This document shows, in pieces, positions 1-64,000 of a stretch of DNA of 64,000 bases. The stretch comes from Daphnia carinata (taxonomy: Eukaryota > Arthropoda > Branchiopoda > Diplostraca > Daphniidae), in NCBI RefSeq assembly GCF_022539665.2, contig NC_081334.1:4620424-4684423 (forward strand), given 5' to 3'. The position numbers were made by a program, and so were the translations under genes. The notes under the pieces are model-generated. The model did not search any database, was not told where the DNA came from, and saw nothing but the letters and a program-made list of their open reading frames with translations. Numbering within the stretch: the stretch's first letter is position 1; each line of letters opens with the position of its first letter.

Positions 1-2981
1 TTCATCTTTTGTGTTATAATAATTCAAGCCCACACTTAATAAACGCAATTCAACTGTTGATTGGGCTTCGCATCGACAAGGACGCAAGGGATTACGACGG
101 ACGCAATGCGCTCCATTTTTTGTGTAATAATAATTCAAGCCCACACTTAACTGATGCGATTAAACTCTTGATTAAACGCGGCATCGACAAAAACGCAAAA
201 ACCGACGATGGATTCAATGCGCTTCATACTTTGTGTTTTAATAATTCAAACCCACACGTAACAAGCGCAATTCAATTGTTGATCGAGCTGGGTATCGACA
301 AGGACGCAAAAACAAATGCTGGATCCAACGTGCTTCATGTTTTGTGCCGCAATAATTCAAGCCCACACTTAATAAGCGCAATCCAACTGTTGATTGGAAT
401 TGGCATCGACAAGGACGCACGGGATAACAATGGATGCAATGCGCTCCATCTTTTGTGTTATAATAATTCAAGCCCACACTTAGTCGATGCGATTAAACAC
501 TTGATTGAACTCGGTATCGACACAAACGTAAAAACCGATGATGGATTCAATGCGCTCCATATTTTGTGTAAAAACAATTTCAGTCAACAATTAACCGATG
601 CCATTCAAATTTTGATCGAACTCGGCATCGACAAGGACGCAAAGGATAACACGGGGTCGAATGCGCTTCATTTTTTGTGTTCACACAATTTAAGCGCACA
701 CTTAACCGATGCGATTAAACTCTTGATCGAGCTCGGTATCGATAAAAACGAAAAGGATAACAAAGGATGGAATGCTCTACATCTTTTATGTTCTAACAAC
801 TCAATTCCTCACTTAACCGATGCGATTAAACTCTTGATCGAGCTCGGTATCGATAAAAACGAAAAGGATAACAAGGGATGGAATGCTCTACATCTTCTAT
901 GTTCTAACAACTCAATTCCTCACTTAACCGATGCGATTAAACTCTTGATCGAACTCGATATCGACAAAGACGCAAAAACCGACGCTGGATGCAATGCGCT
1001 TCATCTTTTGTGTTTAAACAATTCAAGCCCACACTTGATCGATGCGGTGCTACTCTTGATTGAACTCGGCATCGATAAGAACGCAAAGAATACCAATGGA
1101 TGGAATGCGCTTCATGTTTTGTGTTATAATAATTCAAGCCCACACTTAATAAACGCAATTCAACTCTTGATCGCACTGGGCATTGAAAAGGACGCAATTG
1201 ATAACAATGGATGGAATGCGCTCCATATTCTGTGTTTTAGCAATTCAAGTCCTCATTTAACCGATGCCATTCAACTCTTGATTGAACTCGGCATCGACAA
1301 AAACGCAAAAACCTACGATGGATGCAATGCGCTTGATATTCTGTATTATAAGAGTTCAAGTCCTCAATCAACAGATGCCATTAAACTCCTGACCGAACTC
1401 GGCGTCCACGTCAACGCAAAAGACACGTATAGGAACAAATCGTCCGTTTACTTTTGGAATACAACAGATGAAATCCCATCCCATGAATATAGGGTTGGAC
1501 AAAACGAAAAAAGCGACACACCTAAATTTCCATATGAATTGTTTTCAAATTTTGTTGCTAAACTAAAATATAGAACGTATGAAGATGAAAACATATTTCA
1601 TTTTACACATCCTGGGGAAAAAATGAGTCAATCCATTTGTTCGATTCAGTTCGTTGACGAAGAAGGACGTCAGGTGCGTCCTAATACGTTTTTCCCTCTT
1701 CTACAGGGAGAAAGCGAAATATCCATTCAATATTATAACGAAGCGAACATAAGGGCAAAGAATAAACGTAATGCACTCCATGATTTGTGTCGACGCAATT
1801 CAAGCTCAAATTTAATCAATGAAATAAAACGCTTGATCGACAGCGGGTACAAGGTAAATGGCAAGGACAAAGACGGAGGGAACGCGCTTCATTACTTGTG
1901 TCGATACAATTCCAGTTCAGACTTGAGGAGAGTAATTCAAATTTTAATCGACAACGGAATCAACGTGGAAGAAAAGACCAACGATGGATGGAATGCGCTC
2001 CATTTCTCGTGTCAAAACAATTCAAACTTAAACTTGCTTGAAATGTTTTCAATTTTAATTGAAAACGGGGTGGATATCAACGACAAAACCAACCGTGGTG
2101 AAAGTGCAATCGACATCTTAGCCAAGAATGAGATTGATGAAAATCTGAAATTAAACAGCCTCAGCTTGCTAATTCGATATGGGATTCAAGTGCATCTGGA
2201 CAATAAAGTCAGTCCAAATGTGAATCAACACTTTTTCAAAGAAAACGATAATTACGGTAAAGAGTTTCTAAATCTACTGGCAACGGAAAAAATCCGTTTG
2301 GGATGGCATAAGGAATGTCCAAATTGCCACGAAATACTGTAAGTAGCTGCCGTAACCATTTGACAAAATTAAAAGTATGTATGATTTACTTTTTTCATTA
2401 GGTCAATTACAAAAAAATACCAAGTGGGATTGCAGCACCACCACAGGTTTGGCAGCTGTTACAGATTATTTCACTTACTCATGAAACATTTAGAAACATG
2501 GGCAAAATCAAACCAAAAATCCGGGGAATCAGAGCTGGATATGAGCAATCCAGCAGAGTGGCTGCGCAAAAAAGCAGAACAATATCATCAAAATGAAACC
2601 AAAAAAAGGTACGAAGAAGACTTGGAAGTAATGGCCGAAGTCAGTGAGCAAGTCAAAGACGGGAACAACTCGGGTGATTTTAATTGTGACAAATACGAAC
2701 GCTATTTGAGATCCATGTACTCGATTGCGGAGATGATCCAATTCAAGAAGACAATGGGACAAATCAAATGGTTTTATCTTTTACCTTTTGATTTTCCCAT
2801 TGATTATGGAAATGAGAAAGATTCAGAAATCAAACGAGCGAAAATTGAATGGGACACGACGCTTTACAGCTGGGCACACAAAGAAACTGACAAATATTAC
2901 GGCATGTTTATGAAAGAAGATGCCAACGACGGATTTTTCCTGCCGGACGAGTTCAAACACAAGTGTCATGGTGAGCTTTAA
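1..2981 (+). CDS. KAC-1: ankyrin-repeat protein with conserved C-terminal domain, 5' end outside window
   Basis: The reading frame is open from the window edge to a splice donor at 2339, then a 63-base intron (2339-2401) and a last exon 2402-2981. The visible part is about 16 ankyrin repeats of an unusual 37-residue type (core DGxNALHLLCxNNSS, then a helix like LIDAIKLLIELGIDKNAK), a divergent spacer at 1,430-1,740, four more repeats, and a tail ending in a CxxC pair (ECPNC). The last exon encodes a roughly 190-residue domain that I do not recognise and that is shared with three paralogues in this window. By analogy with KAC-3 and KAC-4 a kinase domain should lie upstream of the window. One oddity: sequence matching an intron in KAC-2 and KAC-3 is translated here (about 1,592-1,649). 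The function is unknown; ankyrins suggest ligand or protein sensing. Confidence 0.85.
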
Positions 2982-5270
2982 TGATACAAATCTTGCATAT
3001 ATTAGAGAATGATGAAGAATTCATGTTTCTTTTGCTCACAACGAAATAAAACCAAAATCAAGATGGGCAAATGACGTAGGATAACTAAACCAACAGAAGG
3101 AAGGAAAAAGATTTCAGATGGAACGCCTCCAGTTTTGTAACTCGAAACGGGATTTTAGTGCATCGCAAATACGATGTGACGCAACAGATGTGACGATTTT
3201 TTAAAACAATAGCATGATGTTGTGTAGAATTTGTAGCAGTAGATAAATAAATAAAATAGAAATTATTTGAAAATATGCCCGGTTGATGTGTTGTGTGTAT
3301 GCTACGCATCGTGTTTACGGAAGCATTTCTGTTGACTAACGGCACATAACGTTTTGAAAGGGTAAAGTGGATAACAAGATTCTACTAGAAACGATGTTTT
3401 CAAACGGATCTAATGTTCCCATTTCATATGCTATAGAAGTGGATGTCACTTGTCAAGTTGGCCAAATTGCCAGCGCAACTTTGTAATGAAACGACGAGAT
3501 GAACAGCTTGCGCCATCACAAAAAAAGGTTTAAAAAAGATAAGAAATAAGCCTGAAAATAAAGCAAAACATTCAGCAACATCGTGCTCAATAAATCATAA
3601 TAAAAAAAAACAAGTAAAGATAAATAAGAATAAAAGAATTATATCTGTTAACCGACAGATAATTGGCCTTAAAATGTTGCAACGGATTCTCTAGATGTCG
3701 GGGAACTGTTCAACCAAGTGTAAAAAATTTCTGTTTCTTTAAATTAGCAAAGAATTTTCAAATGTTAAATTTTTCCTTCTGTGAAAACCCCAACGCAAGT
3801 GGTAGTAATTAGCAGATCGCTTCGACGCAACTGATCTCGTAATAAAAAGGAATCGTAAAAAAAGGAATAAGTAAACGAAAAACAAAAAGTTGGTACCTAT
3901 TCCTACAACAATCTGTTTTCCTAATCCAATCCCTAGCTATCCGTCAATATAGAAGAGGAGACAATGAATTTTGAATAGATGACTTCATGTGGAAAATCAA
4001 CAAAAGTCAATACTCTATTCTGCTATCTCAACGTGATAGGAGAAAAATTCAGAAAAACAAAACAAAAGGAATTTGAAAATTCCATTAGAAAAAAGTAAAT
4101 CAAAATCTGGCGATGCGAAAGAGCACAGCCAAAAATTTCAGATGACACCGTGACCAGTGCACCTAATCTTCAAAAAAAAAAATTGCACATCTGTTCAAGT
4201 TGGTATTCTTGCAAAAACGCAAGAGCAAAACAAGCCTGGCCTGAAACATGTTCATGGCAGTAGACATGCACCAAAGGTCACATGCTAAGTGCACGCTTTA
4301 CATTTTGTGCGTGAAAAAAAAAACGCGAGAGTAGTATTACATAGGGGGTGAGTTTCCTACCTTAAGATGATCGTAGCTCTGCTCCGCGGATAGGGATGCT
4401 GTTGTCAATGAAACATATCCTTCCAATCCAATCCTGGCAAGAATTCGACAATGCAAAAGGTGACCTCTCCCAACACCCATTCAATTCAGCAAGTGTCAGT
4501 CGATGTCCCCATCTGTTCTAGGATGCACCAACCAAGCAACTAGAAAGAAGCAGAATCTTGATTAATTATAGAATAGACCATAGCTTTGGGATTGACTTAT
4601 TGCCTATGTTACACCGTTACTATGTTTAACTACATAGAACCAGAATCAAGAAACACACAGTAGAGAGATGAATAACACCATAAAACACCATAACGAACAT
4701 GTGAAAATACCTGGTAATGCTTTGATGAGATTGTCCGAGTTGGTTTGTTTCCATTTCACAAAAGTTCACGGCAAAGGAACAAATGAAACAAAGTTGGATT
4801 TTCTTTCATATTGCTTCTGGCTAAGATATCTGTAATTGACAAGTGTCTCCATTAGATTTCGAATTCTTGTACGACAAAGTTCATAAATAGTCTGACAGAC
4901 AATTGCTTAATTTAAAATTGCACATCTACTAAATAAAAATATGCTCACTTACACACACAGACGCATCTAGGTGCCATTTCACTAACAGCCCATTGGGGCA
5001 TGAAGCTCAGCAACTGTGGAATTTTCGGAACATCTATTTACCATTTCATTTATCAATTTTTTTGTAAAAATGTAGTCTAATCATCAAACTTGTTCAGTAT
5101 AGGTTGCCCTGCCTTTTGAAGAAGTGCTTCAGTTCAACATTTTTTCTTCAGTAGGCGCCTTAACGTTAATGCCACATCTGGCCACATGGAGTAGTTTGGC
5201 GCTGTGACAAGTAACAGCATCTAGTGGTCACATTTGAATCGCAGTGTAAAATATAAAGTCACGTGACCTA
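2982..5270. repeat. Cassette downstream unit 1 (decayed)
   Basis: No intact gene is seen. The stretch is homologous to 11,260-13,860, 34,804-36,840 and 45,365-48,040, each lying directly after a KAC gene. It holds a decayed ankyrin-tail relic near 3,040-3,200. It also holds a decayed minus-strand exon near 4,370-4,555, with an in-frame TAG where unit 4 has TCG. The right edge is a conserved block with the words GGCGCTGTGACAAG and CTAGTGGTCACA near 5,200-5,230. The repeated arrangement shows that the duplicated unit is larger than the two genes. Confidence 0.7.
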
Positions 5271-5811
5271 AACAAGTTGGATGGCCGCCTATGGTGCCAG
5301 ATTGTTTTTGTTTTTGTTTTTGCTTTGTTTTGTTTTTTACAATGCTCGGAGAACTTGTATCAATTAGCGGCTTTAACTAGAACCAAAGAAAATGATGTGC
5401 CAAACCAAAGAAAATGGACTGTTGAACTATCGGAATGTCGGTCCTTCTTCTTTTTCCTGTGTCTAAGTGTATTCTAAATTCATCAGAAATTCGTAGCATA
5501 ACTAGATAAACGGTGAGTATTAGTCCTTTTGTCTCGCTTAACTCCAACTCTTAAATTTTAACGCAAACCAGGATTCTCCAATTTGTCATGAAACGAGTAC
5601 TGGGTTCTTGATATTTTATTTATCAGATGCTGAAAAAACGGCGTATCACTACTCGATACCCCAATAGCATAATTACACCAATGAAGAATACAACTAGTAC
5701 AGTATGTCCAAATTGCTTAAAAGAAATGCAGCTGCTTTTAAAGAAAAGAAGAAAAGAACGAATGACACTTCTTCGTTCGTAACTATTATACCCGACATCG
5801 GTGGTGCGTAG
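5271..5811. other. Spacer before HEPN-A, no gene seen
   Basis: The spacer is AT-rich with T-runs and is homologous to 14,440-14,560, 29,780-30,320 and 37,370-37,920. Short open frames here are not conserved in length between copies. It probably contains the 3' untranslated end of the minus-strand HEPN-A gene. Confidence 0.5.
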
Positions 5812-6444
5812 CTAATACAATTCCTGGTGGGTGTTAATGTTCTCGATTTCACTTCCACATTTACTAATGAAGGCGTTTACACGACCGTCCAAAGCGTTAG
5901 GGCTATCGATGTCAACCAACCAACTAAAAAAAAAGTTAATATACGTGGATTTGGAATAAAAACAACAGTAACTTAAAAAATATATTTATATAGATAATAA
6001 TAAAAATAAATCTTGTGCTACTCACCTTGAAGCATTTTTCATTGCCTCCAAGAAGTTTCTAAAATCATCAATTTTCCAGGAACGGACCTCGTGAGTCAAT
6101 TTGTTTCTCAGCTTCCTTAATTGTCTGACATTGTCAGCAAAGTTCGAAACTAGCGGGTCTCTCGCTCCATCCACATAAAATGGATTTTTTAAAGCGTATT
6201 TCAAAACTTCCAGTGAACCATTATCTTGAAGAGGTGATTCTTTTCCCCACTCCGACATATACAAGGGTTCTTCAGGTAAATGCAGGAACCATTCGAGCAG
6301 GATGTCTGCAAATTCGTCTAGGCAAATTTGTCCTTGAATACGTCTCCTAGTTACGTTGGAATCCCAATACCCGCCCTTGATCAAAACAAATATGGGATTT
6401 GCAAAACCAAGGCTGTTGTAGTTGGGTTGGTTCACCTGGGCCAT
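5812..6444 (-). CDS. HEPN-A: small HEPN-like protein, divergent partner of KAC-2
   Basis: Two exons (6444-6026 and 5923-5812) join in frame to give 176 aa. The start is the ATG at 6444, chosen because all three paralogues align from this Met (MAQVNQP). Conserved blocks are GFANPIFVLI near the N-terminus, then RRRIQGQICLDEFADILLEW, then LRNKLTHEVRSWKIDDF near residue 120. The R-N-K-L-T-H string fits the RX4H active-site motif of HEPN-superfamily ribonucleases, a superfamily that also includes the KEN domain of IRE1 and RNase L. The protein ends in LY. There is no signal peptide or membrane segment, so it is probably cytosolic. It is transcribed away from KAC-2 across a short shared promoter region. 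RNase activity is inferred from the motif alone. Confidence 0.75.
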
Positions 6445-6960
6445 GCTAAAATAAAAAGTCAATAGCTTTTCTTTACGAATAGAACTCTATGAGATACTTT
6501 ATCGAAGGAGAACGGAGTTGCACTGTCGCTCACTTCAGTCCGGGATCTAGTTGGGACTTCAAGAGTGTTACTAGCAGATTTACATTTGAAGACACCTTTT
6601 AAAATGATCGTCGTTTGGCAGTGGGGAAAAACCAGAATCTTAAACCCAGAAATTATCTCGATATCTCTCTGGTGGTTTTTTATCAGGTGCTTCGCCGATA
6701 AAATTTTGATACTATGTTTTTACCATGTTTGTACATTATTACCCCAGTTATGAAAGCTGTTTTCTACGATAAAGTATTTCAATGGTTTCTAGATCAACAA
6801 ACAAAAAAACACAAAAAAAATTCTTCATCAAAACTGTCCAAACGTAAGTCTCCAAATGAGCAAACGAGAATCAAAAATAACCGAAAATGGCAACAACAGC
6901 AAAAAAAAAAAAATCATCTGACTGGCAGCGTTACGAATAATTTTATGCTCCACAGATAGT
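6445..6960. promoter_or_regulatory. Shared promoter region between HEPN-A and KAC-2
   Basis: This short region separates divergent start sites. A block at about 6,508-6,600 (words CGGAGTTG, GCTCACTTCA, ATTTACATTTGAA) is conserved in the matching positions of the other two cassettes (31,047-31,150 and 38,661-38,770). A remnant of an upstream leader exon follows at 6,600-6,690. No TATA box is obvious. Bidirectional regulation is inferred from the layout. Confidence 0.45.
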
Positions 6961-6962
6961 GT

Positions 6963-9900
6963 GCATTCAATAACCTCGATCGTAAAGATGTTTTATGGAA
7001 AGGCAAATATAGTGAAGTGTTTCAAGGTACTTATAAAGGTCGAAGTATAGCAGTCAAACGAATTCCGAAGAGTGGAGTTGAAAAACAAAACGAGTTAAGA
7101 ATTTTGCAGGAGTTAAACCATCCCAATATAGCTAAATTTCTCCATTCCACAAGCGATGGCGTCTTCAAGTAAGATTCTTACGTGATAATTTTTATTCAAA
7201 AAGAGAACATCCATATGATTATTAGCGTTTCAGTTACTATGCTTTGGAATTTTGCGGCGCATCGTTGGATCAAGTGTTCCTGAATCAAGACGATCCTCGA
7301 AAATATAAAGGACCTGCATTAAAGCCTATCAATGTTTTCTTGCAGTTAGCTTCCGGCCTCAAACATATTCACTCAAAGAAGCTAATCCACGGAAACATTA
7401 ATCCGAAAAACATCCTGATTTCTGTGAAACCTACTGACCATGACGAAGAGGTAACGATCAAGTGGGCTGATTTTGGATTGTCTGAAGCTGTGGACGAACA
7501 GGAAACATTCACATTGAGTGGCATCCAAGAAACTCGACTTTGGTTCGCCCCCGAACTGTTACAAATTTCAGACGAAAAACTACGCATACAGGAAACAAAA
7601 GGCTCTATCGAAAGCGACGTCTTCGCAGAAGGCCTCGTCTTCGGTTTTATTCTCTTAAAAGGAAGACATCTCTATGGTGAGGATCATCATGCAATCGAGC
7701 AAAACCTCAAGGATAACAATCCAGTTAATATGGGTCGTAAGTTTCCTATTCAAACACATCACATAACATGAGCATGCTAATTAAATGTTTGAATTATTTT
7801 ATTACAGAAATTCACAAATTGCATTGGGCACGTAACTTGATAGAAAAAACGTTGACTAACACACCTACTACTAGAATTACGTCTGAACACGTCTACGCTC
7901 AACTCCACACCATAAAAATTGAAGTAATTACGTCGTTTAAATTCTGAAATGGTAGCCAGACTAGTTACTGTGTTTTTTAACGTTCACATTTTTTTTATTA
8001 AGCTTCTGAAGGATGAAAAAGAGCTGCTTCAGCTGGCTGAACATAGCAATGCGAATTCGGATTTGAAGAATAAGATGGAATATTTCATTCAACTTGGAGT
8101 TGACGTGAACGCAAAGGACGAGATCGGAAGGAATATGCTCCACTATTTGTGTGAAAACAATTCAAGCCCACACTTAATCGATATAATTCAACTTTTCGTC
8201 AAATTCGGCATCGACGTGAACGCGAAGGACAAGACCGAAATGAATGTGCTCCATTATTTGTGTTTAAACAATTCAAGCCCACAATTAATCGAAGCAATTA
8301 AACTCTTATTCCAACACGGCATCGACGTGAACGCAAAAGACCACAACGAAGGGAATGCGTTCCACTATTTGTGTTCTAACAATTCAAGCCCACACTTAAT
8401 CGATGTAATTCAACTTTTCGTCAAATTCGGCATCGACGTGAACGCAAAGAGCAAGTACGGAAACAATGCGCTCCACTATTTGTGTTCTAACAATTCAAGC
8501 CCACACTTAATCGATGTAATTCAACTTTTCGTCAAATTCGGCATCGATGTGAACGCGAAGGACAAGACCGAAATGAATGTGCTCCATTATTTGTGTTTGA
8601 ATAATTCAAGCCCACAATTAATCGAAGCAATTAAACTCTTATTCCAACACGGCATCGACGTGAACGCAAAAGACCACAACGAAGGGAATGCGCTCCACTA
8701 TTTGTGTTCTAACAATTCAAGCCCACACTTAATCGATGTAATTCAACTTTTCGTCAAATTCGGCATCGACGTGAACGCAAAGAGCAAGAACGGAAACAAT
8801 GCGCTCCACTATTTGTGTTCTAACAATTCAAGCCCACACTTAATCGAAGCAATTAAACTCTTATTCCAACACGGCATCGACGTGAACGCAAAAGACGACA
8901 ACGAAAAGAATGCGCTCCACTATTTGTGTTCTAACAATTCAAGCCCAAACATAATCGGCGCAATCCAACTCTTGGTCGAACGCGGCATCGACGTGAACGC
9001 AAAATGCGACAAAGAAAAGAATGCGCTCCATTATTTGTGTGAAAAAAATTCAAGATCAAACTTAATCGATGCAATTAAAATCTTGATCGAACTCGGCATT
9101 GACGTGACCGCAGAGGACGCATATGGAATGACAGCGCTAACTTCTGTTTTGACGATGGACTGCACAGGTTCTCAAATAGGAAAGTAATGAAAACACGATA
9201 TGAATACGACGGGTTTCGACCAAATATGGTACGTGACGAAACTGATATCCTAGAGATACTAGGCCTATCTAGTACTGATTTCTCTAAACTAAAATATCGA
9301 AAAGATGAAGCTAAAAAGGTAACATACTTCATTATACACAGCAGAAAAAAAAATTTATCAATCAATTTGATCAATTCAGTTCCGTAACAAGGTGGGAAAA
9401 CTTCAGTTTCTACAAGGAAAAAGCGAAGTATCCATTCAAGAAGATGACGATACGAACATAAAAGAAAAGGGTAAAAGTAATTCACTCCATGGTTTGTGCC
9501 GTAGCAATTCAAGCTCAAATTTTATCAACGAAATAAAACGCTTGATCGACCTCGGGTACAACGTGAATGATAAGGACAAGGACGGAAAAAGCCCGCTCCA
9601 TTATTTGTGCCAGTACAATTCAAGCCCACATTTTGTCGATGCAATTCAACTCTTATTCCAACACGGCATTGACGTGAACGCAGAAAGTGACAATGAAAAG
9701 AATGCGCTCCATTATTTGTGTCAGTACAATTCAAGCCCACGCTTAATCGATGCCATCCAACTTTTCGTCCAACACGGCATCGACGTGAACGCAAAAGACA
9801 ATTACGAAAAGAATGCGCTCCACTATTTGTGTGAAAACAATTCAAGCCCACACTTAATCGATGCAATTCAACTCTTGGTACAACTCGGCTTTGACGTGAA

Positions 9901-11259
9901 CGCAAAGAGCAAGTACGGAATGAATGCGCTCCATTATTTGTGCCAGTACAATTCAAGCCCAAAATTAATCGACGCAATCCAACTCTTGGTCGAAATCGGA
10001 ATCGACGTGAAAGAAAAGGACAAGGACGGAAGGAACTCGCTCCATCATTTGTGTCAGTACAATTCAAGCTGGCATTTAATCGATGCAATGTATCTTTTAG
10101 TCAAACTCGGTATCGACGTGAAAGAAAAGGACAAGGACGGATGGAACCCGCTCCATTATTTGTGTCGGTACAATTCCAGTTCAGACTTAAGGGGCGCAAT
10201 TCAAATCTTAATCCAACATGGAATTAATGTGGAAGAAAAAACCAATGATGGATGGAACGCTCTGCATTTTTCGTGTCAAAACAATTCAAACTCAAACTTA
10301 CTTGAAATACTTTCAATTTTAATCGAAAAAGGCGTGGACATCAACGAAAAAACCAACCGTGGTGAAAATGCAATCGATATCTTAGTCAAGAACGAGATTG
10401 ATGAAAATCTAAAATCAAACGTCCTAAAATTTCTAATTCGACATGGGATTCGAGTGCACCTCGACAATACAGTCAGTCCAAATGTGAATCAATACGTTTT
10501 CAAAGAAAACGATAATTATGATGGAAGGTTTTTAAACCTACTGACAAAGAAAGAAATCCGTTTGGGATGGCATGAGCAATGTGAAAATTGCAATCAAATA
10601 CTGTAAGTAGCTGTTGTAACGATATGACAAAAAAAAACAACGTGCGTTACACATGTGTCTAATTCACCCTTTTCATTAGGTCAATTGAGAGAAATCCCCG
10701 AGTACGATTGCAGCACCACCACATGTTTGGCAACTGTTACAGAGTATTTCACTTTCTCTTGAAACATTTAGAAACATGGGCGAAATCAAACCAAGAATCA
10801 GGGGAATCAGAGATGGATATGCGCAACCCAGCAGAGTGGCTGCGCAAAAAAGCAGAACAATATCATCAAAGTGAAAACGAAATAACATACAAAGAAAACT
10901 TGGAAGTAATGGCGGAGGTCAGTGAGCAAGTAAAAAAAGGGAGCAACTCGCGGGATTTTAACTGTGACAACTATGAACGCTATTTGAGATCCATGTACTC
11001 GATTGCGGAGATGATCGACTCCAACGAGTCAATGGGACAAATCAAATGGTTTTATCTTTTACCTTTTGATTTTCCCATGGATTACGAAAATGAGAAAGAT
11101 TCAGAAATCAAACGAGCGAAAATTGAATGGGACAAGACGCTTTTCAGCTGGGCGCACAGCGAAACTGACACATGTTACGGCACGTTTATGAAAGAAGATG
11201 CCAACGAGGGATTTTTCCTGCCGAAACAGTTCAAGCACAAGTGTCATGGTGAGCTCTAA
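6963..11259 (+). CDS. KAC-2: pseudokinase-ankyrin-C-terminal-domain protein, possibly broken
   Basis: Exons by splice signals and paralogue alignment: about 6963-7168, 7234-7736, 7808-7923, 8003-9318, 9380-10602, 10680-11259. The N-terminal part is an IRE1/RNase L-style kinase fold with IAVKR and ADFGLS. However, the catalytic loop reads HGNINPKN instead of HRDIKPEN and the glycine loop is degenerate (WKGKYSEVF), so it should be catalytically dead. No in-frame ATG precedes the first exon before a TAG at 6957; the start may lie in an unseen exon or be lost. About 9 ankyrin repeats follow, then a one-base frame change near 9,150-9,187, about 9 further repeats, a tail with CENC, and the conserved 580-base last exon. 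The last exon has no indel relative to the other copies, which argues that the protein was functional until recently or still is. Confidence 0.7.
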
Positions 11260-13860
11260 TGATACTATGTTGATGTCAATCAACATAAGGAATAATTCAA
11301 ATTCCGACAATAGCGTTCTTTTACGTCAAAAATGCGTTATTGTTTTATCGTAGAACTTGATGGCAAATTACAAGAACATTAAGCGTCAACTCCTTAAGGA
11401 AATGTTTGTTGTAATTTATTGTTTCGCCATCCTAACCGACTCATAAAGAGTGCAGCTATTGATCACAACGAAAAAAAAAATGCGAACCAAGATGGGCAAA
11501 TGACGTATGATAGCTTAGTTAACAGTATGAAGGAAAAAGATTTCAGAAGGAACGCCTCCACCTTTTTAACTGGAAACGGGATTGAAGTGCATCGCAAATA
11601 TGATGTGACGCAACAGACGGAAACAGAAACCTGGCAATTTTTGGAACAAGGGATTTTGATTTGTTTTTTTTTTTTTAAATAATAGCATAATGTTGTCTTT
11701 CTAGTTTCCCCAATATAGTGACGGCTATAAAATACACTTGGAGTGCACTAAGACGCCGGTAACAAAGCATAAAATTTAGCAGTAGAAAAATAAATAAAAT
11801 ATAAATGATGTGAAAATATGGCTGGTTGATGTGATCGTGTATGCTACGTATCTTGTTTACGTAAGCACTTTTGTTGCCCAACGACAGCTAACGTTTTGAA
11901 AGGGTAAAGTTGAGAACATTCTACTATATAGAGCAATGGTAGTTTTGTTTTTCAAACGGACCTAAACATTGTAAACTATTTGAGGCGAATATTTCACCTA
12001 TGAAGTTGACCAATTTGTCTGTGCAACTTTGCATCGAAACAACGATAAGAACAGCTTGCACCATCACGGAAAATGGGAAAAAGATAAGCCAGACAACAAA
12101 ACAAAGCATTGAGCAGTATCTTGCCCAATAAATAGTAATAAAAAAGAAACAAATAAGATAGAATAAAAGAATCATATCGGTTAGCCGACAGATAATTGGC
12201 CTAACAATGTTGAAACTATTTCGCTAGATGTTCTCCACTCGAACAAATTTCAGTTTCTTTCAAATGGCAAAGTATTTTCAAAAGTAAATTGTTGGCTTCT
12301 GCGAAAACCCCAAACGCAAATGGTGCTAATTAGCAGATTGCTTTGAAGTAACTGATCTCGAAATAAAAAGGAATCGTAAAAAAAGGGAATACGTAAACGA
12401 AAAACAATAGGTTGGTACCAATTCCTTCCAAAATATGTTTTCCCAATCCAATCCCTAGCAACCCGTCAATATGGAAGAGAAAACAATGAATTTTGAATAG
12501 CCTTGGATGAGTTCATGCGAAAAATCGAACAAAAGTCAATACTCTATTCAGCTATCTGAACGTACTAGGAGAAAAGTTGACAAAAAAGCGAAAACAACTT
12601 GAAATTCCCGTTAGAGAAAATTAAATCAAAATCTGACGATGCGTAAGAGCACAGCCGGTGTTTCAGCTGACACCATGATCAGTGCACCTAACCTCCAAAA
12701 AAAGCAAATCTGTTCAAGTTGGTATTCTTGCAAAAACGCAAGAGCAAAACAAGCCTAGCCTGAAACATGTTCATGGCAGTAGACAAACAGAAAAGACCAG
12801 ACGCTAAGAAGAACTTAGTATAGTCTCGCTGATACGACTTCGATCCATCATGCAATCAACAAAGCCAATCGAAACAGTTTGTGTGTGAAAAAGAATCACA
12901 AGTAGTATTAGATAGAGGGTGAGTTGCCTACCTTAAGATTCTCATAGCTCTGCTCCACAGATATTGTTGTGTGTGTGTGCAGGTGTCAATGAAACGTATC
13001 CCTCCAATTCAATCCTGAGAAGAATTCAACGAACGAAAGGTGTCCTCTCCTAACACCCATTCAAGTCAGCAAGTGCCAGCTTCATATCCCCATCTGTTCT
13101 AGGCTGCACCAACCAAGCAACTAGAAACGAAGCAGAAGCTTGATTTATTACAGAATAGACCATAGCTTTGGTATTGACTTATTGCCTATGTTACACCGTT
13201 ACTATGTCCAACTACATAGAACCAGAATAAAGAAAAACAGTAGAGAGATGTATAACACCATAAAACACCATAACGAAAATGTGGAAATACCTGGTAATGC
13301 TTTGATGGGATTGTCCGAGTTGGTTTGTTTCCATTTCACAAAAGTTCATGACAAAGGAACAATTGAAACAAAGTTGGATTTTCTTTCATATTGCTTCTGG
13401 TTATGATATCTGTAATTGACAAGTGTCTCCATTAGATTTCAAAGTCTTGCATGACAAAGTTCATGAAAAGTCTGACAGACAATTGCTTAATTTAAAATTG
13501 CACATGTACTAAATAAAAATATGCTCACTTACACACACAGACGCATCTAGGTGCCATTTCAATAACAGCCAATTCGGGCATGAAGCTCAGCAACTGAGTA
13601 ATTTTCGGAACATCTATATACCATTTCATTTATCATTTTTTTGTTGAAATGTAGTCTAATCATCAACCTTGTTCAGTATAGTTGACCTGCCGTTTGAAGA
13701 AGTGCTTCAGTTCAACATGTTTTCTTCAGTAGGCGCCTTAACGTTAATGCCACATCTGGCCACATGGAGTAGTTTGGCGCTGTGACAAGTAACAGCATCT
13801 AGTGGTCACATTTGAATCGCAGTGAAAAAAGTTAAGTCACGTGACCTGAACAAGTTGGAT
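11260..13860. repeat. Cassette downstream unit 2 (decayed)
   Basis: Homologous to the other units that follow KAC genes. It contains the ankyrin-tail relic (listed separately). It also carries the minus-strand exon-like sequence near 12,940-13,120, here with several in-frame stops, and the terminal conserved block near 13,740-13,830. A CA/GT-rich patch lies near 12,965. No intact gene is seen. Confidence 0.65.
11419..11685 (+). pseudogene. Decayed ankyrin-tail exon
   Basis: An 87-codon open frame has a segment RRNASTFLTGNGIEVHRKYD that resembles the KAC ankyrin tail (SNVLKFLIRHGIRVHLDN in KAC-2). There is no splice context linking it to KAC-2, which ends at 11,259. Related relics, more decayed, are at about 3,040-3,200 and 45,720-45,930. 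It is probably a remnant of an older duplicated KAC 3' end; a short separate gene is less likely. Confidence 0.35.
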
Positions 13861-14640
13861 GGCCAACATTGGATTATTAATCACGAAAGTAGAGCAACAT
13901 GTGTGTAAGAATCCCACTCTACGCCATAAAAAAAAAAGCCAAAACGAAACGAGCATATCGCTAAGCACATTGCCTATCTAAACGAACATACGGAATGAAA
14001 AAAAACTTTTGATTGACGACATTCAATACTGCACAAACTTTCTTGACATGCATTTGCATAGTTTTGATCCCTTTAGATGCCAAGAATTTAGAACTCCAAG
14101 GATTCAGTGATTCAGTTTGCTAGCATGAGATAAATGTTCACTTTTCATCTACCAGATGCCAGCCTGTGCAAACCTTACCACTTAGATGGCTGTTTCTTAC
14201 GCTGTCCTGCCGATGTATCGTACGTATTATTTGGCCTTTGCGTTTGCAAGTATCTGGTTACCTCTTCGTTTGCTGGTTTCAAGAACAGTTATTGATTAAT
14301 TTTTGTATTATTGAATATGATATAATTAATTACTCAATACCTGTATAACGTTAACCATACACAATTTTCGTGAACGATCATTATTTTTTAAAACGTTAAC
14401 ACAAACTAAAAATCTTACCTTGAAAGATTGAGCTACCTCCTATGATGCCAGATTGTTTTTATTTCGTTTTTTTTCTTCTCTCTTTTGTTTTTTTCCTTGG
14501 CCTAGGTTTTTCACAATACTCGGAGAACTTGTATCAACTTAGCAGCATCTTGTATCAGCCTATGCATTTTCACAACCAGTCAGCCATCTATGAATTAAGT
14601 TCCATGCTTCACAAATGGGTAAATTGGTACTAATAATGTC
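13861..14640. other. Spacer duplicate, no gene seen
   Basis: This block matches 36,840-37,490, the spacer before HEPN-C, including the shared words TACTCAATACCTGTATAACG and the T-rich tract at 14,455-14,500. No HEPN gene follows here. Sequence similar to its right part reappears at 29,680-29,850 before HEPN-B, so it marks the left border of foreign sequence inside the cassette array. Confidence 0.5.
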
Positions 14641-15690
14641 TTAAATGCATACTTAAGGTTCTAAGGTGCGTGTGACTTATTCTTGTAGGTTGCATCGCAT
14701 ATAATTCAGGTGGTCCATGCTATACAGTTAGCGGTTTTATCTCTTCGTATCTGTGGCATCCAGCCATTTGAGATGCAAAGCTGTTGGCTGATGATAAATT
14801 TCATTCAGTAGAAAGTACTGGATGATAAAAGTTCATTTGAAGGTGATTTGGCTAAGATTAATAAGTTTGGATACTCTTGTCTTAACTGCCATCCTTCAGG
14901 TCGTAAGTTGTACTTAAATTGTTTTTACAAGTTGTCACTTATAAATCTTGTTTTCCATGCTGTATCATTTGTAGTTGTACCTAATGGTATTAGTCGCATT
15001 CAGCTGCTGGAGAAGGTGACACTGTTCAGTTCCGATGAAGTTCGTCAAGTAGAAAGTATGGATGATGGAAGTGCATTTTGGAGGCTCAAGCTACACACTT
15101 GTAACAACACATCAAAAATACAATTGGAAGGCAAAGGTGAGATAGTAAATCTTTCAGCATGGGGTAAGCAAAAATTATTTGGCTAATTACCATGCAAAAA
15201 GAGGAATAGTAAAATTAGCCCAATTGCCTTAGCGTGTTTTATCTAACTATTTGCTTGAATTGATTTTAGGTCATCCAGTGTTCCAGAGAATAATGTATAG
15301 AGATGTTCTAGAAATAAATACTGCAGTGTCCAGTGAAGAGTAAAATTGGTGGCAACACATCTACAACAGGTATACTCATTCCAATCAAAGATTTCAGTAG
15401 ACATGATCTGAAGAAAAGTGATATCTTTATTTTGCTATAACACATTCAGGAAAGGGCCTTGCCTAGATGAAGGAATAAGAAATGAAAAGGGTTGCTTTTG
15501 AAAAGCTTGTTCTTCAGTTCAAGGTATTTTGTCATGGTTTTATATCTATATATTTAATTATTTTTTCGTAATGTTTTTTCTTTTGCATGTTCTCCTCAAA
15601 CCTCTCCAACTCAAACAGGAACTGTTTGAGTGAGTGATGTGATAACACATCAAAAACGTAATTGGGAGGCAAAGGTGAGATAGGAAAACC
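14641..15690 (+). other. Unassigned exon-like fragments
   Basis: An open stretch at about 14,970-15,165 (RIQLLEKVTLFSS, RLKLHTCNNTSKIQLEGKG) is flanked by acceptor- and donor-like signals. Part of it recurs at 15,640-15,710 with a stop. I do not recognise the product. The position next to vasa-like debris suggests fragments of the same rearranged locus. Confidence 0.3.
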
Positions 15691-15699
15691 TTCAGCATA

Positions 15700-17177
<1,478 letters not shown>

Positions 17178-17349
17178 TCTTTGACGAACTAAAAGATGGT
17201 GGATACTTGAATACAGAAAGGAATCATTTTGTTTAAGGAAGCAGTTCAATAAAATATTTATATTATGCTTTTCTGCTGTTCATCCGATTTTTTTTTTTAC
17301 TGTATTACATACCTACATAGGTATCAAAATTTCTTACTATATATGTAAG

Positions 17350-17665
17350 GACAGTTATGGAACAACGGTAGCATGCTGTCCTACAGTGCGAAAGGTCTGT
17401 GGTTCGAATCCCAGAATGGTTAATATTGCTTGGGGTGGTCGTCCCCAGAAAAATCTGGAACGCTGGCGTGGTCGTCCCAGAAGAAATCTGGGACGCTGTC
17501 GATCGTCGAGAAGAAAGAATTTTTCCTTTTTTTGCCATTTTTCGTTATTTCGACAAATAAAAGTGTGCTTTGAAGAAAAAAAACGTGCCTGGCGTGTCCG
17601 AGTATTGAACCCTTGACCTTCGGCTTCTAATGCCTACGCTCTACCACTGAGCTATTTCACATATT
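17350..17665. mobile_element. Twin tRNA-like element, copy A
   Basis: The left end reads as a tRNA-like sequence on plus: box A-like TGGAACAACGG and a perfect box B GGTTCGAATCC at about 17,401. The right end reads as a tRNA-like sequence on minus (box A TAGCTCAGTGG near 17,650) with an anticodon-stem-like hairpin TAGGC/GCC and a weak box B. The two face each other across about 200 bases. The same arrangement occurs at 23,318-23,620 and 54,090-54,410. It is likely a tRNA-derived short repeat, not functional tRNA genes, since acceptor stems do not pair properly. Confidence 0.6.
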
Positions 17666-17739
17666 TAAATACTACTATTTTTTATAGTAACTTTAGGAAT
17701 GCGGTTTGAACTTATAAAAAAAAAAACAAGCCTCCTTTT

Positions 17740-19500
17740 CGTTTCCTGACCATCTACTGGCTCAGAACATCGAATCCAAGACCCAGGTCAGGAAAATGAA
17801 CGCTTACCTTTCTTTGCCTGTACCAATGTTCAGGCAACGGCTAGTCCAAGGCAAAAAAGATACCTATCTGATTTGAAAATTTAATTAAATATCAAAACCC
17901 CCGCAAATTCCAACAGGATATTAAACAACACTCACAACTTTTCTGGTAAAACATTTTTTTTTTAAATTTTATCTTTTCTATTCCTCAAAAATAAGCTTAT
18001 TGGTATTTGCAACAATGCAAATGATCTTCGCATACTATTGTTTTTCGTCACTTAGCATTTGTCAAATTCATTAAAGTTAACGTTACATTTTACCTTAAAG
18101 CATTTTCTCTAATGTTATTATTATTCTGCCCATTCTGTAAGAAGAAACCCTTGCAATAAATACCAAAACTCCAACATACCTATTCCAGATTAGATTGTGA
18201 TTCCGTGTATTACTGCTCCCGAGATCATCAGAAAGCTGACTGGGCAAATCGCAAGACACTGTGTTCCACCGTTCAAGGTTTGTGACATACTGCCAAGTTT
18301 TCACGCGTGCTATTTCAAACTGTGTTTTCATTTTTTTAACGTCATACAAGATAGTGAAAAATTTAATTAATTAGATTGAAGAATCAGAAGATGAAGGTCG
18401 TTATTTGGTTGCTAAGCGTTCCATTAAGCCGGGGAAATCATCCTACAGGAACCGGCGCTAGTACTTGGACCAAAGCTTCAATCCTCGCCTCTTTGTCTCG
18501 GTTGTTCATGGCGCTAGGACTAGGAGTGGAAAGCCAAACGCAATAGCAGAAGAAATTGGTTTTCTTGGCCATGCCGCCATGCTTGCTATTAACTTGTGCC
18601 ATGCCGTCAACTCTTATTAATTAAGAAGTGTAGTTGATCACTTTGACATTAAACTGAACATTTAGCAGCATACAGTTTATTGCATAGGCAATAATCAGAA
18701 GATCTACGCATGTATCAAAGGATTCGATAATGCTTGCTACAAAAACACAAGTGAACACCCAAAAAGAGGTATGATTATTATAGTTTCGTTGGTGAATGGC
18801 GAATTTTTCAAATGAAAATTACTGGCTTCAGTAATAACATCAAATATTTTTCCAATCAAGTTCCTATTTTTTAATATTTTGGAAATTATTCCTACCAATA
18901 ATGAATCCCTGGCTAATGGCCCACAAAGGCATTCGTAGCAAAACCATTAGAGGACGATGAGCATGATTTCATAGTTATGATTAGTTCATAATGCCACAGA
19001 GAGGTTAAATATACATAGGTAAATTGCATAGATATGGTTCTTATCATTTTCGTGTTAAAGACAATAGAAATCTGAATATTTTTGTGAAAAATACCGAATG
19101 GGAATTTGTCAAGCCATGCTTGAGAAATTTCCGCAAGGAATAAGACTAATGGTATGACTTTTTATCCTTTGCAGTAGGATTCCCTCTTCAATGGTGCAAA
19201 CAAATGAAAATATTTGTGACATGGGACGTTTGGTGCAAGACACCTATTGGAGTGCTGATCTTAAGCAGCATTACTCTCTCGGTTATAGCTTTGGTTTTCC
19301 TTTTCGAAAATTTCGAAAATGCCATTTTGTGTAATGAGGCCAAGTGACTTTTTTGACAGGTAAGCATTAGGCAGTCGGTTTGGTTTGAATTCATTTTATT
19401 TTCTAATGGTTATACGATACATGTGTGACATAGAACAATCCAGCTATTCCGTTGACATACTTTTTGCTTAACCATCATGATGCATTTTCTTTGTTTTTTT
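17740..19500. other. No clear gene; short coding-like patch at 18,376-18,600
   Basis: 17,740-17,850 is repeat sequence shared, inverted, with 53,930-54,060 (CCTGACCATC, CCAAGACCCAGG). At 18,376-18,600 the plus strand reads like coding sequence (EGRYLVAKRSIKPGKSSYRN) interrupted by a TAG; I cannot name it. The rest shows nothing. Confidence 0.3.
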
Positions 19501-19514
19501 GTTTGTTTTTAACT

Positions 19515-20115
19515 TCAAGGTCTAACAATTTTTAATTGAATCAGTCTGTCTATGAAGAGGTCGCCAAATTTGAAAAAATCCAAATTGTCATTATTGTGGA
19601 ATCCTTGACTGGCCTGACAGTAAGTTTCTGCCACTTTCTCTACATCTTTATAGTAAATTGATGGATATTCGTTCTCCAAAGATAGGCGATAAGGGCGGTC
19701 GACGTGTTTGTGTGAACTGTGAGGCATCGGACTATGATCCAACTGGGGGTAAGGCGACGGTAACTTGTCGTAGATTTCTCCGGTTTCGTATGTACTAGGA
19801 TATACGGATGCAGGAGGGTCGTAAGTTGGAAGTCTTTGGAGGAGTGAAGGGCGTTTGTGGATGAACGGGAAAATGGTTGGCCGCTTGTTGGTTGTAATCC
19901 GACGTTGGTTTGTATTTTATTTTCAATGGTTCATACTCACCGTTTAGTTGCTGATAATTGTAAAATCCATCACGTTCCTTTAACAGATTCCTTGGCTCAT
20001 TTGCTTTTCCTGGTGCGAGTCTTTGGACTGCCGTACTGCTTTTCGCTTTTATTTGATGGTTATCAAGTCCAACAACTGCCGTGGCCAAAAGAACGAGAAG
20101 GATTGAATCGACACA
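19515..20115 (-). CDS. Small secreted protein, unrecognised, with a frame change
   Basis: Reading on minus from an acceptor (ACGCAG) at 20,116, the frame opens with a hydrophobic signal-like run (SILLVLLATAVVGLDN). A polar, Tyr/Pro-rich chain follows (NYQQLNGEYEPLKIKYKP). Near 19,830 a one-base frame change is needed to continue into LPTYDPPASVYPSTYETG and the terminal part ending in a stop at 19,515. A first exon with the start codon is not identified. Composition resembles secreted arthropod cuticle or peptide-precursor proteins, but I cannot assign a family. The frame change may be a genuine mutation or an assembly indel. Confidence 0.4.
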
Positions 20116-20488
20116 CTGCGTAATACGTTAGTATACAAATATTTATTCATTGTTTTCTAAAGTTTCTTAGAGCTTTTGCTTTATACTATTTATTCCGAAG
20201 ACTTCGCGTTTCATGCGGTCCAAATACGTCGATTGTCTACCCCGTTCCAGTACGTGCACGTCGGAGCTGTGTTCGAGTGCAACTTTGATTAATCAGCAGC
20301 AGACTGACAGGATTTATATTCGGTCTAGGTAGTTGCCTCGTTTTCAAAAGTCATTGCCCCATATAGAACGTTTTCTCTGGGACGTGTTTCTTACGATCTC
20401 GCGGTGGATCAGCCTTGGTTTTCCTTGCTCCGTAAGGCTTCTTGAGTGGTTTCATCTTTGATTATCATTTCTATTTATTAAATTTTTT

Positions 20489-20821
20489 TTAATGCTTTGC
20501 TGCAAGAATCAGGCTTCCGTTCATGATGGCTACCCTGGTTAGTCCTGCCAAAAGAAAAGGAAATGAAGGTTGAAAATTCAACAGAAACAGAAAACCATAT
20601 GCAGAACATGTTAATTCGAAAGAATTAACAAAAAGTAAGCAACTGGAAGCAATTTTCTGTATACAAGTCCTGGATTTCCCTTGCGTACTGAAAGCAAAGG
20701 GGAAAGGAGATTCACCTGAAACGTAATCCAAGTTCTTTTTCCGGGCAACCGGAACTGTTAATTTAAATGTGGAAGCTTTATTGTCATCATTCCATGAGCC
20801 AAGGTATCTCGTTTTTGACAT
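20489..20821 (-). CDS. Predicted 53-aa protein, two exons, unrecognised
   Basis: The ATG at 20821 opens MSKTRYLGSWNDDNK. A consensus donor (TTTCAG|GTGAAT) ends exon 1 at 20716, and a pyrimidine-rich acceptor (TTTTGGCAG) starts exon 2 at 20544. The spliced frame ends with SLILAAKH and TAA, giving 53 aa. The C-terminal half is hydrophobic. The splice signals and clean phase support a real gene, but I do not recognise it. A further short open frame just downstream (about 20,355-20,455, starting MKPLKKPYGARK) is not joined. Confidence 0.4.
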   Translation of the reverse strand: MSKTRYLGSWNDDNKASTFKLTVPVARKKNLDYVSGESPFPFAFSTQGKSRTCIQKIASSCLLFVNSFELTCSAYGFLFLLNFQPSFPFLLAGLTRVAIMNGSLILAAKH

Positions 20822-20829
20822 TCCACTTT

Positions 20830-22430
20830 AATTACAATTAAACTTTTTTCAAAATTGTGATCTAGTTTTAAATGTGCTTTGCTATCAATTCCAGTGTCTC
20901 AAGTAAGATGTTTAAGGTAAAGTTTGCCTCGTATGATTCGTCCATGTCCATACTAACCCGAAACCCTGAAGCTTAACTAGGAAACGAGATCAAATGAAAG
21001 GAAGTATTTATCTTCTTTTAAAACAACGGTCTACCCAGCTGCGAGCAACCGCATGTTTTCTACAATCATAGCGATGTTATTATCAGAAAGAGACAAAGCC
21101 CAACACCCAGTAAAGGCGCATAAAAAAAGCCTGCAAAACTTGGATGTCATGCAGGTAAGAAACAGGTATTTAACACGTACCGCTCTTTGATTTGAACCGT
21201 ATTTAAGTTCTGCGAAGCTCTTGATTAGTTCATTTTTCTTTTTTAATTTGAACTTTCAAGGTGATTAGACGAAGATAGCGCTCGCACATGTAGATCCAAA
21301 GCATTCTAACATCCAGGCATTTAGCTTACGCAGTTTGTCATCTGTAATCCATTTAGTAGTAAATTTAACCCGTTAAGTATGTATTCCGCACAACTAAAAG
21401 ACAATTTTTCTTTTCCCGAACAGTTTTTATCAACACTCTTCGAGTGGGCGGGCTTCTATCATCTCGTGACCGAAGATCTGACACACAGCAGGAAGATTTG
21501 GAAACATTGTACTTTGTAATTACATTTTGGTTAAAAACAAGAAAACTAGATGGCGCTAGTGCATCTTTGTATTTCGTTTGCGTTGATGTGTAACCTGGTG
21601 TGACAAGTGAAATCTGTGTTGGAAAGTTATTGTTAAAAATGTTATATTATAATGAAGAGTTATATTAAAGTGGCTACTATTAAGTGCTTTCACCACTGTG
21701 TAAGTTTTGGAAGTGAAGCAAATCAAATGGATAATGGTTTGTGTAACGATTAAAACTTGTCATCAGCTTTGCAAGATGCCAAATACAAACAATCATAGAT
21801 TGCACTGTTAGCAACCTGTGACCTTAGCATTCCATCTTGCTGTTCTGTTGCACTTTGAAAGGTATATGACTCATAATTTGCCATTTGTATACAAATTGGC
21901 ATGTTTCTGCCTTTAAGATCTAGATCGGGAAAACTCACAACGCAGGAGATACCAACTTTGAAGGAAGGTCACCAACAATGTGAATTCTTTGGATGGAACA
22001 TCACTATCTCCTTCTACTACTCTTTACCCAGTCACCATCAAAGTCAGTTTTAATTGGATGCAAACAAGTGCAGCAAACTCCTATGTTTTCGGTGAACTAT
22101 AAACTATCATGAGCCAACAAACATAGACGGGGATCTCAAAACCATTTCCTTTTGGTATTTAAAGCTTTTTGCTTGTCTAGTCTTATTTTTACTCAAATTT
22201 AATATCCCATCATAGGACTGCCAAGTCTTCATCTTTTTCAGCAAAATATCTGGCCCTACAATTTTGTCAGTCTTCAGACAACAAACGTAAATAAAATTCT
22301 TTCTATTACATCAGTAATATTATTCCACATGTAGTGACACATTTTCTTCTAATTTATCATTTAGAATCATGCCATCTTCATTTTTGTGGCCCACGCAAAA
22401 TTTAAAATCAACATTGTAAGTTTTGCTGCT
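20830..22430. other. Gene-poor stretch, nothing identified
   Basis: No supported gene. One short open frame (21,750-21,938, minus) lacks start and splice support. A CTAGATGGCGCTAG word occurs at about 21,547, discussed with the 49.6 kb minisatellite. Confidence 0.4.
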
Positions 22431-22479
22431 TCTTCGCTTCATCATCCGTCTTCACCCCGTCGTTGCATCGTCCGTCACC

Positions 22480-22670
22480 CCATTTACGCCTTGCCCGTCG
22501 CCCCGTCATCACTTCGCCCGTCGACCCGCCATCGCCTCGCCCGTCGCCCCGTCATCACTTCGCCCGTCGCCCCGCCATCGCCTCGCCCGTCGCCCCGTCA
22601 TCGCCTCGCCCGTCGCCCCGTCATCGCCTCGCCCATCGCCGTGTCATCGCCTCGTGGTCGCCTCGTGGTA
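22480..22670. repeat. GC-rich minisatellite
   Basis: Tandem copies of a roughly 23-base unit (CGCCCGTCGCCCCGTCATCG and variants) run here in an otherwise AT-rich region. All three forward frames are open, which explains the overlapping Arg/Pro-rich open frames; none is likely a gene. A short related patch is at 53,325-53,385. Confidence 0.8.
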
Positions 22671-22704
22671 TCGTTTTGTTTTTGTTTTGTATTATGTATG
22701 TTAA

Positions 22705-23031
22705 CTAACCCATTGGCTGCCACCCACCCTTTTTGATCCCCTTTTTTTTTTAGCGTGACAGGGACGGGCCGCGCTGTTCTGCTCCATGGTCTATTTGCCA
22801 TGGGGTGGAGCAGCGCCACTGCCCAAGATTGGCCGAATGGCCCACAGGCAACGCACCGTTAGGGAATCCCTTTATCGAGACGGCGATGTAGACCGGGGGT
22901 GTGCGTTCCCAAAAAGGTCTCATCGCCGTGTCAGCCCGGACTTGTCCTATGGCAAGTCCCTTTGGCCGCTATCCGTATGATAGCGGTAGTAGCGACTGTA
23001 GGTAAGGGTGGCGTGGCAGCCAATGGGTTAG
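22705..23031. mobile_element. Small terminal-inverted-repeat (MITE-like) element
   Basis: Perfect 19-base inverted termini: CTAACCCATTGGCTGCCAC at 22,705-22,723 and its reverse complement at 23,013-23,031. The 327-base element has no coding capacity and contains internal hairpins (CTGCTCCATGG opposite CCATGGGGTGGAGCAG). TTAA lies directly before the left end and two bases beyond the right end, so a TTAA target site is possible but not exact. Confidence 0.7.
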
Positions 23032-23164
23032 TTTTAAGTGTATGTGTGTATGTATTTTGTATTGTATGTGCAATATGTATAGTGGTGGATTTGAGGGTGG
23101 AAGGAGGGACAATAAAAAAAATTTTAAATTTACTTTCGTATTTATTTATTTTGATACATATTGG

Positions 23165-23230
23165 ATGATGTGGGGATCGAACCCAAGAAATCTAGCGTGC
23201 CAATCACGTGCTTTACCTGTAACCTAATCA
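23165..23230 (-). repeat. tRNA-like fragment
   Basis: On minus, GGTAAAGCACGTGATTGGCA is followed by a box B-like GGGTTCGATCCCC at about 23,173-23,185. It looks like a tRNA-derived SINE piece; the 5' half is poor. Confidence 0.4.
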
Positions 23231-23317
23231 CGAGTTATTTCCAGTTAATAGTCTTCCCTTAATAGCTTTGTATGCAGTTCATTTTAAAATAGCCATCAAA
23301 ATTTAATGCTTAGTATG

Positions 23318-23620
23318 TAAGGACAGCCATGGCGCAGAGGTAGCGTGATGTGCTGGAATGCGAAAGGTCTGTGGTTCGATTCCCAGACCGGATGCTATTG
23401 CTTCACCGCCTTCGAGCTGTCGAGGAATTCTCCTGGCCAGAATAAAATCTGGGCAGAAGGCATCGGATGGTCGAGAGAAATGAATTTTTGCGATTTTTCG
23501 TTATTTCGACATTTAATTGGGAATTTTTAAAAATTGTATGTGTGGAGTGTCTGGGTATTGAACCTTGGTCCTTCGGCTTCTGAAGCCGATGCTCTTCCAC
23601 TGAGCTATTTCACATATTTA
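23318..23620. mobile_element. Twin tRNA-like element, copy B
   Basis: Plus-strand left unit has box A TGGCGCAGAGG and box B GGTTCGATTCC, both matching consensus. The minus-strand right unit has box A TAGCTCAGTGG and a perfect five-pair anticodon-stem-like hairpin (TCGGC/GCCGA). Extra repeat sequence follows to about 23,860, and another box B (GGTTCGATTCC on minus) sits near 24,010. The middle differs substantially from copies A and C. Confidence 0.6.
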
Positions 23621-24289
23621 AATACTACTATTACTATTAGTGATTTTAGGAATGGCCTCTGGACTTGGAAAAGAACGACGAACACCTACTTTCGATCTCC
23701 TGAGCCAGTGGTCAGGCAACGGCTTGGCTGCCTCGAAAAATCGAAGCCATGAGACCACTTGCCTTTTCGAATACCAGACAACGGCTTGGCGGGCTTGGAA
23801 AATCGAAGACAGGAGTCAGGCCACTTGCCTTTCCGAAGACCAATACCTCATACAGCAGAAAACCTTTTTTTTTTCAGACAGGTGTTTTATCATTTTGCCG
23901 TCAGCTGAACGTCAAACTCAGTGAGAGCGAAATGCGGACTTGGAAATATTTCTGAAACACCTTTTTTCATGCCCCTTTGGCCATAACAACATTTCAGTCA
24001 CATGCTGGGAATCGAACCACAGCCTTTTGGCTTCCTTTGCAGATATTTTACTGGTTTTACTTCCACTACGTATATGAAAGTAACCACCATTTTTTTTTTG
24101 TGATTTTGAACAACGTGTCAACAATTGCGTAAATATTCTGTTGACAGTGCCAAATTTGGAATAAAATTTGGATCTGTAATCAGGATATTTTCGACTAAAA
24201 GTTCTTAGTTATTTAGCATCAAAATATATTTTTTTAGATAGTTTACGAGGAGCCAAACAGTAATACAAAAATTTTAAGAAAATGAATCT

Positions 24290-25425
24290 ACCATTGAGAT
24301 GAATACCACTTGTTGCAGAAGAGTCTTCAGTTTTCTGGTCTACTCTTCTTTGGTCTTGAAGTGCTTTCTCTGTCCTGTCAGCCATATCAAAATCGTCAAC
24401 AGGGATTCCATCGTGAATTAATGTCACTTAATGCTCCTGCAAAAGACAATCCATTATCAATGCCATCCATTTGATAAGAGTTTACATCTCAAGGTGCTTT
24501 TACCTTCGGCATCAGTCAGTCCGGCATCGTTAAAGACGGAAAGATTCTCCATGCCTGCGTCATCGGTCGTGTAGCCCATCGACTCGACATCGCTGGCCAG
24601 TCCGAAATGGAACTTGCGTCGGCGATTATGGCACAGTTTCCTGCCGTTGCCAAACGAATTTTGATGGTTGGATCCAAGCAAAGGACCTTTGATTTTGCAG
24701 CAATTTTGATCTTGCTCGTCTTCGTTGCTGTCATCGTCGGAAAGATCATCTTCGCTCCATTCCGACTGGCTGGATTGGTTTCTGGCTGAAGGGCAGCAGC
24801 GCTGGCCAGTATTTGGCCCACTTGTTCCTGTTCCCTCTGCAAGTCAACGGCCACCTCCTCCCGTTTGCGCTCGTCGTCCGTCGCATTTTCGTATTCGCTT
24901 TTCTTGGCCTGGCTTTTAAGGCTAGGGAAGAGACCTTCTGACCGTGTCGGACTACTTAAATCTAAAGGAAATCTGTGAAACAATGAACCGATTAACAAAC
25001 AGAACAACCTTCTCATAGATTTAATAATTACCTGCTGGTTTGCAGTTTGGTTGATTCGGGCAGTTCTGGAAGGCCTTGAGGGGAGCTAACTGTTTTGCCC
25101 GCAGCTGGTGCCACATGAAGCGTCATTTTGTTTTCTTGAGGATCGAAGCGTAAACCAAAGACGCTCCCGATTTCTGATGTGCTACTGGGACTGCAAACAG
25201 CTGAGCTGGATTTCGTGCCGTCGGAGCTAATGACGAGCAATTTGGGTGGTGCAGGCGGTTGAGAGCGTTGCTGTTCTTGTTCCGTCGATCGCCTTCCTCT
25301 TCGTCATCATCTTCGGCCTGCGCTTCCGGCTCGTCGTCGTCAACAAATTCAAAACTTGCACACGATTCTGCTACGCATGATTCCGCCATCAGATCAGAAT
25401 CAGCGCCTGTAGTACCCGATTTCAT
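24290..25425 (-). CDS. Acidic low-complexity coding exons, uncertain, frames disrupted
   Basis: Minus-strand exon-like stretches lie at about 25,425-25,028, 25,000-24,500 and 24,427-24,290. They include acidic runs (DDDEPEAQAEDDDEEE), KLLVISSDGTKSSSAV, LASDVESMGYTTDDAGMENL and VDDFDMADRTEKALQDQ. To join these, the frame must change at least twice. They lie directly downstream of the receptor-like exons at 25,544-26,772 and may be the rest of that gene or another gene. I do not recognise the domain. The frame changes mean either decay or assembly indels. Confidence 0.35.
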
Positions 25426-25543
25426 GGAACATTGCTACTTCCGGCATTCGTCAACTTGGCCGTCGGTACTTTCAATAAATGCAAATCTAAATGGTGAAAA
25501 ACAACGTTAAGAACTACATTGTTATTTATATATATTAACTGAC

Positions 25544-26772
25544 CTCGTTATCGAGCGGATGATGAATCACACCATGAAGTCGCATGTAATCGGCTAAGCC
25601 GGCCAGTTCGAGTAAATGAGGCTCGACAAGGAATGCGCTGCTGGACAGATCGAGGGCCCATTGGGCCGCTATTTGCGGACTGACCACACCCGCCACGCAT
25701 CCCAGAAGCCAAGTTATCTTCCTTCCGCTGACGGCCTGGTTCATAAAATCGGCCAGTTCGTTGGGTTCCATTAAGCAAAGCCACTCTGACTCCTTCTTGT
25801 TGTTCCAGCACGTGTTGATGCATCGTCAAATTGGCGATGTAGGCCGTCGGGCTGGCGGAATAATCCCCGACCAAATGCTCAGCCGATATCACTCTGATAT
25901 TTAAATGGCGAGCGGCTCGATCGGCCATCCGGATCGTCCTCCAACACGTCCCCAAAATGCGGATCGATTGGCTCTGAATTCCTTTAGCCACTGCGATCGT
26001 CGCCTAAAAATTAATTTCAATTCATAAATTTTAATCAACGAAATAAATTGAATTTCTAATTAAATTTTACCCTGGCCACAGCGGCCGTGTTGGGCACGGC
26101 CGAAAAGACATTGTCCGGTTGGGTGAAAACGGCCGGATCGTCTGGAGCGTAGAGGAGTAGAGAAGCGGCTTCACTTTCAGCAGCTCGAGGTGTGGCCACG
26201 ACCAATGGAATGTTGTGACGTCGAAGGACACGGGCCGCTTCGGCAAGGACGTCCGCCTCCTCTAAAGCGATGACACCCAGCACGGCCGTCCCGCTGGATT
26301 TAATTTGCCTGACGACTTGCAACGACCTCTTGGCCGTCGCTTGGACGCTGCCGCACGTATCCATCACTTCCACATCTAATTGCATTGTTCAAAATAAGAT
26401 CATTTTAATTGGCTTTATTTAAAGATAATGTATTTAATATTTACCTATGGAGAAGAGATGAGGTTTCGTTTGATTATTGAGGATTTCGGATGCCCATCTT
26501 GCGGCCGTTTCTCTTTGACTTGCGGATAGACTGACACTGTTGCCAACTCGATTGCTATCGGCATCGCAATCCAACCCTCTCCGATGTAACAGAACTAATT
26601 AGAAAATGGACTAATTAAAGATTAATGCAAATGAGCAATTTTTGAATATAATACCAATTTGAACATGTTGATCTGTTGTTGGGCTGCTGGGCACAAGAGC
26701 TCGACAGTCTCGATGACCCAGCCACAGGATGACGCTGAGCAATAAGAGTCGGCGTCCGGCGTCGACTGTCAT
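25544..26772 (-). CDS. Class C GPCR-like (mGluR-type) extracellular ligand-binding domain, one frame change
   Basis: Four exons join in phase: 26772-26655, 26594-26445, 26375-26071 and 26003-25544. The ATG at 26772 opens a signal peptide (hydrophobic run LLLLSVILWLG). The following chain resembles the Venus-flytrap domain of metabotropic glutamate receptors: ETAARWASEILNNQ, EVMDTCGSVQATAKRSLQVV, then VLGVIALEEADV, NIPLVVATPRA, VFSAVPNTAAVAR and LMEPNELADFMNQAVSGRK. Near 25,770 a one-base frame change is needed. No cysteine-rich or seven-helix part was found downstream. A strong minus-strand donor ending at 28,108 may mark an untranslated first exon. Ligand cannot be predicted. The missing membrane part could be lost, displaced, or in the unresolved exons downstream. 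Confidence 0.55.
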
Positions 26773-26789
26773 GGCCGACCGGTGAACCT

Positions 26790-28450
26790 TCAATGAAAAA
26801 AAAACAAAAATTTTGTTGAATACTGAAAAATTTTGAAAATATAAAAAAATGGGTTTTAAGCTGACGGAAAAAATAAAATATGAGAAGAGCTCATCTCTCG
26901 TTTCGGCTGGTTGTACAAAAGGCGGATGCGAAGGCAGCTGCAACAGACATTTCCGGTTCAGAGTTCGCAAGAGTCAAGGAAAAATATGAAATAAATGCGC
27001 ACAAGAGTTTTTTTTGGTTGGGAGGTCATTGATACGTGATCATATTTTTCTTTGGTTTGGTTGGGGGAATTGCTTTTTTCCTTCGAGAAAAATTTCTAAT
27101 TGGTTAGAGAGAAAGGTCGCCACCTTATGGCGATAAAAGGTTTTTACACACATACACACTCACACACAAAACCCTTAGAAAAAAAGGGGAGGATATTTTC
27201 AGAAAAACGGTTTTCCAGACAACACATGAACAGCTGCATTTTTAAACTAAACTTTGCGTTTAAATTGTTTCATTTTTTTGTTCTCCTTTTTGAATTTGAT
27301 TCAATTTAAGGCAGTTCATTTTTCCTTAAAAAAAAAACTCATTAAGATGATGAAAAAACAATAATCCCCGGATGAGGGAGTGTCATCCCTGTTGACATAC
27401 TGACAGACCCCACCACCCAAAGAAAAAGGTGTTTGTGTATAATCACCTGTCATCCCCGCACCCCTTACTTCTTCGAGGATTTAGAAAGAAAGCTCGGAAA
27501 TGGTGACATGCCATAAATCGAGAGATTTAATCACATCCAAAAAGGGAGAGAATACAAACTTCTAAATGAAAAAAAGGGCTCGGGATTTGTACCCATTTGA
27601 AGGATTTAAAGTGACAAAAGGAAAACCCGGGTCGTCGAGTAAAAAGCACGTCGTCCCCACATCTGCTCAGTTTTTTTAAGCCGAAGCAAAACAAAATCCA
27701 ATAGCTAACAAATAAAATGGCCTCGGCCAAGCATTTTATTGGATTCTTTTTTATTCCTTCAAAGAATGAAAAGACTGGCACGTTTTGTACGAAAGGAAAC
27801 CACCCCCCTACGACTTCCCAAAAAGATTGGTGTGTTTTGTTACCTGTGGGTGCTGGCCAACCCTTTTTTGCAAAGGCAACGGGTGGTTAATCTTTCTTTT
27901 CACAATTCTTACAATTCCATACGAAAACTGTTTCACTACTCGCAATTCACAACACGTTTCTCGAATGGCGGCTTACAAAAACATATTCTCAAAGACGAAC
28001 AGAGAGAGAAAGAAACACATTTTTCCCACACACACCATAAGAAGAAGCGAAAATAAAAGGTGTTCTAAAACGCACGTTGCCAAATTGCATTAAAGTCGAT
28101 CACTTACCTGGTGTGTGTGTGAAACGTTGGTTGATGGCAATCAACTTGTGATTTGATGTAATCCTGACGTTAGAAAAACGACAAACACTCGAAAGAAACT
28201 TGGGTTGGTGTTTTCTTTTAGTGTTTCACTTCGGGTTTCAAGGCTCACTTTACACTGGCAAGTGTTTTAGTTGGAATGGAGGCCACAGCAAATGTTCAGA
28301 AACATCCAGTCGTCATGGAGACCTCGACGCGACTGAAGAAGGCCCTCGAGGCGAGCGCGAGCCAGTTTTTAGCTCCGCCCATCTTCTTTCTGAAACCAAC
28401 ATTTCCCTCCATCCGACTCTACACTAGCGAGGAAGGAACATTAAAGAAAA
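26790..28450 (-). other. Probable 5' untranslated exon and intron of the receptor-like gene
   Basis: No convincing coding sequence. A consensus donor (CCAG|GTAAGTGA on minus) ends at 28,108, with purine-poor upstream sequence suitable for an untranslated exon. The rest reads as intron, with homopolymer runs. Confidence 0.35.
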
Positions 28451-29640
28451 AAGAAATTGTTGAGTTAGAGATCATTTTAAAAATAGAGAAGGGGCAATAT
28501 GTCTTCGTATACCTGCTAATGGTTGACAGGTTTCAATGTCTTTCACATTTTAGCGACTACCGGCTACTGCACAAATGAATACTCGTTTTTTTTACAAGAA
28601 TTTTACAGTACTAATGTATGAAATTCAAAACCTTTTTTCTTCTTCTCCTTGGACCGCCATGCTTGACCGCCAAAGCTCGACCAATGGCGACGCTGCTTTA
28701 CAGTTCCTCACTGCAGCATTCACGGATCGTTGCATTTGTTTCTTTCGTCCGTGAGAAAGGAATCTAAAATAAAAAATTATCAAATAAATTAGAAAGTTTT
28801 CCACTGAATTATTTAAAGCAATTCGTTTTTGAAGAGAAAAAGAACAGTGATAGATGTAACGAGCTTCTGGTTGTGTGGAGGAAACATCGCTTGGGGCTCA
28901 TGCATTAAAAGGGGACTTCGTTATTATTACTCTAATGAACACCCCCCTTTTTCTTTTTTTCCAATTATTGGGGGCTTCCTTTAGTTGATATTTCGTTAAT
29001 GATTCGTTAAGGTCCCTTTAGGGGAGGAAATACGGTTGTTGGTTGTTCCTACTGGTCTTGCATTTCCTTCACGAGCCATTGATCTTTCCTTTGGTAGCCA
29101 TTGAAAGTGACACGTGAGTTATAAATGATTTCGGTTCTCTCCAACGACCATCAATTTATGATGGTGTTTTCGAGCAAATAAACTGGTTGCCATGGGCACA
29201 CCTCGTTCATAACGAGCAGTGACTTCTGATCAGCTACCAACGTCATCTAATGACGTAGATCGATCGATTGACATACGGAATCGCTAAATTCATGATGTGA
29301 TCAGAGTTAGAATTAAATACAAGAAAAACAAATTTTAATCCTTATACCTTTCGTATACTTGGCAAATAGAATGCAGGAATTTACCTTTTTGTGGAGGAGA
29401 TTTTTATCATTCTTTGTTGCGTGGAATGATTTGGGGTTGAGGTGCTTTTCCCAGACATAAATTCTAGTCTTATTCTTGGTGGAATGAATGAATTCCATCA
29501 CGTACCAGTACAAGACGAAAAAAGGAGCCGAGACAAATTCCGAGTCGAACCCTGGAAAATGTTAAGGTTATTGGCGACAGGTGCTGGTAAGCTTGTCGGC
29601 GAGACTAATTCAAGATGGTGGGAAATGTAAAGCACTACAA
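28451..29640. other. No gene identified
   Basis: AT-rich sequence with no supported open frame on either strand. It ends where homology to the pre-HEPN spacer resumes at about 29,680. Confidence 0.4.
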
Positions 29641-30329
29641 TAATATGGTTTACGCATAAGGCCTATCGAGGTCACTTAGATTACTCAATACCTGTATACT
29701 ATTAACAATAAATAACTTTCGAGAACAATTAGTTTAAAAAAAAATTTGACGGAAATTAAAAATCATACCTTCGTCTGATTGAGCTGCCTGCTATGGTGCC
29801 AGATTGCTTTTTTTGTATTATTTTTATTTTCAGAGAACTACAGCCACCTAGCGGTTTTAATTAAAAACAACATGTGCCGGGGACTGTTGGCCTTTTGCTT
29901 TTTCCTGTAACTTCTAAATTCATCAGATAATCAACATAACACATACACCACACTGTTCAATAATAGTAGTCAGTTTGTCTCGAATAACTTTGACTGTTAA
30001 ATTTTGATGCAAATCAAGCGTCTCTTACAGTTTGTGTCATGAAACGATTACTGGTAAATTGATATTTTATTTATCAGAAGTTCAGTAACGTTATATACTG
30101 TAGCCTACACTCGATGCCGTACTAGCAACTAAAATACGTCAGCAAAGAAAATAACTTGGTTAAGCATCGTCTAAATTACTTAAAAGAAATGTATCCATCT
30201 TTAAGGAATAGGAGAAAAGAAAGAATGACGTATCATTTACCAGATTAATTCTATAACCATTTCTTTTTTTTTCTTTCAAAAACGCACACACAGACAAAAA
30301 TACATTACAAATCACATCGTGGATACGTC
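29641..30329. other. Spacer before HEPN-B
   Basis: From about 29,680 (TACTCAATACCTGTATA) this aligns with 37,258-37,920 and marks re-entry into the cassette array. T-rich; the 3' untranslated end of HEPN-B is probably here. Confidence 0.5.
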
Positions 30330-30978
30330 TTAATACAAATTCGGATAAAGGTCAATGTTTTTGAGTTCCTCTTTACACTTAGTAATCAAATCCATTACGC
30401 GGCTGCTTAAATCGTTAGCCCGGTCACTGCAGTTAACCAAAAATCTAGCAAAAAACGAATATACGTGGATTTGGAATGAAAATAACAGCTAAACAAGATT
30501 ACAAAATAAGACAAAATAAGAGTACATAGGAAATGTTTTGTGTTACTCACCGTGAAGCATTTCTCGTTGCATTCAAGAGTTCTATAAAATTTTCAATCCT
30601 CCATGAACGGACCTCGTGAGTCAATTTGTTTCTCTGGTCTTTTACTCTTCGGACATCATGCTGAAATTGCCACACCTCCCCTTCGGGAAAATGAACAGGA
30701 AAAACAAAAGTTTCGGCGAATTTCAAAACTTCAAGTAAACCCTTATCTTCAAGGGGTGCACGGTGTGTGGTTTCATCTACTGTCCACCGATACATGGGGC
30801 GGCGGGTGACAAGTAATTGCAGGAACCATTCGAGCAAAATATCTCTAAATTCTTCTAGGCAAGCTTGTCCTTGAATACATCTCCTATTACCCTTGAACTT
30901 CCAATACTCGCCGTTGATCAAAACAAATTTAGAATTTGCAAAACCACCCAATCTAAGTCGTTGGTTTCTCTGGGACAT
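30330..30978 (-). CDS. HEPN-B: small HEPN-like protein, divergent partner of KAC-3
   Basis: Exons 30978-30551 and 30444-30330 give 180 aa, start MSQRNQRLRLGGFANSKFVL. Conserved blocks are RRCIQGQACLEEFRDILLEW and VKDQRNKLTHEVRSWRIENF; the R-N-K-L-T-H string is the HEPN RX4H signature. The second exon (FLVNCSDRANDLSSRV to YPNLY) is predicted helical and charged. Overall length, exon position and intron phase match HEPN-A and HEPN-C, so the family is maintained as a protein-coding gene. The gene lies head-to-head with KAC-3. A nuclease or RNA-binding role is inferred from HEPN-type motifs; no catalytic test is possible here. A non-HEPN helical protein with a chance motif is the alternative. Confidence 0.8.
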
Positions 30979-31744
30979 GCTTAATAAAAAGGCAATAACT
31001 TTAACTTTTGTTTATGACTAGGACTCAACGAAATACTTTGGTGTAACAGGGCGGAGTTGTACTGTTGCTCACTTCACGGTTCGTTCACTTTGTTTTGCGG
31101 AGGATCTAGTTGGGACATTAACAGTGTCATCTAGCACACTTAGATTCAAAGGCGTCTTTTAAAATGGCGTCGTTTGACAGTGGGGAAAAATCCAGAGTCC
31201 TAAACCAAGAATTGTTTCGATATCTCTCAGGTGGGATTTTCATCAAGTGCTTTATCGATAGAACTTTAACTATGTTTTTATCTTGGTTGTACATTATAAC
31301 GCCAGGTATGAAAGCTGTTTTCTACGATAAGCTTTTTAATAGTTTCTAGATCAACAACAAAAAAACAAACAAATTTACAAACTCAGATAAGTGTTTAGGG
31401 ACGACGATAAGGCAACGAAAAGTTTCCTGCTTGTAGAACCGTGAAACCTTCTTTCTACCTTCTAATTCCGACTTAATAAATATTATAATTTATAAAATCT
31501 TCTGGTCAAGCTTATCAGCAAAATATCGTTTTTCGTTCGCCTCACATGGTTGTGTAAAGGCCATTTGACTGATGAAAAACCAGACCAGTAGATATCAGTG
31601 CGACATGATCAACTGAAGGCGTGGGCCATTTTGCCAAGGATTGGAAGAAAGCTTTTGCAACAGCCCCATTTGGAAACTGTCTTGTATCCTTTCACCTATC
31701 TTGGTTATTCCGGAGTTAATTATTTCTTTTTGTATGTTGAGAAG
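30979..31744. promoter_or_regulatory. Shared promoter region between HEPN-B and KAC-3
   Basis: Conserved block at 31,047-31,150 (GCTCACTTCA, GGATCTAGTTGGGACAT). An additional potential leader exon with an ATG at 31,164 (MASFDSGEKSRVLNQELF) ends at a GTGGGA donor near 31,230; the other cassettes have only corrupted versions of it. It may be an alternative first exon of KAC-3 or untranslated. Confidence 0.45.
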
Positions 31745-34700
31745 ATGGAGGAAATTCCTACTAAAAAAAGGAAACTAATTTCGATCGACAGTAAGCCCGA
31801 CCGTGTACAACTAGGAGGTGGTAACTTTGGAAACGTATTTAAAGGAAAGTTCAAAGGCCGTCCAGTCGCAGTAAAAAAAGTTTTACTGCAAAATTGGAAT
31901 GAAGAAGGAGTAAATGCTATGAAACAATTGGATCATCCAAACATCGTCAAACTATTTCATTGCGAAAGTGACAGAGACTTCAGGTAAGATTACTTCGTCT
32001 TGATTTTGAAGTAAAACTAAATCAATATCTGTTTTTTTTTCGCCATGCTACAGGCACTATGCATTGGAATTGTGTAACGCTTCGTTGGATAGGCTGTTCT
32101 TAGATTCGGATCACCCCCAAAAATATAAGGGACCAATGCCACGTCACATTGAAGTTTTCCATCAGTTAGCTTCAGGTCTCGAACACATCCATTCAAAGAA
32201 CTTTATTCATCGAGACATCAAACCGAAAAATATCCTCATTTCGTTGCGAACTGCCGGCGAAAATGAAGAGATAACAATCAAATGGGCAGACTTTGGACTG
32301 TCTAGAACAGTCAACGAGCGGGGTACATTCACAATGAAAAGCGGAATCAAATTGACAAAAAAATGGCTTGCTCCCGAAATATTGAGACTTTTGGGGAAAG
32401 GCGAAGAGGGTCGAGGAGACGTAAGGAGCGACGTTTTTGCACTTGCCCTCGTCTTTGGTTATTTTTTATTGGGCGGGCAACATCTGTACGGTTCTATTCA
32501 ACATAACGAACAAATTATCAGAAACATAATCGAAGGAAAGCCAATCAACATGCAACGTAATTCCCGATATCCTAGAATAATATTCTTTTCTGTTAACGAA
32601 GAATTTATTGTTCCATTGTAGAAATTGATGAAAAATTACGCGGCCTTTACGAAGATGAACTACTTAAAAAAATGTTGGAAGACGATCCTACCAAAAGAAT
32701 GACATCAACAGAAATTGTCCACCAACTAAACTCTATCAAAGAAAAGGTTGAATCAATTAGATGAAATTCCAATTCAAATGTTGATCATCAAAATAATTTT
32801 CAATTGATTTTGTTCAGCTTACTAAAAAAGAGGAAGAATTGCGTCAACTATGTTGTGGTGACTCTCAATTCGGTCTAAACGAAAAAGTCAAAGACTTGAT
32901 AGACTTCGGAATTGACGTGAACGCAAAAGACAGATGGAAAAGCAATGCGCTCCATCTTTTGTGTGAAAACAATTCAAGCGTAAATTTAACTACCGCAATT
33001 CAAATCTTGGTCCAATCCGGAATCGATGTGAACGCAAAGATCCAATATGGATCGAATGCGCTCCATCTTTTGTGTATAAACAATTCAAGCGAACATTTAG
33101 CTGACGCAATTAAAATCTTGGCTCAATCCGGAACCGATGTGAACGCCAAGGACCAAAATGGGCAGAATGCGCTCCATCTTTTGTGTGAAAACAATTTAAG
33201 CAAAAACTTAACCGACGCAATCGGAATTTTAATTCAATACGGAATCGATGTGAATGCCAAGGACGGACATAGACGGAAAGCGATCGATTACTTGCTTTTT
33301 AACAACGATAATTGGAAAGCAATTCAAATCCTAAAGAAAGCAACTAGTACTGATTTCTCGAAACCAACATATGGGAAATCTGAAGATGAAAAGGTAACAT
33401 AATTCATTACACAAACAAAAAAAAATTTACGTTAATAAATTTTTTCAATTCAGTTCGTTGAAAGAGACGGAAAATTGCGTAAAATGCGTCCTAATAATTT
33501 TTTGTCGCCTTTATCAAGAGAAAACAAAGTATCCATTCAAGGCGATAACGACGCGAACATGAAGGACAAGGGTGAAAGAAATGCACTCCATGTTTTGTGT
33601 CAACACAATTCAAGCTCAAGCTTAATCAACGAAGTAAAACACATGATCGAAGTCGGCCACAAGGTGAATGACAAGGACAAGGACGGAAGGAACGCGCTTC
33701 ATTACTTGTGTAGATACAATTCCAGTTCAGACTTGAGGGGAGCAATTCAAATATTAATCGACAACGGAATCAAGGTGGAAGAAAAGACAAACGAAGGATG
33801 GAACGCGCTCCATTTTACGTGTCAAAACAATTCAAACTCAAAGTTAGTTGAAATACTTTCAATTTTAATCGAAAAAGGAGTGGATGTCAATGAAAAAACC
33901 AAAAGTGGTGAAAGTGCAATCGACATCTTAGCCAAGAGTGAGATCGATGAAAATCTGAAATCAAACGTCCTCAGATTTCTAATTCGACATGGGATTCAAA
34001 TGCATCTCGACAACAAAGCCAGCCCAAATGTGAATAAATATTTTATCAAACAAGACGATAATTATGGTGAACAGTTTCTAAACCTACTGGCGAAGCAAGA
34101 AATCCGTTTAGGATGGCATGAAGAATGTAAAAATTGCAATCAAATACTGTAAGTAGCTGTTATAACCATTTCATTAAAAAAAACCGTTCGTTATGCGTGT
34201 CTATGATTCACTCTTTTCATTAGGTTAATTAAAAGAAAATACCAAGTAGGATTGCAACACCACCACAGGTTTGGCAGCTGTTATAAAGTATTTCACTTAC
34301 TCATGAAAAATTTAGAAACGTGGGCGAAATCAAACCAAAAATCTGGGGAATTAGAGCTGGATATGAGCAACCCAACAGGGTGGCTGCGCAAAAAAGCAGA
34401 ACAATATTATCAAAGTGAAACCGAAAAAAGATACAAAGAAGACTTGGAAGTAATGGCTGAGGTCAGTGAGCAAGTCCAAGACGGGAACGAATCGGGTGAT
34501 TTTAACTGTGACAACTACGAACGCTATTTGAGATCCATGTACTCGATTGCGGAGATGATCGGCTCCAACCAGTCAATGGGACAAATCAAATGGTTTTATC
34601 TTTTACCTTTTGATTTTCCCATGGATTACGAAAATGAGAAAGATTCAAATATCAAACGAGCGAAAATCGAATGGGACAAGACGCTTTACAGCTGGGCACA

Positions 34701-34803
34701 CAACGAAACTGACACCTGTTACGGCCGCTTTATGAAAGAAAATGCCAACGAGGGCTTTTTCCTGCCAGACGAGTTCAAGCACAAGTGCCATAGTGAACTA
34801 TAA
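31745..34803 (+). CDS. KAC-3: protein kinase-ankyrin-C-terminal-domain protein
   Basis: Six exons (31745-31983, 32054-32556, 32622-32746, 32818-33393, 33454-34148, 34224-34803) join in frame to 905 aa. The kinase has a canonical glycine loop (LGGGNFGNVFKG), VAVKK, FIHRDIKPKNILIS, ADFGLS and LAPE, so it should be active. Its HRDIKPxNILIS loop and C-lobe end (KMLEDDPTKRMTSTEI) resemble IRE1/RNase L kinases. Seven to eight 37-residue ankyrin repeats follow, in two blocks split by an intron, then a tail ending GWHEECKNCNQIL and the roughly 190-residue conserved C-terminal domain. The ATG at 31745 (MEEIPTKKRK) is the best start immediately before the kinase. Its divergent partner is HEPN-B. Likely a cytosolic signalling or sensor kinase; ligand unknown. 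Confidence 0.88.
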
Positions 34804-36840
34804 TAATACTATGTTGATGTCAAGAAACAAAAAGAATATTCACAAATTACCACAATAACATTCTTTTTCTTTACGGAGGCGTTATTGTTTTATCGTAGAC
34901 ATTGATAGCAAATTACAAGAATATACAGCGGAGCAACTCCTTAAGGAAATGTTTGTTGTAATTTATTGTTACGCCATCTTAATCGATTCATACAGAATGC
35001 AGCTATTGCGTGTGTTTACGTAAGTACTGTACTTCTGTCGAGCAACGGCAGATAACCTTTTAGAAGGGTAAAAGTGGAGAACTAGACTAGACACTCTAAG
35101 ATTCTAGTAGAAACAACATTTTCAACATTTAGCTCAATAAGTAATAATATTTAAAAAAAGAAATAAGATAGAATAAAAGAATTACATCTCTTAGTCGACA
35201 GAAAATTGGCCTAAAAATGTTTCTACGATTCCTCTAGATGTTGGAGAAATGTTCAACCCAGTAGAATAAATTTCCGTTTCTTTCAAATGCCAAAGAATTT
35301 TCAAATGTAAATTTTTGCTCCGGCGAAAACCCCAACGCAAATGGTAGTAATTAGCAGATCGCTTCGACGCAACTGATCTCGTAATAATAAGGAATAAGAA
35401 ACGAAAAACAAAAGGTTGATACCAGTTCCTACAAAAATTTGTTATCCCAATCCCTAGCTATCAGTCAATATGGAGGAGAATGCAATGAATTTTAAATAGT
35501 CCTAGATGAGTTCATGCGGAAAAAAAACCCAAAGTCAACACTCTATTCAGCTACCTTGAACGTGATAAGAGGAAAATTCACAAAAGAACAAAGGGAATTA
35601 AAAATCCTTTTAGATTTTTAAGAAGCGAAGGACAGTCAGTGTTTCAGATGACACCATGACCAGTGCACCTAACCTCAAAAAAAAATAGCAAATCTGTTCA
35701 AGTTGGTATTTTTGCAAAAACGCAAGAGCAAAACAAGCTTGGCCTGACACATGTTCATGGCAGTAGACAAACACACAAGACCAAACGCTAAGAAGACCTT
35801 GGTATAGTCTCGCTGATACGAGTTCGATCCATCACGCAATCAACACAGCCAATCAAAACAGTTTGTGTGTGAAAAAATCACAAGTAGTATTAGATAGGGG
35901 TGAGTTTCCTACCTTAAGATGCTCGTAGCTCTGCTCCACGGATAGGGATGCTTGTGTCAATGAAATGTATCCTTCCAATCAAATCCTGAGAAGAATTCGA
36001 CAATGCAAAAGGTGACCTCTCCTAACACCCATTCAAGTCAGTAAGTGCCAGCTTCATATCCCCATCTGTTCTAGGCTGCACCAACCAAGCAACTAGAAAC
36101 GAAGCAGAATCTTGATTAATTATAGAATAGACCATAGCTTTGAAATTGACTTATTGCCTATCTAACACCGTTACTATGTCCAACTACATAGAACCAGAAT
36201 CAAGAAACACAGTAAAGAGATGAATAACACCATAAAACACCATAACGAACATGTGGAAATACCTGGTAATGCTCTGATGGGATTGTCCGAGTTGGTTTGT
36301 TTCCATTTCACAAAAGTTCACGGCAAAGGAACAATTGAAACAAAGTTGGATTTTCTTTCAAATTGCTTCTGGCTAAGATATCTGTAATTGACAAGTGTCT
36401 CCATTAGATTTCGAAGTCTTGCACGACAAAGTTCATGAATAGTCTGACAGACAATTGCTTAATTTAAAATTGCACATGTACTAAATAAAAATATGCTCAC
36501 TTACACACACAGATGCATCTAGGTGTCATTTCAATAACAGCCAATTGGGGCATGAAGCTCAGCAACTGAGTAATTTTCGGAACATCTATTTACCATTTCA
36601 TTTATCAAATTTTTTGTTAAAATGTAGTCTAATTATCAATCTTGTTCAGTCTATTTGCTCTGCTGTTTGAAGAAGTGCTGCAGTTCAACATTTTTTCTTC
36701 AGTAGGCGCCTTAACGTTAATGCCACATCTGGCCACATGGAGTAGTTTGGCGCTGTGACAAGTAACAGCATCTAGTGGTCACATTTGAATCGCAGTGTAA
36801 AATGTTAAGTCACGTGACCTAAGCAAGTTGGATGGCCAAC
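34804..36840. repeat. Cassette downstream unit 3 (decayed)
   Basis: Shorter version of the unit after each KAC gene; the ankyrin-tail relic is largely deleted. The minus-strand exon homologue near 35,910-36,090 carries the in-frame TAG seen in units 1 and 2. The right end holds the conserved CTAGTGGTCACA block near 36,770-36,782. No intact gene. Confidence 0.65.
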
Positions 36841-37924
36841 TTTGGATTATTAATCACGAAAGTAGAGCAACATGTGTGTAAGAATCCCACTCTACGCCAT
36901 AAAAAAAAAAAGCCAAAACGAAACGAGCATATCCCTAAGCACATTGCCCATCTCAACGAACATACGGAATGAGAAAAAAAAAACATTTGGCTGAGGATAT
37001 TCAATACTGCACAAAACTTTCTTGACATGCATTTGCATAGTTTTGATCCCTTTAGATGCCAAGAATTTATGCCAAGAATAGATGCCAGCCTGTGCAAACC
37101 TTACCACTTTGATGGCTGTTTCTTATGCTGTCCTGCCGATGTATCGTACGTATTATTTGGCCTTTGCGTTTGCAAGTATCTGGTTACCTCCTAGTTTGTT
37201 GGTTTCAGGAACAGTTATTGATTAATTTTAGTATTATTGAATATGATATAATTAATTACTCAATACCTGTATAACGTTAACCATACACAATTTTCGTGAA
37301 CGATCATTATTTTTTTAAACGTTAACAGAAACTAAAAATCTTACCTTGAAAGATTGAGCTGCCTCCTATGATGCCAGATTGTTTTTATTTCGTTTTTTTT
37401 CTTCTCTCTTTTGTTTTTTTCCTTGGCCTAGGGTTTTCACAATACTCGGAGAACTTGTATCAACTTCGCAGCATCTTGTATCTTGTATCAGCTTTAACTA
37501 AAACCAAAGATAATGATGTGCCATGGACTGTCGAACCATCGGAATATCGGTCCTTTTTCTTTTTCCTGTAACTGTATTCTAAATTCATCAGAAATTCATA
37601 ATATAACACATACACCACAACTGTGAATAGTAGTCCTTTTATCTCGAATAACTCCGACTGTTATGTTTTAGCGCAAATCAGGCGTCTCTCCAATTTGTGT
37701 CATGAAACGAGTACTGGGTTATTAATATTTTGTTTATCTCAAGTTCAATAACGTCATAGCACTACTCGATATTCCACACTAAGCGAATAAATACGCCAGT
37801 AAAGAATATAGCTTTGGACAGTATGGATAAATTGTTTAAAAGAAATGCACGCTGCTTTTAAAGAAAAGAAGAAAAGAAAGAATGACACCTCTACGTTAGT
37901 ATTTATTATAAGCCACATGAGTAG
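36841..37924. other. Spacer before HEPN-C
   Basis: Homologous to 13,861-14,560. Contains a T-rich tract at 37,380-37,430. No supported gene; the 3' untranslated end of HEPN-C probably lies near the right edge. Confidence 0.45.
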
Positions 37925-38590
37925 CTAATACAAGTGCGGAAAGTCCTTAATATTATCGATTTCCTTTTTACATTTACTAATGAAGTCTTCTAGACGATTT
38001 TTCAAAGCGTCGTTATGGTGACCGGATTCAACCAAAGAACTAAAAAAAATTTAATATATGCGGGTTGGGAATAAAAGTAGCAAAAAAAAAGAAAAACAAA
38101 AAGAATAAAATACAAATACAAATAAAAGTAAATAATAGGAGAAGTCTTGTGGTACTCACTTTGAAGCATTTTTCATTGCCTCCAAGAAAATTGTAAAATC
38201 AGTAATCTTCCATGAAAGGACCTCGTGAGTCAATTGGTTTCTCATTTCCTTTAGTATTTCCATAGCTTTCTTGAAATTGGTAGGATTATGCGATTTTTTT
38301 GCTCCGTTTGCAAGGTAATAATAGGAGAAATGAGCAAATTTCAAAACTTCCAGGGAACCCTTTTCTTTAAGATGTGTAGGTTCGTTGTCTGGATGACGAT
38401 ATATGGGTTCTTTGGGTTTCATTCGATCTTGAAACCATTCGAGCAGAATATCTCGAAATTCTTCAAGACAAGCTTGTCCTTGAATACATCTCCTTGTTAC
38501 ATTGGAATTCCAATATGAGCCGTTCATCAAAACAAATCTGGGATTTGCAAAACCAACCACGTGGTCGGTGGGTTGGTTCATCTGGGCCAT
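37925..38590 (-). CDS. HEPN-C: small HEPN-like protein, divergent partner of KAC-4
   Basis: Exons 38590-38160 and 38039-37925 give 181 aa, starting MAQMNQPTDHVVGFANPRFV. It shares RRCIQGQACLEEFRDILLEW with HEPN-B. The signature is LKEMRNQLTHEVLSWKITDF, which keeps Arg, Asn and His of the RX4H motif. In human IRE1 the KEN domain has MRNKKHH at its active site, which is a suggestive but short match. The second exon ends DFPHLY. The Met chosen is the one conserved in all three copies; an in-frame upstream ATG at 38,641 exists but is not conserved. It is transcribed away from KAC-4. Confidence 0.8.
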
Positions 38591-39622
38591 GCTAACATAA
38601 AAAGCAAATAATTTAAACTTTTGTTTATGAATAGAACTCAACGAAATACTTCATAGAAGCAGGACGGAGTTATACTGGCGCTCACTTCAGGCTCGTTCAC
38701 TTTGTTTTTCGAGGATATCGTTGGCACATCAGCAGTGTTATCCGGTAGATTTACATTTGAAAGACGCCTATAAAAAAAGCCCTCGTTTCACAATGGGGAA
38801 AAACCAGAGAGATATCAAGATAACTTTTTAGTCTTCATGGTGGGATTTTTATCAAGTGCATTGCCGAAAAAACTTTGACTCTATGTTCTTATCATAGTTG
38901 TACTACATTATTACGCCAGTGACGAAAGCTGTTTTCTACGATTAAGTATTTCAATGGTTTCCAGATCAACGAAAAACAAGCAATAAAACCAAAAAACACA
39001 AACAAAATTACAAATTCATCGAAACTGAGATAACCTTAAAAGGTGAGCAACAAATATAATATAATAAATATACGAGTATGTTCATCATAGAAATGACGTA
39101 GCCTAGCCTATATTCATGGTACATATATTTAAAAAGAAAAGAAGGGGGAAAAGCTTACGGAAAGATAACGAGAAAACAATTCGATAAGGTATACGTGTCG
39201 AAAGCGAACAGTGCAAAGCGCAATTAGTAAAAGCTCTATGTTAAAACGTTTTACGCCCAGAAAACTGAAAGGAAACGATAAAAGGATTGAAAGTTACTAT
39301 CAGCAAATTATTAATTCGATGCAAATCACTTGAAAGCCCTCGGCTACGAGAAAATCGTCACGTAAAAATTATTTGAAGTGATTTTAAGGAGCAAATGGAA
39401 AGACCTACTGACATTTCACAGGGATCAAAAGGTAGACGAAGCGATAACAAATCATTATCTGCATTGGACTTGTCCCTGTTTTATGCTTCACAGATAAACT
39501 GACTGATAAATTCAAAGCGATTTCGCGTTGCAAGTGAGGGTTGTCCAGTGTTAAACGGTATTTTCCAATAGTAGCTCGTACAAGTTCTCATCTCGCTAGT
39601 TTCGGGTGCAATTAAGTCTAAA
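38591..39622. promoter_or_regulatory. Shared promoter region between HEPN-C and KAC-4
   Basis: The conserved block is at 38,661-38,770 (GGAGTT, GCTCACTTCAGGCTCGTTCA). The following 800 bases hold only a corrupted leader-exon remnant and no open frame, so the KAC-4 leader may be long or spliced. Confidence 0.45.
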
Positions 39623-42600
39623 ATGCCATCGACTACTGCCGTAAATGTAGACGGCATCCAATTCGATAGCAATGATGTTTTGGGTCATGGTGGCTACCAT
39701 TCAGTTTATCGTGGAACATATAAAGATCAAATTGTAGCAGTGAAAAGAACTTTTAAGAAAAATGGCAAAGCTCAAGAAGATGACAACGAATTAAAAATTC
39801 TGCAACAGTTAAACCATCCCAATATAGTTAAATTTGTCCACTTCGCAAGCAATGCCGACTTCAAGTAAGATTGTTATGTGATAACGTTGAATTAAAACGA
39901 GAATTTCCATATGATTTTTGCGATTCAGTTACTTTGCTTTGGAATTGTGCGACGCATCATTGGATCACGTGTTCCTAAATGAGGACGATCCTCAGAAATA
40001 TAAAGGACCTGCATTACCAAATAATTTCGAGGTTTTCTACCAGTTAGCAACTGGTCTCAAATACATTCATTCGAAGAAACTAATCCATCGGGACATTAAA
40101 CCGGAAAACATTCTCATTTCTGTGAGAAATACTGACCAAGGTGAAGAGATAACGATGAAGTGGACTGATTTTGGATTGTCAAGAGCAGTGAGTGAACGAG
40201 GAACATTCACAATGAGTGGACTCAAAGGGACTATACTTTGGTTCTCTCCCGAAGAGATGGAAATTATGGGCAGAAACCTAAGCACTGAAAAAACTAGAGG
40301 CTCAATCAAAAGCGACGTTTATTCAGAAGGTCTTGTCTTTGGTTATATTCTCTTGAAAGGAAAGCATATTTACGGTGAAAATCAATATGATATTGTGGTG
40401 AACATGAGGCACAACAATTCAACCAATATGAGTGGTAAGTTACCTCTTGAGGCAGACCATATAACATAACCATACTAGTTAAATGTCTAAAACTTTTAAA
40501 AAATAGAAATTCACCAGACACATTTAGCACGTAACTTAATAGAACAAATGCTGACCAACACACCTGAAACAAGAATTACATCTGAAGAAGTTGTTAATCA
40601 GCTTGAAGCCATAAATATCAAAGTAAGCAATTCACACAAGTCTAACACCTTCTTCGTCAGTGAAATTTTAGTTTTCTAACAAAAGTTTTCCATTTAGCTT
40701 AGCGAAAAGGAAAAACAGCTTCATCAGCTGTCTACATGTCCCATAACAGATTGTAGGAATAACATCGAATCTTTAATACAACTCGGTGTCGACTTAAACG
40801 CAAAGGATGACGAAGGATGGAATGCGCTTCATCTTTTGTGTCGAAACAATTCAAGCCCACACTTAATCGATGCGATTAAACTCTTGATCGAACTCGGCAT
40901 CGACAAAAACGCAAAAGCCAACGATGGAGCGAATGCGTTTCATCATTTGTGTTCTAACAATTCAAGCCCACATTTAATCGATGCGATTAAACTCTTGATC
41001 GAACTCGGCATCGACAAAAACGCAAAAGCCAACGATGGAGCGAATGCGTTTCATCATTTGTGTTCTAACAATTCAAGCCCACATTTAATCGATGCGATTA
41101 AACTCTTGATCGAAATTGGCATCGACAAAAACGCAAAAGCCAACGATGGAGCGAATGCGCTTCATCTTTTGTGTCGAAACAATTCAAGCCCACACTTAAT
41201 CGATGCGATTAAACTCTTGATCGAACTCGGCATCGACAAAAACGCAAAAACAAACGATGGAGCGAATGCGCTTCAATATCTGTGTCAATTCAATTCAAGC
41301 CCACACTTAATCGATGCGATTAAACTCTTGATCGAACTCGATTTCGACAAAAACGCAAAAGCCAACGATGGAGCGAATGCGCTTCATCTTTTGTGTCGAA
41401 ACAATTCAAGCCCATACTTAATCGATGCGATTAAACTCTTGATCGAACTCGGCATCGACAAAAACGCAAAAACAAACGATGGAGCGAATGCGCTTCAATA
41501 TCTGTGTCAATTCAATTCAAGCCCACACTTAATCGATGCGATTAAACTCTTGATCGAACTCGATTTCGACAAAAACGCAAAAGCCAACGATGGAGCGAAT
41601 GCGCTTCATCTTTTGTGTCGAAACAATTCAAGCCCACACTTAATCGATGCGATTAAACTCTTGATCGAACTCGGCATCGACAAAAACGCAAAAGCCAACG
41701 ATGGAGCGAATGCGTTTCATCATTTGTGTTCTAACAATTCAAGCCCACATTTAATCGATGCGATTAAACTCTTGATCGAACTCGGCATGGACAAAAACGC
41801 AAAAGCCAACGATGGAGCGAATGCGCTTCATCTTTTGTGTCGAAACAATTCAAGCCCACACTTAATCGATGCGATTAAACTCTTCATCGAACTCGACTTC
41901 GACAAAAACGCAAAAACAAACGATGGAGCGAATGTGCTTCATCTTTTGTGTCGAAACAATTCAAGCCCACACTTAATCGATGCGATTAAACTCTTGATCG
42001 AACTCGGCATCGACAAAAACGCAAAAGCCAACGATGGAGCGAATGCGTTTCATCATTTGTGTTCTAACAATTCAAGCCCACATTTAATCGATGCGATTAA
42101 ACTCTTGATCGAACTCGACTTCGACAAAAACGCAAAAACAAACGATGGAGCGAATGCGCTTCATCTTTTGTGTCGATACAATTCAAGCCCAAACTTAGTT
42201 GATGCGATTAAACTCTTGATCGAACTCGGCATCGACAAAAACGCAAAAACAAACGATGGAGCGAATGCGCTTCAATATCTGTGTCAATTCAATTCAAGCC
42301 CACACTTAATCGATGCGATTAAACTCTTGATCGAACTCGGCATCGACAAAAACGGAAAAACCAACGATGGAGCGAATGCGCTTCATCTTTTGTGTTATAA
42401 CAATTCAAGCCCACATTTAATCGATGCGATTAAACTCTTGATCGAACTCGGCATCGACAAAAACGCAAAAACCAACGATGGAGCGAATGCGCTTCAATAT
42501 TTGTGTCAATTCAATTCAAGCCCACACTTAATCAATGCGATTAAACTCTTGATCGTACTCGGCATCGACAAAAACGCAAAAGCCAACGATGGATGGAATG

Positions 42601-45364
42601 CGCTTCATCTTTTGTGTCAATTCAATTCAAGCCCACACTTAATCAATGCGATTAAACTCTTGATCGAACTCGGCATCGACAAGGACGCTAAGGACAAAAA
42701 TGGATCAAATGCGTTTCATTTGTTGTGTCGATACAATTCAAGCCCATACTTAATCGATGCGATTAAACTCTTGATCGAACTCGGCATCGACAAAAACGCA
42801 AAAAACAACAATGGGTCGAATGCGCTTCATCTGTTATGTCGATACAATTCAAGCCCATACTTAATCGATGCAATCAAACTCTTGCTTGAACTCGGCTTTG
42901 ATAGAAACGCAAAGGAGAAAGATGGGTGGCATGCGCTTCATCTTTTGTGTCGATACAATTCAAGCCCACAATTAGTCAATGCAATCGAATTTTTTATTCG
43001 CCTCGGCATCGATTTAAATGCAAAGGAAAACGATGGGTGGAATGCGCTTCATCTTTTATGTCGATACCATTCAAGCTCATACTTAATCGACGCAATTAAA
43101 CTTTTGATCGAACACGGCATTGACAAGTACGCTATTGGGAAGGATGGATCCAACGCGCTTCATCTTTTGTGTCGATACAATTCAAGCCCACAATTAATCG
43201 ATGCGATTAAACTCTTGATTCAACTCGGCATCGACAAGGACGCAAAGGATAACAATGGATGGAATGCGCTTCGTTTTTTGTGTCAATACAATTCAAGCTC
43301 ACACTTAATCGATGCAATTCAACTTTTGACCGAAGGCGGCATCGACAAAAATGCAAAGGGGAAAGATGAATCCAACGCGCTTCATTTGTTGTGTCAATAC
43401 AATTCAAGCCCACGTTTTATCGATGCAATCAAACTTTTGCTCGAACTCGGCATCGACAAAAACGCAAAGAGGAATGATGGATTCAACGCGCTTCATTTTT
43501 TGTGTTATAACAATTCAAGCTCACACTTAATTGATGCAATCAAACTCTTGCTCGAACGCGGCATAACCTTAAACCCAAAAGAGAACGATGGATGGAATGA
43601 GCTTCACCTTTTGTGTCGATGCAATTCAAGCCCACACTTAATCGATGCTATTGAACTCTTAATCAAACACGGCATCGACAAGGACGCAAGAACCAACGCT
43701 GGTTCCAACACACTTCATCATTTGTGTTATAACAATTCAAGCCAACACTTGATCCCTGCAATGAAACTCTTGATTAAACTGGGAATCGACAAGGACGCAA
43801 TTAACAACGATGGATTGAATGCGCTTCATATATTATGTTTAAACAATTCAAGCCCATATTTAATCGATGCGATTAAACTCTTGATCGAAGTCGGCATCGA
43901 CAAGGACGCAAGGGATAACGATGGATTGAATGCGTTTCATCATTTGTGTGGATCCAATTCAAGCCCACACTTAATCGATGCGATTAAACTTTTGATCGAA
44001 TTCGGCATCGACAAGGACGCAAGGGATAACGATGGATTGAATGCGTTTCATCATTTGTGTTCTTACAATTCAAGTCCACGCTTAATCGATGCGATTAAAT
44101 TTTTGATTGCACTCGGCTTCGACAAAAACGCAAAAACCGACGACGGATTCAATGCACTTCATCTTTTGTGCCGATACAATTCAAGCCCACACTTAGTTGA
44201 TGCGATTAAACTCATGATCGAACTCGGCATCGACAAAAACGCAAAAACCAACGATGGATGCAACGCGCTTCATCTTTTGTGTCGATATAATTCCAGTTCA
44301 GAATTAAGGGAAGCAATTCAAAGCTTAATCCAACACGGAATCAACGTGGAAGAAAAGACAAACGATGGATGGAACGCGTTCCATTTTTCGTGTCAAAACA
44401 ATTCAAACTCAAATTTACTTAAAATGTTTTCAATTTTAATAAAAAATGGAGTGGATATCAACGAGAAAACCAAACATAATGAAAGTGCAATCGACATCTT
44501 AGTCAAGAATCATATTGATGAAAATTTGAAATCAAACGCCCTCAGATTTCTAATTCGATATGGGATTCACGTGCACCTCGGTAAAAAAGCGAGTCCAAAT
44601 GTGAATCATTACTTTTTCAACGAAAACGATTGTGGAGAGTTTTTAAACCTACTGGCCGAGAAAGGAATCCGTTTGGGATGGCATGAGGAATGTGAAAATT
44701 GCAAACAAATGCTGTAAGTAGCTGTTGTAACCATTTGGCAAAAAAGATTAGATTTACGTGTGTATGATTCACTCTTTTCGTTAGATCAATTGAGGGAAAT
44801 CCCCGGTTACGATTGCAGCACCACCACATGTTTGGCATCTGTTACGAAGTATTTGACTTCCTCATGAAACAGTTAGAAACATGGGCAAAATCAAATCAAA
44901 AATCCGGGGAATCAGAGCTCGATATAAGCAATCCAGCAGAGTGGCTGCGCAAAAAAGCAGAACAATATCATCAAAATGAAACCGAAAAAAAGTACAAAGA
45001 AGACTTGCAAGTAATGGCTGAGGTCAGTGATCAAGTCCAAGACGGGAGCAACTCAGGTGATTTTAACTGTGACAACTATGAACGCTATTTGAGATCCATG
45101 TACTCGATTGCGGAAATGATTAACTCCAAGGAATCAATGGGACAAATCAAATGGATTTATCTTTTACCTCTTGATTTCCTCATGGATTACGAAGATGAGA
45201 AAGAACCAGGCATCAAACGAGCGAAAATGGAATGGGACAAAACGCTTTACATCTGGGCACACAAAGAAACTGACAAACATTACGGCAAATTTATGAAAGA
45301 AGATGCCAACGAGGGCTTTTTCCTGCCGGACGAGTACAAGCACAATTGTCATGGTGAGCTTTAA
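39623..45364 (+). CDS. KAC-4: protein kinase with about 33 ankyrin repeats and conserved C-terminal domain
   Basis: Five exons (39623-39864, 39929-40434, 40507-40622, 40698-44713, 44785-45364) join exactly in frame to 1,819 aa. Kinase (residues about 15-288): LGHGGYHSVYRG (third loop glycine is His), VAVKR, LIHRDIKPENILIS, TDFGLS and FSPE; the catalytic residues are present. The 4 kb ankyrin exon has about 33 repeats of 37 residues, many nearly identical at the DNA level in its first half. The ankyrin tail contains CENC, and the last exon carries the conserved domain (LQHHHMFG, ERYLRSMYSIAEMI). The start ATG is immediately upstream of the kinase fold. It lies head-to-head with HEPN-C. Compared with RNase L the order is reversed (kinase before ankyrins) and no nuclease domain is fused. 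Confidence 0.9.
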
Positions 45365-45719
45365 TACTGCAAATTTTGCATATATTAGCGAATAGGGAGG
45401 GGGTTCAGGTTTCCGTTTTAATTATTCGCATTATCTTCTACTTAGTTTGTAGTTTACGGTAACGGTGTAGTGAGACCTAATTATTAATTCATTTTTACGG
45501 TCCTAGTGAACGTGAAATTAAGTTTTAAAAAAGAAATCAATCAACAAAAAAAATAATTCCCAAATTACTACAATAACGTTGTTTTCCCTTAAAAAAGCGT
45601 TATTGCTTTATCGTAGAATTTGATGGCAAATTACAAGAACATTAAGCGGTGCAACACCTTAAGGAAATGTTTGTTGTAATTTATAGTTACGCCATCTTAA
45701 TCGATTAAAGAATGTAGCA

Positions 45720-45930
45720 ATTGCTCATAACGGAAAAAACAAACCAAGAGGGGCAAATAGACTAGGATAGATTAGTCAACAGTAAGCGGGAAAAAGATTT
45801 CAGATGGAACACCTCCAGTTTTTTAACTCGAAACGGGATGGAAGTGCATCGCAAATATGATGTGACGCAACAGATGGAAACAGAAGCCTGGCTATTTTTG
45901 GAACAAGAGTTTATGATTTGTTTACTGAAT
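45720..45930 (+). pseudogene. Decayed ankyrin-tail exon, copy in unit 4
   Basis: Aligns with 11,480-11,680 (words GAAGTGCATCGCAAATATGA and TGTGACGCAACAGA). The frame is interrupted by stops. Same interpretation as the relic after KAC-2. Confidence 0.35.
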
Positions 45931-47165
45931 AATAGCCTAATGTTGTGCTGAATTTGTAGTTTCCCTATTCTAGTAACGGCAATAAAATACACTTGGGTGC
46001 AAAATGACAAAGCATATAATTTAACAGTAGACGAATAAATAAAAAAGAAATGATTTGAAAATATGCCAGTTTGATGTGATCGTATATGCTACGCATCGTG
46101 TTTACGTACGCATTTCTGTTGACTAACGGCAGATAACCTTTTGGAAGGATAAAGTTGATAACATACTACTATTCAAAGCAATAGCGGTTTTGTTTTTCAA
46201 ACGGACCTGAACGTTGTAAACCATTTAAGCGGAATTTTTCATCTTTGAAGTTGATCAAAATTGTTTACGCAACTTAGCAGCAAAACAACGATAAGAACAG
46301 CTTGCACCATCATCGAAAAGGGAAAAAGATAAGCCCAACAGTAAAGCAAAGCATTGCGCAACATTGTGCTGAAAAAAGAATAGTAAAAAAGAAACAAATA
46401 TGAGAAAATAAACGAATTATATCTGCAAGCAGACAGAAAAATGGCCTACAAATGTTACAACGGTTTCTCTAGAGGTTGGAAAATATTTACCTAGAAGAAA
46501 TTTCCGTTTCTTTCAAACATCCAAGAATTTTCAAAAGTAAACTTTTGCTTCTCCGAAAACTCCAAACGCAATTGTTAGTAATTAGCAGATCGCTTCGACG
46601 CAACTAATATCGTGATAATAAGGAGCAAAAAACGAAAAACAAAAGGTTGGTACCAAGTCCTACAAAAATATGTTGTCCCAATCGAATTCCTAGCTATTCG
46701 TCAATATGGAGGAGAACGCAATGAATTTTCAATAGTCTTAGATGAGTTCGTGCGAAAAAATCGACCACACTAAATACTCTATTCAGCTACCTGAAAGTGA
46801 TATGAGAAAAATTCAGAAAAAACAAGAGGAATTTAAAAACTCCTTTAGAAAAAAGTAAATCAAAATCTGGCGATGCGAAAGAGCACATCCAAAAATTTCA
46901 GATGACACGGTGACCAGTGCACCTAATCTTAAAAAAAAAGCAAATCTGTTCAAGTTGGTATTCTTGCCAAAACGCAAAAGCAAAACAAGCCTGGCCTGAA
47001 ACATGTTCATGGCAGTAGACAAACACAAAAGACCCTACGCTAACCCTTAGCATGGTCTCGCTGATATGACTTCGATCCACCATGCAATCAACAAAGCCAA
47101 TCGAAACAGTTCGTGTGTGAAAAAAAAACGCGAGAGTAGTATTAGATAGAGGGTGAGTTTCCTAC

Positions 47166-47346
47166 CTTAAGATGCTCATATCTCTGCTCCACGGATAGGG
47201 ATGTTGGTGTCAATGAAACGTATTCCTTCCAATCCAATCCTGGGAAGAATTCGACAATGCAAAAGGTGTCCTCTCCTAACACCCATTCAGTTAAGCAACT
47301 GTCAGCTTCATATCCCCATCTCTTCGAGGCTGCACCAACCAAGCAA
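47166..47346 (-). CDS. Intact orphan exon, unrecognised 60-codon product
   Basis: On minus, acceptor TTTCTAG precedes a 181-base open exon (WGYEADSCLTEWVLGED, VEFFPGLDWKEYVSL, LSVEQRYEHLK) that ends at a GTAGGA donor. An upstream exon ending at 47,517 with phase 2 (METNQLGQSHQSIT) would join in frame. Units 1-3 carry the same exon with a shared in-frame TAG and further stops. I do not recognise the protein. The intact copy beside three decayed ones suggests a minus-strand gene that is now reduced to one copy, or one that is recently lost. Confidence 0.35.
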
Positions 47347-48040
47347 CTAGAAACGAAGCAGAATCTTGATTAATTACAGAATAGACCATAGCTTTGCGAT
47401 TGACTTATTGCCTATGTTACACTCTAACTATGTCCAACTACATAGAACCAGAATCGAGAAACACAGTAGACAGATGAATAACACCATAAAATACCATGAC
47501 GTACATGTGAAAATACCTGGTAATGCTTTGATGGGATTGTCCGAGTTGGTTTGTTTCCATTTCACAAAAGTTCACGGCAAAGGAACAATTGAAAAAAAGT
47601 TGGATTTTCTTTCATATTGCTTCTGGCTAAGATATCTGTAATTGACAAGTGTCTCCATTAGATTTCAAAGTCTTGCACGACAAAGTTCATGAATAGTCTG
47701 ACAGACAATTGCTTAATTTAAAATTGCACATGTACTAAATAAAAATATGCTCACTTACACACACAGACGCATCTGGTTGCCATTTCAATAACAGCCAATT
47801 GGGGCATGAAGCTCAGCAACTGAGTAATTTTCGGAACATCTATTTACCATTTCATTAATCAAATTTTTTGTTAAATGTAGTCTAATCATCAATCTTGTTC
47901 AGTATAGTTGACCTGGCGTTTGAAGAAGTGCTTCAGTTCAACATTTTTTCTTCAGTAGGCGCCTTAACGTTAAAGCCACATCTGGCCACATGGAGTAGTT
48001 TGGCGCTGTGACAAGTAACAGCATCTAGTGGTCACAGTTG

Positions 48041-49580
48041 ACCGATGTTATTATTTACAGAACCGATGATGGAGATGGACACGACACCATTGAAGAAGGT
48101 AATAAGATTAGATTAGATTTTGGGATGCAGTACAGATGCTGACAAATTTGTTTTCAAATGCACTTTTCAATGCGTTCGACGTTAAACTTTTGGATCTTGA
48201 CCCTGAGCTTGGCATTCTGGACAAAGAAGCCGAGGCTTGGGTCGGCACTGTCGACAAAAAAAATTAAAAAAATTGAAGGAAAATAAAATCAAAAGACAGG
48301 AGTACATTTAAGAGTTTATCATCAATGAAAAGCATCACTGCCTCACACTCGTGCTAAAGGTATCTAGCATTTAGAAACTGTTAAATGGCATTCCTGTACA
48401 CATATAATATATGGATAGCTGTGCACCAACCTTAATCATTTATCCCAATCTCTTTCCAACACGTTCAACAAAAATAGTGGTTTCGTGGACCTTTATCTGT
48501 ACATAGGAAAAACTCAGCCACCTTTTTATCTCCGATGTCTACCTTCGATGAGGTACCAATACAGTTGTGGTAAGTAATACATTATTACATTGCCTTTGCA
48601 AAAATGAAGCATAACTGTGGTGTGTTCCCCCTCAAAAAAAGGATAAACAAGCCTCAAATGTAATGCACTTTTATGATAATGACATCATCCTAAAACTTTC
48701 CTAAGTCTAACATCAGTTGATTTGTTGCTTGAAATTCTGAGAAGAATTCACACATTCTACAATTTAGGTGCCGCAGGTGACACATAAAGTTGAAATTATG
48801 CCTGGTGGTACAAACTTGTGGAGATTGCGCAGGTCATTCTTTGTTTAGAACAAGAAATCTATTTGAAATTGTGTTTGACCATATTGATGTTCATTGCGTC
48901 TAGTTAAGAATTCGAAACAAACCTGTGCTTAAGTTCTTCTTTCTTCACAATTTTCCTCTTGGCTTAGCTTGTTTTCAGGATTTTCATTCAACTGTAGAAA
49001 TTTGCTTTTGAAAGCTGCAAACTGCAATGAAATTATTACAATAAAGATTTTCTTGGGCTCCCAAATATTTCCGTTGTTTGAAACACCAATAACCTATCAG
49101 CAAATACCCCACTTCACCATGCTTCTCCTAATATGATATTTCAGATTCAGTTGTAATAACAAGATGGTCAATTTATATTAACATACTATATTTAGATAAA
49201 TTTCAATACTAACCTCAGACCGAGAATTTCCCAACAATATATTCTTCATCGTCCATGTCACTCAGTGGAGATGAAGCTGTTAGAATCAATTAGTCTGAAT
49301 AAAAGAAAATACAATCAAATTTACACATTCACAATTTAGTTTTAAATGTCAACTACTTGAATTGTTAATGAACCCCAATTTCTCCATTGGGCGCCCTATG
49401 GTATATCAAGGCCTTTTAATGTTTACGTAGTAAAGATGTCAGACAAAATTCTTCCGATTTGGGCACTACCGTTTGCAGTTATCTTGAATAACTTTACAAC
49501 CTGCAAGTTCAATCAGCAAACCCCTGCCAAAAAAATTACAAAATGCAAATTTAATTTTTCCTAAGCACCGTTGCTAAACA
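48041..49580. other. No clear gene; one short open frame
   Basis: On plus at about 48,135-48,267 a 43-codon frame (LDLDPELGILDKEAEAWVG) ends in TAA; it has no recognised match and no evident splice partners. A stretch at about 48,770-48,890 recurs at 52,480-52,520 and 52,900-52,960, so repeats or duplicated debris are present. Confidence 0.25.
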
Positions 49581-49589
49581 AATGGTTGT

Positions 49590-49830
49590 TGCTGACCACT
49601 ATATGGCGTACCATTTACCTCACCCATTCTCTACTAGATGGCGCACCATTTACCTCACTTGTCCCTCACTACATGGCGTAACATTTATCCCTTCTCCCCC
49701 ACTAAATGGCGCACCATTTAGCTCGCTTATCCCTCACTAGATGGCGTACCATTCAACTCGTTTATATCTCACTAGATTGCGTGCAATTCTCCTCACTTTC
49801 CTCCGCTAGATGTCACTGTTTGGCGCCCCC
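49590..49830. repeat. Minisatellite of roughly 40-base units containing TGGCGC words
   Basis: Six imperfect units of the type CACTAGATGGCGYACCATTT followed by a pyrimidine-rich part (CTCACTTNTCCCTCA). The core AGATGGCGC resembles the insect CTCF binding core, which I note as a possibility only. Confidence 0.65.
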
Positions 49831-50299
49831 GCTGAAACTTGTTACGATTTGCACAGAACTTGATCTCGGCACGGTAAGTTCTGTAGCCGCTGTTCAATAC
49901 GAAACCGCCATTACGCCCCGGTATTTGATAGCGCCAATATATTTAGTAGATGCCAATTTATTATAGCAATCTGGCGGTCCAAAACTGTCAGATACCGGAA
50001 CATATAAGCGATTTAGTAAGAAATGCGATCTCGGGAACTTAAAGCGGGTAGCTAAAGTTGTTTTGCATACGTTACTGTTCCTGATGTACTTTGTGCCAGT
50101 ACGGTACGTAGAAGTATACCAACCTTACAATCTTATCTTTGTCATAGCTCAAGGTAAACCGAGCCGTTTCCTGTCACTGCGTACTTGAGCAATCATCTTT
50201 CATTTGATCTATGCAATATATCGTTTAGCCCTTGGGGGGTAGCAGCGCTTTTGGTATTACTTGAGTTTCACGATCGTCTTCTGGTGTTGTTCAAAACCA

Positions 50300-51060
50300 G
50301 GTATGCTTAATGCCCAAATGATTTAGATCAGCTTCGTCCAAAATTTGATACCCGACGCAGCACCAACAATTTGTTCTAAAAATGTTAAAAACCGATACCA
50401 AGTACACCGCCTGCATGAAAAAATGTTAAATTTTAGATGACTTAACCAACAAATATAACGGGTTTGTTGAATACCGTAGATGCAATTGGACCTTTTAATA
50501 GTCGTAATTACCGGTGTGCCCACTCAAAATTACTTTTACTTTAACTCACCCAGTTCACACCGACCCCTTTGAATCAAGTCAGTAAGACGACATCCAGGTT
50601 TCAAAATCACTAAGTGTTAATTAATTGGATTACTGTTTTGCCAGAGCCCGTGACAGCACAAGCAATTAAATCTCTTTTGGCAAGAATACCTGCAACTGAA
50701 GCTTTCCGAACGGGTGTTAGATTTATGTGGCCAGAATTTATAATGTTTTGAAGTAGTAGTTGGCGCAGGCAGGCTTCTTCGAAGAGTGTTACGTATTGAG
50801 GTACATCTTTCCTGTAACCTAAAGCAGACCTAATAGATATATTTTAAATCACAAAATACAGTTTCCAGAAATAGCTTACCTGAAGCATGAATTTATCATA
50901 ATTTTTAAAGCTTTCCCCACACATGAAGCCCTTAAACAGTTCCTTTTCATCAATGTTACAGCTTCCAGAGTGTAATGCACATGCGGCTTTCCATCTTCCA
51001 TCAATTCACTGAATAGATTCAGGTAGCCTTTCAAGGTGTGGCTAGCTTCATGACACTAGG
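50300..51060 (-). pseudogene. Vasa-like helicase pseudogene fragment V3
   Basis: On minus, a decayed knuckle/pre-Q segment (about 51,056-50,890) is followed at about 50,750-50,640 by KRDLIACAVTGSGKT, matching the vasa Q-to-motif I region. At about 50,350 comes QILDEAD, motif II. Frames are interrupted between these segments. It thus carries exactly the helicase core missing from V1 and V2, but is itself non-coding. Confidence 0.6.
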
Positions 51061-51069
51061 GGTAAAACC

Positions 51070-53320
51070 ATATTAAAGTATGCATACTACGAATACAAAA
51101 AAACACTTATCTTGTTGTTTCGCAATCATTATCCTCTAAAGCCAGGGTTTTAAGACGACAAATTCCGAAATACACATCTCCCTAGAGCACGATCGATCAC
51201 TGACAGCTAGAAAAAATCGTTTTACAATTTTAAAAAATGTTATTTAATTAACCAATCTTTACACCATTTCTATTTATTTAGATTACCTACCCTTTCAGTT
51301 CTATTTCTCCAACATTCCGGAATGCTCACTGATAGACCACTTCCATCAACAATTACTGAGTCAAACTACCTTCGTCCTAACACTATGCCGGCACGACTCT
51401 CTCTAGATCTTCATGGCTTCTCTCTACCTCCGACAGCTCCCACTTTCATTTTGGCGGTAAAACATCTGGGCGGAAATTCGATGAATCATAAAGCAAGCAA
51501 CGCCTTCTGCAGCGTTGCCTATTCAAAAACGAAAAATATAATATTTTAAAAAATTAATTAAAATTTTTACATTTATTTAAAAAAACTAGTTTGAGCCTAG
51601 GTATCTTAAAAATCCTTAAAAATTTTAACTTAAGAATTCGTAAAAAGGGATTAGACATAAAAATATTCGAAAAAAGAAATGTGGTCCGGCTTTCTGTTTA
51701 GCTACAACCCAACAGAAAAGAAAGAAGTAGCAAGTGTGTCTGTCATTGCCTGGCGCCAAGTTAGTAGCACGTGGTTGAGAAATTGAATTTTGGTTTTTAT
51801 AGCTCCATTTAAAAGAAAACAAGCGAGAGCGACTAATATCGCGGAAATTAATTGTAGTTTTCTGTGGAAAACGTTTATAAGAGTCAACTCTCATTGTATG
51901 TTTTCAGGGTACTTCTGTTGAGAGGAAAAAAATTTTATACTTTAAGTAATGCATATCTCGTTGTCAGGTTCTATTGAGCTGAGAAACAATTTTCGGAAAC
52001 TGGAATAATAAACTAACCTGGTCCTCTCATGGCAGTCCATGCCTGCTGAATAGGAAAAATGTTAACTGATCTCTCACAAACTTTGTTGCTTCCGATGACG
52101 TGAGCATTTAAAGGCAGGTTTTTACTTGGACCTAAATCGGTAATTTATTTTATTAGGTTTTACAGAAATATAGAAACATTCATTTACATCACAAAAAATT
52201 CAATTCCAGAAGTGGGTTCCAAGACTGCCAGGAGAGGGTATTGCATTTAGACTGTGTTGATACAATCACATATCAAACAGACATCAAGAATTGGTCGGTT
52301 TGTGATGCAGATACTGGTATGTCTTCTGATCATCCTTTACTGCGTAAATTTCTGAAAATGGAAAAACTTCTCATTTATCTGCAACAGAAGCTAATGTATT
52401 TACCAATTTACCTGACAGATTTATCCGTCAAGTGGAAGGAATACTGCAGTACAGAAGAATTCTTCCTATACTCTATGTATACAGTTTAGGTGCTGCAGGT
52501 GACACTTAAAGTTGAATTTACGCCCGGTGATGGTCGTGAAGATCCCTTCACTAGGAACAGGTCCAGTAAGTATGAAAGTTTTTTTTAAATATGGTGACGA
52601 AATGTATCAGCTAATCATATTTCTCTTAAAATCTAAAAAACCAATCTTGTCCTCCAGTGGCAATCCATGTCTGCAAAATTGGAAAAATCAACTACCTCTT
52701 TTATAAGTGATCCAAAATCAACATTACGATGAAAATAGAAGAACATTGAGTGGAAAAACAAGCTTGCTGGAGCAGCTGTAGTTCATGTCTGCTTATTTAT
52801 GGTGGTAATCTATAAAACCCTCGTTAAATGCCACCTCTGATAACAAATCATTTAATATTTTTAGGATGGTTTTTTTTTTTTTGAGAAAAGAGACTTTAGA
52901 GATTGTGCAAGTCATTATTTGTTTAGAACAAGAAATCTATTTGAAATTGTGTTTGATGGGGCTGAGTTTACAATTTACAGAGGAATCCTGCTTTAGAAAA
53001 CAGTTCTGTTAAGTAACTATAAATCCTATTGCTTATGCTGTTTTAATCAGAAGTCTGTACAATTATGGAAATGCAGGCAAGGAGATCCTAAATTAACTGT
53101 AAAATAGAAACAGTAAACTGGAAGATGTAGGCAAGGAAAAGTTGGCAAAGGAAGCAAAACAACAAGATAGGAAAGCCAAAATAAAACGGTAAAAGGAATA
53201 ACTCCAAGAAACCTCTTGTGGTAAATGGATTGTAGTTGATTATAGCTCATGTGACTCTTGGCGAGGAAAACCCCTTCAGCCGTTTGATGATTAACAAACA
53301 CTAAAGCCTTTTCTCGCCAG
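51070..53320. other. No gene identified
   Basis: Several short open frames without splice or similarity support. A segment at 52,480-52,960 repeats parts of 48,770-48,890. I see nothing nameable. Confidence 0.35.
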
Positions 53321-53324
53321 TCGC

Positions 53325-53390
53325 CACGTCATCTGTTCGCCCGTAGCGCCATCATCGCCTCGTGGTCGCCACGTCATCGCCGGTTTTTTA
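53325..53390. repeat. Short GC-rich patch related to the 22.5 kb minisatellite
   Basis: Contains CATCATCGCCTCGTGGTCGC, shared with the right end of the 22.5 kb array. Confidence 0.5.
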
Positions 53391-54089
53391 TGGTATCTTT
53401 GTATATATTTTTTTAAAAATCCAACACGTTTTCCTTTTTAATTAATTTCACGTCCTCCAGGTGGATCAACGCGTCGAAGATCGTCGTTGGAAGAGCAGTG
53501 ACATCAGCTACGAATCTTCCGCATCCTATGACGACAGTTAGCCATTGATTCCCTTCCAGCAACATCAGCAGCGGTAAGGAGAATTTCTCATTTTTCTTTC
53601 ATTTTCTATGGGGAAAAGAAAAAAAAACCAAAAGAAAAAAATAACAAGTTTTATAGTTCTGTTGTCGTGCCACGTGGCTATGTATGTTGTGATGCACGCT
53701 TTTCGATTTAGATAAAAATGGGGGATTTTTCCATGTTTGTTTTGTTCTTTTTGTAAAAATTTATAAAGTTCCTGTTTTCTTTTGTGTTTCACAAATACAC
53801 AGCGTTGTCTGAACTCTATTTAGTGCTGCGGCAATTGTTTATTTCGACGCTAAATGCGTCATTGCCACCACAGGCAACTGGCAGGTCGGAAAAACGAAAA
53901 CAAACGAAGTCGGTTCTGAAAAAAATGGTTAGTCGGTTATCTTAGGTATTGGTATTCGGAAAGGCAAGTGGCCTGGGTCTTGGCTTCGATGTTTTGAGCC
54001 AGTGAATGGTCAGGAAACGAAAAGGAGGCTTGCATTTTATTTTTTCCAAGTTCAAACCGTATTCGTAAAATCACTATAAAAAATCGTAT

Positions 54090-54410
54090 TATTATATCTG
54101 AAATAGCTCAGTGGTAGAGCGTTGGCATCGGATGCCAAAGGTCTAGGGTTCAATACTCAGATACCCCAGGCACGTCTTTTTCTTCAAAGCACAAGTTTAT
54201 TTGTCGAAATAACGAAAAAAAAAAGGAAAAATTCTTTCTTCTCGAGAACGGCTGGTCGGTGGCCTTCCAGATTTTTTTCTGGGACGCCCACGCCAGCGTT
54301 CCAAATTTTTCTGGGACGACCACGCCTAGCAATATTGACCTTTCTGGGATTCGAACCACAGACCTTTCGCACTGTAGGACAGCATGCTACCGATATGCCA
54401 TAACTGTGCT
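54090..54410. mobile_element. Twin tRNA-like element, copy C (inverted)
   Basis: Inverted relative to copy A. The plus-strand tRNA-like unit at 54,098-54,170 has box A TAGCTCAGTGG and a perfect five-pair anticodon-stem-like hairpin (TTGGC/GCCAA). The minus-strand unit near 54,345-54,410 has box B GGTTCGAATCC. The inner sequence matches copy A closely. Confidence 0.6.
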
Positions 54411-54539
54411 TATATATGTAGTTTGGATTTTTGATACCTATGTAGGTATGCAATAGAGTAAAAAAAACTAATATGATGAACAGTTGAAAAGTATAATAAA
54501 AAGTATACTATTGAACAGCTTATTTAAACAAAATGATTC

Positions 54540-56790
<2,251 letters not shown>

Positions 56791-57079
56791 AAAAAATGTG
56801 AAGATTCAAACAAATATCAAAATTCAATATTTATGATTCTTAAAGTTTGGCAATCTAATCTTTCCTCTCGTGGACTGCAATCAGGTGCTACAGAGAGAAA
56901 TACAGAAACCAAATTTTCCAGAACAAAATTAAGTATCAGTAATAAATAAATAAATGATCAAACAGTCAATTTAGGACAAATACTTACAAGTATATAAATT
57001 GGTTATGGCTTTTATCGCTACACTTTTCCAACTAGGCATACCTAGCAGCCAACTCTAACTAGGCACACCTGACTCGGTG

Positions 57080-57150
57080 CAACCAAAATGGCGACTGGCA
57101 ACATGGCGACTGGCAACATGGCAACTAGCGACATGGCAACCGGCGAGCAG
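57080..57150. repeat. Short tandem repeat
   Basis: Four imperfect copies of a 15-16 base unit (AACATGGCGACTGGC). Confidence 0.6.
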
Positions 57151-57159
57151 CCATTGCAC

Positions 57160-58557
57160 TTCTAAGAATATCACCCTATTTAGGGGGATTTTAGGAAAAT
57201 ATTTGGAGTCTTGGATGTAGTTTTCGAAATCTAGGGTTTCAGGGATTGTCCAGGGCCTATTTAATTTAATGGGGATTTCTCGGAATTTTTAGATTATTTG
57301 CCCAGCCGCTGTTGCCTTTGGCGCTGCTATGCAACTTCAAAAGTAAAATGTTCCTAAAAATTTTAAAATAATTAATAAAAATACTAAGGATGACATGCTT
57401 GTGCTTGTACGTGTTTTTCTAAAACCTAAATAAAATTTTTCCAGAAGTTTTGGGACATTATTATTCCCCAATCTGGCAACGTTCTACGGATACCACTTTG
57501 CGGAAAGTGGAAACTGTGGAAACACTGCTAGCGGAAGCAAGTAAGTGTAATCCTGTCAATAACACGGACAAACTGTTTGGTTTACTATTTCAATATTCAA
57601 CTTACTTTAATAAATCATATCAATTTCTTTAAGTTGTGATTTCTCAATAACTTTATTTTACAATAATTTCAATGCATCATTTGAGAGCCAAGTAAACACA
57701 ATCAGATCACTCATCATCCCTCATCCCAATCAACAGATTACATAAAATGGAATGTTTCATGTATGGATTACGACATATTTCTTAGTAGACACGAAATACA
57801 ATGAGGTAATACACTAGAAAATTTTTTAAGGCTTCCAATTCATCAAAGAGTATTCAAGCAGGCACCATGGTACATATCGAGAATGCAAATTAAGTTTGAA
57901 AAAAAACAAACAAACGAGGAATGACTTTTGACTTCAAGGAAATTAACAAGACAATTCACTCGTATAACACGGCACGTGTGTAGCCAGTAGCAGGGGCGGG
58001 ATTAGAAACAAAACAATCCAATAGGACAAATACTTAAATCTAAGGAAACACGACAGAACAAGGCCATCCACAACAACAACATCAAAAACACCTGTTTTAA
58101 ATTTCTATTGCATAACAGTCAAAACTATTTACAAACGGACAAAGAAAACAAATCGAGTCTGAATGTTAGATGGGATCGTTACAATCTTCTGCTGAAAGTC
58201 ATAAAAATGTACGACCTCGACAAGCAAAAGCTAAAAAAAAATCCCATTAAACATAATTTCAGCCAAAAGTTTTAAATTTGCGTCTTGCACTTACTTTCGC
58301 TCGAGTGGGGGAGGTAATGGATAGTAATGGAAAATTACACTTACATTAAGTAGAATGACATAATACAATATAATTACGATTCTGCTACTTTTCTTACTTT
58401 TTTCCGAGCTATTATATAGAGATATACAGACGGACAAGGAAAGAAATTAACTAACCAAGATCGTTTCGTAAAACGACAGGAAAAAACTAGGAAAGCAAAA
58501 AATAAACATCTTTGGCAGTTGTTTCACAAAATGAAATTCAACGTATTAGTACAACTA
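57160..58557 (-). other. Probable Klf15 3' untranslated region and spacer
   Basis: No coding sequence supported. The part adjacent to the Klf15 stop (about 57,700-58,557) is AT-rich and likely transcribed 3' untranslated sequence; its end is not determined. Confidence 0.4.
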
Positions 58558-60024
58558 TCAATGTAAAGTATTACTATTGTATACTTGGTGTGGTTGATTG
58601 AGATGATGGTGGTGGTGGTTGGAACTATTACCGTACGTGTTGATCAGAGATGGCGCCACGCACCCACCGATAGAAGCAGCGGCTGCGGCGGCCGCTGCAG
58701 CAGCTGCAGCCGCCAACGAAGCAGCTCCAGGTGGCCTACCACGTCGGACGCCAGTGGATGCCGGAAGAATAGGCTGATTTAATTGCCCAGCAGCTCCACG
58801 TTCCCGTCGGTGGACTTTTAAATGTTTGCTCAGATGATCTGAACGTGAAAATCGTTTCGTGCAAACCGGGCAACCGTATGGTTTCACGCCAGAATGCGAA
58901 CGCTTATGACGGGCCAGCTCGTCCGAACGAGAAAAGCGCCATCCACATCCTGAATAAAAATGAAATTTTAATTTTTGAATTAAAAGGCAAAATAAACAAA
59001 ATGAGCATTTACCTGCCCAGGTGCATGCAAAGGGTTTCTCGCCAGTGTGCCTCCTCAAATGAGCTTTGAGATGTGACGATTTTGCATAAATCTTTTTGCA
59101 ATTCGGATACGTGCAAGGAAAAATCTTGTCCTCTTCTTTGATGGCCGTTTTCGAGGGACTGTTATTCTTGATACTGTTATTGGTGTTGGATGTTGCCTTG
59201 ATTGTTTGATTGAGAGACCGAGGTTGTATGAGTAATGAGCGTCCACCGCTGGACCTGCCAGGTTTGCTGGGCTCCATCGGGATAACCATCGGCTGTTGAT
59301 GGATGGAAATCAAAGGAGAGTCCAACGTCAATGGATAATAACGTTTCGGCTCACAATTGTCCACCTGGAACGGTGTTAAAAGAGACTCCTGCTCCGGAAG
59401 AACCGGAACGGCAGAACAGTTTGTCATCGGATGCGATTGAACTTCCCAATCCAATTCGGCAAAATCTTCTCTGTAAGCTTCTGGAACACCATCATTTCCA
59501 TCCAGTGACGTCCAGGCTTGCTGCTGAGGACTGACGGATGGAATCGCAGTGCAGGATGGATTGGGATCCAACAGCAAATCGTCCAGCAAAGGCAAAGTAG
59601 GTGAATTGAGGAGATAATTCAGATAATTGTCATCATCTGTTGTAGCATCGCTTTGATCCAATGTTGCCGGTTGATTACTATCATCCGAATGTCCACTAGA
59701 TCCATCTACCAGACAAAGATATCATTAAAATTGATCGAAAATGCATAAAATTAAACAGAAAGGCTTACCAGGACTGGACGTGAAACTTGGACAGCCAGGA
59801 TTATAATATAAATCAGATAGCCATTCTTCGGCTGGAGCAAAACGGTCCCATGAACAACTGTTGTTGTCGCTAATGTTGTTGTTGTTCCAAGAAGACGAAA
59901 ACGATGACGAAGACGACAAGGTCGCGTCATTCAGACACGTGAGCATCGGATCGTCCTGGTACATGAGCTGATCGCAATCGATGCTGATCAGCGGCGGAGG
60001 CAGCTGCGTCATCACTTCAATCAT
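58558..60024 (-). CDS. Klf15: Krueppel-like factor 15-type transcription factor
   Basis: Exons 60024-59769, 59705-59013 and 58949-58558 give 446 aa. Three C-terminal C2H2 fingers have the KLF spacing: [20 protein letters not shown], then [12 protein letters not shown] spliced to [18 protein letters not shown], then [31 protein letters not shown] and HSGVKPY are characteristic of KLF15 rather than KLF9/13 or KLF10/11. The N-terminal half is acidic and Ser-rich (transactivation-type); the C-terminus carries poly-Ala and poly-His tracts. The start is the ATG at 60024 just after an acceptor; the transcript begins upstream near a TATA box at about 60.9 kb. The 63-base intron inside the finger region is open in frame but has perfect splice sites. 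A nuclear DNA-binding factor. Confidence 0.93.
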
Positions 60025-60920
60025 TTTTGCTCTCAAACCTATTCAAGAAAAACGAGAACATGTTAGAGTCATGATGAAAGATTGTGCATGAATCAGACAC
60101 ATGAATCACAAACGACTACGCAAAAACTCACCTAGAAAATAAAATTCAATACATAAATGTCGAAATAATTGTTTTTGTCTGTTCGAACAGCGATAAAGAA
60201 ACACTGAAAGCTACTGGACCAACGGAAGTTTGATGATCTTGTTATCTCGAAAGGATGCGACTGTGTCTTTCCGTTTTCAGAGATCCATTGTACAAAACAA
60301 ATGGGGTGACTTATTAGTTTGGGCCAAAGGTTTCTTTTAAACAAAAAATTAAGTTTGGACCAGAGTCTGAAACGGATCACACTCGACTGCGAGCCGGACG
60401 ATAGAAATCTCTTGCTAAAACACAACGAGACGGGCAAACAACCTCCTCCACTTTCAAACCCCACCCCTTCTCACCCAACACCTCGTCATCAGTCAAATTC
60501 TAACCGACAACCCTTCACATAAAATAAGAGAAAACTATTTTCCCCGTGGTACAAGCAGGTACTACCAATGAAATTTGAAACGTCTCTAACAACTTGTGCC
60601 TTGACCATCATTGAATTACCAGCTGCATTCAATCAAAACATTATTTTCCCCTCTTCACAAAGTAACACTTGTGCCGGTCTAACAACCATCCGATAACAGA
60701 AAAATCTAATCTTTTAAACAAGGTCTTGGGTTAACAAGTTGAATAATTTAGAGACTTACTGTGATGTCGATGATCATGATAACTAAAACGATGCGAATGG
60801 GTCGAACGGTGGTTTTCGCTAATCGAAAAAATAGAGAATTCAGAGACAAATATCTGGAAGAGAGCTCCGTCGAGGTCGAGCTCTAATCTTTCAATGCAAA
60901 AGGTCTCTAACCCAGTCCTC

Positions 60921-60927
60921 TTATATA
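60921..60927 (-). promoter_or_regulatory. TATA box of Klf15
   Basis: TATATAA on minus, with a plausible start site about 30 bases further and a donor (CACA|GTAAGTC) ending an untranslated exon at 60,760. Confidence 0.55.
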
Positions 60928-60929
60928 GT

Positions 60930-62140
60930 CAAAAAATGTCAGTGGGGAGAGTGACAACCTTTCCTTTTTCTTGAAAGGGAAGAGAAAGAAAAAATTTAAT
61001 GAAATAGAAAAATGAAAATTTGTTTTAAACAGGTCAAAGTTGACCTCGGAGTTTCTTTACCCTTACCCAAGGCAATTTTCCTTTCGGCTGTAGAAAAAAC
61101 GTGGTAGAAACGAGCGGATAAAACACACAAGTTCACATTGCGACGGCTGTTTCGTTTTTCTCGATTTCGTACAACGAGCACTCTTTCATCACATGTCTAG
61201 AGCATAGTTCATTTACTGATTATCTTTTTAAGGCCTTGACAATGGTTGAAAAAAAACTCATTAGAAAAATTATGAAGGAAATACTATCCAAGTCCAACGG
61301 ATATTTCTCGGTAAACGGGGCACTTCACTTTAGAGCAAATGAAAAAAATTCTTTTTCAAAAATGAAATGTAAAAGAATTTACAGTCCCTCGACCTTGTCG
61401 TACCGAGAAATCGAAAGATTACTAGTTCATGTGTGCTGAATCCCACGTGATACTATACGTCTTGAGGACAATACCCTTTTTCTCTCTTGTTATTACGACC
61501 AATTGCCACATACTTGTTACGTAAACACTAGAATATAATATGAATTTATGCTGTAATCGTAATTAAATAATGTTATTACGTAACTTATTCGCTTACCTAA
61601 TGCAATTATGTTGTTTTGGCTGAATGGCGAAATCGATTTGCCCACGTCGTGTAGCAGACGATGCAGACAGACTACGTCGCCACGTTGACTAACATGAAAA
61701 AATTGCAGATAGGTCGGGATATTTTACCTCTTTCCTTTTCATGACAGGCCGATGACCTGGCACACATTTTCATCACATATTGCGATCGGACGCCGAAGAC
61801 CACAAATTTTCCGAAGAAAATGTGGCGCCCAGCACCGCCAAAAGCCTTTAACACTATACGTGTGCAGCAGTTGGTGAGGACCATTGTATGCATTGTCTAA
61901 GGTCAGGCCAGGTCAAAAGACAATGACCCTCTCAAGTGCGTCTTATGTCGACATTGATTCGACGTTGCTGAATTTTTTCAAGGAACTCTAAAAGATATGG
62001 TTTTTCTTTAATTTTTAAAATTTTCTGTTTTAAAAGTTCATACGAGTTCGATTCACTGGGACTATGACCTGAGTCATTCACCCAAAATTACGTGCACATT
62101 TAATTTATCCTGTAAAAAAATAAATGATTTAATAGAAAAT
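60930..62140. other. No gene identified
   Basis: Intergenic sequence upstream of Klf15; short open frames lack support. Confidence 0.4.
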
Positions 62141-62144
62141 TCTG

Positions 62145-62327
62145 TGCATAATTATTTAACAACAAATCCATCAGCAATATGATCCAAAACCAGGACGGTT
62201 TTTCTTTTTCTTTGACAGATTTGAACAAGCCCGACGAGTCAACCCTCGTTGCCCTTAACACGACTGTTTTGACATTGACTTGGACATTTGATACTGTCGG
62301 CGAGTGTTTCATCTCCATTTCACAAAA
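62145..62327 (-). pseudogene. Possible orphan exon with hydrophobic segment
   Basis: After an acceptor-like TTTATTATAG on minus, an open stretch reads NVQVNVKTVVLRATRV, then KEKPSWFWIILLMDLLLNN, which resembles the end of an ectodomain followed by a membrane segment. There is no clear continuation. Weak; may be chance. Confidence 0.2.
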
Positions 62328-62544
62328 CTATAATAAAACAAAAAATGTTTTACAAAATGAAATTTAAATGAAATATTTTAAATAGTTGCTTACGGACGTC
62401 GATCTCTTATCACTTTTAATAAATTGCGTCAGATTTCTTTTCTCGAATTACGCATTTTTGTCCGCTGGCATTGTCATCGCGTATCCTGACACCTAGCGGC
62501 AAAGTGCCTGTCAACGAAACAAGAGAATTAAGAAAGACATAAAA

Positions 62545-63338
62545 ATGGCGTCCCCCAGAGAAGACGGTGAATTGTTGGAAAGCTCCTCTAGTTCCGATGA
62601 AGAAAATTCTGAAGAAGAAGAGTCAGGAAAACCAGGTCAGAATGCTGTAAAGTTCAAGAATGATGGAAGTTTCCTGGAAATGTTCAAAAAGATGCAAGAG
62701 AGCAATCAACAGTCTCCACAAGTACCTGAGAAGAAAGACGTCACACAGTTGCAAATGAAAAATCCTGACAATCCGTCTGCACATGCCGAACCGTCTCACA
62801 CAGAAAAGGACGCTGTACCACCACAGCCTGCCCAGAAGAAACCTGGTCTCATGTCTTTAGTAAGTTTACTCTCCTCCAGATTTACAGCGAACCAATTCAG
62901 TCGTTGAATTGGTTAAACTGACGTTTCTCTTCCAGGGATGATATCCTAGCCCGACAATCGCGGCGGTTTCACATTCAAAGTTATTGCTGATCGAGACTAA
63001 CGGGCGAGTCATTTCTATATCCGTACAGGTGGGAAAGCGACGCGGAGGCAAATCCCTACCAGTTGGAGTCGTTAAGAAGCAGAAACGACCAGAAGAAGAA
63101 GAAGAAAGTAGTGTGAGTTCATTTTCTTTCAGTTACCTGTTTAACTCAGTTATCTTAACGTTTTAACTTTGTGTCACAGGGGAAAGACTGATGCCTGGTC
63201 TCAGTACATGAGTGAAGTGAAAAAATACAAGGAACGACTGGGTGATGAAGGTATACTTAGTCCTCGTTGTGTTGGTTATTGTGAATTAATCTTTTTTAAA
63301 TTTTGACAGAGGAGAAAAACAGACCCCTGGTCAAGTGA
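62545..63338 (+). CDS. Trir: TRIR (C19orf43)-like protein
   Basis: Exons 62545-62859, 63029-63112, about 63180-63250 and 63310-63338. The order of conserved pieces matches vertebrate TRIR (telomerase RNA component interacting RNase): an acidic Ser/Glu N-terminus, NDGSFLEMFKKMQE, VGKRRGGKSLPVGVVKKQK, DAWSQYMSEVKKYKERLGDE and the terminus NRPLVK. The start ATG is the first in frame. At the exon 3 acceptor one extra G puts the exon out of phase (a TGA would follow), while the protein clearly continues, so I suspect an assembly indel in a conserved gene. About 150 aa; probably nuclear. Confidence 0.85.
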
Positions 63339-63384
63339 TTTTCAGACGATTCCTTTCCGATTGTGTTGTTTTGTGTGTGACAAG

Positions 63385-63390
63385 AATAAA
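63385..63390 (+). terminator. Polyadenylation signal of the TRIR-like gene
   Basis: AATAAA about 50 bases after the stop codon, on the plus strand. Confidence 0.6.
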
Positions 63391-63617
63391 AAACTGTGGA
63401 TGATTTTCAAATGAAGATTTGACTTTTATTCTTCTTTATTTTATTATAAATCTTACTACCCACATTTTACAAAACAAACCCTGACGATCAAGACGGTGAC
63501 TGTTATTCAAGCTAAATTTGCGTTTTAAGGTCGATTTCCATATCAAGTTTTGAAAGACGAAAAGTCTACAGGGAATTAGGAAAAATAGTCAATAATCATT
63601 TTCGAATGGTTTCCATA

Positions 63618-64000
63618 TCAGTTCATCGGTGACGGTAGTGTGACTCCAAGGTTAAGTGCCACTTTAAGCTGGGCCAAAGCTGCATCCTTTAACGAAAAGA
63701 GATGAGACACTTCTGCCTCGGTCTTTGATAAGGGAATCGCTTGATCAAAGAGCTCGATAGCTCGTCTGAGATTTCCCCGCTGGACTTCGATAGTACCAAG
63801 GGTCTCGTAAGCAAATTCACACTTGTTATCCATTCGAATGGCGTCTTCGATTAGTTTAGTTGCCAATTCAACATTACCTGCCGACTGCAGCTGGAGCAGA
63901 CCTGTTCAATTCAAGAATAGATTTTAACCAGGGGTCCCCTGTAGCTTCTAAAATTAACACACACACCTCTATGAACATATGCAGTGGCATTCTCTGGGTC
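63618..64000 (-). CDS. Tomm70: Mitochondrial import receptor TOM70, C-terminal exons (5' part outside window)
   Basis: Minus-strand exon 63901-63618 and the end of another exon (64000-63967) join in phase: DPENATAYVHRG then LLQLQSAGNVELATKLIED, AIRMDNKCEFAYETLGTIEV and QRGNLRRAIELFDQAI, finishing SLKDAALAQLKVALNLGV. This is the last TPR region of TOM70, the outer-membrane receptor that accepts carrier preproteins from Hsp70/Hsp90. FAYETLGTIEVQRGN is a nearly invariant TOM70 string. It is convergent with the TRIR-like gene; the 3' ends are about 280 bases apart. Confidence 0.93.

What the first reader, a model, noticed from the sequence alone, without database searches (positions are those of the whole stretch)
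5812..45364. Repeated divergent pair: HEPN-like protein plus kinase-ankyrin protein, a possible split RNase L/IRE1-like system
Seen: three complete head-to-head pairs of a 176-181 aa protein with an R-N-x-x-x-H motif and a kinase-ankyrin-C-terminal-domain protein, plus a fourth large gene entering from the left edge. Known: in IRE1 and RNase L the kinase domain is fused to a KEN ribonuclease domain, a HEPN-superfamily member, and RNase L also has ankyrin repeats. Inference: here sensor/kinase and nuclease are encoded by two co-duplicated genes and may work together in stress or antiviral RNA decay. Co-duplication of both partners in the same orientation argues for a functional link.
Basis: partly seen in the sequence, partly recalled or inferred. 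Interest (0 to 1): 0.88.

Follow-up and report, generated by a model that had tools for sequence, protein, structure and literature searches.

The report
Daphnia HEPN-like and kinase-ankyrin gene pairs
A water flea carries a small RNase-like gene beside a large IRE1-type kinase-ankyrin gene in every copy found; the kinase end appears to have been swapped or lost in some copies while the small gene and the large gene's tail stay, so the two may form a two-part defence or stress switch.

Summary
The window is from Daphnia carinata. Genome searches find six small HEPN-like genes and six copies of the C-terminal domain (CTD) of the large genes, and they occur together: five divergent units on C4 and one damaged locus on C9. 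The kinase is IRE1-type by sequence but has at least 150 related loci; 28 of 28 such loci held without a pair show neither CTD nor HEPN-like gene. The HEPN-like family keeps R-N-x3-H in 12 of 12 and models as all-helical, but no search matched it significantly to a known HEPN or KEN domain. The association recurs in D. sinensis and D. magna by locus tags and contigs. New: homology breaks inside the intergenic region of units B and C indicate replaced kinase cassettes; a tree test supports this for B, not significantly for C. At C9 the kinase is lost while HEPN-like ORF and CTD are intact. Best reading: an RNase-like effector tied to a CTD partner with exchangeable sensor modules. Not a member of IRE1/RNase L: no KEN, different domain order.

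The parts
5812..6444 (-). HEPN-like gene A (exons 6026-6444 and 5812-5923; 176 aa)
   Evidence: motif LRNKLTH
6445..6959 (.). Shared intergenic region of pair A; HEPN-proximal ~390 nt homologous to the other C4 pairs
6960..11259 (+). Large gene A (start approximate): IRE1-type kinase with HGN for HRD, ankyrin array, CTD; ankyrin blocks in different frames around 9103-9187
10680..11259 (+). CTD exon A
30330..30978 (-). HEPN-like gene B (exons 30551-30978 and 30330-30444; 180 aa; NCBI P0002)
30979..31744 (.). Shared intergenic region of pair B; homology changes at about 31452-31495 from the HEPN-unit type to that of a CTD-less kinase gene on C8 (87% over 510 nt, which runs into kinase exon 1)
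31745..34803 (+). Large gene B, 6 exons, 905 aa: IRE1-type kinase (HRD, DFG present), ankyrin repeats, CTD; 100% to NCBI P0003
34224..34803 (+). CTD exon B
37925..38590 (-). HEPN-like gene C (exons 38160-38590 and 37925-38039; 181 aa; NCBI P0001)
38591..39622 (.). Shared intergenic region of pair C; homology changes at about 39048 to the 5' flanks of CTD-less kinase genes (76-83%, 6 of 9 flanks tried)
39623..45364 (+). Large gene C, 5 exons, 1819 aa: IRE1-type kinase (HRD, DFG present), 33 ankyrin repeats by pattern count at an exact 37-aa period, CTD
44785..45364 (+). CTD exon C
3..2981 (+). 3' part of large gene D (ankyrin array 3-2342; CTD exon about 2402-2981); its kinase and HEPN-like partner lie left of the window

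Best explanation
A two-gene effector-sensor module. The small protein is a HEPN-type RNase (inferred from an invariant R-N-x3-H and a helical model). The large protein carries a constant CTD that holds or controls it (inferred from co-occurrence), and at its other end an exchangeable IRE1-type kinase or pseudokinase with an ankyrin array of variable length that senses a ligand and brings molecules together, as the kinase does in IRE1 and RNase L (inferred by analogy). On sensing, the HEPN protein would be paired and cut RNA. Shown by computation: 6:6 association among the copies found, divergent arrangement in five units, conserved motif, homology breaks that fit kinase replacement in B and C, intact HEPN-like ORF and CTD where the kinase is lost. 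Not shown: physical binding, RNase activity, ligand, biological role.
For: HEPN-like genes: the same six loci from three queries. CTD: six loci. D. sinensis: consecutive locus tags GHT06_016224 (CTD protein) and GHT06_016225 (HEPN-like); D. magna: both proteins on contigs of equal length. Kinase IRE1-type. R-N-x3-H in 12 of 12; chance of that spacing among the invariant letters placed at random 8e-5, a post hoc figure. Helical model, pLDDT 80.3, pTM 0.79, motif at the end of helix 105-124. Homology breaks in the intergenic regions of B and C; one clade for the five C4 kinases rejected, AU p 0.0024, and still rejected without C, p 0.009. At C9 HEPN-like ORF and CTD are intact while the kinase is lost.
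Confidence: 0.42

Rival explanations
1. Toxin-antidote-like pair: the HEPN-like protein is a toxic RNase and the CTD protein neutralises it; retention reflects the need for the antidote, and kinase and ankyrin parts are passengers or recognition parts.
For: Paired genes, intact HEPN-like ORF and CTD in all six units while the kinase is changed or lost in four; the fast-evolving partner is the small protein. One of six CTD members has a weak Pfam match to Cloacin_immun (E 0.0092). HEPN toxins in such pairs are known in prokaryotes (PMC3710099, passages read).
Against: The Cloacin_immun match is weak and in one member only; the large proteins reach 1819 aa with long ankyrin arrays, more than an antidote needs; no killing shown.
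Confidence: 0.2
2. Linkage without function: a HEPN-like gene of other or no function sat beside a kinase-ankyrin gene that gained the CTD, and tandem duplication copied both.
For: Five of six units are one tandem cluster; HEPN-like dN/dS near 1; no HEPN-CTD distance correlation; no significant HEPN match.
Against: Six intact HEPN-like ORFs with the motif kept; association recurs on another contig and in two other species; kinase cassettes appear to change while HEPN-like gene and CTD stay.
Confidence: 0.23
3. The small protein is a helical adaptor or RNA binder, not a nuclease; the R-N-x3-H match is a coincidence or a relic.
For: Fold comparison inconclusive; some HEPN families are held to be non-catalytic (PMC3710099, abstract passage).
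Against: R, N and H are invariant in 12 of 12 although members are only 35-54% identical to the first.
Confidence: 0.15

Closest known systems
IRE1 (kinase-KEN endoribonuclease)
   Same: Kinase domain is IRE1-type by sequence; the partner carries an RN...H motif, as KEN does (RNKKNH in the Daphnia IRE1).
   Different: No KEN in these genes (PF06479 only at C1 and C3); no profile link between the small protein and KEN beyond the motif; ankyrin repeats and CTD follow the kinase; nuclease candidate is a separate gene.
RNase L (ankyrin-pseudokinase-KEN; architecture recalled)
   Same: IRE1-type kinase domain, ankyrin repeats, kinase catalytic residues lost in several units.
   Different: Order here is kinase then ankyrin; KEN absent; HEPN-like protein in trans; no evidence on 2-5A.
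HEPN RNases such as Csm6 (E. italicus R372, N373, H377; PMC7101355, passages read)
   Different: No CARF domain seen; Z no better than unrelated helical bundles; residue-level superposition not seen.
Ava_2192-like HEPN expansion in Daphnia (46 copies, Swt1 family; PMC3710099, passages read)
   Same: HEPN-type genes expanded in a Daphnia; proposed there as a defence family.
   Different: PF18731 does not hit any of the six loci; six genes found here; those are described as solos, these are paired.

Membership tests
HEPN superfamily | Conserved Rx4-6H motif with a polar residue after R | tested here: met
   R119-N120-x3-H124 invariant in 12 of 12
HEPN superfamily | All-helical HEPN fold | tested here: inconclusive
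HEPN superfamily | Profile match to a catalogued HEPN family | tested here: inconclusive
   No HEPN family in Pfam up to E 5 (12 members) or in NCBIfam up to E 1 (2 members); DZIP3 model silent, with silent controls
HEPN superfamily | Metal-independent endoRNase activity | not testable with these tools
   needs an assay
IRE1/RNase L | IRE1-type kinase domain | tested here: met
   top 16 PDB rows all IRE1 for the kinase exon of unit C
IRE1/RNase L | KEN domain C-terminal to the kinase in the same protein | tested here: not met
   PF06479 found only at C1:1475609-1476044 and C3:11879129-11879569
RNase L | Ankyrin repeats N-terminal to the kinase (order recalled) | tested here: not met
   ankyrin exons follow the kinase exons in B and C
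RNase L | Activation by 2-5A | not testable with these tools
   needs biochemistry
KEN domain | Small protein is a detached KEN | tested here: inconclusive
   hhalign aligns only 11 columns around the motif, probability 1.1, P 0.049 (KEN side only two sequences)
Swt1/Ava_2192 HEPN | Match to HEPN_Swt1 profile PF18731 | tested here: not met
   one weak hit elsewhere (C10, E 0.07), none at the six loci (only 1 of 14 control genomes rang, none over the cut-off)
Toxin-antitoxin | One partner toxic, other neutralises it | not testable with these tools
   needs expression test

The most novel reading that the evidence does not exclude
Daphnia evolved a trans-acting RNase L analogue of its own: a fast-evolving HEPN ribonuclease gene locked to a constant CTD, onto which recombination swaps IRE1-type (pseudo)kinase-ankyrin sensor modules drawn from a reservoir of at least 150 kinase loci. 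This would be a modular innate immune receptor-effector system in an arthropod.
Probability: 0.28. Interest if true: 0.87.

Novelty: new variant of a known kind. Interest (0 to 1): 0.63.

Why it matters
If the small protein is an RNase governed by the large one, an animal group has put an IRE1/RNase L-type logic into two genes and made the sensing end exchangeable. That would offer a natural test of how (pseudo)kinase modules control HEPN nucleases in trans, and would give a use to a very large Daphnia family of IRE1-type kinases for which my paper searches (open PMC library only) showed no description. Even without the RNase claim, kinase replacement upstream of a constant CTD and HEPN-like pair is an unusual gene-family pattern that can be tested across Daphnia genomes.

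Tried and rejected
Descent of the small protein from KEN: profile comparison gave only the motif. CTD as a hidden KEN or HEPN: probabilities 0.9 and 0.4. Swt1 and DZIP3 HEPN identity: no support (the DZIP3 answer is uninformative because its controls were silent). CTD fold: no match of weight in PDB sequences, Pfam or PADLOC (best Pfam Cloacin_immun E 0.0092 in one of six members); the large-protein model is poor (pLDDT 58.6) and the 50 structure rows shown cover mainly the ankyrin part, so the CTD fold is barely tested.

Weak matches of the small protein set aside as chance: PADLOC oligonucleotide cyclases for P0001 (E 9e-4; none for P0002) and EfCdnE for the profile (E 2.9); Pfam DUF7660 in 2 of 12 members (best E 0.0019); NCBIfam LegC2/C7 (E 0.038); insulin-degrading enzyme, flavodoxin, Sm D2 and FLT3 in PDB sequences. 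Foldseek's top rows (OspC and other long-helix proteins) were taken as bundle noise.

'Co-duplication proves function' was rejected as an argument. HEPN-kinase distance correlation (r 0.82, 4 of 120 permutations, five units) and HEPN-CTD (r 0.33) rest on too few units; CTD and kinase distances run opposite (r -0.66). IQ-TREE codon runs gave no omega that I could print, so only NG86 counts are used. The intergenic homology next to the HEPN-like gene is no better than neutral divergence would give, so it is called homologous, not constrained; the C9 intergenic region matched none of the others.

Papers: PMC3710099 passages only, PMC7101355 passages only, all others listings. Searches for a prior description: (open PMC library only); no listing pointed to these pairs; subscription papers and preprints are not held.

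Full report
What is there. The window is G000:C4:4620424-4684423 of a 108 Mb eukaryote genome. Its HEPN-like genes B and C and large gene B match Daphnia carinata NCBI proteins at 100% on a contig of the same length. Pairs A, B and C are present as described, divergent, with HEPN-like proteins of 176, 180 and 181 aa and large genes with kinase, ankyrin repeats and a C-terminal domain (CTD). Large gene A is split between frames around 9103-9187, and NCBI's protein for it lacks the kinase.

Genome-wide count. One HEPN-like query finds six loci plus one weak match (C2, E 0.39) in which I saw no R-N-x3-H on the strand and stretch translated; two diverged queries find the same six loci and nothing else. 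One CTD query finds six loci plus two matches at E above 1. Five of each are in one C4 cluster, each time HEPN-like on minus and large gene on plus to its right; the sixth of each is on C9. There the CTD gene lies left of the HEPN-like gene, tail to tail; its kinase is reduced to pieces, and further decayed kinase pieces lie right of the HEPN-like gene, as in a remnant of two units.

The kinase is not the mark of the pair. The kinase exon of C has at least 150 relatives at E <= 1e-5 (150 of 294 candidates scored). Six further stretches with such kinases (L054-L059) were read; in five of six ankyrin repeats of the same kind follow the kinase (not seen in L058, and L054 is cut off inside its array). 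None of 28 held loci with kinases outside the six units gives a CTD or HEPN-like hit (most extend only 1.5 kb beyond the kinase exon, so the genome-wide counts above carry the argument).

Kinase type and state. The best PDB rows for the kinase exon of C are 16 IRE1 sequences (77.5 to 61.5 bits), then 55 bits and less. KEN is found only in the IRE1 gene on C1 and at a second locus on C3 that reads RDK where IRE1 has RNK. HRD and DFG are both present in units B and C; HRD is HGN in A, D and E. Of 27 distinct kinases outside the units, 21 have both motifs by my count of its rows. Of eight D. magna or D. sinensis CTD proteins with a kinase read, none has both HRD and DFG in one kinase domain; P0005 has HGD with DFG.

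Kinase replacement. By identity, the kinase of B is 80-81% identical to two C8 loci but 54-57% to the other units; C is 85% identical to a C45 locus but 72, 71 and 61% to D, E and A; A is nearest to E and D at 70 and 69%. In the intergenic regions the HEPN-proximal 390-470 nt are homologous among all five C4 units, while the kinase-proximal part of C matches the 5' flanks of 6 of 9 kinase genes tried at 76-83%, and that of B matches a C8 kinase gene at 87% over 510 nt. In the kinase tree (43 rows, sampled mostly near unit C) B groups with a C8 kinase (support 89/84), while C lies in an unresolved clade of 30 rows that also holds A, D and E. Holding all five C4 kinases together is rejected (AU p 0.0024; with ten kinase domains of other species p 9e-70); without C still rejected (p 0.009), without B not (p 0.096), and A, D, E alone not (p 0.27). 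So replacement is well supported for B and supported for C by the homology break and identity, not by the tree test. Gene conversion is a likely route. The downstream junctions were not mapped.

Conservation of the association. In D. sinensis the CTD gene and the HEPN-like gene have consecutive locus tags; in D. magna HEPN-like and CTD proteins are listed on contigs of equal length with tags or gene numbers close by. Coordinates in those species were not read.

Rates. Among the five C4 units, pooled NG86 dN/dS is 0.97 for the HEPN-like gene (bootstrap 0.77-1.24), 0.58 for the CTD and 0.35 for the kinase exon. This fits either diversifying change around a fixed core or relaxed constraint; intact ORFs in six of six and 27 invariant columns argue against pure decay.

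Interpretation. The regular partners are the HEPN-like gene and the CTD; the kinase-ankyrin part looks like an exchangeable module whose catalytic residues are often lost. By analogy to IRE1 and RNase L, where the kinase domain pairs the nuclease domains (recalled), I propose a sensor that assembles or releases a HEPN effector in trans. Steps inferred: HEPN fold, nuclease activity, binding, sensing, role in defence or stress. An antidote role of the CTD, and linkage without function, remain open.

Noticed in passing
G000, e.g. C6:9.45-10.08 Mb, C7:2.45-2.55 and 4.80-4.85 Mb, C3:13.0-13.26 Mb, ends of C1: At least 150 loci related to the IRE1-type kinase exon, in large clusters and in part near contig ends.
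   Followed up: partly
L027 (C3:11871000-11880999): A second, diverged kinase-KEN gene that reads RDK where IRE1 has RNK, possibly an inactive IRE1 relative.
   Followed up: partly
window 40698-44717: 33 ankyrin repeats by pattern count at an exact 37-residue period (32 of 32 spacings); the usual ankyrin repeat is 33 residues (recalled).
   Followed up: no
window 9103-9187: Large gene A changes frame inside the ankyrin region; NCBI's protein starts downstream.
   Followed up: partly
D. magna P0012, D. sinensis P0014: Large proteins with two kinase domains in series before the CTD.
   Followed up: no
G000:C8:5405611-5419111: Kinase genes of this family outside the six units themselves lie as divergent kinase-kinase pairs; nearest relatives of unit B's kinase.
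   Followed up: partly
P0003 residues 702-732 and 901-902: Invariant H703, C706, C709, H725, H726, C732, C901 and H902 around the CTD could bind zinc (inference).
   Followed up: no
window 58558-59661: Minus-strand ORF with three C2H2 zinc-finger stretches.
   Followed up: no
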